From: Pontiella desulfatans
Lineage (GTDB): Bacteria > Verrucomicrobiota > Kiritimatiellia > Kiritimatiellales > Pontiellaceae
Assembly (NCBI RefSeq): GCF_900890425.1
Contig: NZ_CAAHFG010000001.1
Span: 2,232,001 to 2,296,000, forward strand
Direction of reading: 5' to 3'
Length of the DNA stretch: 64,000 nucleotides
The translations under genes were made by a program, and so were the position numbers. The notes below the pieces were generated by a model. It worked only from the letters and a program-made list of their open reading frames with translations, was not told the origin of the DNA and ran no database searches. Positions within the stretch are counted from its first letter, which is position 1, and each line of letters opens with the position of its first letter. Shown in pieces: positions 1-64,000 of this stretch.

Positions 1-1856
1 TCCTGCATGTTCGGCTTCAGCTTGGAAACATAGACCTTGGCGTTGCCGCCGCTGGCCGGATTGATCTTTTGATATGTGTAGTACATGTAGTATTCGCCGC
101 CGGCTTCCATGACATAGGGGTCGATATAGCCGTTTCCATTCCACCACATGGGAGCCGCCAGTAGCTCGAAGGTATCCGTGATGTTTGTTGCACTCGCAAC
201 ACTGATCGTGTGCAAACCACCGCTCGATGCGGTTTCGCTTGAAAAATAGAAATAATAGGTTCCGCCCGCCTTCACCATGTGCGATGCCCACATGCCCGAC
301 AGCCCCGATCCCGCCAAATCAACCCAGTCCGGCATGGCCTCCCAATGCACCAGATCGGTGGAGCGCTTGCGGTTGTTTCGGTCTAGCAGGTAGTAGGTAT
401 TGCCCTCTTTGAAGATATTAGGATTTCCGCTGGGGACATCCAGCGGGTTCGCAAATCCATGGATGGTTTCGGCGGGCAGGTTGGTGGCCAAAGCAGACTT
501 GGCGGCCTGGTAAGCCTGTTCGGCTTCCACATTATTCCATTCGTTGGGGTCTAGATCATGATCGTAGAGTTCTTCCGAGCCATCGGCATATTGGATGTAG
601 CGGTAGCGGTCGTCCCGCAGCGTGTAGTTCCCCGACTCGTGGCACGACAGCACCGGTACCGAGGATCCGCCGCTTTGCGGATTGGCCAGCAGACCGGAAA
701 GATCGCGACCGTCAATTTCGTGAACCGGCGGAGTCAGGCCACACAACTCAATCAACGTGGGATATAGATCCTGGAGTGAAACCACTTCCGTGCAGGTGGT
801 GTTGGTCGAGGTAATTCCCGGCGCGCGTACCATGAACAAGGTGTTGGCCGATTTTTCCCATAGGGTCTTTTTTCCCCAGTGCTCCTTCTCGCCATTGTGG
901 AAACCGTTATCCGCGCAAACGACGACGATGGTGTTGGAGGCATAGGGACTGGCGTCGAGCGCCGCCAATGCGCGCCCGAAGTTCCAGTCCGCAAACGAAA
1001 CGCTCGCATAGTATGCCCGCAGCAACTCTTCCCAGTAGCCGCCATCAACCACCTTCTGATGGTTCGCCGCGCTGTTAAGCGCCCATTCCTGCGCAATGGC
1101 CGGGAGATCCGCCAAATCGTCTGCCACAACCGGCGGAAGAACCACTTCGTTCAAGGGGTTTGCATCGAAGAATCGGCGTGGCGCGGTGTAGGGATCGTGC
1201 GGGCGATATAACCCGAGCGAGATAAAAAACGGCTGCCCGTGGGCGGCCTGCAACTCCGACACGATCTTGTCGGTGTTGACGACGTCTGCAAAGTCGGAGT
1301 CGGGGCCGTCCCAAATCTGATAGTTCAGCCAGATGCCGCTATCAATCTCTTCCGCAGGTATGGCCGGAGTGGTAGGAAACGGTCCATACCCGCCGCCTAT
1401 GTTTGTATGATCGTCGAACATCGCGTCGAGCTGCGCAGTGGGATGATACGAATCGTTGTGGAATATTTTCCCAGCCACCACCGTTTTGTATCCATTGTTC
1501 TTGAAGCAATGCGGCAAGGTTTCGGTGTGCTCAAAAACGCCGCCGCTTTCCCATGGATTATCATCATTTGTATAGACGCCCGAACGATGGGGACTCACCC
1601 CGCTCAGAATCGCGCAACGGCTTGGATTGCACAGCGTCGCCGGGCACTGATTATTTGAAAAAAACAGCGCACCTTCGCGGAACGAATCCAGATTCGGCGT
1701 ATTTGGCCGGGAACCGGGCATACCCAGATCGTTCATGTCGTCGAACATGACCAGCAAAACATTCGGCGTTGTCGCCTGAGCCGGAAATCCGCCAAACATA
1801 AAAAGCACGCCCGCCAAAGCGAGGGTTCTTAAAGCCGTAGAAGCCATTCTCTTCAT
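1..1856 (-). CDS. Secreted sulfatase fused to a GH43-like beta-propeller (3' end cut by window edge)
   Basis: The frame is open from an ATG at 1856 to the window edge, about 618 codons without a stop. A signal peptide (ends near FPAQA) is followed by the sulfatase core: metal-binding FDDMND near residue 38 and the formylglycine motif CNPSR at C76. The second metal/phosphate region DNGFHNGEKEHWGKK fits the iduronate-2-sulfatase/choline-sulfatase-like subgroup. After the usual sulfatase end (LYDHDLDPNEWNNV) the chain continues into blades such as GMWASHMVKAGGTYYFYFS and IDPYVMEAGGEYYMYY, typical of five-bladed GH43/GH117-like propellers. I infer desulfation and glycan cleavage or binding in one exported protein. 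Substrate is unknown and the C-terminus lies outside the window. Confidence 0.85.
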   Translation of the reverse strand, partial: MKRMASTALRTLALAGVLFMFGGFPAQATTPNVLLVMFDDMNDLGMPGSRPNTPNLDSFREGALFFSNNQCPATLCNPSRCAILSGVSPHRSGVYTNDDNPWESGGVFEHTETLPHCFKNNGYKTVVAGKIFHNDSYHPTAQLDAMFDDHTNIGGGYGPFPTTPAIPAEEIDSGIWLNYQIWDGPDSDFADVVNTDKIVSELQAAHGQPFFISLGLYRPHDPYTAPRRFFDANPLNEVVLPPVVADDLADLPAIAQEWALNSAANHQKVVDGGYWEELLRAYYASVSFADWNFGRALAALDASPYASNTIVVVCADNGFHNGEKEHWGKKTLWEKSANTLFMVRAPGITSTNTTCTEVVSLQDLYPTLIELCGLTPPVHEIDGRDLSGLLANPQSGGSSVPVLSCHESGNYTLRDDRYRYIQYADGSEELYDHDLDPNEWNNVEAEQAYQAAKSALATNLPAETIHGFANPLDVPSGNPNIFKEGNTYYLLDRNNRKRSTDLVHWEAMPDWVDLAGSGLSGMWASHMVKAGGTYYFYFSSETASSGGLHTISVASATNITDTFELLAAPMWWNGNGYIDPYVMEAGGEYYMYYTYQKINPASGGNAKVYVSKLKPNMQ

Positions 1857-1880
1857 CAAAAATATACTCTTTGAAATATG

Positions 1881-1904
1881 AAGGAGCCGCTTTCGCAGCC
1901 CCTT
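1881..1904. other. Hairpin with 10-bp stem between two minus-strand genes
   Basis: AAGGAGCCGC-TTTC-GCAGCCCCTT can fold into a 10-bp stem with two G-U pairs; on the minus strand the loop is GAAA. It lies just after the stop of the 1926-3848 gene. The T-rich tail (TGTTTT) is on the plus-strand side, so its use as a terminator for the minus-strand gene is uncertain. Confidence 0.4.
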
Positions 1905-1925
1905 TGTTTTAAAACCGTCGTTTCG

Positions 1926-3848
1926 CTAGTCGACCCGGTTGACTTCAAGGCTGATAAACTTGGTGTCAACGTCGACCGGAACCCGGTTGGTCACCATTTC
2001 ATAGCCGCCCCCAAGATCATTTACCCCGGCTTCCACCGCAGCCGCATTGGTCCATACAGCATCGATTACGAGATTTCCCTTCTTTACGACCAGATAAGAA
2101 ATACCGCTATTCGTATCTACCAGACGCGGATAGAGATATTCCATCCAGTTGGTTCCTCCGCCCGAGGCAGAAGCAAAGCTGATATCGTAGCCATTTTCTG
2201 CTGGATTTGTGGGGTTGCCGCCCACCGCGTACTCGTAGAGATTTGCCAAGCCGTCCTCATCGTCGTCGCCCATCTCGCCAAGCGTCAGATGATACTTCTG
2301 CGCCCAAGCGTCGTACGCATGGCGCGGAACCAGATCGATCTGGATCGACGCCAGACGGAACCCGGAGTTCGTCACTTCAGTCTCTCCGAACATCAGGGTA
2401 AAGTCCGCCCCGCCATACTGGTTGGTAGAGGCATCGAGCATAACCGTGCCGCCCATAACCTCGATCCCCAGCGAGGAAACGTCGACGTTGACGTTGTTCG
2501 TCCCTTCCGTTGCATCGAAGGCCAAGAACGCCCCAGTCTTGTTATTGAGGATAATGGCGGACTCGACATAGTTCGATCCAACCTCGAAGTTCTGAAGTTC
2601 CACCTTGGTAACCACCAGCTTATAGTCCGAGAAGCCGACAGAATTCGTGGTTCCAATATTGAAGGAAATGCCTTCAAATCCGTCGACGATGGTTCCTCCG
2701 ATTCCGGCACCCGCCGCCCCGTACTTGACGCCCATTCCGGCGTCGACAGGAACGCCACCCGTTGCGGTTGCCGTCGTTTTATTTACGATGCGGTACCCGA
2801 AATTATTTGAAGCAGATACATTTTCAAACAAACCGGGATCGCAACGTACCTGGAACGCGGCATTGCTGTAAGCGTCATCCACGCTGCCGCTGATGGCGGT
2901 ATAGAACAAATCACTGCCCGGGTAATTGATGCTCGAACCGGCATCCCTGACCCAGAGGCCGCCACTGTTTACTGCCCCGGCAATGACATTGTTTTTCTGG
3001 TCGCTGGCATTACTGCCGCGCATGCTGATTCGCAGACCATCGGTCGGAGGTGCAGGCGGTTCCGGCGGAACGACTTCCCCCGGAACAAGATCCAGGGCAA
3101 TCGACTCAATGCGGTACCCGCTCACCGCTTCCGCCGCAGTAATCAGTGAAAAAGTCTGGTTTCCCGACGTGCTGGATCCGAAGGCCGGAAGTGCCTGGCC
3201 GACATCCACCACAATACCCAATGCCGTCACATCGATGGTCGCAACCCTGACCGGATCCACCACCAGGTCGGCCGAATTAAACTGCTGGTAATCGCCGGTC
3301 ATGTTGTTCACCACATAAACCGACTCCCCGGAGGTCTCATCAAAATTACTCAACGTAATCGCCGTCACCTGCAGACGGCTTTGGGCGGACAAATCGACCG
3401 TTCCCAGACTAAACGCCACGCCTTCATACTCATTCGAGGCCGCAATGGCTCCAATACCACCACCACTGGCACCGCCCAATACCCCCAACCCGGTAGTAGC
3501 CTGACTCGTCTTTTCGTTGCCGATATTGCGGGCAAACGCCGCTGAATTTGTATCGGCATCGAAAAGCGCCGGGTTAATCCGAACCTTGAAGGTGCTTCCG
3601 GCGTATACATTGCTTACACTGCCGCTGATGGCCGGTGCAGTCCCTCCGGTGCCCGGATAATTCAGAAATTCGGAATCGGTCGTGTTATTCGTCCCGCTTC
3701 CATCCGAAAGCACATCGATGACCGCAACCGCACCGTTCTTGTCATTGTTAATATTATTACCCTGCAGACTTAACGTGATCTCTGCGAAGGCCCCCGTTGC
3801 CCACGCAACGATCCCAAACGCCATTATGATTACCCGTGTAGTGCTCAT
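1926..3848 (-). CDS. Secreted protein with two tandem homologous domains and a Ca-binding-like tail
   Basis: Start chosen at 3848 because AGGGGAG sits five bases upstream and a clean signal peptide follows (ends WATGAFA). The 640-residue product contains two copies of a roughly 240-residue all-beta-looking unit. Unit 1 begins ITLSLQGNNINNDKN and ends SIALDLVP; unit 2 begins LRISMRGSNASDQKN and ends SIQIDLVP. A proline-rich linker (VVPPEPPAPPTDG) joins them. The C-terminus has DDDEDGLANLYEYAVGGNP, an Asp-rich loop resembling calcium-binding tails of PVC secreted proteins. No catalytic motif is recognised. Position next to sulfatases suggests a surface glycan-binding or scaffold protein, which is inference. 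Confidence 0.75.
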   Translation of the reverse strand: MSTTRVIIMAFGIVAWATGAFAEITLSLQGNNINNDKNGAVAVIDVLSDGSGTNNTTDSEFLNYPGTGGTAPAISGSVSNVYAGSTFKVRINPALFDADTNSAAFARNIGNEKTSQATTGLGVLGGASGGGIGAIAASNEYEGVAFSLGTVDLSAQSRLQVTAITLSNFDETSGESVYVVNNMTGDYQQFNSADLVVDPVRVATIDVTALGIVVDVGQALPAFGSSTSGNQTFSLITAAEAVSGYRIESIALDLVPGEVVPPEPPAPPTDGLRISMRGSNASDQKNNVIAGAVNSGGLWVRDAGSSINYPGSDLFYTAISGSVDDAYSNAAFQVRCDPGLFENVSASNNFGYRIVNKTTATATGGVPVDAGMGVKYGAAGAGIGGTIVDGFEGISFNIGTTNSVGFSDYKLVVTKVELQNFEVGSNYVESAIILNNKTGAFLAFDATEGTNNVNVDVSSLGIEVMGGTVMLDASTNQYGGADFTLMFGETEVTNSGFRLASIQIDLVPRHAYDAWAQKYHLTLGEMGDDDEDGLANLYEYAVGGNPTNPAENGYDISFASASGGGTNWMEYLYPRLVDTNSGISYLVVKKGNLVIDAVWTNAAAVEAGVNDLGGGYEMVTNRVPVDVDTKFISLEVNRVD

Positions 3849-4103
3849 ATATTCTCCCCTGCTCCTTAGGTTCCAGTTTAGATGTTGATGGAAGAGAGGC
3901 CGCAATGGCCTTCTCCGAAACTACGCTCCATTTCTAACGCACCAAAGCCAACAGGTGAATGTCCATTCATCTCAATTGCATATCCAATCGTTCCATTCCG
4001 CTGAATGAATCGGACATGCGTCTGACACGCTTAAACATGGCGATACGCTTCTGATTTGTGCACACTGTTGAAATCTGGAAAACTGTAAACCATCGAGGCG
4101 CAA
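3849..4103. promoter_or_regulatory. Divergent promoter region with repeated GAATG/CATTC half-sites
   Basis: This 255-bp gap separates the minus-strand secreted protein from the plus-strand sulfatase/ABC operon. It contains GAATG-TC-CATTC (3957-3968) and CATTC-CGCT-GAATG (3994-4007), two inverted repeats built from the same half-site. That layout fits a regulator binding site for one or both flanking operons. I see no convincing -35/-10 pair. Confidence 0.35.
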
Positions 4104-5513
4104 ATGAAACGTAATCTACTCCACATACTGCCGGCCATTATAATGCTGGCCTTCGTCTCCATTCCGACGCGTGCCGACCGTAAACCCAACATGGTGGTTA
4201 TCATGGCCGACGACCTCGGATGGAATGCGGTAGGCTACCACAACCCTGAAGTCAAAACCCCGCATCTCGACCAGTTTTGCAGTGAAGGAATCGAACTCGA
4301 CAACTTCTACGTTTCACCCATGTGCAGCCCGACCCGCGCCGGCTTCCTGACCGGCCGCTACCCCATCCGCTTCGGTTGCGCCCGCGCCGTCATACCGCCC
4401 TACCGCAACTACGGCCTGCCGCTCGACGAAATCACCCTCGCCGAAGCTCTCGAAAAAGGCGGCTACCCACATCGCGGTATCTTCGGGAAATGGCACCTCG
4501 GCCACCTGCAGAAAAAATGGCACCCCACCCACCGCGGATTCACCGAATTCCTCGGTTGCTACAACGGCGCTATCGACTACTTCACCCACGAGCGCGACGG
4601 CCAGCGCGACTGGCACCACAACGACCAAAGCATCGAACAAAAAGGTTCCGCTACCGCCTTAACCGGAAAAGCTGCCGCAGAATTCATTTCCGAATCAGCT
4701 AAAGATGAGCACCCCTTTTTCTGCTATGTCGCCTTCAATGCGCCGCACGATCCCTTTCAGGTTCCAGGGCGCTACAAGCAGCGATACGAACATATTCCGG
4801 ACGAACCCCGTAAAACCTACTACGCCATGATCTCCCATATGGACGACGAAATCGGACGCATCCTCAACGCGCTGGAAGAAACCGGCACGGCGGACAACAC
4901 CCTCGTCTGGTTTTTCAGCGACAACGGCGGGGTAAAAAAAGTCAAAGGCAACAACACGCCACTCAAAGGCGCAAAGCTCACCGCCTATCAGGGCGGCGTG
5001 CGCGCCGCCGCCTGCGTACGCTTTCCCGCCCGCTATCCAGGTGGCCGAAAAATCACCGAACGCACCGCCTTCATCGACGTCATGCCCACCGCGCTTTCGC
5101 TGGCCGGCATCGCCCCGGAGCAGCCGAAATGCAAACCGTTCGACGGCATCGACCTTAATCCGCTACTCACCAGCACCTCGGGCAAACTGCCCGAACGCGA
5201 CCTCTATTTCTACCACGGCCAAAAGGGCGAAAGCTCCGAACCCATCGCCGTCATATCTAAAGAATGGAAACTGGTCGTCAACGGCCCCAACCTTGTTCAT
5301 GGCCGTAATTCAGGTCACCTAGTCGAACTGTTCCAGATCAACGACGACCCCAACGAATCCAACAACATCGCGGACAGCCACCCCGAAGTCGTCGAGCGCC
5401 TTATGAAGCAGCTGGTCGATTTCAGAAAGCTCCAACCCAAGGATGCCATTCCGCCGTACGGCGAAGGAGAGAAAGGTTTTACACCTCCCAAGGAATGGAA
5501 AATTATTGACTGA
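4104..5513 (+). CDS. Secreted sulfatase, first gene of ABC-transporter operon
   Basis: A 469-residue formylglycine-type sulfatase. It has a signal peptide ending near PTRA, metal-binding ADDLG at residues 35-39, and catalytic motif CSPTR with C74 as the residue to be oxidised. GKWHLG and FSDNGG follow in the expected order, and the length is normal for family S1. An SD-like GAGGCGC precedes the ATG. Its stop codon overlaps the next start (TGATG), so it should be translationally coupled to the sugar-binding protein. The coupling implies removal of sulfate from an oligosaccharide before uptake. The exact substrate cannot be read from the sequence. Confidence 0.9.
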   Translation: MKRNLLHILPAIIMLAFVSIPTRADRKPNMVVIMADDLGWNAVGYHNPEVKTPHLDQFCSEGIELDNFYVSPMCSPTRAGFLTGRYPIRFGCARAVIPPYRNYGLPLDEITLAEALEKGGYPHRGIFGKWHLGHLQKKWHPTHRGFTEFLGCYNGAIDYFTHERDGQRDWHHNDQSIEQKGSATALTGKAAAEFISESAKDEHPFFCYVAFNAPHDPFQVPGRYKQRYEHIPDEPRKTYYAMISHMDDEIGRILNALEETGTADNTLVWFFSDNGGVKKVKGNNTPLKGAKLTAYQGGVRAAACVRFPARYPGGRKITERTAFIDVMPTALSLAGIAPEQPKCKPFDGIDLNPLLTSTSGKLPERDLYFYHGQKGESSEPIAVISKEWKLVVNGPNLVHGRNSGHLVELFQINDDPNESNNIADSHPEVVERLMKQLVDFRKLQPKDAIPPYGEGEKGFTPPKEWKIID

Positions 5514-6799
5514 TGATCGCGCTTAAGAACATCAACATCAAAGCCGCAGGGGCGTGGCTGCTGGCCGCGCTTCTGCTGACCGGCTTTTGGCACTATACTG
5601 ATCCGGCGAGGAAGACGTCGGAGAAAGGCCAGGTGCTGATCCGCTTCTGGAACGGTTTCACCGGCCCCGACGGGCGCAGCATTATCAAGCTAGCCGAAAC
5701 CTTCAACAAACAGAACCCCGATGTAAAGGTGCTCGTCCAGCGCATGGATTGGGGCACCTACTACAACAAGCTTTTTGTGGCCGGCCTCGGCGGCCGCGCA
5801 CCGGAGGTGTTTATTCTGCACGCCACCATGGTGCCGCGCTTTAAAGAGGCCGGATTCCTCTCCCCGCTGGAAACCGATCCCGCCTTGGCCGATGACATCG
5901 ACGAGCGCGTCTGGAGCAGCGTCTTCCACGACGGCCGGCAATGGGCCGTGCCGCTCGACATCCTGCCCATGGGCATGTTCTGCAACCGGACCCTATTCCG
6001 AGAAGCGGGCCTCACCAACCAGCTCGGCGAAGTGCTGATTCCAACCAACCGCAAAGAAGTGCTCGACGCCATGCGCCGCCTGACAAAGGACACCGACGGC
6101 GACGGCAAGACCGACCAGTGGGGCCATGTCATCTCCTGGGTTCGCCTCAACTGGCAATCGATCGTTGCGCAGATGGATGGCAAGCTCGTTTCCGCAGACG
6201 GGAAAACCTGCACCGTCGATGCGCCGGAAAACGTTGCGGCCATGCAGTTTTTCATCGACCTCGTCGAAAAGGAAAAGGTTTGTCCGAAGCCCGAAGGATT
6301 CGACTCGTGGGTTGGCTTCCTGCAAGGCAAGGTCGGCATCGTGTTCGAAGGTATCTGGATGCTGCCCGAGCTGCAAAAGTCGGATCTCGATTTCCAGGGT
6401 GCGGCATTTCCAACCCTTGGCAAGCATCCCGGCGTCTGGGGCGACTCGCACGTCATGTGCCTCGCCGCCCAAATCCCCGCCCGCGAAAAGGAAGCCGCAC
6501 TGCGCTTTATGATATTTCTGTCCGACAACAGCCTGGAATGGGCGAAGAACGGCCCGATCCCGGTTCGTAAAAGCATTCGGGCCACGCCGGAGTTCCAGGC
6601 CATGGAAACGCAATCCGCATTTGCGGAACGGATACCGGATTTGGAATACAGCCCGATGGTACCCTACAAACTCGAACTCGACGCCGAACTCGACATTGCC
6701 GCCGAACGCGCCATCCGCCGCAGCGTCTCTCCGCTGGAAGCCTTCAGCCAGGCCGGCTCCAATATCCAGAAAGTCATCGAAAGGGGGGGTGCAGAATGA
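5513..6799 (+). CDS. ABC transporter sugar-binding protein (family 1 extracellular SBP)
   Basis: 428 residues with an N-terminal hydrophobic segment (residues 12-25, no lipobox cysteine), so probably exported with cleavage or anchored by that helix. The sequence VLIRFWNGFTGPDGR and the later GKVGIVFEGIWMLPEL and DSHVMCLAAQ are typical of MalE/UgpB-like carbohydrate-binding proteins. One-base overlap with the upstream sulfatase and four-base overlap (ATGA) with the downstream permease show one operon. Its ligand is probably the desulfated oligosaccharide released by the neighbouring enzymes (inference). Confidence 0.9.
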   Translation: MIALKNINIKAAGAWLLAALLLTGFWHYTDPARKTSEKGQVLIRFWNGFTGPDGRSIIKLAETFNKQNPDVKVLVQRMDWGTYYNKLFVAGLGGRAPEVFILHATMVPRFKEAGFLSPLETDPALADDIDERVWSSVFHDGRQWAVPLDILPMGMFCNRTLFREAGLTNQLGEVLIPTNRKEVLDAMRRLTKDTDGDGKTDQWGHVISWVRLNWQSIVAQMDGKLVSADGKTCTVDAPENVAAMQFFIDLVEKEKVCPKPEGFDSWVGFLQGKVGIVFEGIWMLPELQKSDLDFQGAAFPTLGKHPGVWGDSHVMCLAAQIPAREKEAALRFMIFLSDNSLEWAKNGPIPVRKSIRATPEFQAMETQSAFAERIPDLEYSPMVPYKLELDAELDIAAERAIRRSVSPLEAFSQAGSNIQKVIERGGAE

Positions 6800-7668
6800 A
6801 ATCAAAATTCAGCTACCGCCTCTCCGGCTACCTTTTTACCCTTCCCTATTTCGTGCTCTTTGCCATCTTTCTGATCGGGCCGCTGTTATTCGGGCTGGGA
6901 CTGGGGTTCTTCCGTTGGGAAATGCTTTCCAGCGCGCCGCCGACCTTCGTGGGGCTGGCCAACTATCGAGAGGCGCTGGATGACCCCTATTTCTGGAAGG
7001 CACTCAAGGCCACCTGCCTGTTTGTTCTCATGGCGGTTCCGAGCACTATCGGCGTCGCGCTTCTGCTGGCACTCGGCGTCAATGCCCTGCCCCGACGACA
7101 AGCGTTCTACCGCGCCTGCTTTGTGCTCCCCACCATGATTAATATCGCCGTCGCCGGTCTACTCTGGCGTTGGTTTTATAATTCCGAATTCGGCCTTTTC
7201 AACGCCCTGCTCGCCAACATTAATCTCAAAATCCCCTGGATCTCCAGCGAAGCCATCGCACTGCCCGCGATTGCGCTGATGACCGTTTGGTGGACAGCAG
7301 GCGGCACGTTTCTTATTCTGATGGCCGGGCTTCACCAAATATCCGAAAGCATCTATGAAGCAGCAGCACTCGATGGAGCCTCCGGTCTACGTCGCTTCCG
7401 GCACATCACCCTGCCGCTGCTTAAACCCGCACTGTTCTTTGTCACCATCATGAACCTCATCGCTTCTTTCCAGGTCTTCGGCCAAACCTATGTCATCACC
7501 GGCGGCGGCCCCGAACTTTCAACCCGCGTAATGGTGCAATATATCTATGAAACCGCCTTCCGGAATTATCGAATGGGCTACGGCGCCGCCATGAGCTGGC
7601 TGCTCTTTCTCGTCATCGCGACGTTCACCGCCATCCAGTTCCGATTGATGAAAAAGGCGGAACGATGA
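6796..7668 (+). CDS. ABC sugar permease, MalF/UgpA type
   Basis: 290 residues with about six hydrophobic helices and the conserved cytoplasmic EAA loop EAAALDGASGLRRFRHITLP, which docks to the ATPase. It starts inside the end of the binding-protein gene (ATGA overlap). Together with the 7790-8623 permease it would form the membrane channel of a carbohydrate uptake (CUT1) transporter. Confidence 0.92.
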   Translation: MKSKFSYRLSGYLFTLPYFVLFAIFLIGPLLFGLGLGFFRWEMLSSAPPTFVGLANYREALDDPYFWKALKATCLFVLMAVPSTIGVALLLALGVNALPRRQAFYRACFVLPTMINIAVAGLLWRWFYNSEFGLFNALLANINLKIPWISSEAIALPAIALMTVWWTAGGTFLILMAGLHQISESIYEAAALDGASGLRRFRHITLPLLKPALFFVTIMNLIASFQVFGQTYVITGGGPELSTRVMVQYIYETAFRNYRMGYGAAMSWLLFLVIATFTAIQFRLMKKAER

Positions 7669-7678
7669 AAAGAAGGAT

Positions 7679-7753
7679 GGCCACAAAGATGCACAAGAAG
7701 CACGAAGACCCGGTCCGCAGTTGTCTTTGTGCCTCTTGTGCCTTTTCGTGGCC
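7679..7753. repeat. Imperfect palindromic repeat of the GGCCACAAAGA..GCACAAGA type
   Basis: Two 31-bp arms (7679-7709 and 7723-7753) are inverted copies. Left begins GGCCACAAAGATGCACAAGA; the right arm read in reverse begins GGCCACGAAAAGGCACAAGA; the loop is 13 bp. Such repeats, which read as His/Lys-rich nonsense peptides, are dispersed in many environmental genomes, including PVC ones (general knowledge). Here the hairpin sits in the 121-bp gap between two permease genes of one operon, so it would be transcribed and could tune mRNA stability. Confidence 0.8.
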
Positions 7754-7789
7754 AAAACCCGTTAGCACTGTTTCCGTGGTAAAAAACAT

Positions 7790-8619
7790 ATGATCCGAAT
7801 GAGCAAAACCAAATTATTCCTGCTCGAAGCCGCGCTGTTTATTGCCGCACTGCTGTTTATTATGCCGGTTCTGCTGATCCTGCTGACGTCGCTCAAGCCC
7901 GACGCCGAGATTCTGCGTTTCCAAGGCATCCTGCCGCAGACATGGACCCTTGAAAATTATTCCGAGGTATTCGCCAAAGCCTCCGAAGTTCCCATTGGTC
8001 TGTGGCTGTTCAACAGCCTCTTCGTTTCCACCTGTATTACCATCCTCACGCTGACAGTGGCATCGCTCTGCGCCTTCGCGCTGGCGCGGCTCAATCTGCC
8101 GCGCGGCAAGGGCGCGGTGGCCTTGATTGTGGCCACCATGATGGTGCCGGGGCAAATTCTGCTGGTGCCGGTCTATCTGATTTTGAATTGGCTTGGCTGG
8201 CTCGACAGCCCGCGCTCGCTGATTATTCCGGCCGGGGCGGGCGCGTTCGGCGTCTTCCTGCTCTACCAGTTTTTTAAGAACCTCCCGCGCGACCTCGAAG
8301 ACGCGGCGGCCATCGACGGCTGCTCGCGCCTCGGCATCTACTGGCATGTTGCCCTGCCCCTCTCCAAGTCGGCCATGGCTGCGCTGGCCATCTTCACCTT
8401 CACGGGGTCGTGGAACGATTTCATGGGGCCGCTCGTATTCCTTGAATCGCTCGACCGCTTCACACTGCCGGCGGGCATCGCCCTCTTCCAATCGTCGTAC
8501 AGCATTGAATACGACCTTGTTTTCGCGGTCTGCGTTATCTGCACCCTGCCGTTGCTGATCGTCTTCCTTATCTTCCAAAAACACATTGTCAAAGGCATTT
8601 CTCTATCGGGACTAAAAGA

Positions 8620-8623
<4 letters not shown>
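7790..8623 (+). CDS. ABC sugar permease, MalG/UgpE type
   Basis: 277 residues, six hydrophobic segments, EAA loop EDAAAIDGCSRLGIYWHVAL. A second ATG at 7799 is an equally possible start; neither has a strong SD. It ends in a four-base ATGA overlap with the GH2 gene. It pairs with the 6796-7668 permease. No ATPase follows in this operon; the likely partner is the ATPase at 15118-16215. Confidence 0.92.
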
Positions 8624-10403
<1,780 letters not shown>

Positions 10404-10428
<25 letters not shown>

Positions 10429-12086
10429 ATCTTGTCGCCATACTTGCGTGCTGCGCCACCGCTCAAGCTGTCGCATCGCAACCAAACATTATTGTTGTCC
10501 TTTCGGACGACATGGGCTTTTCGGACATCGGCTGCTACGGCAGTGAAATCCAAACGCCCAATCTGGACAGGCTGGCGGCCAACGGGCTACGCTTCAGCCA
10601 GTTCTACAATGGCGCGCGCTGCTGCCCCACGCGTGCCTCCCTACTAACCGGCCTTCATCCGCACCAGACCGGCATCGGCCATATGAGCTATGGCACCTAC
10701 CCGGAGGGCACCAACCCGGAGGGCTACGCCAACGATCTCAACGACCGCTGCGCAACCATCGCCCAGGTGTTGAAGCCCGCGGGCTATGCAACCTACTGCG
10801 TCGGCAAATGGCATGTCGCCAGCGATACCGCTGCCGACGGGTCGAAGCACAACTGGCCGCTCCAGCGCGGGTTCGACAAATACTACGGCATGATCGGAGG
10901 CGCAGGCAGCTTCTACGACCCCACCAAGCTCTGCCGTGATAACGCCCTCATCACGCCCGTTAACGACCCCGACTACCAACCCGCCGGAAAATATTATTTC
11001 ACCGAAGCCGTCACCGACAACGCATTGATGTATCTGAAGCAGCATGACGCGGACAAACCGTTCTTTATATACGTAGCCTACACGGCGGCGCACTGGCCGA
11101 TGCATGCGCTGGAGCGCGACATTGCCAAATATAAAGGAATGTATGACGAGGGCTATGAAGTCATCCGCCAAGTCCGTTTAGAAAAAACAAAAAAACTCGG
11201 CCTGATCGATCCATACTCGACGCTATCCCCCGCCCCCGGCGCATGGGAAGATCAGCCGAATAAAGCATGGGAAGCGCGTTGCATGGAAGTCTACGCCGCC
11301 ATGATAGACTGCATGGATCAGGGTATTGGCAAGATTACCGCCGAGCTGGAGCGGCAGGGACAACTCGACAACACCCTCATCCTCTTCCTCCAGGACAACG
11401 GCGCGTGCGATGAAACCCTCGGACGAACAGACAACAAAAAGTGGCACCTCAAAGGCATCAAGCCGATGGGGCCAGACGAGCTGCAAACAAAAACCTGGCC
11501 TCCGATGCGTACCCGGGACGGGCGGCCTGTGCTGGGCGGACCGGACATCATGCCCGGCGCAGAGGACACCTATGTTTCCTATGGCCGCAACTGGGCCAAC
11601 GTCTCCAACACCCCCTTCCGCGAATACAAGCACTTTGTCCACGAAGGCGGAATTTCCACCCCGCTGATTGCCTTCTGGCCCAAAGGAATCGCTGCGCGCG
11701 GTGGCATCACACACCAGCCCGGCCACATCATCGACATCATGGCCACATGCGTCGATCTGGCCGGAGCGCCGTACCCGCAGGGGAAAATCCTCCCCATGGA
11801 AGGCGTCAGCCTTAAACCTGTTTTCGAGGGTAAGAAACTGAAAAACCGCATCCTCTACTGGGAACACGAAGGCAACCGTGCCATCCGCGACGGCGACTGG
11901 AAGCTGGTCGCCAAAGGATGGAATTCATCGTGGGAACTTTTCAACCTGAAAGATGATCGCACGGAAATGAACAATCTGGTCGGAAAATTTCCCGAGCGCT
12001 CCGCCGCTATGGAAAAGCAGTGGCTAGAGCACGCGGAGCGCACCCATATTTTGCCGTGGCCGTGGGGGCCCTACGGTCGGGATTGA
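10404..12086 (+). CDS. Secreted sulfatase (arylsulfatase A-like), last gene of the ABC operon
   Basis: 560 residues; signal peptide ending near QAVA, SDDMGFSDIGCYG metal site, motif CCPTR with C73 catalytic, then GKWHVA and FLQDNGAC. Its reading frame begins 25 bp inside the end of the GH2 gene; an alternative ATG at 10413 still overlaps. The 3' end overlaps the convergent sulfatase-GH43 gene by 16 bp, so both transcripts run into each other. The CCPTRASLL version of the motif with this length resembles subfamily S1_4 (tentative). Confidence 0.9.
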
Positions 12087-15070
12087 TCCACTTCCAGATT
12101 GCTGAAGACCGCATGGGTATTCACCACGCGCAAGCCGATACCACCGCTGCCGTAGGCGGCATCGGTGGTCTGGATGACGCGCTTTCCGTTCAGGCTGATT
12201 TCGATCTGATCCCCAACAACACTGACTCTTAGGGACTGCGGACGTGCGGCATCGATTTCCACTGGGGCACGCGCCAGTTCCATCCATTCATCCCCGTCCG
12301 TTTTGCCGAGAATCACGCGGTTGCTCCCGGGAATCAGCCCCGCAAAATAGCCGCATTGGGCATCGTATCCCACCGCCGCTCCGCTGGCGCGGAAAAGCAC
12401 GCCGGCATCGCGCGCCTCTGCATCGCCCCGGAAATCAATCATGACCTGCGCAACGAAATCTGCCGGAAGCTGTTGGTTCAACATGAGCTTTTCGCCGGAA
12501 CGATATTCATTCACACCATTTTCGGGCGGGATACCGAGATGTATTCCGGCAGCCGAGGGCATGATAAACTGCTGATGTCCGTAGTAGGTCCATCCTTCAA
12601 GCGCACTTTCACTTTTGAGCGGAAGCGCAACAGGCAGAGCCGTCTGAAGCGAAGTGCTTTCTCCCGATGGTTTACAAAGCGGAGTGCCGGCGGCAACAGG
12701 AGTGCCGAACTGCGGGAAACCCGTTTTGTCGATTTGCATCGGCTGGATAAAAACGGATCGTTCCCATCCCGCTTCGCGATCCCGCTTCGCGTGGTAGACA
12801 TGCCAGAGTTCGGACTGGTCGGGCGAAAGAACAAAACAGGAATGCCCAACCCCAAAGGTTTCTTCGGTACTGGAGAACACCGGCTTGGGATGCTTTTTCC
12901 AGGAGCGGGGAGAGAGAGGATTCAAGCCCGTAAGTTCAAGCAGGCCGATCTTGTAAGTGGGGAGCCAAGAGGCCCCGCAGGAATAGGCTACAAAGGTTCG
13001 GTTCTTGGCTTTCAGCACCTGGGGGCCTTCATTCAATCCGCGCCCGCGCTTGCCGGGCGTGGTGCGCTCCCACGGAAAGTCGTCGTTGGCGCACAGGCGC
13101 ACGCGCGGGCCGGCTAGCTCGGTCGGCGACTTCATCGGGGCAATGTACAGATATTGCCGATCGGTCTCGGGGCCGTCCCAGCCCGACCAGATGGCATAGC
13201 GTTTACTTTTGTGCTCCAGCACGGTCATATCGATGGCCCACAGGTTCGGCTCCTGACCGCGCTCGCCGGTGGCGAACGGACCCTGGAGCTTGTACTCGCC
13301 GAGCGGGTCCTTGCCTTCCGAACGTAGCACATAGGCCCGGTGGTTTTTGTTCTGGCCATTGGACGCGGCAAAATAGATATGCCAGTGCCCGTCGAGAAAG
13401 TGCAGTTCGGGTGCCCAGATCTGTTGCGAGACCGGCCCCTTTTTAGGCGCGCGCCAGACGACATGCCTTCTGCCCGGAGCAGTTAGGCCTTCCCCGACAT
13501 GAATGCCGATCCCACGGTTTCCATCCGAGAAACACCACAGGTAGCGCGCGCTGTTCGGATCGCGAACCACCCAGGGGTCGGCGCCCTCGCATACGGGGTT
13601 GATAAATTGATCGGAGGGCAGTGCTCCGGCTCGTACCGTGCGACCGGCCGGATCGCCCGCATCCAGCGGCATGGTTTTATTCCAATCAAAAAGGGCCTTC
13701 TTGAGCCGCGCAACCACTTCGGGGTGCGCGTCGGCGAGATTGTTACTCTCGGCGATATCGGCATCGAGATCGTACAGCTGCGGTGCACTGCCATCATAGT
13801 TGACATGGAACTTCCACTTTCCTTCGCGCACCGCGAGATCTGGATTATCCTCACCGCCCTCGCCCGGACGATCCGGTGGACGCCGCCAGAAAATCGGTGC
13901 ACGCCGACTTTTCGCCTCGTGCCCCAGCAGCGTGCCTGCCAGTTTTTCACCGTCCAAACACGCCCCTTCCGCTGGGCTGGTTCCCGCAATTCCATAGAGC
14001 GATGCGTTGATATCCATCGCGCAGAGAATCGATTCGTCATTGACGGTTCCGGCGGAATCTTTGGCGAGCAAGCCCGGCCCCCAGACGATCAGGGGTGAGC
14101 GCACCCCGCCCTCGTAGAGCCAAGTTTTCGAGCCGCGAAGCGGGGCGGACTGCCCGGCGCCGTGCTCGTGCCCGTTATCGGAAGCCAGAATGATCAGGGT
14201 GTTGTTCCGCAAAGCCTTGTCGTTGCGAATACGGTCGAACAGCGCGCCCAGCTGATCATCCATTGCTTCAAGCACGGCATAATAGAGCGCGCGTTTACTG
14301 CCGTCAGTACCGGCCCGCAACACCTCCGGCGGAAAGAAGGGCGAATGCACATCGTCCGGCCAAACATTCACGAAGAACGGCTTATCGGCCTTCTGCGCAT
14401 GATCAATAAAGCCCAAGGCCTCATCGACAAAGGCGGCGGTGATGACCGAGCGATCCATCCACTGGATCGGACCCTGGCCAAGGTCGGCGGAACCAAGGTC
14501 ATACTTTTTGGGAGGCTTACCGTTGTAGGCGTCCAGCAGAGGCAACACCCGCGGGCCGAGCCCCTCAAAGTTGGTCAGGCTGCGATCAAACCCATAGGCG
14601 GCTACGTGCGGAGCGTCGCCCACATCGCGCTGCCCCCCCATATGCCACTTGCCAAAGTGCCCAGTGAGATAACCGGCCTTTTGCAGTTCGCGGGCGAGCA
14701 CCGGCGCCGTGGGATCCAGCCAGTGTGCCATCCCGCGTTTATTGTTCGATTTGCGGTGGGCCAGATAGGACGTGATCTTCCAGCGCTGCGGATATTGCCC
14801 GGTAGTAAAGGCAACCCGTGACGGCGAACAGATCGGGGAATTGACATAAAAGTTATTGAATTTGATCCCCTCGTGCGCAAGGCGGTCGATCTGCGGGGTT
14901 TCCACCACATCGCCCCCAAAGCAAGAGAGATCCGACCAGCCCATATCGTCGATAAAGACTGTAATGATGTTAGGGCGTTTCTCGTCCTGTTCCGCCTTAA
15001 CAGTCAGACCGGCTGCAAGCAATGCCATCCACACCAACGTTCCGGCAATCTTCTTTATCTTCATTTCCAT
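12071..15070 (-). CDS. Three-domain secreted enzyme: sulfatase + GH43-like propeller + C-terminal beta-sandwich
   Basis: 999 residues. Residues 1-27 are a signal peptide. Residues 30-480 are a sulfatase (FIDDMGWSDLSCFGG; CSPSR with C81; GKWHMGG; ASDNGHEHG). From about residue 490 a GH43-like propeller follows (INPVCEGADPWVVRDPNSA, APELHFLDGHWHIYFAAS, YAIWSGWDG). The last 180 residues look like a LamG/DUF1080-type concanavalin sandwich (SLRVSVVGDQIEISLNGKR). The start at 15070 has GGAG six bases upstream. It lies 47 bp downstream of the ABC ATPase gene on the same strand. Combining sulfatase and glycosidase modules suggests concerted attack on one sulfated chain end. Confidence 0.88.
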   Translation of the reverse strand: MEMKIKKIAGTLVWMALLAAGLTVKAEQDEKRPNIITVFIDDMGWSDLSCFGGDVVETPQIDRLAHEGIKFNNFYVNSPICSPSRVAFTTGQYPQRWKITSYLAHRKSNNKRGMAHWLDPTAPVLARELQKAGYLTGHFGKWHMGGQRDVGDAPHVAAYGFDRSLTNFEGLGPRVLPLLDAYNGKPPKKYDLGSADLGQGPIQWMDRSVITAAFVDEALGFIDHAQKADKPFFVNVWPDDVHSPFFPPEVLRAGTDGSKRALYYAVLEAMDDQLGALFDRIRNDKALRNNTLIILASDNGHEHGAGQSAPLRGSKTWLYEGGVRSPLIVWGPGLLAKDSAGTVNDESILCAMDINASLYGIAGTSPAEGACLDGEKLAGTLLGHEAKSRRAPIFWRRPPDRPGEGGEDNPDLAVREGKWKFHVNYDGSAPQLYDLDADIAESNNLADAHPEVVARLKKALFDWNKTMPLDAGDPAGRTVRAGALPSDQFINPVCEGADPWVVRDPNSARYLWCFSDGNRGIGIHVGEGLTAPGRRHVVWRAPKKGPVSQQIWAPELHFLDGHWHIYFAASNGQNKNHRAYVLRSEGKDPLGEYKLQGPFATGERGQEPNLWAIDMTVLEHKSKRYAIWSGWDGPETDRQYLYIAPMKSPTELAGPRVRLCANDDFPWERTTPGKRGRGLNEGPQVLKAKNRTFVAYSCGASWLPTYKIGLLELTGLNPLSPRSWKKHPKPVFSSTEETFGVGHSCFVLSPDQSELWHVYHAKRDREAGWERSVFIQPMQIDKTGFPQFGTPVAAGTPLCKPSGESTSLQTALPVALPLKSESALEGWTYYGHQQFIMPSAAGIHLGIPPENGVNEYRSGEKLMLNQQLPADFVAQVMIDFRGDAEARDAGVLFRASGAAVGYDAQCGYFAGLIPGSNRVILGKTDGDEWMELARAPVEIDAARPQSLRVSVVGDQIEISLNGKRVIQTTDAAYGSGGIGLRVVNTHAVFSNLEVDQSRP

Positions 15071-15117
15071 TCACTCTCCAATAGATGTATCAAACACATA
15101 AAAGGTATAGGAACTCC

Positions 15118-16215
15118 TCAGTTCACCAAGGTCAGGTTGATCCCGCTTTCAGCATCAAAAACATGTGCAGCACTCAGATCCGCTACCACAGCGACAGCAT
15201 CTTTTGAATATGCAGCAGCTTCATGGGGATTAGCACTGACGATAAATCGATGATCTCCTGCGACCAGGTGGTGCAGCATCTCCTCGCCCAGCATTTCCGA
15301 CACTTCAACCGTGGCCTCAAGAGCTCCAGTGCCTGTTCCTAACCTGAGCGCGCGGGGGCGAATACCAAGACAAACCTTTCGCCCACCATACCCGTTAAGC
15401 ATAACTGCCTTTTCATTGGGTAATGACCAATGAATTCCTCCGCTAACAAAAGCAAGTCCGTCCTCGTCTTCCTCCAGAACACCTTCGAAAACGTTCATGG
15501 GCGGTGTTCCAATAAAGCGCGCCACAAACAGCGATGCAGGATGCTCAAAAATCGCGGTCGGTACACCCACCTGCTCAATGGCCCCCTCATTCATAACACA
15601 TATTCGATCGCCCAACGTCATCGCTTCAACCTGATCGTGCGTAACATAAATCATGGTGGCGGAAATCCGGCGATGCAACCGCAGGATTTCCTTGCGCATT
15701 TCCACCCGCATTTTGGCATCCAGATTTGATAGCGGTTCATCAAAAAGAAAGACCGATGGCTCACGGACCATCGCACGGCCCATGGCTACACGCTGGCGCT
15801 GACCTCCCGAAAGCGCCTTGGGCTTGCGTTTCAACAGCAATTCCAATCCCAGGATTTTTGCGACGGCATCCACGCGCCGATTAATTTCAATCTTCGTAAA
15901 TTTTCGAAGCTTAAGGCCGAACGCCATGTTTTCAGCAACACTCATATGCGGATAGAGTGCATAATTCTGAAACACCATGGCGATATCCCGATCTTTTGGC
16001 AAAACATCGTTCACAACCCGTTCGCCGATACCAATGGTTCCGCTCGTAATCTCCTCGAGCCCGGCAATCATCCGCAACATCGTCGATTTGCCGCATCCAG
16101 ACGGCCCCACCAGCACCATGAACTCCCCGTCCGCGATATTTAGATTAAAATCCTTAACCGCCACATAGCCGTTGTCGTACTGTTTACTAACTCCGTTGAC
16201 TGCCACGTTGCCCAT
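15118..16215 (-). CDS. ABC transporter ATP-binding subunit, MsmX/UgpC/MalK type
   Basis: 365 residues with Walker A GPSGCGKST (37-45), Q-loop FQNYALYPHM, signature LSGGQRQR (135-142), Walker B FLFDEPLSNLD and a C-terminal TOBE-like region (KVCLGIRPRALRLG). These are the marks of carbohydrate-importer ATPases, some of which serve several transporters. It is separated from the binding-protein/permease operon by about 7 kb and lies on the opposite strand, but no other ATPase is present in the window. It is co-directional with the sulfatase-GH43 gene. Confidence 0.93.
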   Translation of the reverse strand: MGNVAVNGVSKQYDNGYVAVKDFNLNIADGEFMVLVGPSGCGKSTMLRMIAGLEEITSGTIGIGERVVNDVLPKDRDIAMVFQNYALYPHMSVAENMAFGLKLRKFTKIEINRRVDAVAKILGLELLLKRKPKALSGGQRQRVAMGRAMVREPSVFLFDEPLSNLDAKMRVEMRKEILRLHRRISATMIYVTHDQVEAMTLGDRICVMNEGAIEQVGVPTAIFEHPASLFVARFIGTPPMNVFEGVLEEDEDGLAFVSGGIHWSLPNEKAVMLNGYGGRKVCLGIRPRALRLGTGTGALEATVEVSEMLGEEMLHHLVAGDHRFIVSANPHEAAAYSKDAVAVVADLSAAHVFDAESGINLTLVN

Positions 16216-16334
16216 ATCGTCCTCAACTCCTTCTTATACAAGAGAAGGAAGTAATAGCATTGTTCAGCCCGGAATGCCCATATCCATCCGTATCAAAACC
16301 ATGTCCGACCTAGGTTAAATGGCCGCCCCGCTCC

Positions 16335-16373
16335 GAAAAGTGTCATCCGAAAAAGTGTCAGAAAAAGTATCAG
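16335..16373. repeat. Cluster of GAAAAAGTGTCAG units
   Basis: Three tandem-like units GAAAAGTGTCAT, GAAAAAGTGTCAG and GAAAAAGTATCAG; a further AAGGTGTCAG lies at 16484-16493. They are the reverse complement of the TGACACCTTTTT units near 21.6-21.8 kb. The rest of the 16216-16496 gap holds no gene that I can support. Confidence 0.7.
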
Positions 16374-16615
16374 TCCCGAATTGCAGCAAAAACCCTATGC
16401 CCGTGGGCCAAGAAATGGATTTTGTATACGCAGAATCAGCGGCTGAAAGCTTCCAAAAACAACCACTGCCATTTTCCGTAAATAAGGTGTCAGTCTTCGA
16501 GTAGGATGGGGACTCCGATAACTTAGGTCGATGTTTGTATTCTCTGTTGCCGCCTGCTTTCGCGGCGGTGCCACAAGATCTCTTCCTTATTATCGTTGTA
16601 CCCCAACCCCTCTCA

Positions 16616-16648
16616 GAACCGGACAAGCAGCTTTCCCACATACGGCTC
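16616..16648 (-). ncRNA. Group II intron domain V
   Basis: On the minus strand this 33-nt segment starts GAGCCGTATGTGG, has a GAAA turn and ends CCGGTTC. This is the catalytic domain V pattern (GAGCCGUAUG...CGGUUC), lying 13 bp after the maturase stop codon as expected. Pairing in the lower stem is imperfect, so it may be degrading. Confidence 0.6.
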
Positions 16649-16661
16649 CTCGGCGTATCTT

Positions 16662-17987
16662 TCAGCATGCCTCCTCCCTACGGAACGGGTTCAGGTCTTT
16701 GCGGACTCTCACGACCGGCCAGTCCAGCAGGTCTAAAACCTGATTGAACTGTGCCCAGTTGTACCCCTTGCGCTGGCTCTTGCGGTTGAGCCATTTAAAC
16801 AGGATCTGTGTAGCGCGATAGAGATAGGTACTGCATAGATCGGTGTTGTCCGTTATGGCGTAGTAGTTCAGATTCCCCATCACGCGGATGCGGGCCTGAC
16901 GGATCATCTCTCCTTTTCTTAGTACACGCCGGGCCATGCGGGCCCAGTCGCTGAAATTGTGCAGGCTTTGCCCGAACTTTTTCCGACTGGTCCGACGCTT
17001 TACCTTGAAGTAGCCTTTTTTGGTTTTCCCGCAATAGTGCGTGAAACCAAGGAAGGTAAACTCTGAGGGTTTATGGCCTCGTGCCTGTGCATCCTGCCGG
17101 GCGAAACACCCGAACTCAATGCAGTGCGTCTTTTCCTCTGCCAACTCTAGACCGAACTCTTCGAGTCGTTCTTTTAGTTGACGATAGAATTGCTCCGCAT
17201 CGGCTTTGTACCGAAAGCAGGCAAGAAAATCGTCGGCGAAGCGGAAATAATGTGCTTCGCCGTCGCATTGCCTGCGCACCCGTTTGCTGAACTATAGATC
17301 CAACACGTAGTGCAGGTAGATGTTCGACAGCAGTGGCGAAAGGATCGATCCTTGTGGCGTGCCTTCGTCGGTCGCGCTTACTAACCCGTCTTCCAGGATG
17401 CCGCTTTTGAGCATCCGAATGATGAGCCGGATCACGCGTTCATCGCCGATACGGTGCCGCAGGAATTTCACCAACCACTCTTGGTTCACTTTGTCGAAGA
17501 AGCTTCGAATATCCGCTTCAACGACGTAGCTGACTTTCTTTTGCTGGATCGTACGACCGAGATCATCCAAACATTGATGCGGATTGCATCCCGGCCGGTA
17601 TCCATAACTGCTGTCTTCAAATACGGCCTCATAGATCGGCTCAAGCGTTTGCTTAACCGCCAGTTCAACAATCTTATCTTCAAAATTGCTGATCCCCAGC
17701 GGCCGACCTTTCTCCTGCCCCGCCTTCGGAATATAACTCCGCCGCTTCGTCCCCGGACGGTACCCCATCCGCTTGAGCCGCGCCGAAAGATCCCGAAGGT
17801 TTCCATCGAGGTTTTCCCCGTATTCTCTCTTGGTTACGCCATCCACTCCGGGAGCCTTGTCCGCTCCCAGTGTTCCGTAGCAGATCCGCAGGTTATCCTC
17901 ATCACAGATATGATGATACAGACTGGTAAAAACCAGCGTTGGATCCTTGCAGGCCTTTTCGCTTATCCGCGTCAGATCGGTTGCCAT
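16662..17987 (-). pseudogene. ltrA: Group II intron reverse transcriptase/maturase with in-frame amber codon
   Basis: Two open segments (17987-17292 and 17279-16662) lie in one frame. The first carries RT0-RT4 (GADKAPGVDGVT, VVEADIRSFFDKV, TPQGSILSPLLSNIYL). It stops at TAG (17292-17294) where relatives usually have Trp (LDLW); the frame resumes as FSKRVRRQC. The second has the active-site FADD (normally YADD), then thumb/maturase sequence (LGFTHYCGKTKKGYF, RRVLRKGEMIRQARIRVMGN). One nonsense change therefore separates the catalytic Asp residues. No HNH endonuclease domain is present. Without amber suppression the protein would be inactive. Confidence 0.85.
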
Positions 17988-18540
17988 GATTATTCTGTTC
18001 CTTGCATAACATTCATGTTTCTTCTTCTGCGGTCGATCTACCGTGAGGGGCTTCGCTCAGCGAGGGTTAGTCGCTTCATCGCTAGGCCATTGCGGCACTC
18101 CGCCCCCCATCACTTGCAACGCGGCCATGAGCCGCTCTCTTTATTATATCGAACGACCTACTCGGGTACTGACCTTGCGGTCGCTTCCCCAAGAGCCTTG
18201 CACGTTGCTCGCCCGGTTAATTATCCATCGTTGTTCAGCTCGATGCAGTCTGGGACTCCGGGGTGTCGGTTTCGTACTGGTCATTATCGCACTCACCGCA
18301 TGGCCTGCGCCCTTATAGAGAGGATCGGCACCTCCCAAAATTTCATTATTCTCGGAGCTGTGTTTCAGATTCAGGGCATACACCCTTCACCTCGCTGAAC
18401 TCATTTCCTTTCCTTCTTCAGCCCAGAGGCCAAATTCAGTCATTCCACTACTGGGTGGATGACTACTCCTTACCCAGAGAGGCTTATCCAGCATGGCTGG
18501 ACTCCTCCTCGATTGGTAACCATTGCCGGGTCACCCTATA

Positions 18541-19082
18541 AAATAATGATCTAGCCTCATTTGCAGGAATCAACCACGCTCAAGGCCTTCCTCCCGGCAA
18601 TGAATATTCAGAGGAGTTTCTTTTAACGGGGACCTTGTTCTTCCTCCGTTTTCACCGAAACATGATACAAGCTGGATCGAGGCTTGGAGAAACAGGACGA
18701 TACAGCACCAGGATGACAGAGGCCGCACCGGGGTCACACATGAACAGTAAAGCCCAGTGACAGCAAACGGCAGAAAACGCTTCCGTCACTATTACTGTCA
18801 CTAAGGAAAGCCCCATCTTTATTGGGCAATGACACTTGTGACACTTTTTACAGTATAAATATAAATAATATAGGGAAGGAGCATAAACGGCCCGGAACGA
18901 TGAAATACGGAACTGAACAGGGGTCTGAGAGACTCTTTTTTGGCAAGTGTCATGTGTCATGCCGTCATTAAAACGATCATTCTGATCACCCCAACGAGTG
19001 CGACCTGATATGAGACTGGCGACAACACAGCCAAAAGCACAGCAGCGCCTCGCCACCCAAAACGCTGCAGTGGCCGATGGAT
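18541..19082. other. Gene-free stretch downstream of a RAYT remnant
   Basis: No gene is supported here. It contains short direct and inverted GTCACT/AGTGTCA motifs (for example TGACACTTGTGACACT near 18831 and AAGTGTCATGTGTCATG near 18945), related to the GTGTCA repeats flanking the mobile zone. Confidence 0.5.
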
Positions 19083-19967
19083 CTATCGGCGCGGCAGCTT
19101 GATGCCCTTGATCCGGCCGAACTCCGCATGCCCCCAATCGCTTTTCTGGGCCCCTTCGACCCGGCGGAGGTAGGCGGAAAAATTGGTGGCCGAGCCCATC
19201 TGCAAGCGATCCTTGATCCACCGCGTCCGCACCGAGGTGTTCTTTCGGACCAGCCAGGCGATGGCGTATTTGGCGGGAGCGCCTTTGATCATATGGGCCA
19301 GATCGTCCTCCTCCAAATTCAGGGCCGACATACCCAGGCACACCAGGCGCTCCGCCTCGGCCTCATCATGCATGGCCACTTCGTCGCCGCTTACTGAATC
19401 CCGCCGCACCGATCCCAAAGAACCATCCAGACGCTCCAACATCGACTTGCGAAACGTGTCGTCGCCAAAACACCAGCCCCGCCGGATCTTGTTCCACGCC
19501 TCATCAACCTTCCAAGGCTCGGAACTGTGCCGCATCTCCAGCAACCGCTTTTCCATCGTCGCGCGATACGATTTACGCCCATGCGGGGTATCGGCCAGCC
19601 CGGCACAACCGAGCACCCGCTCAACACAAAGCCACTCCGGCCGTTTCCTGAGCCACAGATAGCCCGAATAGCTACTCCAGACATGTTCCTCAAGTTTTGA
19701 CTCCTTGAAATCGAAGCCCTTGATCCGCGCCGGATTCAAATGGATGTACGCGGCGACCGTTGAAAAATAATCCCCGCAACCATCCACCGGAAGCGCCTTG
19801 TAGCGACCCTGAAAAAGATGCCCCCACCAACTGCTCCTCGAGCAAAATGGCGCTTTGCCGTTGCGGCCACTCGAGGAACAAACCCTTCTGCGACTACTCC
19901 CATGCCGAAAAAGGGTGGAAAGAATAAAGCCAATTTCAGCGGTACATTGATTTAGCACCGCGGTCAT
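19083..19967 (-). pseudogene. REP-associated tyrosine transposase (RAYT/Y1_Tnp), N-terminus lost
   Basis: The conserved second half is intact: WGHLFQGRYKALPVDG, YIHLNPARIKGF, WSSYSGYL, then a long C-terminal domain typical of RAYT proteins (DDLAHMIKGAPAKYAIAWL). The N-terminal HUH-bearing half (usually ending NRRHRRxGHLFQGRYK) is missing or out of frame. Residues upstream of WGHLF are serine/arginine-rich and non-homologous. The truncation point lies about 180 bp from the IS110 left end, so the insertion or a linked deletion probably removed it. Loss of the catalytic HUH and Tyr region implies no activity. Confidence 0.75.
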
Positions 19968-20199
19968 CGTTCATTCCAATCGTCTCCCGGCATTACGCGA
20001 TGCATGAAACCGCCGAACAACGGAACGGTAAAAGGGGTGGCTTGGAAAAAGAAAATAGATCCCGGAGGCCCACAAGAAAAGGGCGCATGGAAAACGGTAC
20101 AATTCGTAACGACCCGATAAGGATGAAATAATAGATGCTATGAGGGGGTTTACATCGGCTCTATAATCCTTTGATACACAACCAACAAAGGAGACAGGA

Positions 20200-21315
20200 A
20201 TGACGACTACCCCGCATAGCGAAGACAAGATACTCGTTGCCATGGAGCTGAGCAACGACAAATGGCTGATGGCCTATTCCAACGGCGAGAAGATCCGCAG
20301 AAAATCGATAGACGCCCGGGACCGCTCCCGCTTTATGCAGGAGCTCAAGCTGGCGAAGGAAAAGCTGGGCATGGATCCCGGCGTGCCGGCGCTTTGCTGC
20401 TACGAGGCTGGACGCGACGGCTTCTGGATCTGTCGGTGGTTGAAGCAGGTCGGACTCGAATGCCTGGTGATAGATCCGGCCAGTATCGAGGTCAACCGTC
20501 GCAAGCGCCGGGCCAAGACCGACCGGCTGGATGCGGAGGCGATGGTGAGGCTGCTGGGCCGGTATGCGGGCGGGGACACGAAAATATGGGCTGTGGTGCG
20601 TGTTCCCTCGGAAAAGCAGGAAGATGAGTTGCGCCTTCATCGTGAAATGGAGCGTCTTAAAAAGGAACGAACGGGACATCTAAACCGGATTAAGGCGCTG
20701 TTTATTCTGCATGGAGTGAAACTCTCTGGAACGCTGACGAAGCTGTCGAAAACCTTGGATGGTTTACAGTGCTGGAACAAGAAGCCACTTGCGGAAGAAT
20801 TGAAAGAAGAGGTTCGCCGGGAACTCGAACGGCTGCGCCTGGTTGGCGAGCAGATAAAACTGCTGGAGAAAAACAAGGCGGAAGCGCTGAAGAACCCACG
20901 GACGAACGCGGAGCATCAGGCCCAGGACCTGATGCGCCTGCATGGAGTCGGAGAGGTCAGTGCATGGGTGCTGAGCAAAGAGTTTTTTGGCTGGCGGGAA
21001 TTCAAGAACCGCCGGGAGGTCGCCGCGCTGGCGGGGCTAACGCCGACGCCCTACAACAGCGGCGGGTCGAGTGTTGAACAAGGCATCAGCAAAGCCGGCA
21101 ACCGGAGGATCAGGCGGGTTATGATCGAGCTGGCATGGTCATGGCTTCGCTTCCAGCCTGATAGTGCGCTGACGAACTGGTTTGTTGACCGCTACGCCAA
21201 AGGTGGGAAAAGGGCGCGCCGGATCGGAATCGTTGCCGTTGCGAGGAAACTGCTTGTGGCGCTTTGGAAATATGTCGAGTTCGGGGAAGTGCCCGAAGGA
21301 GCCATCGTTAGATAA
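20200..21315 (+). CDS. IS110-family transposase (DEDD recombinase)
   Basis: 371 residues. The N-terminal RuvC-like DEDD domain shows LVAMELSNDKW, CCYEAGRDGFW and RRAKTDRLDAEAM. The C-terminal Transposase_20 domain has the helix-hairpin-helix LHGVGEVSAWVLSKEF and the serine region GLTPTPYNSGGSSVEQGISK. The first acidic residue is Glu rather than Asp, as in one subgroup known to me. It appears full length and undamaged, with AAGGAGA eight bases before ATG. IS110 enzymes insert using an element-encoded guide RNA. Confidence 0.92.
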   Translation: MTTTPHSEDKILVAMELSNDKWLMAYSNGEKIRRKSIDARDRSRFMQELKLAKEKLGMDPGVPALCCYEAGRDGFWICRWLKQVGLECLVIDPASIEVNRRKRRAKTDRLDAEAMVRLLGRYAGGDTKIWAVVRVPSEKQEDELRLHREMERLKKERTGHLNRIKALFILHGVKLSGTLTKLSKTLDGLQCWNKKPLAEELKEEVRRELERLRLVGEQIKLLEKNKAEALKNPRTNAEHQAQDLMRLHGVGEVSAWVLSKEFFGWREFKNRREVAALAGLTPTPYNSGGSSVEQGISKAGNRRIRRVMIELAWSWLRFQPDSALTNWFVDRYAKGGKRARRIGIVAVARKLLVALWKYVEFGEVPEGAIVR

Positions 21316-21577
21316 CCGGAAAAACGAGGGCATTGAATTTTATAATAAAGACTGGTGAAGGACCGTGTCAGTCCTTGGTTAATTACCGTTTCAATAGATT
21401 GGATTCTTCACCAAGTCGGTTGACTGAGCTTGAAAAAGCGTACGCAGCATTAGGTGGCCAGGGGTGTGAAACCTCGCACGGATAGAAGGTTGTCCGTTCA
21501 GTCGTTCTGAACGAACTTTCAAATCAACCGAGCAGTCTTTAGAGCAACAGAAAGGAAAAGATTATAGGCCAGCTAGG
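21316..21577 (+). ncRNA. Candidate IS110 bridge/seek RNA region
   Basis: No gene fits here, yet the sequence is inside the element. It contains a perfect 7-bp hairpin CGTTCAG-TCGTT-CTGAACG (21495-21513) plus GGTGTGAAACC-type partial pairings. Members of the IS1111 branch place their target-specifying RNA downstream of the transposase (established knowledge). Assignment here rests on position and one hairpin only. Confidence 0.45.
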
Positions 21578-21599
21578 TTGACAGTCCCCATAGAAGGAC

Positions 21600-21840
21600 T
21601 GACACCTTTTTCACCTTTTTCTGACACCTTTTTCTCTGACACCTTTTTCTGACACCTTTTTCGGCCGAAGTGAGCCGCGCTGTCTCAAAAGAAGACTCAA
21701 ACCCTACCAGCTTTTAACCGCGCCACGCCATGAAATGATCGAGACAAAGCATCGGAGCAAATACCGTGCAAAAGCTGCTTAAGGAAGTGCCATTCAGGGC
21801 TGACACCTTTTTTCTGACACCTTTTTTTGACACCTTTTTT
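21600..21840. repeat. Two clusters of TGACACCTTTTT units
   Basis: About seven copies of TGACACCTTTTT(C) occur at 21600-21662 and 21801-21840, spaced 13-22 bp and separated by unrelated sequence. They are complementary to the GAAAAAGTGTCAG units at 16.3 kb and bracket the mobile-element zone. Confidence 0.8.
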
Positions 21841-21873
21841 GCGGCATTCAAATAGTAGTCAGCTTGTTGGTGG

Positions 21874-21955
21874 TTGTAGGGCGGGAATGGTTGACGAAGG
21901 AGACCTTTTCGCAGCGGCTGTAAGGTTTCGCACCTCAACCATTCCAGCCCTACAA
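21874..21955. repeat. REP/BIME-like inverted repeat
   Basis: TTGTAGGGCGGGAATGG continuing to 21894 is repeated inverted at 21935-21955, 21-bp arms with one mismatch and a 40-bp spacer. The GTAG at the foot of the palindrome is the signature of REP sequences mobilised by RAYT enzymes, and a RAYT remnant lies 2 kb away. It sits just past the stop of the 21980 gene. Confidence 0.65.
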
Positions 21956-21979
21956 GGTGTCGCATATTTATCCCCCGGA

Positions 21980-23038
21980 TTAATACCGCTCGTTTTCCGC
22001 CCTGCTTCCCTGCCTTAACGGGACAATGACGCAATGCCAATCCCCCGGGGCAGGAACAGCCAGGCAGAGAGCGCGAGGTTCTCCGTTTTCGATAAATATA
22101 CTTGGTCTTTGCAGGGGACGTTTCGTCTTGAGCATGGAGCCGTCGCTTCGCCGGAGTTCATTCCCCGTGATTTTGTAATGCTCTGCCGGCCGCCACTTGA
22201 ATCCATCGCGCGATTCAATAAGTCCGATGTACGTATGAGCATGAAAAACAGCAAAATATTTTTCCCGCTTCCGGTCGTACCAGATTGATGCATCCTCGGT
22301 ATCCATATCGTGGATGGCCGTTTCTTTCAGCATCTGGAAAGGGCCTGTTGGTGATTTGGATGTTGCCAGGCCCTGGACGCGCTGCGGCATGGGATCGGCA
22401 GGTTTCCTGGGCTTTATATCTCCTTTGAGAATCATAAGATACTTCCCGTCAGCCATCTCTGTGACATCGGGATTGACCGTGATATTATAGACAGGTTCAG
22501 CGGGCTCAATAATCGGTGCTTCTGATGGTGTGTAAGGACCAAGAATGGAATCCGACACGGCGACGCCAATTCGCTGGCTATCCCGAATGTGTCCTCGCGA
22601 GGAACCATTCCTGCTGGAGATGTAGTACAGGCAGTACTTGTCACCGAATCGTTTCAGCTTGGGATTATGGGCCATGAGTTCGTCCCAATGCCCGGGGCCT
22701 CGGCCTCTCAGCAAGACCTTCCGATGGTGGTAGGGGCCTTCCAGATTCTCCGACACGGCCAATGCAATTTCAGAAGATGTCAGCCAATTCCCTCCCTTTT
22801 TGGCCCATCTCGAATAGATCAGGTAGTACCGATCGTCGTCTCCCTTGATGATATGAGGCCCCCAGCAACTGTAATCATCCAGTCTAAAGACCCCCGCCGG
22901 CGTAAGCGGCTGAATCATGGAACCGATATCGAGACCCTCTGCTCCCGGATTCACAGTACCCGATTTGTGGCTCTCGCCGAACGCACAACCAGCCACCAGG
23001 CAACTTGTCGCCAGAATAGATGCATTCCGTAAAATCAT
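21980..23038 (-). CDS. GH43-like beta-propeller lipoprotein
   Basis: 352 residues; lipobox LVAGC (C18) predicts a lipid-anchored exported protein. Propeller blades are visible as CWGPHIIKGDDDRYYLIYS, HNPKLKRFGDKYCLYYIS, NPDVTEMADGKYLMILKGD and EDASIWYDRKREKYFAVF. This five-fold pattern is typical of GH43/GH32-like hydrolases; catalytic acids cannot be assigned with certainty, so a non-catalytic role is possible. AGGA precedes the ATG and the gene starts 12 bp after the upstream sulfatase, as the last gene of the operon. Confidence 0.7.
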   Translation of the reverse strand: MILRNASILATSCLVAGCAFGESHKSGTVNPGAEGLDIGSMIQPLTPAGVFRLDDYSCWGPHIIKGDDDRYYLIYSRWAKKGGNWLTSSEIALAVSENLEGPYHHRKVLLRGRGPGHWDELMAHNPKLKRFGDKYCLYYISSRNGSSRGHIRDSQRIGVAVSDSILGPYTPSEAPIIEPAEPVYNITVNPDVTEMADGKYLMILKGDIKPRKPADPMPQRVQGLATSKSPTGPFQMLKETAIHDMDTEDASIWYDRKREKYFAVFHAHTYIGLIESRDGFKWRPAEHYKITGNELRRSDGSMLKTKRPLQRPSIFIENGEPRALCLAVPAPGDWHCVIVPLRQGSRAENERY

Positions 23039-23050
23039 ACCTTTTTCCTA

Positions 23051-25039
23051 TTACTTCAACGATCCACGCTGAATCGTGAGGCCTTTGATTTCGCCTTGAA
23101 AAGGATTATGCGGAACATCTTCTGAAACCTTGTTTTTTCCTGCGCCGCCAATGATAAGTGGTTGGCCGGTCCGGCCCTTGAAGGGCTGGGGTAAAGGGCA
23201 GCTTTCGATGAGCTTGCCGTCCACTTTGAAGATGACACGGTTGTAGTCGATCGAAGCCTGGATGTTAGTCCATTTGCCGATAACGGATTCCGGGGTGTCG
23301 ATGACGGTGCGCAACGCGATCCACGTTTTGCAGAGTACGGCGATACCCGGACGGCCGTCTTGCACGAAAATCTTGAAGCCGTAGGCGGGGCTGGATTGCG
23401 ATGCGATAACGCCGTCGGATTCGGGCTTAACGTCCATATCGATGCGCCACGGCCAGGAGGAAGGATCGGCCTCTTCGTTGTAGGGAATTTTGACGAGGTC
23501 TTTTTCCGTACCGCTGAACGTGGCGGTATTCTTGATGATTTCAAGCTTCAGGTCTTTGGCGCCACGGCAGCGCGGCAGGTTTTTCGGGAATACGTCCGGT
23601 CGCCAACCGGCCTCGGCTTTCTTTTCGGCCATGCGCTTTTTCATCTCCTGATGCAATTCGGCGTACTCGGGGTTGACCGCAAGGTTGTTCATTTCGTTGG
23701 GATCGGCTTTCAGGTCGTAGAGTTCGTCGAGGTCGTTGATTTCCGGATACTCGATCAGCTTGTACCGTTCGGTGCGCACGGCGGTCATGGTGGGGATGGA
23801 ATGGACGAGGTCGACCCAGTATTCATAGAAAACGCTGTCGCGCCAATCGGCGGATTCTCCTTCAAAAAGCGGGCGCATACTTTTTCCCTGCATAAAGCCG
23901 GGGATATCGACACCGGCATAGTCGAGCACGGTCGGGGCAAAGTCGAGATTGGAGACGAGTTCGGTGATCGTTGTATTTTTCATGATATGGCCGGGATAGG
24001 CCGCTATCATCGGAATGCGCATGCTTTCCTCCACAGCGAGTCGCTTGTCCCACCGACGATGCTCCATATGGAGGTAACCGTTGTCGCTGGTGAATATGAT
24101 GAGGGTGTTATCCAGGGTGCCGCGTTCGTGCAGTGCTTTGAGCACGCGTCCGACGCCATCATCAACCGCTGCGACACAGCGCAGTTGCTTCGTGTAGTAA
24201 TTACGTACAACCCACGGCTCCGAGGGGATCGCATCCGGCAATTGATCTTCTTCCACATCCCGCGTGCGGTAATTCCAGCGCGTATCGCGTATGCGCTGAC
24301 GCCGCAGCCAGGCTGGCTTGCCTTTCAGGTCGTGCGACCAGCTTTCAGGTTCGAGATCCCTGGTTCCGGCACCGAATGCATGCTTGTGACGCGGGGCGGG
24401 CTTGAAGGGTTCGTGCACCGCCTTGTGCGAAAGCATGCAGAAATAGGGCTGGTCTTGGGGCTGCTTCTTGATGAACTCGATCGCCTTGTCGGTCAGGATA
24501 TCGGTGGTGTATCCCGTCCACTGTTCCTTTTTGCCGTCCACATTGACTTCAACGTCGTTGTATTCCCCCTGCCCTTCAAAACTGATCCAGTGGTCGAAAT
24601 ACGGGCGCGGTTCGGCGGAATGCCCCATGTGCCATTTTCCAATCATCGCGGTTTTGTATCCGGCCACCTGCAGGTATTTGGTAAGCGGCGGAGTGACGGC
24701 GGGATTATATTCCGAGGTTGCATTGTCGATGACGCCATGCCGGTTGGCATAGGTGCCGGTCATGAAGGTTGCGCGCGACGGGCAACAGATCGACGTAGAG
24801 CAGAAGGCATTTTCCAATGACGCCCCGCCTTCGCGGAGTTTATCAATGTTCGGCGTTTTTACGTAGGGATGTCCCTTGTAGGAAAGAGCGTCCCAACGCA
24901 GGTCGTCGAGCAGGATAAACAGAATATCGGGTTGCGGCGTCTCGGTCGACCGGTTTCCTTTGGGCGACTGCGGGGCGGCATGAACCGCGTTTCCCAGCAG
25001 AAAACAAAACACAATAGCTATATATCCTATCTTCTTCAT
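23051..25039 (-). CDS. Secreted sulfatase with C-terminal LamG-like domain
   Basis: Start set to ATG 25039 (GGAG nine bases upstream; the codon just before is TTG). Signal peptide MKKIGYIAIV to AVHA; LLDDLRWD metal site; CCPSR with C85 catalytic; GKWHMGH; FTSDNGYLHMEH. The sulfatase ends near residue 490 and is followed by about 165 residues of beta-sandwich sequence (WRIDMDVKPESDGVIAS, FKVDGKLIESCPLPQPF). These resemble a laminin-G/concanavalin carbohydrate-binding fold. Together with the next gene it closes the glucan operon. Confidence 0.88.
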   Translation of the reverse strand: MKKIGYIAIVFCFLLGNAVHAAPQSPKGNRSTETPQPDILFILLDDLRWDALSYKGHPYVKTPNIDKLREGGASLENAFCSTSICCPSRATFMTGTYANRHGVIDNATSEYNPAVTPPLTKYLQVAGYKTAMIGKWHMGHSAEPRPYFDHWISFEGQGEYNDVEVNVDGKKEQWTGYTTDILTDKAIEFIKKQPQDQPYFCMLSHKAVHEPFKPAPRHKHAFGAGTRDLEPESWSHDLKGKPAWLRRQRIRDTRWNYRTRDVEEDQLPDAIPSEPWVVRNYYTKQLRCVAAVDDGVGRVLKALHERGTLDNTLIIFTSDNGYLHMEHRRWDKRLAVEESMRIPMIAAYPGHIMKNTTITELVSNLDFAPTVLDYAGVDIPGFMQGKSMRPLFEGESADWRDSVFYEYWVDLVHSIPTMTAVRTERYKLIEYPEINDLDELYDLKADPNEMNNLAVNPEYAELHQEMKKRMAEKKAEAGWRPDVFPKNLPRCRGAKDLKLEIIKNTATFSGTEKDLVKIPYNEEADPSSWPWRIDMDVKPESDGVIASQSSPAYGFKIFVQDGRPGIAVLCKTWIALRTVIDTPESVIGKWTNIQASIDYNRVIFKVDGKLIESCPLPQPFKGRTGQPLIIGGAGKNKVSEDVPHNPFQGEIKGLTIQRGSLK

Positions 25040-25110
25040 CAATTGTTTCTCCGTTCACTTTGCATACGGCAAATTCCGGTTAGATTAATCCGAGTCCCTT
25101 TATGATGTTC

Positions 25111-25483
25111 TTATTTGCCCTGCTCTACGGGCTCGGGAACATACGTTTTGCTATAGGACTGAAGCTGCTTACTCAACGTAGAGACCACAGAAGCGTATTC
25201 AGGATTCTCTGCCAGATTGGTGACTTCCGCCGGGTCACACTCATGATTGTAGAGCTCTTTGCCCGCAGCGCCTTCATTCCACTCGGTGTAGCGCCATTTC
25301 TCGGTCCGTATCGAGTAGCCCTGCTGATCTGGACGGTGATGTACCTGGGTCAACGCCGGATGATCCCAGGCGGCAGCAGGATTCCGCAGCAAGGGGCGCA
25401 GCGAGAAACAGCACGTTCAAAGGGGCCGCCGTCGAACCGCCGGCAATGAATCCCAGAACAATAAACGCAAAAAATCTCTTCAT
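25111..25483 (-). pseudogene. Sulfatase remnant with large internal deletion
   Basis: The 5' end encodes a signal peptide and the first strand of a sulfatase (MKRFFAFIVLGFIAGG, APLNVLFLA). At about 25396-25402 this jumps, with a frame change, into a typical C-terminal segment (PLLRNPAAAWDHPALT, IRTEKWRYTEWN, ELYNHECDPAEVTNLAENP). Roughly 350-400 codons including the catalytic cysteine are absent. It starts 11 bp after the symporter gene, so an ancestral operon gene was lost in place. Confidence 0.85.
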
Positions 25484-25494
25484 CCGTATACCTT

Positions 25495-26928
25495 TCATCT
25501 TTTCTCTTCGGAAACTTTACCTCGGCGACGTTCCAGTTCGCCCCGAATCTCATGGGCTTTGCCCTCGGTTATCGTATAGGTTGCGATGATCCCGAGCGCG
25601 ATGGCCGAGGTAAGGATCGGTATCCCGACATCAAACACCCTTAACAGAAACAGGGTCTTGTCCGCCTGTCCGGCTCCCAGGGCGACATCGAAACCGGACA
25701 CCTTAAGCAATACGCCGGTCAGCAGCCCGGCCAGCGCCATGCCGACTTTGACCATCCACCAGTAGATAGCACCGAAAACGCCCTCGCGGCGCTGATGGGT
25801 TTGCAGTTCGTCATAATCGCAAACATCCGAGATCATCGACCCCATCAAAGTGAACAAGGCCCCCGTTCCAAATGCCACCAACGGCGCGGAAAAGAGCAAC
25901 CAATATGGATGGTCCGGGTTATACCCCACCCACTTGATGGCATACCCCACGATCGACAGGGAGATGGTGATCAGGAAGGTTTTGCGTTTGCCGATGCGCG
26001 TCGCGATCCAGCCGGTCAACGGGATGACGCACAAGGTAAAGATCGCGGTCAGGCTTCCGAAAGTTCCCATCAGCTTGCCGGCCTGCGAGTCGTTGCCGCT
26101 GAACAAATAGTAGATCATGACATAAAGCGAGAACGACATGCCGAGCTGGAAGCCGTTGAAAACGAGGAAGGTTGCTCCGCACAGTTTGACGAACGGGCCG
26201 CACTTGAAGGTGGTTCCAATGCCCTTCAGAAATTCGGCCATGTTTTCGAGCAAGCCTTCGGCGGCCTTGGGAGGCACGGTCTGTTTTTCCCGGCAGAAGA
26301 TCGCCGGAACAATACCCAGTATGGCGACGATGACGCCCACCCACACTGCCAGCACGCGGGCCCCATGCACGGTATCGCGGAACAGACTGCTGGCCATGAT
26401 GGCATAAAACCAAGGAACGCCGAGCCAGGCGAGCTGACCAACCGTGTTGGCGAAAGCATGCAGCCGTGTACGTTCATGATAGTCCGGTGTCATTTCATAG
26501 CCAAAAGCCACAAAGGGTGTCGCATAAACAGTGTAGGCTAGGAAAAACAGGATTGAAGCGACCATAAAGGTCCAGAAATAGAAGGGCTGGGAGTGTCCTT
26601 CCGGAAGTTGCCACATCAGGGCAAAGATCAACCCGGCGATGAGGGCCCCGGTGAAAATAAACGGTCTGCGCCGCCCCCATCGGGAGCGGGTGTTGTCGGA
26701 GATATAGCCCAGCATCGGGTCCGATACGGCATCGAATATCCGGGGAATCGCCCCGAGAAGGCCGACCAGCACCGGATCCATGCCCAAGCCGAGATTCAGG
26801 ATCACCACCATGGCCGGCAGGGCGGCCGCCTGCAGGTTGTTAACCAGCATGCCAACGGCATAGGCCGTTTTCTGCCTCAAGGAAATGCGATCTTCTGCTG
26901 CGGTTTTGAAATGTGTTTCGGCACTCAT
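25495..26928 (-). CDS. GPH-family sugar:cation symporter (MFS)
   Basis: 477 residues with about 12 hydrophobic segments. The family signature DAVSDPMLGYISDNTRSRWG is followed by RRRPFI, with a second conserved loop near VCDYDELQTHQRREG. GPH symporters import glycosides, pentosides and hexuronides. Located between beta-glucan hydrolases and upstream of a cytoplasmic phosphorylase-containing operon, it probably imports beta-1,3-gluco-oligosaccharides (inference). Confidence 0.92.
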   Translation of the reverse strand: MSAETHFKTAAEDRISLRQKTAYAVGMLVNNLQAAALPAMVVILNLGLGMDPVLVGLLGAIPRIFDAVSDPMLGYISDNTRSRWGRRRPFIFTGALIAGLIFALMWQLPEGHSQPFYFWTFMVASILFFLAYTVYATPFVAFGYEMTPDYHERTRLHAFANTVGQLAWLGVPWFYAIMASSLFRDTVHGARVLAVWVGVIVAILGIVPAIFCREKQTVPPKAAEGLLENMAEFLKGIGTTFKCGPFVKLCGATFLVFNGFQLGMSFSLYVMIYYLFSGNDSQAGKLMGTFGSLTAIFTLCVIPLTGWIATRIGKRKTFLITISLSIVGYAIKWVGYNPDHPYWLLFSAPLVAFGTGALFTLMGSMISDVCDYDELQTHQRREGVFGAIYWWMVKVGMALAGLLTGVLLKVSGFDVALGAGQADKTLFLLRVFDVGIPILTSAIALGIIATYTITEGKAHEIRGELERRRGKVSEEKR

Positions 26929-26949
26929 GAGCGAGATTCCCTAGTTCAA

Positions 26950-27957
26950 CTAATCTTGGCGCAATGCATGATACCAGTCTTTGACGACATCAAATGCCAA
27001 CTTTTTATTCCGGTCAATATCCACAATGCCCCAGTATTCCTCATCGGCAACCCCATCATAAGGCACGCCGCTGCTTACGGGTGGCGATCCATGCGGATCA
27101 TGGGTGCTCGGGTCATCAGCTTTCCACCAGCCATCCAAAAAGGAAAACAGCGCAACGCCCGAGCAAACGTCCTGTTCCTCGAAAACGGCAGCCAGAATAT
27201 TCCGCGTGGCATCGGCCTGCGCCTTTTGGTTTTCCCCCTGCCCATATCCATGCGCCGCGATATTCATGTAGCTGTCGGCACCAGCCTCGGACAGATACAT
27301 CGGTTTGGAACTGATGGCCGCCCATTCTGCAAACAGATCTTCAGGGTTATCCCACCGGTAGATGTTCATTCCCCACACATCCACATCCGGGCAGGTAGAC
27401 AGCGCCAACTCATCCGGCAATTCGCCGTGCGCTGTCGCCACCGGATGAGACGCATCATTCTGGTGAATAAGTACGGCGGCGTTGTTCAACGCCTCGTACC
27501 ATACCCTGATATCGCCATCATCAAACCATTCCGGGTGATAGTTATACTCGTTGCCCATCTCCCACATCAAGATGGCGGGGTGGTTCTTGTAGGTGTTGAC
27601 ATAGTCGATGAACGATCCGGAAAGGATGTCGCGGTTGTATTCGAATCCTATGATGATTTTCAGCCCCGAAGCATAGATTTCATCCAGCACGGCTTTGCTG
27701 TCTATTGGGGAATAGGCCCGAATGGTATTGATCCCGGCCTCCTTCATTAAGCCGAGATCTTCGGACAACCTTCCAAAATTCCGCTCGCGACTGCCCTTCG
27801 GCACAGGGTGGTAGCAAATACCCTTGATGACATAGGGGGTGTCATCAACCAGTATACGACGACCCGACACCTTTACGCTCTCTACGTCAACGCCTGCCAT
27901 ACAGGAGCAAAGCATCCCCGTTACAAGTATACACATCGCGATTTTTAACATTGTCAT
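26950..27957 (-). CDS. Lipoprotein glycoside hydrolase, TIM barrel (GH2-C/GH5-like)
   Basis: Start set to ATG 27957 (AAGGA six bases upstream). A lipobox-like MLCSC (C17/C19) predicts membrane anchoring. The barrel carries acid/base Glu137 in WEMGNEYNY and nucleophile Glu224 in YLSEAGADSY, the clan GH-A pattern. KGICYHPVPKGS and NTIRAYSP resemble glucan-active GH2/GH5/GH72-like enzymes. It sits between the GH16 laminarinase and the symporter, so an exo-acting or transglycosylating beta-glucanase is likely. The family assignment is not certain. Confidence 0.78.
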   Translation of the reverse strand: MTMLKIAMCILVTGMLCSCMAGVDVESVKVSGRRILVDDTPYVIKGICYHPVPKGSRERNFGRLSEDLGLMKEAGINTIRAYSPIDSKAVLDEIYASGLKIIIGFEYNRDILSGSFIDYVNTYKNHPAILMWEMGNEYNYHPEWFDDGDIRVWYEALNNAAVLIHQNDASHPVATAHGELPDELALSTCPDVDVWGMNIYRWDNPEDLFAEWAAISSKPMYLSEAGADSYMNIAAHGYGQGENQKAQADATRNILAAVFEEQDVCSGVALFSFLDGWWKADDPSTHDPHGSPPVSSGVPYDGVADEEYWGIVDIDRNKKLAFDVVKDWYHALRQD

Positions 27958-27996
27958 CTTAATCCTTGCAGATTTCCACGAATTCAAGACGTGACC

Positions 27997-28845
27997 TTAA
28001 CTTTTGCCCTGCTGGTAAACCCGCACCCAGTCAACATACATATATTGTGGAAAAACGCTTCTTTCATCCGGACGAAAGTCAGGATCTTTTCCCCCCACAG
28101 CAATATTCAACAAGATGAAAAACTCCTGATGAAATTCTCCGAACTCATCCGCAGTGATCGGTTGGGTGGCGTACAGCTGACCATCAACCATCCAGCGAAT
28201 CTGTTGCTCATCCCACTCGATTTCAAATACATGAAAGGCATCGGCAAACCTGCCGGCTGGCAATTTAAACGTCTGAGGATGTATCCACGCGTGTTTCGAA
28301 TTGCGGTCTGCATAATGGATGGTGGCTTCAACCGCGCCATCGTCTTTTGAACCCCAGAGTTCCATTATATCGATCTCACCGCAAAACGGCCAACGTGTAT
28401 CGCCGCCATGACGTTTACCGTTGATACCCACCATCCAAAACGCCGGCCATATCCCTTGTCCATACGGAAGTTGTATGCGCGCGGCCACCTTGCCATAGCG
28501 CCAAGACTGCTTTTGCGCAGTTTCCAGGCGCGCCGAGGTGTATCTGTTCTCGCCGTGGCTTTCTCCTTCATGGATCGCCTTTATCACTAGGCAGCCGTTG
28601 TCGATATAAGCATTGCTTTCATCGTCCGTATAGCGCTGCCATTCTGCGTTAAAGCGTCCGGCCTTTGCAACCCGCCTGCTCCAGTTGGCGTCATTCAGCT
28701 CAGCTTTATCAAATTCGTCGGCCCAAACCAGCTGCCATTGCTCTCCCGCCTGATAACTATCGTCGGCGAGGTTCGCAGCCGGATAGCGTACGGATGCCTG
28801 GCAGCCGGTCACTGCAACGGCCAACAGCCACATGAGCCGCTTCAT
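27997..28845 (-). CDS. GH16 endo-beta-1,3-glucanase (laminarinase-like) lipoprotein
   Basis: 282 residues; lipobox VTGC with C14. The GH16 catalytic signature GEIDIMELWG provides nucleophile E157, assisting D159 and acid/base E162. WADEFDKAELNDANW and YGKVAARIQLPYGQGIWPAF are typical of laminarinases. The start codon overlaps the stop of the phosphorylase gene by one base (TAATG). It would cut laminarin-type beta-1,3-glucan at the cell surface. Confidence 0.93.
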   Translation of the reverse strand: MKRLMWLLAVAVTGCQASVRYPAANLADDSYQAGEQWQLVWADEFDKAELNDANWSRRVAKAGRFNAEWQRYTDDESNAYIDNGCLVIKAIHEGESHGENRYTSARLETAQKQSWRYGKVAARIQLPYGQGIWPAFWMVGINGKRHGGDTRWPFCGEIDIMELWGSKDDGAVEATIHYADRNSKHAWIHPQTFKLPAGRFADAFHVFEIEWDEQQIRWMVDGQLYATQPITADEFGEFHQEFFILLNIAVGGKDPDFRPDERSVFPQYMYVDWVRVYQQGKS

Positions 28846-31800
28846 TATACCCGGACCTCAACATTGAGCTTTTCAATGGCTCCGGTGCGGGTGAAGATTT
28901 CCGAGCTTACAGATTGGTTAAGCACAAGACCATCCACTTCAATCGTCTCGCCCGTGGCGCGCTTTACGCAGATACGATCCGTATCACCCTCACGAATTTC
29001 AACGGGGACGGTGCAAAACGTGAAGCAAACATCGCTCTCGCTTGAAAGGAATGGATCGAAGCCCAGACAGCCGTTTTCGACGCGGACGCCCAGCTCTGTC
29101 AGACGGGAGATAAAGTCCTCCTTCACTTGGCCCGTAAGGCCGGGCTGCTGAGCACCCATCATGGACGGCGTATGCGAATAGGGATCGGTCGGGAACGCCC
29201 CCTGTTCCTGCACGCTCTTGTAGGCGCCGATGCCCTGCCGGATGTCATAGTAACAATCCAGCAGAGGCTCGATATGGGTGCTTCCTTTGGCCCTGATGCA
29301 GGTTTCCTGAACAGCAAGCAGCAGTTTCGAAACCATGTGCCAGTAGATCGAGCCCAGCCCTTCGTATTTAAAGAATGTTCCGGAGCGGCCGGTGAACGAC
29401 TGATGGTCAAAAACCTGTTCATAGGTTTCGAGCCATTTATCGCGGTCCTTTCCTGACATCCCTGCCTTCTTAAGCTCCTCATCCAGCATGGCCGCATTGC
29501 GGAATTCCGGATTGAAATGCAGCACACCGTTGCTGTCGAGTTTGGCAATGCCCGGACAGGCCTCTTCGGCATCCGGGATGCAGTTCTTTTCCATGAAGCG
29601 CTGCAGCGTGCGATTGGGATAGAGGATATAGCTATGCTGGTCTTCCCGGTAGAGCGAGCTGGTCCGCAGCGCCTTGAGCACATCGAGGCTTTCCTCAGCA
29701 TCCAGTTTACCGGAAGAGAGCACGGCCACCTGCCCTTCCAGCATTTCGTAGAGATGGCGAACCGATATCCCGCCATCCGCTTCCACCTTCATCAGGTTGT
29801 AGGCATGGTACAGCCCGTCATCGCGCCGATTGACCGCAATGGTCTGATCCATATAGGCCAGCGAAAGCTTCATGAATGCGACAATATCCGCAACCGGCAA
29901 GCTCGTTTTTTGTCCCGAGAACCCGTCATTGTATATCGCTTTGCGGTAGTGGTCGCCAGCGCCGCCCAAAAGATCGAGCACCTCGCGGCGCGGCGCGGCG
30001 GAAAAGCCGTTCGGCAGCAGGCCGGCGTGCCGCTGCAAGGCGGCAAACATGGCACGGAACTGCTGTTCCACTTCGGTCGAAACCGCAAAATCTTCCTGCC
30101 CGCAACCGTCGAAAAGTTTGATGCAGAAATCGAGATAGCGGCGCATGTAGCAAAGCGTCACCATCGAAACCCCGTATCCGACCAGCGCATTGTTGGCGTC
30201 GTTCCATTCCGGCCGCTGGGTATTCATCCAGATACCGGCTTCCGGAATAAAGTTCGAGAGCTTGGCCAGCAAAGGCACAAGCAGTTTCTCGGTCAGGTTG
30301 ACGCGGTAGATGCCATCTCCCTTTAAATAAACCAGCTTGCCGTCGGAGCCGATGGTTTTACTCAGCGCCAGAATCGCGGCATGGGCATCATGGTCGAACT
30401 CGATGCTTTCGCACGGGTCGGCCAGCAGCGAATCGTAGGATTTTATGCTGTACGGCACATTCGCATAGACATAGATTTCCTTAGAGAGCATCTCCTTCAG
30501 GTTGCCGGGATGGTACGCCTCGGATTGTTCGAGCAGCTTGAGCAGGTAGATGATCTGGTGGTCGCCCCAGTAGCCGATATAGGACCACGGATCATTGGGG
30601 TCATGCACTTCCCAGTCCATGCCGTCGCGTGTGATGCGGTAGGGATTGTAGCCGTCGGCCGTGGATGCGTTGACAAACTTGCTGATTATGCTTTCGAAAA
30701 ATCCGGGGTAGGAAATGCCCAGCGCTTCCCAGTTCTGGAAAATATCGCGCCAGTTGCCCTCGTAGGACAGCTTCTTCGAACCGTCCGGGTTGCGCGTTTC
30801 GATCGAAAACTGGTTCCACGGACGGCTTGGATCGCCGTGGCGACGGCTGAAGGTCAGCGGCATATATTCCAGATAGAGCCGCTCCATCTCGGGATGGCCC
30901 AGCCCCCGGAAAAAAGTGAGTCCTTCCTGATATTGGAAGGTATCCGGCAACGCGTCGAGCGTCAGCTTTTCCGCAACGAGTCCGTTGGCCGAAGAGATGA
31001 AGTCAAGCAAGTCGGTTTTGCTGACCGAGTAGCCGTTGTCGAAAATGCCGCCGCGCATGACGTTGAAGAGCGTATTGGCAAAATGGCGCGCGGTCTGAAG
31101 CGGGTTTCCGCCCGTCTGGATGCCGTCGGCCGCGGCAACGATCGAGCACAGGTTTTCCGTGCCCTGCTCCACATCGGCCAGCAGCTCGTCCGCATCGGGC
31201 CGTTTAAGCTCAAGCGCGGCAATATCGCAGGCATCCTGATCGACCTCGGCCACGATAACCCATTCCTTGCTGTCGCTGGCGGGCAGTTCAACTTGCGACT
31301 GCACAAAATAGGCTCCGCGCACGCCGCGCATATCCGTCTCCTGCTCGATGGTTTCTCCTCGGCGGAAACGTTCCAGTTGGCCCGTGCTGAGCAAGCAGAC
31401 CGGCTGGTCCAGCCCCATCGACCAAACGGTGTTGGCGGTGAGCGACTCACTGGGTTCGGCGCGGTCGACCGGCACCGAACTGAGCGCATAGATGCCGATG
31501 CCGCTCTCAGGCAGCAGTTCGCTCTTTTTGTAGGCATCGACCAGCGTGCTATATACATTCTGCATATTGCGATCAACGTTCGCCGGCAGCAGGTTTTGCA
31601 GGCCATCGACAAAGCGGCAGCGGACCGGCGCCCCGCCAAGATTCGCCAGCGTGGCCTTGCGCACAAAGCCGAAGCGGTCACTCGACATCCACACATAGCT
31701 GAACGAAAGCTTTAACGTGCGGTTGACCTCCTCGAAGACCAGCTTATTTCCCGGCACATTCTTATAGATGTTGCGTTCGACGTCATAGACCCCGTCATAG

Positions 31801-32144
31801 CGGCTGGAAAACGGCTCCCACAGGTTTTCGCCCGCCTCGCCTTCCACCAGGACGACGGTCTTGGAGCCGGTCTGTTCCGCCGCGTCCTGCACCTGGTCCT
31901 CGGTATAGTATGGGAACAGCGCACTTTCGGGATTGCGCCGACCGCAGGTAAGCGCACCGTTGCTGGAGATGAACATCCAGTGGTTGGAATCGCTGACGAC
32001 GCTGATGAAAAACGGAGCCATCCGGTCGTGGTTCCGGATACGGTAGAACTGCTCCCCATCGAGTTCGGTGTATCCACCATTCACTTTTGCGTCGGACGAG
32101 TACAACTCACAGTCACCCACCCATACTTTTTTCTTCTCGGTCAT
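28845..32144 (-). CDS. Beta-glucan phosphorylase of the GH94/GH149/GH161 type
   Basis: 1,099 residues from ATG 32144; an in-frame TTG at 32165 is less likely. There is no signal peptide, so it is cytoplasmic. Residues 20-330 form a beta-sandwich (GGYTELDGEQFYRIRNHDRM) and an (alpha/alpha)6 barrel follows with YEGNWRDIFQNWEALG holding the probable catalytic Asp, and WSYIGYWGDHQIIYLL. Length over 1,000 residues and these motifs fit beta-1,3-oligoglucan phosphorylases (GH149 or GH161) better than the 800-residue GH94 enzymes. With the GH16 and the symporter it implies phosphorolysis of imported laminari-oligosaccharides to glucose 1-phosphate. Confidence 0.8.
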   Translation of the reverse strand: MTEKKKVWVGDCELYSSDAKVNGGYTELDGEQFYRIRNHDRMAPFFISVVSDSNHWMFISSNGALTCGRRNPESALFPYYTEDQVQDAAEQTGSKTVVLVEGEAGENLWEPFSSRYDGVYDVERNIYKNVPGNKLVFEEVNRTLKLSFSYVWMSSDRFGFVRKATLANLGGAPVRCRFVDGLQNLLPANVDRNMQNVYSTLVDAYKKSELLPESGIGIYALSSVPVDRAEPSESLTANTVWSMGLDQPVCLLSTGQLERFRRGETIEQETDMRGVRGAYFVQSQVELPASDSKEWVIVAEVDQDACDIAALELKRPDADELLADVEQGTENLCSIVAAADGIQTGGNPLQTARHFANTLFNVMRGGIFDNGYSVSKTDLLDFISSANGLVAEKLTLDALPDTFQYQEGLTFFRGLGHPEMERLYLEYMPLTFSRRHGDPSRPWNQFSIETRNPDGSKKLSYEGNWRDIFQNWEALGISYPGFFESIISKFVNASTADGYNPYRITRDGMDWEVHDPNDPWSYIGYWGDHQIIYLLKLLEQSEAYHPGNLKEMLSKEIYVYANVPYSIKSYDSLLADPCESIEFDHDAHAAILALSKTIGSDGKLVYLKGDGIYRVNLTEKLLVPLLAKLSNFIPEAGIWMNTQRPEWNDANNALVGYGVSMVTLCYMRRYLDFCIKLFDGCGQEDFAVSTEVEQQFRAMFAALQRHAGLLPNGFSAAPRREVLDLLGGAGDHYRKAIYNDGFSGQKTSLPVADIVAFMKLSLAYMDQTIAVNRRDDGLYHAYNLMKVEADGGISVRHLYEMLEGQVAVLSSGKLDAEESLDVLKALRTSSLYREDQHSYILYPNRTLQRFMEKNCIPDAEEACPGIAKLDSNGVLHFNPEFRNAAMLDEELKKAGMSGKDRDKWLETYEQVFDHQSFTGRSGTFFKYEGLGSIYWHMVSKLLLAVQETCIRAKGSTHIEPLLDCYYDIRQGIGAYKSVQEQGAFPTDPYSHTPSMMGAQQPGLTGQVKEDFISRLTELGVRVENGCLGFDPFLSSESDVCFTFCTVPVEIREGDTDRICVKRATGETIEVDGLVLNQSVSSEIFTRTGAIEKLNVEVRV

Positions 32145-32154
32145 GTTTTTCCCA

Positions 32155-32226
32155 CTAACTCTCAAATATGATCGACGACCTCAATACTCCCGCAGCAGCC
32201 CAAACCACATCTCTTTTGCTTTTCAT
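32155..32226 (-). CDS. Possible 23-residue leader peptide
   Basis: ATG at 32226 with AAGGA nine bases upstream opens a short frame (MKSKRDVVWAAAGVLRSSII, three more residues) that stops 10 bp before the phosphorylase start. The close stop-to-start spacing could couple translation. It may be chance; no attenuator structure is evident. Confidence 0.3.
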   Translation of the reverse strand: MKSKRDVVWAAAGVLRSSIIFES

Positions 32227-32469
32227 AACAGTAAATCCTTAGCGGACGCCAAGGCGATGCGAACAGGCGTTTTCCCAACCCTTCGGCGCCTTCTGCTCCC
32301 GGAGGTTTTCGCCCGGGATCGAAGGCCGGTTTTTGATAAACGCGACTGCGTTGAAGATCCTGAATCAAGAATCGACAAAGCAGCCGCCTTGGATGCTGGC
32401 TTCATTGAGTCGGTTCCGATTCATTTGCTGAAGGGCAATTGGAATCGCCCTTCAGCCTGATTCAGGAAC
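32227..32469. promoter_or_regulatory. Gap upstream of the glucan operon, with hairpin
   Basis: This region should contain the promoter of the beta-glucan operon, but no clear -35/-10 pair is visible. CTGAAGGGC-AATTGGAATC-GCCCTTCAG (32428-32455) is a perfect 9-bp hairpin lying 15 bp after the stop of the minus-strand metzincin gene. It lacks a T-run, so it is at best an RNA-stabilising or rho-assisted end. Confidence 0.45.
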
Positions 32470-34986
32470 CTACTGCCATGCTCGCAGGCGCCCAAAGAGA
32501 GCTCCGCCAGGCGCGTGTTCGTCCGAAATGCCAACGCGAACACGGTCAACTCCGGTTCCGAAGAAGTCATCATCAACCTCGATCGTTGTTCCGCTGAGGC
32601 CGTTCGTCACAAGAGTCCAACCCCCGTACCTGAGGCCCGTTGCAAACTCTACGCCCGCTTCGACGGAGCCTATGGAGCCGTCCCAGCGCCGGTAGATGAT
32701 AACAAGTTCGCCCGGGATCTCATCGTTGTAAGTCGGCTCCAATCCGGAGGCATCCGCCATTCCGTTTGTCGCACCGTAAAGGTAAGCCAGTCCGTTGGCG
32801 ACCCCATCGCCATTCGCGTCGTCCCCAAAGGCGGCATCCGCAACATCCAGGTCGGCAGCCCACTTTTCATAAGTAAAGGCGGGCGGTTCATCCAGCACGG
32901 CGATTTTACCATTCACGGCCAACAAGTTATCCCAGTACAGCCCTGGCGCCGGCTGGGCAGGTTCGATGCTCCAGTCGCCCCCTCCGGAGAGCGCCTGATC
33001 GAAAACGGCGAATTCCTGCCCCGCCGCATAGGGAATTCCGATGTTTTCCACGCTCAGCGTGCCGGCATTGCTCACGCTGTATGTCCCGGTCAGACTCACC
33101 CAGGCGGAAGCCGGGAGGGCTCCGGGATCAACCGCGATATCCACATCAAGCCAGCCGTCACCGTACACGGATCCGGAATTAGAGATCGGACCTCTCGGAG
33201 CGAGGGTCAGGACTTTGCCGTTCAGGTTAACGGACATTGCCATGCTCAACTGTGACTGAGACGAAACCTGCCACACCTGGTTGGACTGCAACACAATCTC
33301 TCCACCCCCGCCGATGGTCAGGCTATGGGTTGTATTTGAAAGATTAATCCCTCCTTCGTAAATGTTCAGCGTACCGGTGATGGGATCCATGGTGACATCC
33401 CGAGTCAGGCTCTCTTCCAGACGGATCTGGTTCATGTCTTTGGTTCCGCTGAGGGACGGATTGTTGTCTCCCGTGAAGGCAGAACTAAAGGCCACCACAG
33501 TGATCGGAGAGTTGACCTGCGAGCCGTCCCAGTTCCCTGATCTGTACCATTCGGCACCGTCGCTCGCACCCCCAGTCCACTGAACGCTTACTAAGCCATC
33601 CACCGAAACCGCGACGTCCTTGCTCAGGGTCGCGGTTCCGCCCTTCATGTCCGATACGACAACTTCAACCGTGTAGATCCCGGGTTCATCCCAGGTTTTC
33701 GTCAAGACGTTCGAACTGGTGTTGTAAGGTTCGAGCTTGTCGCTGGTCTCCCACATGCAGGCCACTTCGTCGCCATCCGGATCGTTTGGCGCAACGGTGA
33801 TGGACAGGGGCACGCCGGGCTTGCAGGAGAGCGGAACATCCCATGTCGGCGACGGAGCCGCATTGCCGCTAAAGTCGCCCCGGTTGATCCGCACATCGAT
33901 GTATTCGTTGGGCGCATCGCCGCCCCGCCCGAGGTTGGTGATGTAAACCAGTCCGACATCGTCGGCATAGGTTTCTCCCGGCTGCAGAGCCTGGTCATCG
34001 AATGCTTTCGATGTCCCCGGATGCATATCGAGGCTGACCGTGCTCCCGGTTCTGTCGCTTGGATCGTTGACATCTCCGCGATCCCAATAGAAAACCAGGC
34101 CTTGACGCATGGCATGATTCATTCCATCGCCCTTGTTGTTATCGGGATTATTTACGTATTGGTTCTCCCAGAGACGCGAGCGGAATCCGATCCAGAAATC
34201 CGTGCTGGTGCCTCTATCCTTCCGCCTTACCTGCAGCGCCCGCTTTGTGAGATTGGTGCTGATGTCAGGATCGTCGAACGAGTAGAGGCGCTTGGTATAA
34301 CTGCCGTCACTTGTGATACTGTAATAATCGGTGATCCAGCCGCGCGTTATCTTGTCAAACGGCTCCGGATCGATCGAGCCCGTCTTCATGAAATGCCAGG
34401 CATCCGGATCGGTCACAGTACCCGATAGCGGATTTTTCGTGGCGTCCGGCTGCATCCGCTGTTGATGCGACCAAGCAAAGGAGTGCCCGAATTCATGCAT
34501 CATGGCACCGCCGTTGCCTTTCAGCCAGACGCGGCTGCCGCCGACAGTCGACTTGTCTCCAGAGGAATGGGAGCCGTGGAAGAAGACGACAATACCATAG
34601 TTGGCCGGATCGTACCCCTGAGCCCCGGCCTTGTTCTCAGCGGCGGTGGCGAGCGTGGAGCCGGTATAGGAGCCCTTATTGTTCGGTAACGTGACCTCCA
34701 CCGTGTCATATTGGCTGAACTTCAGCTCGCGGTAAGAGAACCGCTCGAAATTACCCTTCGCCAGCTCGATCTTGTTGATAATCGTGCCAAGGCTGGGAGC
34801 GTCGTTGGAATCGGCGAATTTCACGCGGATGCCCAGCACTTTCACCCACCCCTTGCTTGGGGCAGCCTCGGCAGGTTCCATCATCGCACAAAGGAGGAGC
34901 ATTAACGACGCGGTCAGCCACCGGCGATGCGTGAACCGGAAAGCGCCGGCCAAAGTCCTGATTGCCAATATTGCCATTTTTTTCAT
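32470..34986 (-). CDS. Secreted metzincin-type metalloprotease with PKD-like domain
   Basis: Start set to ATG 34986 (AAGGA eight bases upstream), giving 838 residues. After a long signal peptide (ends EPAEA) comes a protease domain with zinc motif HEFGHSFAWSH (H164, E165, H168, H174) and a Met-turn near M200 (AWHFMKTG). A PKD-like Ig domain follows (PNDPDGDEVACMWETS to VEVVVSDMKGGTATL), then beta-helix-like sequence and a tail with ANGDGVANGLAYLYG. The HExGHxxxxxH pattern resembles M11/M12-type metzincins. A paralogue lies at 48665. The promoter carries the CCCGGG palindrome. Confidence 0.85.
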   Translation of the reverse strand: MKKMAILAIRTLAGAFRFTHRRWLTASLMLLLCAMMEPAEAAPSKGWVKVLGIRVKFADSNDAPSLGTIINKIELAKGNFERFSYRELKFSQYDTVEVTLPNNKGSYTGSTLATAAENKAGAQGYDPANYGIVVFFHGSHSSGDKSTVGGSRVWLKGNGGAMMHEFGHSFAWSHQQRMQPDATKNPLSGTVTDPDAWHFMKTGSIDPEPFDKITRGWITDYYSITSDGSYTKRLYSFDDPDISTNLTKRALQVRRKDRGTSTDFWIGFRSRLWENQYVNNPDNNKGDGMNHAMRQGLVFYWDRGDVNDPSDRTGSTVSLDMHPGTSKAFDDQALQPGETYADDVGLVYITNLGRGGDAPNEYIDVRINRGDFSGNAAPSPTWDVPLSCKPGVPLSITVAPNDPDGDEVACMWETSDKLEPYNTSSNVLTKTWDEPGIYTVEVVVSDMKGGTATLSKDVAVSVDGLVSVQWTGGASDGAEWYRSGNWDGSQVNSPITVVAFSSAFTGDNNPSLSGTKDMNQIRLEESLTRDVTMDPITGTLNIYEGGINLSNTTHSLTIGGGGEIVLQSNQVWQVSSQSQLSMAMSVNLNGKVLTLAPRGPISNSGSVYGDGWLDVDIAVDPGALPASAWVSLTGTYSVSNAGTLSVENIGIPYAAGQEFAVFDQALSGGGDWSIEPAQPAPGLYWDNLLAVNGKIAVLDEPPAFTYEKWAADLDVADAAFGDDANGDGVANGLAYLYGATNGMADASGLEPTYNDEIPGELVIIYRRWDGSIGSVEAGVEFATGLRYGGWTLVTNGLSGTTIEVDDDFFGTGVDRVRVGISDEHAPGGALFGRLRAWQ

Positions 34987-35449
34987 TTTTAATTCCTTTC
35001 TATGACTAATTGAGTTTGAACATCTGTTTTTCAAAAACCTTCGGTTCATCACAAGAAATACAGCTCGTTATGCGCGAATACATTTATTCTGGAACCACAT
35101 CTCGCCCAAGCGAAGCCTATTTAGATCGACGCAAAACATTCTACCCAACTATCCCGGGTTATCAAGCTTTGAGTTTGTCTTTTTTTTCCCTGCAATCGTT
35201 CCCTTTTCGGCGGATTTCCTTGGTTTCTTCCATTCCCACTTCTTGCCATTATGCGTTCCTTAGAGATCTATCCCGAGTCTCTTCGACAACGTATTTCCGA
35301 GTTTAGATTTTAAATTCCCCGGGACTCCCTGGCCATTTTGGCTACGGAGCCTGTGCCTCCGGCGGTCTGCTCGATCCGTCCAGGATTCGTTTGAAGCTTC
35401 CGCGGCCCGCCGGGAACTTTCTCCCAGCTACATGTCATGCCTGACGTGC
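34987..35449. other. Non-coding stretch upstream of the metzincin gene
   Basis: No gene supported. It holds the metzincin promoter/operator (listed separately, 35138-35165). A long pyrimidine-rich stretch lies upstream of it (about 35175-35280). Confidence 0.5.
35138..35165 (-). promoter_or_regulatory. Metzincin promoter with CCCGGG palindrome in the spacer
   Basis: On the minus strand: TTGATA (35165-35160), 16-bp spacer, TAGAAT (35143-35138). The spacer begins ACCCGGGATAG, so the palindrome CTATCCCGGGTTAT (35149-35162) overlaps the end of the -35 and the spacer. The start codon is about 150 bp downstream. Confidence 0.65.
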
Positions 35450-35490
35450 AAAAAAAAACGGCTTGCGGAACGACCAGCCCGCAAACCGTT
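35450..35490 (-). terminator. Rho-independent terminator of the PEP-CTERM gene
   Basis: On the minus strand AACGGTTTGCGG pairs with CCGCAAGCCGTT (one mismatch) around a 10-nt loop, followed by a run of nine or more T. It lies 20 bp after the stop codon. Confidence 0.9.
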
Positions 35491-35510
35491 AATATAAACC
35501 GCGAAAGGAA

Positions 35511-36332
35511 TTAGTTCTGCAAGCGACGACGGAAGAACAGGAGCACGCCCCCCGCCACACCAATCAATCCCAAGGCGGCCGGTTCCGGGATAACCGTTAC
35601 AGAATCCAATTTGATTCTTGTGCTGTCTCCTCCGGTGTCAGTTCCGGTTCTATAACCTGTTCCGACACTGACATCTCCAGTGAAAAATGTGTTTTTAGTC
35701 GAACCAGTGCCGTCGTTAAAGTTGGCAGTTGAATTATGCCCGGCGCCAGTACCCGACCAATCTATGTTCCAGTTACCTTGCCCGCTGTTACCATCTGGAT
35801 TAATGCTAAGGCTAAGTGTGAAGTTTTTGCTGAGGTCAAGGTTTGTGTTGGTCCAATCCTTCAAGAGATATTCTTTAGTACCGCCAGCTTTACCAATTAT
35901 CTTATACTTATGCTCGCCTTGAGCATCTTTGTAATCATTGTCCACTATAACCATTATACCGCCCGTCATGCCAGGAGTCGTCAGGGCACCGTTCCCTAGG
36001 AAAAATGACGCGTAATTGGCTTTATTTAAATAACCAATCCCCTTCGTTACAAACGTAGCCGTCACACCCTCACCCGCCAGAGCGTCGAATTTATCCTTCG
36101 AATGGATACCGACGCTTTTCGCTGCGGTTGCGGTGTCATAGATATCAAGCTGACCGCTGGATTCCACATATTTCAAATTTGTACCCGTATCAAACTTGTA
36201 AAAACCGGTACCATCTCCCCATTGGTTTGATCCAACGTCACCATCATTAAAATTATCGCTGATGATCGACGCTCCGGCGGTAAGTACCACCGCATTGATC
36301 ACGGCCATAAGGATCATCATTTTTTTATTCAT
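35511..36332 (-). CDS. PEP-CTERM sorted secreted protein
   Basis: Start at 36332 has GGAG eight bases upstream, giving 273 residues. Signal peptide MNKKMMILMAVINAVVLTAG, then a beta-rich body (IISDNFNDGDVGSNQWGDG, GGIMVIVDNDYKDAQGEHKY) that resembles a concanavalin/LamG-type fold. It ends with IPEPAALGLIGVAGG, a hydrophobic helix and FFRRRLQN, which is the tripartite PEP-CTERM signal processed by exosortase. Body function unknown; glycan binding is plausible. It has its own promoter/operator and terminator, so it is monocistronic. Confidence 0.85.
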   Translation of the reverse strand: MNKKMMILMAVINAVVLTAGASIISDNFNDGDVGSNQWGDGTGFYKFDTGTNLKYVESSGQLDIYDTATAAKSVGIHSKDKFDALAGEGVTATFVTKGIGYLNKANYASFFLGNGALTTPGMTGGIMVIVDNDYKDAQGEHKYKIIGKAGGTKEYLLKDWTNTNLDLSKNFTLSLSINPDGNSGQGNWNIDWSGTGAGHNSTANFNDGTGSTKNTFFTGDVSVGTGYRTGTDTGGDSTRIKLDSVTVIPEPAALGLIGVAGGVLLFFRRRLQN

Positions 36333-36417
36333 ACCACTTCTCCTTTTCTCTCTATTTTTTGCTACACACAAAAAACCAGCACACCATCGCGCTAGTCTCT
36401 TTCTTGATTGTGGTAGC

Positions 36418-36445
36418 ACCATACCGTACTATCCCGGGATAGCAA
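36418..36445 (-). promoter_or_regulatory. PEP-CTERM gene promoter with perfect CTATCCCGGGATAG palindrome
   Basis: On the minus strand TTGCTA (36445-36440), 16-bp spacer beginning TCCCGGGATAG, TATGGT (36423-36418). The palindrome (36429-36442) is perfect over 14 bp with a central CG step. Register and spacer length equal those of the metzincin promoter. Confidence 0.65.
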
Positions 36446-36612
36446 GCATTTGTTTTAGTTTTATTTCGCTCAATTGACTCCAGCTCGCCCGGAAAAGGTG
36501 TCCGTCCTATAAATTAGTCGGCACGGCAAAAGTCCTTTGAGTCAATGTTTGCAGACCGGATAACCATCCAACCGGGCCGACCACCGACCATGAAATATAG
36601 ATTTAACGCCTG

Positions 36613-36626
36613 TTACCCCGGGCTAT
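36613..36626. promoter_or_regulatory. Second CCCGGG palindrome variant upstream of the PEP-CTERM gene
   Basis: TTACCCCGGGCTAT, a degenerate member of the palindrome family, about 180 bp upstream of the perfect copy. On the minus strand AAGATA and TTAAAT flank it with a 17-bp spacer, a weak promoter-like arrangement. Confidence 0.45.
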
Positions 36627-36639
36627 CTTGGTGCTATTT

Positions 36640-37089
36640 TTAGAAATCATGAAAAAGAAGCGTAATGATTTGTTTGAGAACATTACAGGTGTTGACCTTC
36701 CGCGTTTATCATGCAGTTTTGCTCGGATTGTAAACGTCAGTTGAAAAATGCGGCGGTCGGCGGCTCGACAGTGCAGCACTTTTCCGTTAATTACCCGCAC
36801 CCTTGCGGAAGTCAAATGTATGCATCTTTTCGATTATCCCATTGACAGGGTCTATGCCGATTGTTCGCGAGTAGCTTTCCGGCGGGAGAGTGTCCAGTCG
36901 GCGGCTTCGGATTGTTTCATCGATGGCAGGCCCGAAACAGGCAGTTGACCAGTACGTCGTCGCCGTCCCCTTTTCCCAAAGCGAGGTCCACCGCAAAAAC
37001 GATGTTACCCATGCCGGAGCAGTACGGCATAAAAGGGTTCCCAGTACAGTGCCGTCAACGCCCTGCCCCGACAGCAATGGAAGCAGACG
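36640..37089. other. Unassigned stretch, possibly decayed coding DNA
   Basis: No intact gene. A minus-strand open segment at 36787-37077 and overlapping frames give locally protein-like strings (FAVDLALGKGDGDD in one frame, IGIDPVNGIIEKMHTFDF in another). This suggests a frameshifted remnant, but I cannot name a family. Confidence 0.3.
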
Positions 37090-38535
37090 TTAATTTGTGT
37101 ACATGAACTTCGATAGTGTTACAGCCCCGGGATAAGGGTCATCTGTTTCGCTGATCCATTGAAGGATTCGATCAAAGAGTTGTTGCTTGATGGTCGCATG
37201 GGCCGGGTCATCTTTAAGATTGTTTAACTCATACGGATCTGCCACGAGGTCATAGAGATCATTCACTGAATTAATCGTTAGTGGTGCGGTGCTATCGCGA
37301 AGAATCAATTTATAACGATCAGTCACAACAGCTCTCCAAGGCTTGTTGTGAACGCAGTAGATCGAGTCGATCTCCGGCATGGAGGAACCGCGTGCGGAAT
37401 TTGCCTTATTAACGCCGGCACAGGTTTTAGGAACCGGAAGTCCGCATAAGCCCAACAACGTCGGCATGACATCCACTCCACCTATCGGAACCTCAGACAC
37501 ATGTCCGGGTTTGGTTGTTCCCGGCAATCGCATAATGAGAGGAACGCGCACAGACTCCTCTTCCGGCTTCGATTTGTCGGTCAGATTATGGGAGTAATGC
37601 ATATCCCCATGATCGGAGGTAAAGACCACGAGTGTATTATCTTTCAGCCCTTCGTTTTCTAAAAACTGCATCAGTTGCCCAAACTGATCATCAAGGGCCA
37701 TGCATTGGGCAAAGTAGAGCGCCAGATTGGATGCGCCTGTATTTCCAGATACATTGGATCGGCGATCTGCCGCGGTAACCGTATAGGTTTTATATGCGGA
37801 AGGGACTTCATTGTAGGGGGTGTGCGGAGGCCCCCATGAGAGATAGCACAACCACGGCCGCGTTCGATGAGCCCGAATAAAATCTTCGGCCAATTCCCGC
37901 TGAAACTCTGGTTCATACCGATTCAGCACCTCCGTCATCACACGGCCATCATCATCGAACATGGCCACATCGCTCGGATTGGTTGTTATATACTGATGAC
38001 CTCGATTAAACCCTTGATAGGTTTGGAATCCGCGTCGTCTCCATTCCCGAGCACTGTCACCCGGAATCCATCCTGTATTCCCTTCTGGATCGATGATGTC
38101 ATAACGCCCCTCTCCATCATAATGCGTCTTGCCGGTATAGTGCGTAGCATAGCCCGCTTGCCGGAAAATTTCAGCCAGACACCGGTTTCCAGGCGGGAGC
38201 ATCCGATTATTCTGCATGGCACCATGCTGATGGGCATAACGGCCGGTGACCAGCGTTGCGCGCTCCGGTGTGCATACCGGTGTCGTGGAATAGGATCGCC
38301 TCCATCGCGTTCCCTCCGAGGCAAACTGATCAATGCAGGGGGTTTTTACCAGCGCATCGCCATTATCCGCATGACTGAATGCGCTGTATCGCCACTGATC
38401 CGTCAAAACAAACAACACATTGGGTTTCTGCACATTGCTGGCCGCATACAATTTATTGATCGTAAGCGGAAGAGCGAGTGCTCCCAGATTACTGAGAAAT
38501 GATCGGCGCCTTAGTGTCAGTGTATTCGCGTTCAT
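37090..38535 (-). CDS. Tat-exported sulfatase with variant CTPER motif
   Basis: 481 residues. The N-terminus LRRRSFLSNLGALALPL is a twin-arginine signal, unlike the Sec signals of the other sulfatases here. Metal site LTDQWRYSA; catalytic motif CTPER with C88, where the usual Ser/Thr is Glu; GKTHYDGEG and FTSDHGDMHYSH complete the core. The substitution keeps Cys, Pro and Arg, which are needed for formylglycine formation. It overlaps the LRR gene by ATGA, so both are translated from one mRNA. Confidence 0.87.
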   Translation of the reverse strand: MNANTLTLRRRSFLSNLGALALPLTINKLYAASNVQKPNVLFVLTDQWRYSAFSHADNGDALVKTPCIDQFASEGTRWRRSYSTTPVCTPERATLVTGRYAHQHGAMQNNRMLPPGNRCLAEIFRQAGYATHYTGKTHYDGEGRYDIIDPEGNTGWIPGDSAREWRRRGFQTYQGFNRGHQYITTNPSDVAMFDDDGRVMTEVLNRYEPEFQRELAEDFIRAHRTRPWLCYLSWGPPHTPYNEVPSAYKTYTVTAADRRSNVSGNTGASNLALYFAQCMALDDQFGQLMQFLENEGLKDNTLVVFTSDHGDMHYSHNLTDKSKPEEESVRVPLIMRLPGTTKPGHVSEVPIGGVDVMPTLLGLCGLPVPKTCAGVNKANSARGSSMPEIDSIYCVHNKPWRAVVTDRYKLILRDSTAPLTINSVNDLYDLVADPYELNNLKDDPAHATIKQQLFDRILQWISETDDPYPGAVTLSKFMYTN

Positions 38536-39938
38536 TCGTAGACCACCTTCACATTATACGTAGATTGCAATATTGAGATCTGCGTCAAGGCCGTTGCACC
38601 GAGAGGATTGCCGCGTACCCACACCTCATCGCCATCTCCCAGCCCACCGTTTGCGGCATTGGTAACAAGGGATGAAAGATCGGTGAGCTGGTTATCTTCG
38701 AGATCGAGCCATCGAAGATGAACCAGCGGCTCCATCATGGAAAGATCGGTGAGCTGATTGGCCTCAAGCTGTAGCGCCTCTACTTGAGCAGGGAGAGCCG
38801 GCAGCGAAGCACTGGCGAATGCATTCGATGAAAGATTAAGCCACTGTATCGAAGAAAGAGAGGATAGTGAGCCTAACCCTGTGAGCCCAACGCCTTTTAG
38901 ATCCAGCGATTTAAGGTGCGGAAAATAGGTTAATTCACCAATGGAAAAAGCGGATTCGCTCAGTTGCAAACTCACGATCGACTCCACTTCGGCATCATAA
39001 ACCTTGTTGGAAGGTGCCAACACCGTCGATTGCTCTTTGACGGCCGAAACCAATACCGGGCTGATAATGTTCTCAAGGGCAGCGATGTTGCGTATGAGTT
39101 GAAAGAATCCTGTTTCGGCCTCATACGAGAAGGAGGCCGACTGAGCTGGGACCGTTCCGGAAGCGACTGTTAAGCCATTCGTCCGCATGCCGTCCAACAC
39201 ACCCGATGCAACGAGGATATATCGGTCGGTCAGTTGATTCCACTCGACGGTCACCGTACCAGCCGACCGCATCAGGTTAGTCAGCAACAATTCAGATGGT
39301 TGCGGCTCTCCATTGGAAGTGACCTCTAGATACAGATCATCCATACGGGCAAAATGCAAATCCTCTGCCTCCACTTCAAAGCGAACCATTAACGTTTTTC
39401 CTACTGCGAGTGCGTCGACAAAGCCCGTCGACGGAAAGGTCTTTTTCTCCCACGTCTCAACACCCGTTCGCGGGCCGGAATTCCAGGTGATGAGATCGGT
39501 TGCGGCTCCGGTTAGTGTATTGTCGCTCGTATAAAAAAGGATCACCTTGATTTGATCATCTGCATCCCAACTCCCGGAATCGCGCCACATCATTGAGCCC
39601 TGAAAGATATCTCCGCTCTGGATTGTATGGCCCATGTTCTGACCGGGCGTACGACCCTCTGAGATGACCGCATTGCGCGGTCCATACGTTGATAAAGCCA
39701 GGTTGGTACGACCAAGTGTCTTTGTATCAAGCCCCGTCAGATTATCCCAATCGGGCATTTCGGCATAGGTACGAGCATCGTGAAGGGCACTGTCGACTAC
39801 ATTCTCAAAGCCCCCATCACGCACCGCCACATCGTGAAATCCATCACTACCACCATCACTGTAATCCATGAGGATTACAACGCCCGAAGAGGATGCAGCG
39901 CCCATTAGAAGCACCATCGATAATATCCAATATTTCAT
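38532..39938 (-). CDS. Secreted leucine-rich-repeat protein
   Basis: 468 residues; signal peptide ending near AASSSG. Residues 20-210 form a beta-rich domain (GDIFQGSMMWRDSGSWDADD, MVRFEVEAEDLHFARMDDLY) resembling a carbohydrate-binding sandwich. Residues 310-468 contain LRRs (LKSLDLKGVGLTGL, IQWLNLSSNAF, LRWLDLEDNQLTDLSSL). LRRs in secreted proteins usually mediate protein or glycan contacts; no enzyme motif is seen. It is first of a two-gene unit with the Tat sulfatase. Confidence 0.8.
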   Translation of the reverse strand: MKYWILSMVLLMGAASSSGVVILMDYSDGGSDGFHDVAVRDGGFENVVDSALHDARTYAEMPDWDNLTGLDTKTLGRTNLALSTYGPRNAVISEGRTPGQNMGHTIQSGDIFQGSMMWRDSGSWDADDQIKVILFYTSDNTLTGAATDLITWNSGPRTGVETWEKKTFPSTGFVDALAVGKTLMVRFEVEAEDLHFARMDDLYLEVTSNGEPQPSELLLTNLMRSAGTVTVEWNQLTDRYILVASGVLDGMRTNGLTVASGTVPAQSASFSYEAETGFFQLIRNIAALENIISPVLVSAVKEQSTVLAPSNKVYDAEVESIVSLQLSESAFSIGELTYFPHLKSLDLKGVGLTGLGSLSSLSSIQWLNLSSNAFASASLPALPAQVEALQLEANQLTDLSMMEPLVHLRWLDLEDNQLTDLSSLVTNAANGGLGDGDEVWVRGNPLGATALTQISILQSTYNVKVVYE

Positions 39939-39989
39939 TCAGCATCTCCTTTCGGATCAGTGACCCCACGAAAATATCATTTGCTGTGC

Positions 39990-40027
39990 TTTCCAAACCT
40001 AGAAAAACAGTTTCCAAGGTTTGGAAA
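39990..40027. other. TTTCCAA/TTGGAAA inverted repeat
   Basis: TTTCCAAACCT (39990-40000) and AGGTTTGGAAA (40017-40027) are perfect 11-bp inverted arms; a third TTTCCAA lies at 40011. On the minus strand an inner TTTCCAA-ACC-TTGGAAA hairpin is followed by CTGTTTTTCT. It could terminate the upstream sulfatase transcript or be an operator for the LRR operon. Confidence 0.5.
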
Positions 40028-40080
40028 ATCGGTTCAGCCCATTTTGAAAAGCTTGCGGATATCTCCAGCGTACGCCACCC

Positions 40081-41526
40081 TTACGGCAGGCTCCAGGCCG
40101 CTTTTGTTTTCTTCGTATACTCCTCAACAAGCCCCGCGTATTCCGGATCATCAGCCAGGTCATTCCACTCGTGAATATCGGCTGAAAGGTCAAACAAATC
40201 CTTTCCATACCCATCCAACATAAAGAAACGGTACTGCTCTGTAACCAAGCCATAGCCTTTCTTGGCCGCATAATACGCCACACCACCCCCAAGCTCTGCT
40301 TGCGTATTATCCAGCAACGGGACAAGGCTCTTTCCATCGAAGTCTACCGCGGCTGGGGTCGGGAGGCCCGCAAGATCCAGCAGGGTCGGATATAGATCGA
40401 CCGTTTCGACCACGCTGCCCACCACCTGCCCGGACACTCCCCGCCCGGGGGCCACAATAATCATCGGACAACGAAGCGCAACATGGTAGGGTGTGTTTTT
40501 CCGCCACATTCCATGATCGGTCAGGTGCCAGCCATGATCGCCCCAGATGACAATGATCGTGTCGTTTTCGATGCCCTGAGCCTTCAACTCTTCAATAACC
40601 CGCCCGATCTGTGCATCTACGTAGGATGTACTTGCCCTATATCCGCGAATGAGCCCTCTCGCCGTTTCATCATCCACACCCTCATTCCAGCCCGTCACAG
40701 AAGCCTTATTACCGAGAATGTATTTTTTTTGCAGGCGGGTAAACTCCCGTGGAGCTCCGTCCGGCATATACGCCAATGCCTCGCCGCTTTCCGGATAGAG
40801 GTCGTAGTATTTTTTCGGCGCAATCCATGGCAGGTGCGGACGCACGAAGCCGGCGGCAATAAAAAAAGGCTTATCCTTGGGACGGTTCCGAAGCAGCTCG
40901 ATGGTTTTCGATGCGGTTTTCCCATCATTAAGGGCATTATCGTCCACATCCATCGAGGCCCATACAAGGTCTCCCGAGCCCTGCCCTGTCGCCACCAGAT
41001 GATCCCAGGCATCTGCCCTTCCTCCATGGGCCACCACCTTGGCGGCTAAATCATCTGACCAATCCTGAATCCCGTCATGCCATTTTTCTCCCGCAACATC
41101 CCAGGCATCCTTTTCCGATTTAATTACGCCGCCATGGTAAAGCTTTCCGTTTACCGCCGTGTAATATCCGGCATTTTTCAGCGTTCTGGGCAGGGTATCC
41201 TGAGCCTGAATCTGCTCATTATGCTTGCCAAACCCCACGCGCAACCCCGTCAGCACCCCGGCGCGCGATGGCGAACATAACGGATAGCAGACATAGGCGC
41301 GGTCAAAACGTGCTCCTCGTGCGGCGAGGCGGTCAATATTCGGGGTAACCAGATCGGAACGACCGTAGGCTCCAATATCAGGGCGCAAGTCATCCACGCA
41401 CAGGAACAGGATATTGGGCTGTTTGGATGCCCTCCCATCTACCGCAACACGCTCTGCCGCCAAAGTACAACCACAGAACATGGCAAGCCATGCACAATGC
41501 AACCCGACACGATTAAACAATGACAT
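40081..41526 (-). CDS. Secreted sulfatase, iduronate-2-sulfatase-like
   Basis: 481 residues; signal peptide MSLFNRVGLHCAWLAMFCG, metal site CVDDLRPDIGAYG, catalytic CSPSR with C84, then NGKLYHGG and WGDHGWHLTDHGMWRKNT. DDLRPDIGAYG and GDHGWHLGEH-like motifs are typical of the S1_7/iduronate-2-sulfatase group (tentative). It starts 32 bp after GH128 and is third in the sulfatase-GH128-sulfatase operon. Confidence 0.9.
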   Translation of the reverse strand: MSLFNRVGLHCAWLAMFCGCTLAAERVAVDGRASKQPNILFLCVDDLRPDIGAYGRSDLVTPNIDRLAARGARFDRAYVCYPLCSPSRAGVLTGLRVGFGKHNEQIQAQDTLPRTLKNAGYYTAVNGKLYHGGVIKSEKDAWDVAGEKWHDGIQDWSDDLAAKVVAHGGRADAWDHLVATGQGSGDLVWASMDVDDNALNDGKTASKTIELLRNRPKDKPFFIAAGFVRPHLPWIAPKKYYDLYPESGEALAYMPDGAPREFTRLQKKYILGNKASVTGWNEGVDDETARGLIRGYRASTSYVDAQIGRVIEELKAQGIENDTIIVIWGDHGWHLTDHGMWRKNTPYHVALRCPMIIVAPGRGVSGQVVGSVVETVDLYPTLLDLAGLPTPAAVDFDGKSLVPLLDNTQAELGGGVAYYAAKKGYGLVTEQYRFFMLDGYGKDLFDLSADIHEWNDLADDPEYAGLVEEYTKKTKAAWSLP

Positions 41527-41558
41527 AATACAATCTCCTGATTATCTTTTAAAAAAAT

Positions 41559-43031
41559 CTATTTCCGGTGAAGCCGCTGAAACGCGCGGCCAAAATCGGT
41601 CAACGTACCCTTCCAGCTGTAGGGCCTGGCCGGAATCTTGTAGTCAATATCGGTGTCCGGCGGCGCATAGGCCATCGCATAGCGTTCGATAACACCTTTC
41701 ATTGAAGGGTCATTCTCCAGCCGGTCGGCCCACTCCTCCCAGAACGCGATAACCCGATCTTCGGTCAGGTTGTCTCCTATCAGCTCAAGCTCCGTAATCC
41801 AGATAGGCAGCCCGAATTCCTCGTGCCATTTCTTAAATCGCTTCAGCACCGCATCCACCCCGACCCCTTTGTTCAGATTAATGCGCTGGTGCACGCAGAG
41901 AATATCCACCTGATACCCGCGCTTGCCGGCCTCCCGCATAAAACTCCTCATCCAGTCCCCGCTCATTACTTCCCCCGGACTGCCCAACCGGATATCGGTT
42001 CCGGCAACCGCTTCCTGCAGGATAGGCCAAGCATCCAGCACCTGCTCCAGCGTGCGGTTCGACTGGAACTTGTGATTCGGCTCATTGAACCCGAGCAACA
42101 CCTTGCAATCCGGATTCGCGGCAAGCGTCCGGCTCACGTTTTTTCGAAGAAGGCCGGCATCGACCGAACCATCGTTTTTCACCGGAATGCCCCATATCAT
42201 CGGCACAAACTCGATATTCGGAGGAGCGACCGGCCCCGGAAAGGCTCCCCAATTATAATACCACTCCGCCCCCATCAGCGCACTCAGCTCGGGATACTCG
42301 CCCAGTATTCTGGCCAGGCTCTTCCTGGTCCGGGGACCGTCCTGTTTTCCATCCCCGCCAAACGGGCCAGGCGGATGATAGGTCAGCTTCGCGTCATCGA
42401 GCCAGATCGCTCCATTTTCCACCTCGAAACCGAGTCCGACAAAAGGATCCATCCCGACCAAACTGCAGTTTGGCGCAATGTCCCAGATGACCGAAACAGT
42501 ATGCCACATTCCCTTCTGGACCTTCTGGTTCCGGCCCGGACGGAAAAGCGCGCCCTGCTCAACAGAAACGGCCACTCCCGGTGTATTATTGAAATCCACC
42601 ATGTTGTTTAACGTGATTCGGGCGTTTTCCTCCGGTGACCCGCCCGTGGAATCAACCTGGGTGAAAAAACCCAACGCAAAACCGGAGCCGCCGTCCAGCT
42701 CAAACATGTTCCGCGCACCCGGCCAATTCCTGGATCCATCACCAGCCACGAACATTTCCAGCCGGTATGTGCCTGCGCGAAGTGCATTGCCCTCCGAAAG
42801 CTCCGAGAAACGCGCATAAACCACGCCGGCCTGCCGCCCCCCCAGCATGGCCGAACCGGTTCCGTAAAGGCTCATCCCGCAAACCGGCAAAACGCCCTCG
42901 CAAGTATTGGTGAAGACGCCGTTGCCGACGCACGGCGTATTTACCTCAACCGGCAATATGGCGGCAGAGGAAACACCACCAGAACAGATCACCAAGACCA
43001 CAAGCCACCTGAAAAACTTTTTCAAAAACAT
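41559..43031 (-). CDS. Secreted GH128-type endo-beta-1,3-glucanase with N-terminal beta-sandwich
   Basis: 490 residues from ATG 43031 (the GTG at 43052 is less likely). Signal peptide ends near GVSSAA. Residues 25-220 are a CBM-like sandwich (YRLEMFVAGDGSRNWPG). The catalytic part shows EWYYNWGAFPG, EFVPMIWG, LLGFNEPN (acid/base E317) and PIWITELEL (nucleophile E414), the GH128 glycosyl-hydrolase core. Position 381 reads HQRINLN where GH128 proteins usually have an HWY-like strand. It lies between two sulfatases with gaps of about 30 bp. Confidence 0.82.
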   Translation of the reverse strand: MFLKKFFRWLVVLVICSGGVSSAAILPVEVNTPCVGNGVFTNTCEGVLPVCGMSLYGTGSAMLGGRQAGVVYARFSELSEGNALRAGTYRLEMFVAGDGSRNWPGARNMFELDGGSGFALGFFTQVDSTGGSPEENARITLNNMVDFNNTPGVAVSVEQGALFRPGRNQKVQKGMWHTVSVIWDIAPNCSLVGMDPFVGLGFEVENGAIWLDDAKLTYHPPGPFGGDGKQDGPRTRKSLARILGEYPELSALMGAEWYYNWGAFPGPVAPPNIEFVPMIWGIPVKNDGSVDAGLLRKNVSRTLAANPDCKVLLGFNEPNHKFQSNRTLEQVLDAWPILQEAVAGTDIRLGSPGEVMSGDWMRSFMREAGKRGYQVDILCVHQRINLNKGVGVDAVLKRFKKWHEEFGLPIWITELELIGDNLTEDRVIAFWEEWADRLENDPSMKGVIERYAMAYAPPDTDIDYKIPARPYSWKGTLTDFGRAFQRLHRK

Positions 43032-43059
43032 AACCCACCCAATCGGTTGCACAAACCTT

Positions 43060-44418
43060 CTAATCCTTCTTTTTCCGGATCAGCTTAAACTTACTCGCAT
43101 CCTTTTCCTCGCCTGGGCGGTTCCATCGGAAGTCCTTCCAGCGAGGCGGGGGCATGGTTGCATTCCAACGGTCCCATTGCTTTTGCAGTTCTTCCATTTT
43201 TTCGGGATGCTGCGCGGACAGATCATGATCTTCAGCTGGATCATCGGCCAGATTGATGAGTCGCGGCGGTTCGTCATAGGCGGCACTGACAATCTTCCAA
43301 TCGCCGTGCCGCACCGCATATTGCGTTCCAAAGCGCCAATACAGGGTACGCTCATCCAGCGCCTTTTTCCCTTCCAGCATCGGCAGCAGGTTCACGCCAT
43401 CGAGCCCCCACTCCGGTTTATTCTCCATACCCGCGGCCGCCAGGGCCGTGGGCAGAATATCCAGCTGAACCACCGGCTCCGAGGAGACACGGCCGGGCGG
43501 AATGCGCCCCTTCCACGCCGCGATAAACGGCACGCGTATTCCACCTTCCCACAGCAGCCATTTTTTCCCGGACAACCCGCCCATATCGGCTTCCTTGCAA
43601 GCACCGCCGTTATCGCTTAAAACAAAAATAAGCGTGTTCTCTTCGAGCCCCAGCGAACGCAACCGATCCATCAGATCCCCGACCGCGTCATCCAGTTCGG
43701 CAATCATAGCCGCATAGGCCTTGCGCTTGTTGTCGAGATGGTCAAAGGCCTTCAAGTATTTATCGCTGGCCACCAACGGACCATGCACCGAGTTGGGCGA
43801 AAAATAGAGCAGCCAGGGCTTGTCCCGGTTATCTTCAACAAACTGCAGAGCCCGCTTGCGGTATTCCGGCATGGTAAGCGGGAACTCCGCAGGATCGTCC
43901 GCTGCCCCCCCACCCTCGAACATATGGTAACCGTCCGTTTTTTCGGCCGGATTGCTGATCGTTCCATAGGCATAGTCAAATCCACGCGCCGGCGGCAGAT
44001 ACGCCTCGCCGCCTCCCAAATGCCATTTACCGATGATCCCGGTGGCATATCCCCCGGCTTTCATCCGCTGCGCCATAGTGACTTCGGTAAGAACCAGCTT
44101 GCTCGTTGGATTCTTGGCCGTCGTATTCGAATCATGTCCCGTGTGCTGGGGATAACGCCCCGTCAACAGGCCGACCCGACTCGGGCCGCAGACCGGCGAT
44201 GAAACATACCCGTTATCAAAACGAATACCCTGCGCGGCAATCGAATCAATCCGCGGCGTCGGAGCCAACGCCCCCCCATAGCACCCAAGGTCCCCCCAGC
44301 CCATGTCATCGATATAGATCACGAGAACATTGGGCTTGGCCGCCAACTCGGCACACCAACCAGTACAAACCCCGAATGCCACCGCAAAAACAAGCAACGC
44401 TTTTTTAGTCATTGTCAT
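43060..44418 (-). CDS. Secreted sulfatase, first gene of sulfatase-GH128-sulfatase operon
   Basis: 452 residues; GGAGA six bases before ATG; signal peptide ends near GWCA. Metal site YIDDMGWGDLGCYGG; catalytic CGPSR with C77; GKWHLGGGEAYLPP; LSDNGGACKEADMGG. A normal-length arylsulfatase. The promoter region contains the palindrome ATAGCCCGGGTTAG about 125 bp upstream. Confidence 0.92.
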   Translation of the reverse strand: MTMTKKALLVFAVAFGVCTGWCAELAAKPNVLVIYIDDMGWGDLGCYGGALAPTPRIDSIAAQGIRFDNGYVSSPVCGPSRVGLLTGRYPQHTGHDSNTTAKNPTSKLVLTEVTMAQRMKAGGYATGIIGKWHLGGGEAYLPPARGFDYAYGTISNPAEKTDGYHMFEGGGAADDPAEFPLTMPEYRKRALQFVEDNRDKPWLLYFSPNSVHGPLVASDKYLKAFDHLDNKRKAYAAMIAELDDAVGDLMDRLRSLGLEENTLIFVLSDNGGACKEADMGGLSGKKWLLWEGGIRVPFIAAWKGRIPPGRVSSEPVVQLDILPTALAAAGMENKPEWGLDGVNLLPMLEGKKALDERTLYWRFGTQYAVRHGDWKIVSAAYDEPPRLINLADDPAEDHDLSAQHPEKMEELQKQWDRWNATMPPPRWKDFRWNRPGEEKDASKFKLIRKKKD

Positions 44419-44528
44419 TTACTCTCCTTCAAACCCGAAAAAAATCTGCAACAAATCGGTGCGCCCCCGTTCCCGGTACCCTTTTCGATCAATCCCGGCA
44501 AGCGGAAACGTCCCCACTCAATCCAAAA

Positions 44529-44557
44529 TAAATACACTTCATAGCCCGGGTTAGCTA
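44529..44557 (-). promoter_or_regulatory. Promoter/operator of the sulfatase-GH128 operon
   Basis: On the minus strand TAGCTA (44557-44552), 17-bp spacer starting ACCCGGGCTATG, TATTTA (44534-44529). The palindrome ATAGCCCGGGTTAG is at 44541-44554, in the same register as at the metzincin and PEP-CTERM promoters. Confidence 0.6.
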
Positions 44558-44652
44558 GTTTTTTAAAAAAAATACCGCCCTCCCCAAAAAACCTCAACAA
44601 CCAAGTCCTGAAATCCTTTCCAAAAACAGGGAATGCCCCATCCAATAAGAGA

Positions 44653-44703
44653 TTGACAGGATTCGACTTTCACAATATACACCCCTTCACTATTCCGGGT
44701 TAG
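44653..44703 (+). promoter_or_regulatory. Near-consensus promoter with CTATTCCGGGTTAG at the start site
   Basis: TTGACA (44653-44658), exactly 17 bp, TATACA (44676-44681): a near-perfect vegetative promoter. The palindrome CTATTCCGGGTTAG (44690-44703) covers the predicted start of transcription, where a bound repressor would block the polymerase. The sulfatase ATG is about 20 bp further on. Confidence 0.75.
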
Positions 44704-44725
44704 TCACAGAAAAGGAATCATGTTT

Positions 44726-46453
44726 ATGAAATTTGAATACAGTCATCACATCGCGCCGGGGGCAACCCGGCGAATCGCCTGTGCCGCCTCGGCCCTCGCC
44801 CTGCTCCTGCCCCTTGCCCCCGCGCAGGCATCCAGCGAGCCGACCGAAAAAACGATGAACCTTCTTTTTATCATCTGCGACGATTTGAACAACCTCGTCC
44901 GCGGCCCCAACGCCCATCCGCAGACCCAAACCCCTAACATGGACCGGCTCGCCCAGCGCGGCGTCTCGTTCGTCAACGCCCAGGCCAACGCCCCCCTCTG
45001 CGCGCCGTCGCGCTACAGCCTGACCACCGGCCTGTATCCGCATACGCTCGGCGTAAATGAATTTGTATTCATTCCCTGGAACAAACTCCCGAACGCAAAC
45101 CGCACCGTAACCTACATGGATTTCATGAAGGAACGGGGCTACCACGTCTATGGCGCGGGGAAAGTCTTCCACAACCACTCCGACAAACGGGATGCTTTCA
45201 CCTGGCCGGACGGAAGCGACCACCTTCACTCCGTCGCCAACTGGGGGCCCTGGCCATGGAACGGATCCAAAAAGGGCCGGTCGGACTGGGGCTGGTCCAC
45301 GCCCCACCCCAATCTGCCCGGAACGTTCACGCATGACTCCGCCTATGCCCCGCTGTCGGACATTCCCGAATTCCCCGCCGATCCCGGCAACAACGTGGCC
45401 GGCGCCAAGGGTTGGTATATCGACCGCCGCGACGGCAAACTCTGCCAGCCGTTTCATTACAACGGCCCCGACGACCGCGACCTTATGCCGGATGAAGCGA
45501 ATGCGGAGTGGGTCAACGGCCTGCTGAAGGGCAAGGTGAAGGAACCCTTCATGATTTCACTCGGCATGAACCGCCCGCATACGCCCATGTATGCCCCGAA
45601 GAAATATTTTGACAGGTTCCCGCTCGACACCATCGAGCTGCCGGAAGTCGCCGACAACGACCTTGCCGATGTTGCCACCGATATGCTGCGGGATGCGCCG
45701 GGGCGGGCATGGGGCTTCATCAAATATGATCACGTCACCAACAAGGACAACTGCAACGGCGACGGCATAAACCGCTGGAAAGAATGGATTCAGGCCTACC
45801 TGGCCAACGTCGCCTTCGTGGACGACCAGATCGGAAAGGTGCTGGACACCCTCGAAGAGAGCGGGCTGTCCGAAAACACCATCGTGATTGTCACCAGCGA
45901 CAACGGCTACCACATGGGCCAGAAGCAGTACATGCATAAGAACACCTTGTGGGAAGAGAGCTGCAATATTCCGTTGATCGCCGCAGGCCCCGGGGTCGCC
46001 AAGGGCAAGTCCTGCGAAAAGCCGGTATCGCTGATTGATCTCTACCCGACCTTCCTCGATTTTGCCTCCATCCACGAAGATCCCTACGCCAACGATGAAC
46101 ACTTCGCTTTGGAAGGAACCAGCCTGCGCCCGCTGCTCGCGAATCCGGCATCCACGAATTGGCCCGGGCCGGCGGTTGCCTTGTCGGAAATTTCCGGCCT
46201 GCCCCACCCCGGCGGGACGCCGTTCATCCAGCGCATGACGAAGGAGGACTTCCACTATTCGGTCCGCTCCAAAAAATATCGATACATCCGCACCAAAAGC
46301 GGACAGGAGGAACTCTACAATCAAATCGAGGATCCTCACGGATGGGAAAACCTTGCCGGCAATCCCGATTCCAAAGGCGTACTGAACGACCACCGCCGTC
46401 AGTTAAAGCTCATGCTGTCCGCCCGGGAAGGCGACCAGGGCGCAGCGAAATAA
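44726..46453 (+). CDS. Secreted sulfatase, first gene of a fucosidase operon
   Basis: 575 residues from ATG 44726 (AGGA nine bases upstream; ATG 44720 is only three bases from it). Signal peptide ends near PAQASS. ICDDLNNLV metal site; catalytic CAPSR at C92; GAGKVFHNHSDKRDAF; TSDNGYHMGQKQYMHKNT. It belongs with choline-sulfatase/iduronate-2-sulfatase-like enzymes (tentative). The fucosidase 27 bp downstream suggests sulfated fucan or another fucose-bearing glycan. Confidence 0.9.
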   Translation: MKFEYSHHIAPGATRRIACAASALALLLPLAPAQASSEPTEKTMNLLFIICDDLNNLVRGPNAHPQTQTPNMDRLAQRGVSFVNAQANAPLCAPSRYSLTTGLYPHTLGVNEFVFIPWNKLPNANRTVTYMDFMKERGYHVYGAGKVFHNHSDKRDAFTWPDGSDHLHSVANWGPWPWNGSKKGRSDWGWSTPHPNLPGTFTHDSAYAPLSDIPEFPADPGNNVAGAKGWYIDRRDGKLCQPFHYNGPDDRDLMPDEANAEWVNGLLKGKVKEPFMISLGMNRPHTPMYAPKKYFDRFPLDTIELPEVADNDLADVATDMLRDAPGRAWGFIKYDHVTNKDNCNGDGINRWKEWIQAYLANVAFVDDQIGKVLDTLEESGLSENTIVIVTSDNGYHMGQKQYMHKNTLWEESCNIPLIAAGPGVAKGKSCEKPVSLIDLYPTFLDFASIHEDPYANDEHFALEGTSLRPLLANPASTNWPGPAVALSEISGLPHPGGTPFIQRMTKEDFHYSVRSKKYRYIRTKSGQEELYNQIEDPHGWENLAGNPDSKGVLNDHRRQLKLMLSAREGDQGAAK

Positions 46454-46480
46454 TTTCATAACCACCACAAAAAAGGAAAA

Positions 46481-48367
46481 ATGATGAATCCCCCCTTAAA
46501 ACACATATGCATTACGACCCTTATGACGTTGTCGCTGATGGCATCAGCGGCGACATCTCAAGAGATCACGCTGAAACCGTATCATCCGCAACATCCCGAC
46601 ATGCAATGGTGGCGCGACTCGATGGAAACACGCGACGAACGCCTGCAGTGGTGGCGCGAGGCCCGCTTCGGCTGTTTTATTCACTGGGGTGTCTATTCCC
46701 GGCTGGCCGGAGCCTGGAAAGGTGAACGGGCACCGGGCTACTCCGAACACATCATGAAAAAATTCGAGATTCCAATGGCGGTCTATCGCAAAGAAGCCGT
46801 CGAACCGTTCAATCCGGTCGATTTCGACGCCGACGAATGGGTTCGAACCATCCATAACGCCGGAATGCGCTATCTGGTGATTACCGCCAAACATCACGAT
46901 GGATTCGCGATGTACGATTCGGATTGCTCCGACTACGACATCGTCGATGCAACTCCGTTTAAACGCGATCCCATGAAGGAATTAAAGGCGGCCTGCGACA
47001 AGTACGGTGTTCGGCTCGGTTTCTATTATTCGCACTCTCAGGATTGGAGCCATCCCAAAAGCACGCACAACTACTGGGAATTCGGTCATCCGAGGGACCG
47101 ATGGTGGCACGGCAAGGAAAAGTACAAAGCGCATATCGCCAATGTGCGGGAATATATGGACGAAAAGGCGATCCCCCAGGTGCTTGAGCTCAGTCGGAAA
47201 TATGATCCGGATCTGTTCTGGTTTGATACGGCATTCTGGGCGCCCGCGTCCGAAAACGTGCGTGTTCTTAAGGCCCTGCGAGAAGAAAACCAGACGGCGA
47301 TCGTAAACAGCCGAGTCATCAATTCAATCCCCGGTTTCGATGAGGATAGAAGACTGGGCGATTATGCGACAACACAAGACAAGCCGGCGGAATTTCGTCC
47401 TCAGGGAGAAGGTGATTGGGAGGCCATTCCGACAACAAACGAATCCTACGGCTATCATCGCATGGACAACACGCATAAACCTGCATCGTACTTTATCGGC
47501 GTGCTCATTAAATGCGTGGGACGCGGCGGCAATCTCTTGATGAATGTCGGCCCCCGAGGCGACGGAAAGATCGACGACAAGGATGTTGCCATCCTCAACG
47601 GCATTGGGGAATGGATGAGCATCAACGCGGAGTCGATTCATGGAGCGGGGCGCTCTCCGTTACCGCTTCAGGCATGGGGAGAATCCACACGCAAGGGCCA
47701 GGTTCTGTATTTGCACGTGTTCGACTGGCCCAGTGACGGCCGATTGACCGTTGGGGGCTTAACGGAGCAGATCGACAAGGCATATCTGCTGGCCGACAAA
47801 ACACGGTCGCCCCTGAAAGTCGAACGATTGAACGAACTGGATGCCGTCATTCATGTGCCGACCGAAGCCCCCGACAGCAGCGTATCAACCATCGCCGTCG
47901 AGGTCGCTGGAGAAATGTCGGTCGACACAGATCGCCTTCTATCCAATCAAACATCCAATAAATTTCACGTGTTTGACGCTCGATTGGACGGCAACCTACG
48001 GTGTGGCCCCGGGCACATTCATGAAGATTTTGTAACCGACTGGTCAAAGAGTTCCGATCGGGTCATCTGGCCGGTCCGATTGAATGAAGACGCTTCGTTT
48101 GAAGTATTGCTAACCTATTCCGCCAGCAGGAAGAAGACGACGGAAGGAGGCACTTTTGTTTCGACCATCGGCGATCAAACGCTGTCCGGACCGGCGGTCG
48201 ACGGTGTCAGGGAGCAAACGTCTTCCCTTGGCAAGATCGATTTAAAACAGGGCACGTTCGAAATCTCCATAAAACCAGACCAGATCGAAGGCTCCGAATT
48301 CATGAACCTTCACTCGATTACATTACGTCCCTTACCCAGCGAATCGCCAAAAACAATGGACCTATAA
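46481..48367 (+). CDS. Secreted GH29 alpha-L-fucosidase
   Basis: 628 residues; AAGGA precedes tandem ATGs; signal peptide ends near SAATS. GH29 features are in order: FGCFIHWGVYSRLAGAW, ITAKHHDGFAMYDS, GFYYSHSQDW and PDLFWFDTAFW with nucleophile D249. RGGNLLMNVGPRGDGKI and a C-terminal beta domain complete the family. It would remove terminal fucose outside the cytoplasm, working with the upstream sulfatase. Confidence 0.94.
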   Translation: MMNPPLKHICITTLMTLSLMASAATSQEITLKPYHPQHPDMQWWRDSMETRDERLQWWREARFGCFIHWGVYSRLAGAWKGERAPGYSEHIMKKFEIPMAVYRKEAVEPFNPVDFDADEWVRTIHNAGMRYLVITAKHHDGFAMYDSDCSDYDIVDATPFKRDPMKELKAACDKYGVRLGFYYSHSQDWSHPKSTHNYWEFGHPRDRWWHGKEKYKAHIANVREYMDEKAIPQVLELSRKYDPDLFWFDTAFWAPASENVRVLKALREENQTAIVNSRVINSIPGFDEDRRLGDYATTQDKPAEFRPQGEGDWEAIPTTNESYGYHRMDNTHKPASYFIGVLIKCVGRGGNLLMNVGPRGDGKIDDKDVAILNGIGEWMSINAESIHGAGRSPLPLQAWGESTRKGQVLYLHVFDWPSDGRLTVGGLTEQIDKAYLLADKTRSPLKVERLNELDAVIHVPTEAPDSSVSTIAVEVAGEMSVDTDRLLSNQTSNKFHVFDARLDGNLRCGPGHIHEDFVTDWSKSSDRVIWPVRLNEDASFEVLLTYSASRKKTTEGGTFVSTIGDQTLSGPAVDGVREQTSSLGKIDLKQGTFEISIKPDQIEGSEFMNLHSITLRPLPSESPKTMDL

Positions 48368-48664
48368 CAGGAAAGCGTTTCTTTCAAAATATATCAAAAT
48401 GCCGATGGGCAGACTGTAAATCAAAATGCCCGCTTGTGATGATTAGGCACAACGGGCGGATAAAACGAAAGGCCTTGGCCTTTAAAACGAAGGAGTAAGC
48501 ATAGAACGCCTCAAACCCAATTTGAGCGTGTCCGTTTTCGAGGAAATGCGCTTTTACAAGCATTTCTGAGCAAGGACCACTCAGAAGAAACGGTGGCGAC
48601 TTCTGCAGTCAGAGGTTGCCGTGGAGCTAATAATAAGAACAACTGGAATAAAGGAGATAGTATT
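48368..48664. other. Gap with two hairpins upstream of the large metzincin
   Basis: GCCCGCTTGTG (48428-48438) pairs with CACAACGGGC (48448-48457), one bulge; AAAGGCCTTGGCCTTT (48468-48483) is a 7-bp hairpin. Neither has a strong T-run. They may end the fucosidase transcript or structure the metzincin leader. No gene and no CCCGGG palindrome seen. Confidence 0.45.
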
Positions 48665-51600
48665 ATGAAGAGGGCATCACTGGATATAACGCGGGCAAAT
48701 TGTCGACGGTTCAGCCACCAACTGAAAACAGGCTTAATATCGGTCTTGCTGCTCTTTCGGTTCGGCTCGGCTTATGCCGCCGAATTCACGGGCACCCACA
48801 AGGTGCTTGGCGTACGCGTATTGTTTGCGGACGCCTCGGATGCACCCAGCGAATCAAGCATCAACAGCCTGCTCCAAGGCGCCAAGGACAAATTCGCGCG
48901 GTTCTCTTATGACAAGCTGACCCTCAACCCCGAAGTTGCGACGGTTACGCTGAACAACAACCGGTCAACCTACGACAACGATGAAATGAAGAACGCGGCG
49001 GAAACGAAGCTGACGAACGCCGGCTACAAGCTCGGCGACTATGAAATCATCGGCTTCTACCCGGGAGGGGGATCGTTTGGGTCTCACGCCACGGTGGGCG
49101 GCCATCAGTTCGTTTCCAGTAGCAACGGCGGTTCGACCCTGCACGAGATGGGGCATAACTTTGCCTTCAAACACCAGTCCGTCTGGCTTCAGTCCAGTGG
49201 TGACCCGGGCCCGCTCGCACATGGGAGTTTCACAGAGACGGATCCCTTTCACTTTATGTGCGGAAGCAGCTCGATTACCCCGAGCGGCGTCGATCCGGAA
49301 CCGTACGAGAAGTGGCAGAGGGATTGGATTACCGGACGCTACAAGGTTGATAGCAACGGGAGCTACACCTATCGCATTTACACTTTCGACCAGCAGTATA
49401 CCGACTCCGCCAACGATAAGCGGGCCATTGAAGTAGGACGCGGCGGCGGCAAGGATGGTTCGGTATGGTGTGGTTATCGTTCCACGTTGCTCGAAAACAA
49501 CAACCACCTGAACCAGGGCCTGGTGATTTACTGGCAGCCCGGCGGAGCCAGCACTTCCGCTCTGATCGATGCGCACCCCTGGTCGGGATATGGGCCGTAC
49601 GGCACAAGCAACCACGCGCTCCAGCCGGGGGAAACGTGGTCGGATCCACCGAGCGAAATCCACATCACCAACTTAGGCAATGGCGGAACCGATCCGAATA
49701 AATACATGGATGTTCAGGTCAACCGCGGTGCCTTCAGCAACAACCAGGCGCCCGCCCCCACGTGGGACGCACCGGACACATGGACCACCGGCACTCCGCT
49801 GACCATCACCGTCACCGGCAATGACCCGGACAGTGACGAAGTGGTATGCATGTGGGAAACCAGCAACAGAAGCAGGCCCCACAACACCTCCGCCACCAAC
49901 CTCACCGTCACCTTTAGCAACGACGGCTACTACGATGTCGAGGTAACAGTGAGCGATATGAAAGGGATGACCGCCACCAAGAAAAAGACCATCGTGGTGC
50001 GCCCGGCCGGTTCCGAAGAGCGCACGTGGGATAGAGGCGCAGGTGACAACTTCTGGAGTAAAAAGGTCAATTGGACCCAAAACATCCTGCCTATCAGCAC
50101 CGACACGGCGATCTTTGACGGGAGAACCGACCCGAATGATTCCGTCTATGTCGACGACGACACAACGATCTTCGACATAGAATTTAACCAAAATGACACA
50201 GACTTTAGATACTATATCTCAAGCGACAATGCCGGATCCACGCGGAATCTCACCCTAAAAGGAAACGTCGTGAACGATACGACCAAGAATCAAATTTTCC
50301 GGCGAAATTCCGTTAACGGGAATCGGCTAAACCTCGTGCTAAGCAGCGGCAACCATACCTTTGACGCCGCCGCCGGCGACATCACTGTCAAAGTCAACAT
50401 CCAAGGCGATGGCGGACTGATCAAGGAAGGCCCCAACGAACTGTCACTCGAAAGCTGGACGGGGGCGAGTCCCGCAAGCTGCGCTAACAGCTACGTCGGC
50501 ACCACCACGGTCAAGGCGGGGACCCTGGGGCTCGGCAAAAACGATGGCACTGATGCCATTGTCGGCGACATGACCATTGGCGACGGTACCGGCACGGACA
50601 TCGTGGTACTTAGATCAAATAATCAGATTAAGAATACTTCGGAGATCTCGTTCGACGGTACAGACGCCATCTTGCGCATCAACGGCAAAACCGAAACAGT
50701 GGGCGGCATCCAAAGTCTTGACCCCGCAAAACCGGGCGTGATCGAAAACAACAGCACTGCAAGTGCTGTTCTGACCGTGCAAAACAACGAAGATAACGAT
50801 TTTCACGGCAGAATCCGGAATGGAGCCAGCGGTGGGCTGGCCCTGGTTAAGACGGGCACGGGCACGCTTACGCTTTACGGAACGAACAACACTTACAGCG
50901 CCGGCACAACGGTATCGGCAGGAAGGCTCGTCGTTGCCAACGAATCCGGGTCCGCGACCGGTAGCGGAAGCGTCGATGTCAATGGATCATCGGCAGCCCT
51001 GTCGGGCAACGGCACGATTAACGGTAGTCTGACGCTGGACAACGCTGAGATCGAGCCCGGAAGTGGTGGAGCGGGAACATTGACGGTTAACGACGACACG
51101 AGCATGACGACCGACACCGTCATGGTTTCTACCCTCCAGGGCACGAACAGCACGCAACTGGCAGTAAATGGTGACCTAGTGCTGGACGGTACTTTGAATG
51201 TGGTCGACGTCGAAAGTTCTTATTATCCTGAAGGTAGCTATACCATAGCGACCTACACCGGCACACTGACCGACAATGGTCTTGTGGTCGGCACGGTTGC
51301 CGATGAAACGATGACCTATCAGGTGAGTACCGCCACATCGGGCAGTGTGATCCTGACGCTCACCGACTTCAATGTTGCACCAACGGCGATCGAAGAGACT
51401 GAAAACATCAACGAAGATTCTGCCATTGAAATAGATGTGCTGAACAACGATTACGATCCCGACCCGTTTGATACGCTGGTGATTGACTCGGTCACCCAGC
51501 CGGCGAATGGCGCAGTCGTTGTCACCACGAATGAAACAGTCATCTACACGCCGCCTGCCAACTATTACGGAACAAACAGTTTCGACTATGTGATCAGCGA

Positions 51601-53059
51601 CGGCAATGGTGGAATGGCAACCGGAACGGTGAGTCTGACCGTAGTGTCGGTGAACGACGCGCCAGTCTTTACAGCGAGCCCAATCATAACTGCATCAGCA
51701 CAGGAGGGGGCAACGTATAATGCATCTATTGCCGGTTCAGCGGTTGATGTGGAAGATGATAGTCTCAGCTATCAAAAGTTAACGGGTCCTATCTGGCTGA
51801 GTATTGCTGCGAATGGTGCGTTGTCTGGTTCTCCGCAAGTGAGCGATATCGGAACCAACAGCTGGACGGTAGAGGTGTCCGATGGCTTCGCAACGGATAC
51901 AGCAACACTGGAAATTACGGTAACGGTAGACCCTTCTCCTCGCATTGCTGTAACGGAATACTATCTGACAACCAACGACTTCAGCGGAACGAGTGCAACG
52001 CTGACGCTCGACCATGATCTGGCGGATGACTACTACATTCTGATCCGTGGATCGAGAGTCGGGAATGCCCTCAGCAATCCGGACAACGACTATGCACGTG
52101 TGACGGCGGTTCCGGGCGGTAAGGGCGATCTGTCTAACTCCGGTGCAACCGATCAGATCACGATTGGCCGCTGGACGGCGGACTTCGACTGGGAAGGGGT
52201 TGTGACGGTGGTTGAGTGCGATAACTCCGCCGATGCCGCCGGCTTCAAACTGGTCGACGTTGTTGCAACACCGCTGACCGCGGTTTCGGGCACCGACACA
52301 TCAGCTTCCTGGACCGACCTGAGCCGCGTGGTGCTCTTTGGCGGCTATCGTGGCGGCGGCGCGGCATTCACGGAGGATGGTGGTCGCAACAAGGGAGTAA
52401 GCGTCTATACACGTCTCTATCCGAGTAGTACGGGCACGATCAACTGGTCGCGCGACGCAGGCGGGGAGACGATCAAGAACGCGATCATGACGACCTTCGT
52501 GGTGGAATGGGGTAGCGAGTGGACTGTGCAGCACGTGAACGTCTCCGGCGCCAATGGCGGCGACGGAGCCGATGCGACGGGCGAGTATACGACCGGAGCG
52601 ATTACAAGCGTAGCACGCGACAACACGTGGGTATGGGGTACGGGTACGCGGGCTGATGCCGGTATTGGTGACTGTGCCGAGGCCTGTTTGGTGACGCTGG
52701 GTGACGGTGTCAGTCAGAATGCATCGGAGACCACCGTTGCCGTAGGCTCGGAATATACCGATGCGTATAATTTCGATGTGTACACTATGACGCACGAAAG
52801 CTTGTTGGTGGATCATGTGTTTAAAGTTGATGGTGACTACGCCGCCAGCGATCTTCCGATTGTTGTTGATACAACCACTTCCGGAGCTCGCTTTGGCTGG
52901 ATCTATAATGGATGTAACGCAACAGGCGACTGGCATCCGCGCTCGCGCTTCTGGGCGCGCTACACCGCCGACTCCACCATCACCGTAGGGCGCGGACTTT
53001 CCGGTCAGGACTTCCCCGCCTGGGTCCAGGGTATCGACCTTTCGGGTCTCAATGAATAA
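48665..53059 (+). CDS. Giant secreted metzincin metalloprotease with PKD, beta-helix and cadherin-like domains
   Basis: 1,464 residues from ATG 48665 (AAGGAGA upstream). Signal peptide ends SAYAA. The protease domain has HEMGHNFAFKH (H160, E161, H164, H170) and a Met-turn at M198 (FHFMCG). A PKD-like domain follows (GNDPDSDEVVCMWETS), then autotransporter-type beta-helix repeats (LVKTGTGTLTLYGTNNTYS, GNGTINGSLTLDNAEI), a cadherin/VCBS repeat (DVLNNDYDPDPFDTL) and a He_PIG-like domain (LSGSPQVSDIGTNSW). About 360 C-terminal residues are of unknown type. The first half matches the 32470 protein closely, so the two are paralogues with swapped tails. Confidence 0.86.
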   Translation: MKRASLDITRANCRRFSHQLKTGLISVLLLFRFGSAYAAEFTGTHKVLGVRVLFADASDAPSESSINSLLQGAKDKFARFSYDKLTLNPEVATVTLNNNRSTYDNDEMKNAAETKLTNAGYKLGDYEIIGFYPGGGSFGSHATVGGHQFVSSSNGGSTLHEMGHNFAFKHQSVWLQSSGDPGPLAHGSFTETDPFHFMCGSSSITPSGVDPEPYEKWQRDWITGRYKVDSNGSYTYRIYTFDQQYTDSANDKRAIEVGRGGGKDGSVWCGYRSTLLENNNHLNQGLVIYWQPGGASTSALIDAHPWSGYGPYGTSNHALQPGETWSDPPSEIHITNLGNGGTDPNKYMDVQVNRGAFSNNQAPAPTWDAPDTWTTGTPLTITVTGNDPDSDEVVCMWETSNRSRPHNTSATNLTVTFSNDGYYDVEVTVSDMKGMTATKKKTIVVRPAGSEERTWDRGAGDNFWSKKVNWTQNILPISTDTAIFDGRTDPNDSVYVDDDTTIFDIEFNQNDTDFRYYISSDNAGSTRNLTLKGNVVNDTTKNQIFRRNSVNGNRLNLVLSSGNHTFDAAAGDITVKVNIQGDGGLIKEGPNELSLESWTGASPASCANSYVGTTTVKAGTLGLGKNDGTDAIVGDMTIGDGTGTDIVVLRSNNQIKNTSEISFDGTDAILRINGKTETVGGIQSLDPAKPGVIENNSTASAVLTVQNNEDNDFHGRIRNGASGGLALVKTGTGTLTLYGTNNTYSAGTTVSAGRLVVANESGSATGSGSVDVNGSSAALSGNGTINGSLTLDNAEIEPGSGGAGTLTVNDDTSMTTDTVMVSTLQGTNSTQLAVNGDLVLDGTLNVVDVESSYYPEGSYTIATYTGTLTDNGLVVGTVADETMTYQVSTATSGSVILTLTDFNVAPTAIEETENINEDSAIEIDVLNNDYDPDPFDTLVIDSVTQPANGAVVVTTNETVIYTPPANYYGTNSFDYVISDGNGGMATGTVSLTVVSVNDAPVFTASPIITASAQEGATYNASIAGSAVDVEDDSLSYQKLTGPIWLSIAANGALSGSPQVSDIGTNSWTVEVSDGFATDTATLEITVTVDPSPRIAVTEYYLTTNDFSGTSATLTLDHDLADDYYILIRGSRVGNALSNPDNDYARVTAVPGGKGDLSNSGATDQITIGRWTADFDWEGVVTVVECDNSADAAGFKLVDVVATPLTAVSGTDTSASWTDLSRVVLFGGYRGGGAAFTEDGGRNKGVSVYTRLYPSSTGTINWSRDAGGETIKNAIMTTFVVEWGSEWTVQHVNVSGANGGDGADATGEYTTGAITSVARDNTWVWGTGTRADAGIGDCAEACLVTLGDGVSQNASETTVAVGSEYTDAYNFDVYTMTHESLLVDHVFKVDGDYAASDLPIVVDTTTSGARFGWIYNGCNATGDWHPRSRFWARYTADSTITVGRGLSGQDFPAWVQGIDLSGLNE

Positions 53060-53084
53060 TCAGGCTAACGCTTGATATCAGCCG

Positions 53085-53122
53085 GGCATGGCCGCGATAA
53101 TGCGGCCATGCCTTGTTCTTTT
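53085..53122 (+). terminator. Rho-independent terminator of the metzincin gene
   Basis: GGCATGGCCGC-GATAAT-GCGGCCATGCC, a perfect 11-bp stem, followed by TTGTTCTTTT, 25 bp after the stop codon. Confidence 0.9.
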
Positions 53123-53138
53123 AGCAGGAGGCGCATCC

Positions 53139-53870
53139 ATGCCAGCGAGAAAAAACCAGATCCTGATGTCCATTGCCGTGCTGGCGGCAATCGCCTGGCT
53201 GTTTCGGCCAAATCGTGATCATGCAGGGGCGACGGCGGAAACACCTCCGGCAATTGCTAAACGCACCGAACTGAAGTCCATTCGGCCGGAGGCGGTGCCC
53301 GAACCCGTGGAGGAAATGGAGCCGTTACCGCCGTCCGTGGATGCGCGTTCGCCTGCAGAGGAAGAGGCGCAACCGGAACAGGCGGATGAGCTTGAAGGTC
53401 CGGAGGTTTCGGCCGAGGCGGCGACGGAGCCGATCTTGCATCTGCTTCCCGATTGGATGTTGGAATCGGGCGATATGCGCCGGGAGCGCATCCAGATTGC
53501 CGGACACTGGGTTGACCGGGTGCGCAGCCGCTATGCCTGGCCCAATGGCAGTCTGGTTGAGGTAGAGGTGTCCGACCTCGGCTCTGACGCCAGGGAGGAG
53601 CACTTTAAAGCGCTTGGATTTGATTTTGACCTGCGGGAGGAGGCAACGAACGGAACCCTGCGACTTGCGATGGATGGCGCTGATATTATTTCCAACCTTG
53701 AATACAGCGAAGACGATGGAAGCGGGCATGTGCAGTATATCGTTAGCGGGCGCTACCTGATGGAAGTTCAGATTCAAAGCCTCCCGCAGGAATGCTTCCA
53801 GACTCTGGAAGACCGCGACCGACTACTAGAAACCCTCCAGCAACACGCATCAGAACAGACGGCAAAGTGA
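53139..53870 (+). CDS. Membrane-anchored periplasmic protein of unknown function
   Basis: Start at ATG 53139 with AGGAGG eight bases upstream, 243 residues. One N-terminal membrane segment (ILMSIAVLAAIAWLF) without cleavage site, then a Glu/Pro-rich linker (residues 45-110) that would span the periplasm. A compact C-terminal domain of about 120 residues follows (HWVDRVRSRYAWPNGSLVEV, YSEDDGSGHVQYIVSGRYL). The C-terminal domain has no family I recognise. It follows the metzincin gene after its terminator, so it may have its own promoter. A role in handling the neighbouring secreted proteins would be speculation. Confidence 0.65.
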   Translation: MPARKNQILMSIAVLAAIAWLFRPNRDHAGATAETPPAIAKRTELKSIRPEAVPEPVEEMEPLPPSVDARSPAEEEAQPEQADELEGPEVSAEAATEPILHLLPDWMLESGDMRRERIQIAGHWVDRVRSRYAWPNGSLVEVEVSDLGSDAREEHFKALGFDFDLREEATNGTLRLAMDGADIISNLEYSEDDGSGHVQYIVSGRYLMEVQIQSLPQECFQTLEDRDRLLETLQQHASEQTAK

Positions 53871-53996
53871 GCATTCAAAAAGAAAATCAGTGCGTCATTT
53901 CCCCAAAAACAGCCAAGAAAAATCACGCCTGTCATCTGTTTTGGATCGTCGTGTTTTGCGGTGAACCGCACGGCCTTATCGTCCTCTCACCGGCAT

Positions 53997-54113
53997 GAGC
54001 ATCCCGCCATCTCCAACGTATCCTACGACCCGATCACCGATCAGGTGGAGGTGCAGGGCGATCCGAATGAACCCGCCCTGTTCTTTCGGCTTCGAGGCGC
54101 GGTGGACGACTGA
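53997..54113 (+). pseudogene. C-terminal stub of a secreted protein
   Basis: A short frame ending TGA at 54113 reads HPAISNVSYDPITDQVEV then QGDPNEPALFFRLRG, which looks like the end of a secreted enzyme of this genome type (FFRL/FFRIE endings). No start or upstream domain is present. Interpreted as a deletion remnant; the rest of the 53871-54259 gap is empty apart from the LacI promoter. Confidence 0.4.
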
Positions 54114-54188
54114 GCCATTTGCACCGCCCTCGATATCCACAGACTCCACAGCCAGCGCCCCGGCGTCCCCTTTCCTACACATCCTCAC

Positions 54189-54246
54189 TTGCCAAACAAA
54201 CGCCCCTTACCCTAATGTGCGCTACTCACGAACACTAACCCGATAC
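54189..54246 (+). promoter_or_regulatory. Promoter of the LacI gene with CTAACCCG half-site
   Basis: TTGCCA (54189-54194), 18 bp, TAATGT (54213-54218). Downstream, CTAACCCGATAC (54235-54246) matches one half of the CTAWCCCGGGWTAG palindrome over eight bases, including the central CG. This is compatible with weak autoregulation. Confidence 0.4.
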
Positions 54247-54259
54247 AACCAGGACATGC

Positions 54260-55297
54260 ATGCCCACAAAAACACAGAAAAAAATCCGAATCATCGATGT
54301 GGCGGAAGCCGCAGGGGTATCAAAGGCAACCGCGGTTTTTTCACTAAACGACCGGTATGACATTTCCATTTCAGAACCAACACGGCAAAAAGTAAAAGAT
54401 ACCGCCAAGCAGATGGGCTACAAGACCAACCGCATCGCTCAGGCGCTTTCCACCGGAAAGACCGGCATGGTCAACATCGTTGTGCCCTACACAAACGATC
54501 CCTTCTTCGCACGCTATATCGACAACCTACAGCAGCTGGTATCCCAAGCCCGCCTGACACCGATCGTTTCCGCGAACTACAACGAAGATGAAAACGCGGA
54601 AGAATTCATGGACCGGCTGATTTCCTGGCCCTGCGATGCCTACATCCTCTGCTACAGCAAAAACCTGGCCGCGTTCCTGAAAAGCAAACTGCCCGGCAAC
54701 GATCACCCCATCGTCTATATCGGGGAAAAAATGGACGATATCGACTCGGTCTACTCGGACAACAAGCCAGCCATTAGCGCAGCGCTTCAACACCTGCTCG
54801 AAAGCAAGCGACAGGATATCACCTATGTCTCGGACCGGAAATCGCTCTACTATATCAACGACCGCTACGCGCTGTACAAAAGCCACATGAAGAAAAACGG
54901 CCGGGAACCGGTCGAACTGGTTACCCCGAAACGAACGCGCAACTCGGCCTACGAAACCACCCTCAACCACCTGGCCAACAATAAGCCGCCCCAAGCCTTT
55001 TCCTGCTACGATGACGAACTGGCGATCGGCGTACAGCGCGCGGTTCAGGACGCCGGCTACAAGGTTCCGCAGGATGTCGCCGTAACCGGATTTGATGGCA
55101 TGTCGGAATGCGACTTTGTCACCCCGCGACTGACCACCGCCCTTTATCCCTACCAAGAGATGTGTCAGGCGGCCTGGGATTTCCTGCAGGCCAGAATGAA
55201 TGATCCGGCGCGCGAGATCCAAACCGCTGAATTCAAGTCGCACCTGATCATCGGCGGATCGACGCAGATGCCGGACAGGAAGCCCTGCATCAACTGA
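54260..55297 (+). CDS. LacI-family transcriptional regulator
   Basis: 345 residues. N-terminal HTH IIDVAEAAGVSKATAVFSLN (residues 11-30) with hinge region YKTNRIAQALSTGKTGMVNI, then a periplasmic-binding-protein-like effector domain (VVPYTNDPFFARYIDNLQQL, DVAVTGFDGMSECDFVTPRL). The family represses or activates sugar genes through palindromes with a central CG step. It is the only sugar-type regulator in the window, so it is a candidate for the CCCGGG palindromes. An ATG four bases earlier is in another frame. Confidence 0.92.
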   Translation: MPTKTQKKIRIIDVAEAAGVSKATAVFSLNDRYDISISEPTRQKVKDTAKQMGYKTNRIAQALSTGKTGMVNIVVPYTNDPFFARYIDNLQQLVSQARLTPIVSANYNEDENAEEFMDRLISWPCDAYILCYSKNLAAFLKSKLPGNDHPIVYIGEKMDDIDSVYSDNKPAISAALQHLLESKRQDITYVSDRKSLYYINDRYALYKSHMKKNGREPVELVTPKRTRNSAYETTLNHLANNKPPQAFSCYDDELAIGVQRAVQDAGYKVPQDVAVTGFDGMSECDFVTPRLTTALYPYQEMCQAAWDFLQARMNDPAREIQTAEFKSHLIIGGSTQMPDRKPCIN

Positions 55298-55542
55298 ATG
55301 CGCCCTATTATTCCACGCGGGAGCAACAGCGGAACTACAGCGGCGAAACCGAGGCGCGGGCCGATCAAATGGTGAAATTCAAAAAGAGTTTGCCTGGCTG
55401 GATGATCAAAAGGGGTCGGTCCTATAAAATGATGATTTAGGGTTTCCGAATCATGCCTCCCAGCGGGGGGAGAAGCTTCTGCTTAGAGCCAATCCACTGC
55501 CGGAGCACTATCTTGCAGTATATAAAAATTGTTTTTTTTCGA
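55298..55542. other. Gap with a possible protein remnant
   Basis: In a frame overlapping the LacI stop, the string HQLNAPYYSTREQQRNYSGE and following MVKFKKSLPGW look protein-like but have no start and no family I recognise. It ends near GGGGTCGGTCCTATAAAATG, a short motif resembling GGTGTCCGTCCTATAAATTA at about 36497. Confidence 0.3.
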
Positions 55543-55890
55543 TCAGTTCTTTTGACCCTGCATGGCTTCCAGGAAGTACTTCCCTGCTCCGGTCAGCCGG
55601 TATTTCTGCAGACGGCTTTTGGGTTTTTCAGGGATGGTCATTTCAATCAGTCCTTGTTCGATCGCCGGATTTAAATAGTTTTTGGTAAAACTCTTTCGAT
55701 CACTCAGGCCGACTTTCTCCTGTAATTCTGCCCGATCCATCTCACCGGAACATATCGCAATCAATTTCTTTACAGCATGGGTGACTTGGGGGGTCTCCTC
55801 CGAAAAATCTTCGCGCTCAAAACAGATTTCGAAAAAGTTGTCGCTGATATGGAAAATATCACTGGAATAGACGCTGAGGATACGGTGCAT
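55543..55890 (-). pseudogene. C-terminal fragment of a Schlafen/AlbA_2-type protein
   Basis: 116 codons. The opening HRILSVYSSDIFHISDNFFE lines up with PRILKVYPRQAYCFSSRF of the upstream AlbA_2 gene. It continues with a Fic/AlbA-type C-terminal winged helix (SGEMDRAELQEKVGLSDRKS, PAIEQGLIEMTIPEKPKSRL). The N-terminal AlbA domain is absent. It lies in the same frame, 30 bp after the upstream gene's TGA-TAA stops, so it looks like the tail left over from a tandem or replaced copy. It could still be translated as a small DNA-binding protein. Confidence 0.6.
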
Positions 55891-55920
55891 AACTGAATCG
55901 AGTTGCACCGTCGGCGGTTA

Positions 55921-57285
55921 TCACTGCACTTCCCAGTGGCCGCCTTTGTCCGGACCAATCCGCTTGAGTTGTCCAGCATCCTGTAGTTTTTTGATGTTTT
56001 TCTCTATGGCTCTGGGCGTAATGCCCAATTCGGCCGCCATTTCTGCAATGGTTAATTGACTACTCTCCTCCAACAATCGCAAAATTTTCTCCGAACTTTT
56101 CTCCGAACTTTTCTCCGAACTTTTCTCCGAACTTTTCTCCGAACTTTTCTCCGAACCTTTCTCCGGCGTTTCTCCGGAGAGTTCGAGTTCCAGTGCAGCC
56201 GGATCCATCGGAAAGACCGTCCGGATAAAACGGGACGAAAAGCAATAGGCTTGGCGGGGATAAACTTTCAGGATACGGGGCATACCGGAGCCGAGATATT
56301 CCACCAGCTCCAGATCTTTAAATATACGCATCAGGGTTTTGTTGCGCGGCATGGAGTAGCCTGCAAAAAAATCTTCTTGTTCCCGCCCTGCATGCACGAT
56401 CCCGGCGGAGGTGATTTCGATTCGGTCAGAAAACACCTCAAATTTGGGCACCAAATCGCTGGCGTAGTCATTGTGAATGATCGCGTTAATGACGGCCTCG
56501 CGCAGGGCAACCGGATTCCACAGCGGGCGGCTGATCCGCGTGGTTGGCGTAATTTTGTTGATGATCCGGTTTTCGATTCCTTCCAGACGATCGAGCACCT
56601 GCTTGCAGGTTTTAACCAGGCAGCAATAGCCGTATTCCTTGCTTTCCAGCAGGTCGACCCGATCCGTTCCGGCATATTTGGCGACCTGCACAGAATTTCC
56701 GTTTTCGTCGGCGAGCAGGTAGGCCGCTAAGTTGAAGACCCCATCCTCTGTAAGCAGCTCCAGATTAGCGGAAAACTTATCGCCCAGCTCGAACCCGGAC
56801 TCTTCATAAAAAATTCGCAACTGCTCGAAGCGGAGATCCTGTCGCGGAGAACGAATAAGGCTTAGCGAGTTATGGGTGCGGCGGGCAAACAGCTGTTCGA
56901 TCATATTGACCGGCATCGGCTCGGAGGCACTGCCGACACGAAGAAAGCAGCCCTTTTCTGACATTCCATATTTTTTCAGGTAATACGGCTTTTCTGCCCC
57001 GCCCGCTGTGATGATTTTGATGATCACCTTCCCGTCATGCTCTTCACGGATCACATCAAAAAGGCCCAAACAGGAGGGCAAAATATTATTTTTCAGCCGA
57101 TCCTTAATTTTGAGTTGCAGTTCATCGGTCTGATCCACCCCAACCGCATGCCCGGAATCGTCCACGCCGATATAAATGTCGCCCCCTTTTGCAGAATTCA
57201 GAAAAGCGACCACCTCTTTTTCAAGGGTGTCGGCCAGCTCAACCTTAAATTCCGTCGTGCTGTCTTCAATTCCGAATCGGCTCAT
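55921..57285 (-). CDS. Schlafen/AlbA_2-domain putative transcriptional regulator with EKSS repeat linker
   Basis: 454 residues from ATG 57285 (GGAG seven bases upstream; TTG 57303 rejected). AlbA_2 domain: STTEFKVELADTLEKEVVAF, GGDIYIGVDDSGHAVGVD. The middle has an ATPase-like RecG/HATPase_c_4 region (NPVALREAVINAIIHNDYAS, EITSAGIVHAGREQEDFF, GSGMPRIL). A linker of SEKS repeats precedes a C-terminal winged helix (LTIAEMAAELGITPRAIEKN). Such proteins are common in defence and mobile regions, usually as regulators. The repeat array can change length in frame. Confidence 0.85.
   Translation of the reverse strand: MSRFGIEDSTTEFKVELADTLEKEVVAFLNSAKGGDIYIGVDDSGHAVGVDQTDELQLKIKDRLKNNILPSCLGLFDVIREEHDGKVIIKIITAGGAEKPYYLKKYGMSEKGCFLRVGSASEPMPVNMIEQLFARRTHNSLSLIRSPRQDLRFEQLRIFYEESGFELGDKFSANLELLTEDGVFNLAAYLLADENGNSVQVAKYAGTDRVDLLESKEYGYCCLVKTCKQVLDRLEGIENRIINKITPTTRISRPLWNPVALREAVINAIIHNDYASDLVPKFEVFSDRIEITSAGIVHAGREQEDFFAGYSMPRNKTLMRIFKDLELVEYLGSGMPRILKVYPRQAYCFSSRFIRTVFPMDPAALELELSGETPEKGSEKSSEKSSEKSSEKSSEKSSEKILRLLEESSQLTIAEMAAELGITPRAIEKNIKKLQDAGQLKRIGPDKGGHWEVQ
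56085..56156. repeat. Six perfect 12-bp tandem repeats inside the AlbA_2 gene
   Basis: TTTTCTCCGAAC is repeated six times without divergence, with a degenerate copy on one side (CTTTCTCCGGCG). On the coding strand each unit encodes four residues (EKSS). Twelve is a multiple of three, so gain or loss of units keeps the frame. Confidence 0.95.
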
Positions 57286-57712
57286 TCCATTCTCCTTTTC
57301 CAATGATCTTGTCCTGCCGCAGCTTCAAGAGCAACAGCGGATGGAAACCAAGGCCTTTTTTTGACTGCGAATGGACACAACGATCCGCACGTTCCAGACA
57401 TAGGAAAATATTTAGCCGTTTTTCTCACGGGTTGGAAGCCGAAGGCGAAACTATCTAAAAAATGAGGGATAAGGTTGGGATTGCAGATACAGTTGATCCA
57501 CAGACCGAGCCGGGACATTAATCCCCCACGGGTCTCCGCTTATTTTCCTTCGCTTGCAGACTTTTTTCCGACCCATGGTTGAAGCTCAAATTGGAAACAA
57601 CGCCTTCGAATCAAATTGGGAACCCGGCGGACCGTGGTGCTAAAAAACTTCGGGGGAAACTTCGGGTTTTGCTCACCAAAACACACTGTTTTTAAGATAG
57701 CTGCAACGCCGC
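57286..57712. other. Gene-free stretch upstream of the AlbA_2 gene
   Basis: No gene supported. Fragments of short frames do not resemble known proteins. The AlbA_2 promoter must lie near 57300-57400 on the minus strand but no clear consensus is visible. Confidence 0.4.
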
Positions 57713-57740
57713 TTGACACCCCGGCAAATACGTGTATCAT
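57713..57740 (+). promoter_or_regulatory. Strong promoter serving a gene stub
   Basis: TTGACA (57713-57718), 16 bp, TATCAT (57735-57740). An ATG lies 30 bp downstream at 57770. Confidence 0.6.
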
Positions 57741-57769
57741 CCTCAGTATAAGGTTGATAAAGAAACAAC

Positions 57770-58053
57770 ATGCAACGTGTTTTATGGTTTAAAAGCTGTT
57801 TAAAGTGGATGGCAATTCCAACACCCTGAAGATGCTGGTAAACCTGGGTGGGAGTGCCAACCCTGCGCTGTATCGCCCGACGGGCAAACCTGATCTGACT
57901 TCGGGAAGTTGGGATCCGGTTCCCCACGCGGACAGTCCCGACGGAACTTTCGCGGTCTCGAACTTGACCTACAGCACGACAGAGGGGACCAATTCGGCCA
58001 TCTATATCGAATCCGGCGATACGAACGGTTTTTTCCGGATTGAATCTGAATAA
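57770..58053 (+). pseudogene. Secreted-protein gene reduced to start and C-terminus
   Basis: ATG 57770 opens MQRVLWFKSCLKW and soon stops. In another frame, from about 57800, a clear C-terminal segment appears: VDGNSNTLKMLVNLGG, PDLTSGSWDPVPH, SAIYIESGDTNGFFRIESE. These resemble the end of a large secreted protein. Promoter, start, tail and terminator remain; the body has been deleted with a frame change. Confidence 0.6.
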
Positions 58054-58078
58054 AGCAGATTTAAGCTTAAGATTCCGA

Positions 58079-58110
58079 AGGGCTGGCGGAGTATCCGTCA
58101 GCCCTTTTTG
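58079..58110 (+). terminator. Rho-independent terminator
   Basis: AGGGCTGGCGGA-GTA-TCCGTCAGCCCT, 12-bp stem with one G-U pair, followed by TTTTGTG; 26 bp after the stub's stop codon. Confidence 0.88.
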
Positions 58111-58186
58111 TGTTTATCCGCTTACCTGCTGACGGAGCGGCTCCCCTGTCCAACATAGGCTCCAGATTAATCCACTATGCCTGTAG

Positions 58187-60626
<2,440 letters not shown>

Positions 60627-60628
60627 AA

Positions 60629-60714
60629 TTCGTATATACGCAACTAAACAAACCGGATCAAGCTCACGGTTTATTTTAATTCAGTTTTGCGTACTGACAG
60701 TTCGCATATACGCA
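60629..60714 (-). promoter_or_regulatory. AbiEi promoter with two TTCGYATATACGCA operator copies
   Basis: TTCGTATATACGCA (60629-60642) and TTCGCATATACGCA (60701-60714) are direct repeats; the first holds the perfect palindrome CGTATATACG. On the minus strand TTGATC (60661-60656), 17 bp and TATATA (60638-60633) form a promoter whose -10 is inside the first repeat, only six bases before the ATG. AbiEi proteins are known to autorepress through repeats in their promoter. Confidence 0.7.
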
Positions 60715-60723
60715 GAAAAATGA

Positions 60724-61077
60724 TCAGGCCGCCGTGGCGACGGCGAGATCAATCTCTTCCTTCGAATCTATCAGTTCTTGCGGCCGCTCAAACGCGGAGT
60801 GGCATATTTTGCATACCGCATCCAGGCACTCGCCTTTTTCAACCCAGGCCTCCTGCCCGCATATGCATTTCCACATCACCTTCCGAAGCGGTTTTTTAAT
60901 CGGCTTTGCCTGTTGATCGGGAATCATCTTATCGAATGCGGAGAACCCCAATTGATCCAGCTTCGTCCGTAGCCATCCGCTCACCTGCTTCGTCACCCCG
61001 GAGCCGACCTGCGACTCGAATCCCAATGTCCCCGCAATATCCACGAATTCCCGGTTGTGGTATGAAACCGACAACAT
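60724..61077 (-). CDS. Small zinc-ribbon protein, possibly a SprT-like C-terminal fragment
   Basis: 117 residues. The C-terminal half has a CxC...CxxC zinc ribbon (WKCICGQEAWVEKGE, AVCKICHSAFERP). The N-terminal half (SYHNREFVDIAGTLGFES) resembles the region before the ribbon in phage-type SprT-like proteins, so this could be a truncated gene. Its start codon overlaps the divergent 61062 gene, leaving no room for a normal promoter unless it lies inside that gene. Confidence 0.5.
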   Translation of the reverse strand: MLSVSYHNREFVDIAGTLGFESQVGSGVTKQVSGWLRTKLDQLGFSAFDKMIPDQQAKPIKKPLRKVMWKCICGQEAWVEKGECLDAVCKICHSAFERPQELIDSKEEIDLAVATAA

Positions 61078-61343
61078 TAGAACTTATTAAAAACGTCCTT
61101 GCTGCCGACGAAACAATACCTCCCGAAGCTGCCCAAACGATAATTCAGGAACTCAGAACATCCTCTGTGATCCGAAAAGCCCGCCCAGGAACAATCAAAC
61201 AGGCCGCTGAAATACTGCAAGTCCACCCTGTTACAGTCCGACGCTATGCTCAGGCCGGACTGCTCACCCCCATCCGCATCACCGCCCGGAAAGTCCGCTA
61301 TGATCTTAATGAGGTTGAGGCCCTTTCCGTAACGGGACAATGA
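61062..61343 (+). CDS. Small excisionase/MerR-type HTH protein
   Basis: 93 residues from ATG 61062. The C-terminal half is a helix_turn_helix_17/excisionase-type domain: GTIKQAAEILQVHPVTVRRY followed by AGLLTPIRITARKVRYDLNE. The N-terminal helix region (TLELIKNVLAADETIPPEAA) may dimerise. Small proteins of this type regulate mobile elements or toxin-antitoxin loci. It lies directly before the Fic gene on the same strand, 142 bp away, and could bind the repeats in that gap. Confidence 0.65.
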   Translation: MKPTTLELIKNVLAADETIPPEAAQTIIQELRTSSVIRKARPGTIKQAAEILQVHPVTVRRYAQAGLLTPIRITARKVRYDLNEVEALSVTGQ

Positions 61344-61395
61344 TTTTCTTCTAATTACGGTGGCTCATTCAATGCATCCTGGATCCGCATAAACA

Positions 61396-61464
61396 GGGTA
61401 ATCTCGTCATTTATTGGGGTATTATTTATTTGCCATTACCCTATTCTAGCTCCATATTACCCCC
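61396..61464 (+). promoter_or_regulatory. Operator-like array of GGGTAAT/ATTACCC half-sites before the Fic gene
   Basis: GGGTAAT (61396-61402), GGGGTATTA (61416-61424), ATTACCC (61435-61441) and ATATTACCCCC (61454-61464) form two inverted pairs. TTGCCA (61430-61435), 17 bp and CATATT suggest a promoter within the array. The Fic start is 22 bp further on with GGAG upstream. Confidence 0.5.
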
Positions 61465-61485
61465 TTCCAAAAAACGGAGAATCAC

Positions 61486-62535
61486 ATGCATTCGCTCACG
61501 AAAGACTATCTAGACCGCATTGTGCTTTCCCCTAAACAGGGCTCTACATTAAGTAAAATCGGTGAATATAAAGGCAAGCAGGATCTCTTCACACAGCAGA
61601 CCCCAGAAGCGTTAAACGTTCTGAAAAGAGCGGCGGTGGTAGAATCCAGCGAATGTTCCAACCGGCTCGAGGGAATCACTGCTCCACACAAACGAATCGA
61701 AGATCTTGTGCTGCGATCCACCACGCCCCAAAACAGGTCCGAGCAGGAAATTGCCGGCTACCGCGATGCACTCAACCTGATTCATGAATCCGCAATCTAC
61801 ATGGATTGCTCTGTCAATGTCTGCCTACAGCTTCACAACATGCTCTACCGATACCTACCAGATGAAGGTGGCCACTGGAAAATGAACGACAATGAAATTG
61901 TAGAACGAAATCCGGACGGGACTGTTCACCGGGTACGCTTCAAACCGACCGCTGCTGTTGCCACACCGCAAGCCATGGAATCTCTGGCCGATCACTACAA
62001 AGCCTGCACCGGAGAGCCACATAGTGAACCGTTACTCCTCATCCCTCTAACCGTACTCGACTTTCTATGTATCCATCCATTCACAGACGGTAATGGACGC
62101 ATCGCACGGCTACTTACACTGCTGTTGCTCTACCACTTCAACTACGATGTTGGACGCTACATCAGCCTTGAACGTATATTTGAACAATCCAAGGAAACGT
62201 ATTACGAATCTCTGGAAGCCAGTTCTCAGAACTGGCATACAGGCCGACACAACCCGAATCCATGGCTCAACTATTTTTGGGGAACTCTCCTTCGCGCCTA
62301 TGGCGAATTTGAAGAACGAGTAGGCACCATTTCCAAAGGAAAAGGAACCAAGACCGAACTCATCCGCCAGGCGGTGGAACGAAGAATCGGCCCATTCGCA
62401 ATTTCCGATGTAGAATCAGATTGTCCAGGAATAAGCCGCGACATGGTTCGTCTCGTCCTGCGCCAACTCCGTGACGAAGGAGTTATCAGTTCGCGCGGGA
62501 AAGGACGCGGTGCGAAATGGATGAAGAACCAATAG
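61486..62535 (+). CDS. Fic-domain AMPylase with N-terminal inhibitory helix and C-terminal winged helix
   Basis: 349 residues. Fic core HPFTDGNGRIAR (197-208) is fully conserved, including catalytic His197. SNRLEG (58-63) matches the class II inhibitory motif (S/T)xxxE(G/N), which blocks ATP until relieved. C-terminal sequence DMVRLVLRQLRDEGVISSRG is a winged helix likely to bind DNA, perhaps its own operator. These proteins transfer AMP to target proteins; the target is unknown. Confidence 0.93.
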   Translation: MHSLTKDYLDRIVLSPKQGSTLSKIGEYKGKQDLFTQQTPEALNVLKRAAVVESSECSNRLEGITAPHKRIEDLVLRSTTPQNRSEQEIAGYRDALNLIHESAIYMDCSVNVCLQLHNMLYRYLPDEGGHWKMNDNEIVERNPDGTVHRVRFKPTAAVATPQAMESLADHYKACTGEPHSEPLLLIPLTVLDFLCIHPFTDGNGRIARLLTLLLLYHFNYDVGRYISLERIFEQSKETYYESLEASSQNWHTGRHNPNPWLNYFWGTLLRAYGEFEERVGTISKGKGTKTELIRQAVERRIGPFAISDVESDCPGISRDMVRLVLRQLRDEGVISSRGKGRGAKWMKNQ

Positions 62536-62693
62536 CCAGAGATTTCTTATTAGATCTCCTTGAATTTTTCGAACGCGAAACTTGCTTGCCAAATAAGTGT
62601 AACTTATGTGAAAAACACCATTGTAAACGCATAGCGATGCAGAAGAGCGCAGAATGCATTGGCTTGGGTCCCAAAACTGGTCCACCCGTTGTG

Positions 62694-63617
62694 TTAGCCC
62701 GGCACCAGGTTATAGGTTAAATATCTATCCAGTATAGTGGCGTTGTCAAGGCGGGGTCGGAGGGAGGCCGGAGGCCGACCGCAGAGCACGCCTTGGGTGA
62801 CCATCGCAAAGCCTTTCGGTGTTTCAAGTTTCAAGCTCCTGTGCGGACGAACATGGTTGTATTCGATTCGCCAGTCTTCGATGACGACCCTTGCTTCCGA
62901 CAGCGTCCATAGCTGTTCCCGTTCAAGGCATTCTTCCCTCAGCCTGCTATGGAAGCTTTCAATGAATCCATTCTGCCATGGACTGCCTGGATCAATGTAG
63001 AGCGTCCTGATGCCGGCACAGCGCAGCCACTGCTGCAACGACTGCTCGATGAACTCCGAACCGTTGTCGCTTCGGATATACTCAGGAGCACCATGCAGCT
63101 CGATTAGGCGGAACACCTGGTTAAGGACATCTTTGGCCTGGATGCGCCGGGCAACATGGATCAGGTGGCATTCCCGGGTATGCTCATCCACCACGGTCAG
63201 CATTTTAAGCCGTCCGCCACGGACCGTACGGTCATGAATAAAGTCCCAGGTCCATACGTGGCCCCGGTGATCCGCCTTCGTCGGCAGGCCTGTAGAAAGG
63301 CCCTGCCTGCGCCGTTTAGGCTTTCGCTTTGGTACCCGCAGGTCCAGCTCACGTCGAATCCGTTGAACCATCCGCTTACCCACCTTCCAACCGTCCTCCT
63401 GCAGCAGTTTGGTAATCTTCGGATAGCCCCAGCGACGATGCTTCAATGAATAGCGTTTCACGGCAGCCCGCAGGTGCTTCGTCCATGCATCCGGCTCCTT
63501 GGCTTGGTACCGGAAGGTGGATCGGTGGATCTTGAAATAGCGACAGGCCTGACGCCCGGAACAGCGGCCCTGGGTCACAAAGCCCAGAGCCACCTGTCGT
63601 TTATGCCCCGGACTCAA
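62694..63617 (-). CDS. IS3-family transposase OrfB (DDE integrase domain)
   Basis: 307 codons from a TTG (LSPGHKR in the fused frame). HTH_21 region SGRQACRYFKIHRSTFRY; integrase core with WDFIHD, RSDNGSEFIEQ and NGFIESFHSRLREE supplying the DDE triad; C-terminal YNHVRPHRSL. Normally produced as an OrfAB fusion through -1 frameshifting at 63621-63628. Confidence 0.93.
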   Translation of the reverse strand: MSPGHKRQVALGFVTQGRCSGRQACRYFKIHRSTFRYQAKEPDAWTKHLRAAVKRYSLKHRRWGYPKITKLLQEDGWKVGKRMVQRIRRELDLRVPKRKPKRRRQGLSTGLPTKADHRGHVWTWDFIHDRTVRGGRLKMLTVVDEHTRECHLIHVARRIQAKDVLNQVFRLIELHGAPEYIRSDNGSEFIEQSLQQWLRCAGIRTLYIDPGSPWQNGFIESFHSRLREECLEREQLWTLSEARVVIEDWRIEYNHVRPHRSLKLETPKGFAMVTQGVLCGRPPASLRPRLDNATILDRYLTYNLVPG

Positions 63618-63880
63618 AGCTTTTTTTCGATCGCCTCCTGCAGGATCTCCATGCCCAGCACCTGATCGGCTACAATCTTCTTCAGTCGCCGGTTCTCCGC
63701 TTCGAGCTCCTTGAGCCGCTTGGCCTGCTTCACTTCCAGCAGCCCGAGTTCCTTCTTCCAGCGGTAAAACGTCTGCTCAGAGATGTTATACTCATCACAC
63801 ACCTGCAGGACGGTCAGCTCCCCATCCGCTTTGCGCAGGATACGGACCTTCTCTTCTATGCTTCTTCTCTTGCCCTTCAT
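63614..63880 (-). CDS. IS3-family OrfA (HTH and leucine zipper)
   Basis: 88 residues from the ATG near 63880; an upstream in-frame GTG at 63952 lies outside the element. HTH_Tnp_1 sequence RRSIEEKVRILRKADGELTV and NISEQTFYRWKKELG, followed by a coiled coil (VKQAKRLKELEAENRRLKKI). It binds the terminal repeats. Confidence 0.9.
   Translation of the reverse strand: MKGKRRSIEEKVRILRKADGELTVLQVCDEYNISEQTFYRWKKELGLLEVKQAKRLKELEAENRRLKKIVADQVLGMEILQEAIEKKL
63621..63628 (-). promoter_or_regulatory. Programmed -1 frameshift site between OrfA and OrfB
   Basis: On the minus strand A7G (GAAAAAAAGC) precedes the OrfA stop TGA by six bases. Slipping back by one base joins OrfA to OrfB (KKALSPGHK), the standard way IS3 elements make transposase. 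Confidence 0.8.
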
Positions 63881-64000
63881 CTTGTCTGGCTCCTTGGGTT
63901 GAGGCGCCCAGACTAACGCATTACGTGGGCCAGTTTTCGTGGACACTGCCACGCAGCAAATAGGTCGAGTAATCGGCCCGTTCGGCCTGGCAGACCGAGG

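Follow-up and report, generated by a model that had tools for sequence, protein, structure and literature searches.

Sulfatases in and beside a GH149 beta-1,3-glucan phosphorylase locus of Pontiella desulfatans: gene content, recurrence and candidate substrates

The probable operon and its upstream neighbourhood

The window, that is, the whole stretch of 64,000 nucleotides of Pontiella desulfatans DNA that was analysed and whose host we take to be strain F1, carries on its minus strand between positions 21980 and 32165 a run of co-directional genes (Table 1). In the order of transcription, they encode a GH149 phosphorylase, a GH16 enzyme, a GH158/GH2-like glycosidase, a GPH symporter, the remnant of a sulfatase, an intact sulfatase (hereafter SULF) and a GH43/GH117-like protein, so that every gene named by an earlier note on this DNA is present. 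According to the coordinates, the first two genes overlap by 1 nt and the following gaps are 9, 21, about 11, about 70 and 12 nt long. A consensus scan found no minus-strand terminator-like site within these gaps, and the genes likely constitute one operon that would be co-transcribed.

Table 1. Positions of the operon genes, the upstream cluster and neighbouring features in the window.
Feature	Position	Strand	Remarks
Alpha-L-fucosidase near the upstream cluster	46454-48364		
Sulfatase S43	43060..44418	-	PF00884
GH128-like endo-beta-1,3-glucanase (Glyco_hydro_cc)	41559..43052	-	PF11790 106 bits, cut-off 21; PDB 6uaq E 6e-21
Sulfatase	40081..41526	-	PF00884
Leucine-rich-repeat protein between sulfatases	38532..39938	-	PF13855
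Sulfatase	37090..38535	-	PF00884
PEP-CTERM-like protein	35511..36422	-	between operon and upstream cluster
PKD protein	32470..35052	-	between operon and upstream cluster
GH149 beta-1,3-glucan phosphorylase	28845..32165	-	1106 aa; signal peptide not apparent by eye
GH16 endo-beta-1,3-glucanase-like	27997..28845	-	PF00722; lipoprotein-like start by eye
GH158/GH2-C-like clan-A glycosidase	26950..27987	-	PF02836; member of conserved core
GPH/MFS_2 sugar:cation symporter	25495..26928	-	PF13347
Sulfatase remnant	about 25111..25483	-	six-frame reading; BLAST of pieces searched apart
SULF, intact S1 sulfatase (S1_11-like) with C-terminal LamG	23051..25042	-	PF00884, SGSH_C, LamG
GH43/GH117-like five-bladed propeller glycosidase	21980..23038	-	PF04616; fold nearest GH117
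IS110-family transposase, marks downstream edge	20200..21315	+	NF033542 196.6 bits, cut-off 140

Over its whole length the phosphorylase reached 1525 bits with the equivalog profile NF058639, whose cut-off is 1150. Comparison with the PDB retrieved the GH149 enzyme 6hq6 at E = 0 and a GH161 chain at just 1.6e-10, ruling out GH94 and GH161. The family is thus settled as GH149, and phosphorolysis of beta-1,3-gluco-oligosaccharides is predicted from it. The earlier note had proposed to decide between GH94, GH149 and GH161 by profile search; with the enzyme placed in a beta-1,3 family, its glucan interpretation was not overturned by a phosphorylase of other linkage specificity. Alignment and motif reading showed the WND catalytic loop, the RD sugar-phosphate motif and YWH, with the phosphate histidine, all to be present, motifs whose roles are described for Pro_7066 (PMC6771811). 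No second GH149 gene accompanies this one in the genome (8,658,305 bases in 6 contigs). The top solved relatives of the GH16 protein are GH16/laminarinase enzymes (E 6e-53 and 1e-52), and the EIDIME motif lies at position 157. For the neighbouring glycosidase, the top PDB chain was the GH158 enzyme 9oro (E 1.9e-8, over part of the protein), and the glutamates of the GNE and S/T-E motifs are kept in all eight aligned sequences. The symporter scored 193 bits with TIGR00792 (gph), under the 231-bit cut-off of that profile. Profile and PDB matches confirm the combination of a GH149/161-like phosphorylase, a GH16 enzyme, a second glycosidase and a GPH importer that had been read from the sequence by the earlier note. 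GH158-like proteins are also encoded next to GH149 in a number of distant genomes and may represent a widespread beta-1,3-glucanase group; in genome G032 (locus L060, 9261-13500) three such genes stand in tandem between GH149 and GPH.

SULF matched PF00884 with 202 bits and carries the CxPSR maturation motif as CCPSR at residue 86. Among the solved chains closest to it are 5g2v and 7lha (the latter with E 4e-71), and one solved relative, titled in the PDB as a GlcNAc-6-sulfate enzyme, presumably belongs to S1_11. The chain 7lha is BuS1_11, and S1_11 is described as including exo-6-sulfo-L-galactose sulfatases for porphyran use (PMC9096561). By kinship, SULF is S1_11-like and a putative exo 6-O-sulfatase. 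In the remnant, a signal-peptide start and a sulfatase C-terminus are read in different frames and the middle is gone, in line with the one intact and one deleted sulfatase that had been noted before. The remnant lies exactly at the junction of the core operon and the pair of SULF and the GH43-like gene. Its assignment to one sulfatase subfamily was abandoned, its C-terminus resembling several sulfatases about equally. Elsewhere in the window's genome (L093, 8713-12235), a SULF relative of LamG-tailed length is followed directly by the sulfatase nearest to the remnant (46% across 57 residues). The remnant may thus have come into the operon together with SULF.

The protein encoded by the last gene of the operon scored 42.6 bits with the Pfam GH43 profile against a cut-off of 32.2, with no single stretch passing alone. 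Thus the earlier designation as GH43-like stands by the Pfam cut-off, but the nearest solved folds are those of GH117: the nine best structural matches of its model (pLDDT 73) all belong to this family (Z 26-27.5), the next entry reaching 25.8 and the next families 25-26. GH117 is described as the family of neoagarobiose hydrolases (PMC7356697). A scan of the genome contigs gave three relatives of the gene, none near GH149 within the sequence covered, and the gene was therefore dropped as a key to the substrate. Neither the relative in L079 nor that in L080 has a SULF-like sulfatase as its immediate neighbour; the nearest S1 gene within the sequence covered lies at distances of about 1.5 kb and 7.8 kb. 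Elsewhere on the minus strand of the window, a single protein (12071-15070) combines sulfatase, GH43 and 3-keto-disaccharide-hydrolase-like domains, and a reverse-transcriptase-like protein (16662-17987, PF00078) is divided between two neighbouring ORFs and resembles a broken gene.

On the same strand, 9 kb upstream of the operon, a GH128-like gene lies between sulfatases in a cluster (37090-44418) of three sulfatases, a leucine-rich-repeat protein and the GH128-like enzyme. Between this cluster and the operon, the consensus scan placed a terminator-like site (35490-35457). While the genes given by the earlier note are correct, the relevant cluster probably reaches further upstream, to about 44418. 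The chain 6uaq and the like PDB chains matched by the GH128-like enzyme are ones that we take to be GH128. This family is counted among the beta-1,3-glucanase families (PMC10637969). The genes that were scanned between 21980 and 44418 included no recognisable porphyranase or agarase, and the other glycosidases there indicate beta-1,3-glucan. We compared the GH128 gene and S43 with 171 loci. All counterparts of the former were found in the GH149 locus of G300 (L089, overlapping L115), which has two PF11790 genes (49-54%), and a portion of its N-terminal region has additional matches elsewhere in that stretch. The best match of S43 was in this locus as well (65%, the next best being 40%). Since the 171 loci were chosen for containing GH149, GH43-like or sulfatase genes, this recurrence describes these loci and is not a genome-wide statement.

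Sulfatases and GH149 in other genomes

Of the GH149 loci that have sufficient flank, the closest are those of G159, G050 and G032; they contain GH149 (70-78%), the GH158-like protein (61-68%) and the GPH symporter (81-88% identity) and lack a sulfatase. All three genes also occur in G289, and G298 has GH149 and the GH158-like gene; the contigs in question are short and carry no sulfatase. No GH149 was found in the 7.4-Mb genome G308. GH149, the GH158-like glycosidase and GPH thus form the conserved core in near relatives. Searches of the 28 other family genomes gave, at the thresholds used, no close counterpart of either SULF or the GH43-like gene. As the near relatives are without a sulfatase and these two genes without close family counterparts, the sulfatases and the GH43-like gene are additions, and sulfatases as long-standing parts of the operon were ruled out. 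A search of the phylum for SULF with a strict threshold and the three best candidates per genome gave one other gene in 387 genomes; the relatives in G315 and G343 described below were not among its results.

Across 43 GH149 loci, a sulfatase lay within 10 kb in 13 and was absent in 19, while 11 had too short a flank to be scored. G159 was set to absent by hand, L057 continuing its contig, and four genomes with weak GH149 matches (G148, G162, G229 and G238) were not scored. A quick GH149 tree with SH-aLRT support and midpoint root was built from 42 of the 43 loci, with the fragment G291 left out, the second contig pieces of G311 and G333 unused and G108 represented by its longest piece. On this tree, sulfatase linkage needs four changes, at least four being forced by the well-supported branches, and none of 500 shuffles gave so low a number. 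One branch (support 99) is linked in all of its ten rows, nine from a different family, f33, and one from G300, which is a member of the window's genus with a GH149 in a different clade from the window's. The GH149 gene of G108 is split into three frames (L111, 12861-16354) and is intact in the near-identical G327, which points to either a sequencing error or decay.

The f33 loci bring a sulfatase related to SULF next to the phosphorylase. In G315, the gene for a relative of 682 residues (56% over 677 positions, the LamG part among them) is co-directional with GH149 and immediately upstream of it, and the GH149 proteins of G315 and the window share 41% identity. Nine more f33 genomes show a related sulfatase adjoining GH149 and, close by, a GH16 gene (in G333 on another contig piece). 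The typical layout is a SULF-related sulfatase (about 38-41% where full length) adjacent to and divergent from GH149, followed by GH16, and several loci on long enough contigs add further sulfatases, a second GH16, GPH and a TonB-dependent receptor. One f33 sulfatase that was tested had the same leading solved relatives as SULF, and the nearest solved relative of one f33 GH16 was a laminarinase (1.5e-64). Of the 32 SULF-like genes in the 17 f33 genomes, 15 are no more than 10 kb from GH149 and 9 no more than 500 bp, where random placement would give 0.46 and 0.086; as genome sizes were rounded and the genomes are related, these counts describe a conserved linkage, not independent trials. The 32 genes derive from 33 rows, the second segment of one G343 gene having been dropped. 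In the sulfatase blocks of f33, the TonB-dependent receptor is repeatedly accompanied by a secreted-looking protein of about 300 residues (L075 17149-18138, L126 18123-19055, L164 6206-7138 and L169 612-1517); two copies were scanned and had no Pfam match, and it could be a glycan-binding protein or a new enzyme.

The nearest relative of SULF itself is in G343 (67% over the catalytic part), on an 18-kb contig without GH149 that carries other sulfatases and, by eye, a TonB-dependent-receptor-like gene; the GH149 of G343 has no sulfatase nearby. G343 and G315 group with SULF in the SULF tree (support 100), and linked and unlinked states are hence mixed in this group. The added sulfatases look more than random.

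Candidate substrates and rival explanations

For strain F1, published work reports growth with simple sugars and with sulfated polysaccharides (PMC7356697, PMC6388578), fucoidan among the latter (PMC7356697). Growth on laminarin is reported as absent (PMC7356697, PMC6388578), and the strain nevertheless has laminarin-use genes (PMC7356697). The earlier description of the operon as energy-saving laminarin use is thus not supported in that form. The other suggestion of the earlier note, either a sulfated beta-glucan as target or two merged pathways, fared better: both alternatives are live and the comparative evidence tilts to a sulfated beta-1,3-glucan. We consider it about an even chance that the operon and the upstream GH128/sulfatase cluster together handle such a glucan, or a glycan with such stretches. 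In favour of this reading are the intact GH149, the distribution of linkage on the GH149 tree, the SULF relative in G315, the f33 adjacency, the recurrence of the GH128-S43 pair at the GH149 locus of G300 and the growth profile of F1. Against it stand the closest GH149 loci, which lack sulfatases, SULF and the GH43-like gene without close family counterparts, the unlinked SULF relative in G343, the abundance of sulfatase genes in F1 and the relatedness of the f33 rows. The fucosidase genes close to the cluster in the window and in G001 likewise suggest that something other than glucose may be part of the glycan. Furthermore, the characterised S1_11 enzymes act on L-galactose-6-sulfate (PMC9096561) or GlcNAc-6-sulfate, not on glucose-6-sulfate, and the literature that we searched yielded neither a natural sulfated beta-1,3-glucan or sulfated laminarin nor a locus for its use. 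The idea is chemically real, in that a natural sulfated (1,3;1,4)-beta-glucan is described from Kappaphycus alvarezii after Lechat 2000 (PMC7997180, PMC5460208). That glucan has about 8% 1,3-linkages, however, with sulfate on 1,4-linked residues (PMC7997180, PMC5460208), and is a poor match for GH149.

The alternative next in rank, which we hold to be unlikely, is a merger in which a sulfatase/GH117-like pair from the breakdown of a red-algal galactan (agar or porphyran) was spliced to the 3' end of the inherited core of GH149, GH158-like and GPH, the two halves serving different polysaccharides of the same food. It stays alive because the fold of the GH43-like protein is nearest to GH117 and S1_11 includes porphyran sulfatases (PMC9096561), and the core kept without sulfatase in near relatives, the lack of close family counterparts of both added genes and the deleted sulfatase exactly at the junction all agree with it. 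GH117 enzymes keep company with S1_11 sulfatase in porphyran loci. The window resembles the porphyran loci described with an S1_11 sulfatase (PMC9096561) in pairing an S1_11-like sulfatase with a GH117-like propeller, and departs from them in having no recognised porphyranase or agarase among the scanned genes from 21980 to 44418. Moreover, the 56% relative of SULF adjoins GH149 in G315, on a contig piece where no GH117-like gene was seen, the relatives of the GH43-like gene in L079 and L080 lack an immediate SULF-like neighbour, and a merger leaves unexplained why a GH128-sulfatase pair stands beside two different GH149 lineages. Less probable still is an ordinary laminarin-oligosaccharide operon in a sulfatase-rich genome, with SULF as a passenger and the remnant as decay. 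With 521 sulfatases reported in F1, or 8.0% of its genes (PMC6388578), chance alone should place a sulfatase within 10 kb, and nearness in the window alone was therefore rejected as evidence; one of the two operon sulfatases is already broken, an IS110 copy lies next door and 19 of the 32 scorable GH149 loci are without a sulfatase within 10 kb. This account is at odds, though, with the GH149 branch on which every locus is linked, with the recurrence of linkage, by the same S1 group, in genomes of 1.2-2.1 Mb that have far fewer sulfatases (38 matches in G001 and 27 in G108), and with the reported failure of F1 to use laminarin. Least probable of all, and by our estimate very improbable, is a sulfated fucose-bearing heteroglycan containing beta-1,3-glucose, such as a fucoidan-associated glucan, on which fucosidases, sulfatases and glucan enzymes would cooperate. 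Alpha-L-fucosidase genes lie near the cluster in the window and, together with GH3, on the sulfatase strand of G001, and the reported growth of F1 on fucoidan is in keeping with this target. Yet no fucosidase was seen in the other joint f33 loci read, in which some genes were family-scanned, and nearness of a fucosidase means little because fucosidases are among the commonest glycosidase genes of F1 (PMC7356697).

A proposed pathway and its meaning

If a sulfated beta-1,3-glucan is the target, the GH16, GH128 and GH158-like enzymes would cut its chain outside the cell or in the periplasm, and the S1 sulfatases, SULF among them, would strip sulfate that would otherwise block the non-reducing end. 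The GPH symporter would then take up short glucans, from which a cytoplasmic GH149 would release glucose 1-phosphate. Polysaccharide utilisation loci with phosphorolysis are known, and we found no description of a sulfatase-bearing GH149 version in the literature searched. The known GH149 loci (Pro_7066, EgP1) share with the window the enzyme family, the catalytic motifs and a glucan-cutting enzyme and importer alongside, whereas "sulfatase" occurs 0 times in the main text of PMC6484121 and the window operon has an intact and a broken one. Likewise, the window has the laminarinase-like GH16, GH158-like enzyme, phosphorylase and transporter that recall laminarin utilisation loci (GH16/GH17/GH3/GH149), but it adds sulfatases and the GH128/sulfatase cluster, in a strain reported not to grow on laminarin.

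We tentatively propose, at rather less than even confidence, that a class of loci in Verrucomicrobiota/Kiritimatiellae, marked by the sulfatase-linked GH149 branch, consumes sulfated beta-1,3-glucan and that SULF is a glucose-6-sulfate sulfatase. Laminarin is treated as the sea's neutral beta-1,3-glucan, beside whose enzymes sulfatases are unexpected. If a sulfated beta-1,3-glucan with its own loci exists, part of the annotated laminarin use would be something else. In addition, a glucose-6-sulfate sulfatase specificity, which is not among the reported S1_11 specificities that we found (PMC9096561), would become testable, and the finding would explain how a strain can be annotated for laminarin use and yet be reported without growth on laminarin.

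Follow-up and report, generated by a model that had tools for sequence, protein, structure and literature searches.

The window analysed here, a stretch of 64,000 nucleotides from Pontiella desulfatans, encodes two paralogous proteins predicted to be secreted metzincins, which carry different tails behind one common head. The unusual part of the larger protein is a mobile and conserved module at its C-terminus together with a partner gene, rather than the protease. The two protease genes, P0001 and P0002, are arranged as follows:

32470 to 34986, minus strand: P0001 gene, a secreted M11/M6-like metzincin with the tail taken as ancestral in its clade
37090 to 48367: genes between the proteases (four sulfatases, a Glyco_hydro_cc protein, an LRR protein and a GH29 fucosidase), given as context only
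48665 to 53059, plus strand: P0002 gene, a secreted M11/M6-like metzincin with a swapped tail

The P0001 open reading frame (32470-35052, minus strand, 860 aa) is open up to a GTG at 35052, and its likely start, judged from the ribosome-binding site, is the ATG at 34986, which yields 838 aa. For P0002, whose frame (48593-53059, plus strand) comprises 1488 aa, the ribosome-binding site makes the ATG at 48665 behind AAAGGAGATAGTATT the likely start (1464 aa), in agreement with the preliminary description of this DNA. An N-terminal export-type segment is found on the protease proteins. At the sequence level, P0001 and P0002 are similar far beyond chance (BLASTP 345 bits, E 2e-105, 37% over 670 aa).

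The assembly consists of six contigs with 8.66 Mb in total, and the G+C content of the window is 52-58%. Published values for P. desulfatans F1 are 8.6 Mbp, 56% G+C and 548 Pfam sulfatases (PMC7356697, PMC6388578), with sulfatases accounting for approximately 8% of the genes (PMC6388578). We counted about 555 sulfatase candidates in the 8.66 Mb, or one per approximately 16 kb; because sulfatases occur throughout this genome, their proximity is weak evidence for the role of a protease. Next to P0001 lies the gene of a 1106-residue protein (28845-32165) without Pfam match at E 0.001. A small secreted protein (35511-36422) has a PEP-CTERM-like end, VIPEPAALGLIGVAGGVLLFFRRRLQN, and an exosortase-type sorting system is therefore probably present in this genome.

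The common head and its relatives

The head common to both proteins comprises about 415 residues and consists of a metzincin catalytic domain, a beta-sandwich and a PKD domain, the latter above the Pfam cut-off in both. The catalytic heads are 44% identical. Their features are:

33868 to 34851, minus strand: P0001 catalytic domain and beta-sandwich (profile coordinates)
34465 to 34497, minus strand: P0001 zinc site HEFGHSFAWSH, with Ala at the metzincin Gly position
34387 to 34389, minus strand: Met of the P0001 Met-turn, in HFMKTGS (from the alignment)
33607 to 33864, minus strand: P0001 PKD domain (PF18911 3.5e-07 and PF00801)
48791 to 49741, plus strand: P0002 catalytic domain and beta-sandwich (profile coordinates)
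49142 to 49174, plus strand: P0002 zinc site HEMGHNFAFKH, with Ala at the Gly position
49256 to 49258, plus strand: Met of the P0002 Met-turn, in HFMCGSS
49742 to 49993, plus strand: P0002 PKD domain (PF00801 2.8e-06)

The preliminary description had recognised the shared protease and PKD domains but had overlooked the beta-sandwich between them; the motifs it quoted, the zinc site and PDxDEVxCMWETS, are found in both proteins, and the Met-turn, which it had left unlocated, reads HFM in both. All ligands of the metzincin motif HExxHxxGxxH are present in the two heads, with Ala in the Gly position. Residues H127, E128, H131 and H137 are invariant in all 49 aligned head relatives, and the Met of the Met-turn (M163 of the model) is conserved in 48 of them.

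An AlphaFold model of the P0001 head, built from the alignment of the 49 relatives, reached a pLDDT of 90.9. The M6 peptidase InhA2 (4yu5/4yu6) superposes on catalytic domain and beta-sandwich of this model over 293 residues (Z 19.6, 3.2 Å, 17% identity), the alignment running through the Met-turn region, and the third head domain aligns structurally with the PKD domains of ColH and ColG. A predicted structure that lacks the zinc site or the Met-turn, which the preliminary description had named as its refutation, was not obtained, judged by the conservation of the residues and the match of the fold to InhA2. That both heads are metzincins of an M6/M11-like build is thus a well supported prediction from residues and fold. 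The earlier claim that the two are paralogous and secreted metzincins sharing a head and differing in their tails is borne out by the BLASTP comparison, the conserved residues, the model, the match to InhA2 and the comparison of the tails.

Neither of the two peptidase families accommodates these heads entirely. M6 peptidases have the motif HExxHxxGxxD with Asp as third ligand and Gly within the motif, whereas the window heads have His and Ala at these positions, and the third ligand is His in 49 of 49 head relatives. M11, the family of the Chlamydomonas wall lysin, shares HExxHxx[G]xxH and the Met-turn, yet the M11 profile PF05548 does not match the P0001 and P0002 heads, where Gly is replaced by Ala, and the window proteins are bacterial and multi-domain, with PKD domain and long C-terminal tails. 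Because the PF05548 score is not attained and the third ligand is His rather than Asp, P0001 and P0002 were filed neither as M11 nor as M6. Matches of the heads to PF12044, Reprolysin and M66 were at motif level only and were rejected.

The head is also not confined to this pair, as a search for further paralogues, proposed in the preliminary description, uncovered six heads in the genome: P0001, P0002, three on contig C1 (1.124-1.141 Mb) and a divergent one on contig C5, all reached by a single profile. The first five belong to one diverged clade, while the C5 head (HELGHNYGSYH...YGDFMDIMG) is of ordinary M11 type and passes the curated PF05548 cut-off of 21 with 27.5-29.9 bits. The clade (14 rows, SH-aLRT 100, on a long stem) extends to marine Verrucomicrobiales and unites the five copies of this genome with sequences from Roseibacillus, Akkermansiaceae and related MAGs, and within it P0001 pairs with the Verrucomicrobiales sequence NP75 (63% identity, support 95). 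Sampled genomes of the same genus have one head each or none, and the well-aligned ones are of the C5 type. Horizontal exchange followed by duplication would be a simple, although not proven, reading of the five-copy clade.

Several side observations were made. The three C1 heads (L031/L032, 1.118-1.148 Mb) are clustered beside sulfatases, and one of these paralogues, with 2535 residues, carries LamG and DUF2341 arrays. An M11-type head in genome G228 (L066) reads HELGHNYRAWH, with Arg at the metzincin Gly position and intact ligands. Finally, L060 and L061 are apparently one 16,631-base contig that was assigned once to KSB1 and once to Phycisphaerae, which probably reflects misbinning in public MAGs.

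The heads might alternatively be true O-glycopeptidases of the OgpA/AMUC_1438 kind from Akkermansia, which need an O-glycan beside the scissile bond and would attack mucin-like sulfated glycoproteins. AMUC_1438 is likewise verrucomicrobial and has a metzincin core and extra C-terminal modules; its only Pfam signal is PF12044 around HExxH, and the same weak signal occurs in four of the six heads. In addition, a SASA-type acetylesterase lies directly upstream of the protease as a conserved pair in the Verrucomicrobiales loci L040, L042 and L045 (Pfam-confirmed in L042, with like sequences in the other two), and Kiritimatiellaeota have been enriched on mucin (PMC6388578). However, the structural overlap of the AMUC_1438 catalytic domain with the head model (Z 10.0, 156 residues) is much smaller than that of InhA2, and we consider this specificity unlikely.

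Different tails, a mobile module and its partner

Behind the head the two proteins diverge, and P0002 is followed by a small gene:

32473 to 32880, minus strand: P0001 ancestral-type C-terminal domain with the Ca-loop-like DDANGDGVAN (sequence comparison, 33-52% identity)
50030 to 51322, plus strand: P0002 PATR/autotransporter-like beta region (PF12951 2.2e-10, TIGR02601 2.4e-08; extent approximate)
51371 to 51925, plus strand: P0002 Big_9/cadherin-like and He_PIG spacer (PF17963 6.6e-26, PF05345 6.1e-08)
51932 to 53056, plus strand: mobile module of about 375 aa, residues 1114-1488 of the P0002 ORF, without known family
53084 to 53113, plus strand: terminator-like hairpin with a 13 bp stem, downstream of the P0002 stop and ahead of the partner gene
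53139 to 53870, plus strand: partner gene, 243 aa, with the ribosome-binding site AGGAGG upstream of ATG 53139

The P0001-type tail, which has no Pfam match, is common to two C1 paralogues (L031a/b) and the Verrucomicrobiales loci L034, L036 and L042 (33-57% identity) and absent from P0002 and from the 2535-residue paralogue. We take it as the ancestral state of the clade, so that the two tails would differ because P0002 lost what P0001 retains. Of the tail features named in the preliminary description, the Ca-loop-like motif of P0001 is present, while its "short beta-helix" has no Pfam support; the adhesin-like domains of P0002 were recovered by profile, and the C-terminus then left unassigned at 360 residues corresponds to the module.

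The module had no match in Pfam or NCBIfam, a single weak row in PHROG (E 0.019) and no significant match among PDB sequences (E 0.85 or worse). Its distribution was searched in Verrucomicrobiota/Kiritimatiellota as well as in viral, phage and plasmid collections. Six other genomes from three classes contain copies with 59-76% identity and 148 invariant columns, one per genome as in P. desulfatans, and all seven close copies are situated at the extreme C-terminus. Their carriers include an alginate-lyase-like (PL7-like) protein (L104), a metallophosphatase (L105), a beta-helix/LamG protein (L106), a LamG-bearing protein (L116) and Ig-domain proteins (L103, L111). A distant copy in genome G865 (39-45% identical) is internal in a 2922-residue gingipain-type protein that ends in Peptidase_C25. 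Judged from these alignments, conservation of the module exceeds that of the protease heads, and the module occurs independently of these. It is rich in Gly and Trp and predicted to be mostly beta, and an AlphaFold model from five sequences was poor (pLDDT 52).

Four repeats suspected by eye within the module were rejected, since the best secondary match in a profile self-comparison had a probability of 0.4% and unit-against-unit scores did not stand out from shuffles (z -1.4 to 0.3). A phage or plasmid origin was likewise dismissed, as no relatives were found in viral contigs or plasmids and the phage collection matched only cadherin-type repeats. Weak module matches in genomes G202 and G116 seem to be antisense or chance ORFs.

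The partner protein has a basic N-terminus, one transmembrane helix, a Pro/Glu-rich linker of about 76 aa (65-86 aa across the family members compared) and a globular domain, for which neither family profiles nor PDB sequences yielded a family. Its gene is the next one after the module in five Kiritimatiellia loci (the window, L103, L104, L111 and L116), and a partner remnant follows the frameshifted module of L107. Of the 278 genomes sampled, 4 have a close partner, and each of these is one of the five with the module (Fisher 2e-8, uncorrected for phylogeny). In L103 and L104 the distance between module-gene stop and partner ATG is about 10 bases or less and there is no hairpin, whereas in the window (z -4.3) and L111 (z -4.0) a hairpin separates the two genes, so equal co-expression is not implied. 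The module has no adjacent partner in L105 and L106, and in the module genomes G236 and G865 a partner was not found. Remote partner relatives, which are probably secreted judging by their sequences, are small proteins in about 15 Kiritimatiellia genomes.

Genome G173 has an orphan partner (L139) that adjoins a GH29 fucosidase and a sulfatase. This partner without module and the partnerless module of L106 are located on one replicon of 884,666 bases (G173:C2), which is rich in sulfatases and fucosidases and which we take to resemble the fucoidan megaplasmid of Lentimonas sp. CC4. On G173:C1, the frameshifted and decayed module and partner pair (L107, 8283-9335) lies near sulfatase and GH29/GH95 genes.

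A conserved C-terminal part on varied proteins next to a small gene is reminiscent of exosortase/T9SS signals and of polymorphic toxins. If the module were a C-terminal sorting or secretion signal, with the partner as dedicated processing or export factor, its terminal position in all close copies and the adjacent membrane protein in five loci would be explained. Known sorting tags are, however, far smaller than 375 residues with 148 invariant positions; moreover, there is only one module in each genome although secreted enzymes number in the hundreds, the module is internal in the gingipain-type protein, and the invariant residues of the partner include no Cys, His or Ser. We therefore regard a sorting signal as improbable.

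A toxin/immunity pair of polymorphic type, in which varied carriers end in one constant effector and the immunity gene lies downstream, would account for one domain on unrelated N-terminal parts, for the fast evolution of the downstream gene (28-34% identity in contrast to 59-76% for the module) and for the decayed and orphan copies in G173. The carriers are nevertheless enzymes instead of secretion-system or Rhs/filamentous proteins, the module is large, highly conserved and mostly beta by prediction, no partner was found in G236 and G865 and none is adjacent in L105, L106 and G865, and the remote relatives of the partner are ordinary proteins; such a pair is very unlikely.

Proposed role in matrix degradation

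Most likely, P0001 and P0002 are secreted proteases that open a glycoprotein-rich algal matrix. They would cleave protein or glycoprotein of an algal or detrital matrix, by which sulfatases and fucosidases could reach the glycans. Pontiella strains grow on fucoidan and do not grow on amino acids or tryptone, and their peptidases have been suggested to open proteoglycans or glycoproteins (PMC7356697). That glycoproteins or algal cell-wall protein are attacked had been proposed before from the position among sulfatases; the target is plausible given this suggestion and the kinship to M11, but the sulfatases are near background density and count for little as a reason.

That the two proteins are instead inactive, zinc-binding pseudo-peptidases, on the grounds that Ala replaces the metzincin Gly only in them among the 49 relatives and that the three C1 paralogues have Gly, is highly improbable, as both retain every ligand along with the catalytic Glu and the Met-turn and the site evidently tolerates change, Asn being fixed there in nine Verrucomicrobiales homologues. 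The exchange of Gly for Ala could still alter the activity of these proteases.

In our reading of P0001 and P0002 as matrix-opening proteases, the module of P0002 may be a part without catalytic role that binds glycans or surfaces. The adjacent partner, which has a single transmembrane helix and is predicted to face the periplasm, might hold or mature the protein with the module at the cell envelope. Any enzyme fused to the module would thereby work at the cell surface or on bound substrate. SusCD-type surface machinery has been reported absent from Verrucomicrobiota MAGs (PMC8857213). A bolder version, which we offer tentatively as possible rather than probable, is that the module and the partner with its transmembrane helix, linker and domain form an undescribed two-component system for surface display or substrate docking in PVC bacteria, and that horizontal exchange of tails plugs different matrix enzymes (protease, lyase, phosphatase) into this system. 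The proposal as a whole, which adds to secreted metzincins with tail exchange a putative matrix proteolysis, binding module and envelope partner, is in our estimate evenly balanced between right and wrong.

The heads offer a natural series of Gly, Ala and Asn at a position regarded as fixed in metzincins. The formerly unassigned C-terminus has become a defined unit which is rare, mobile and unusually conserved and has a candidate membrane partner, and it is found in bacteria known for the digestion of sulfated algal polysaccharides.
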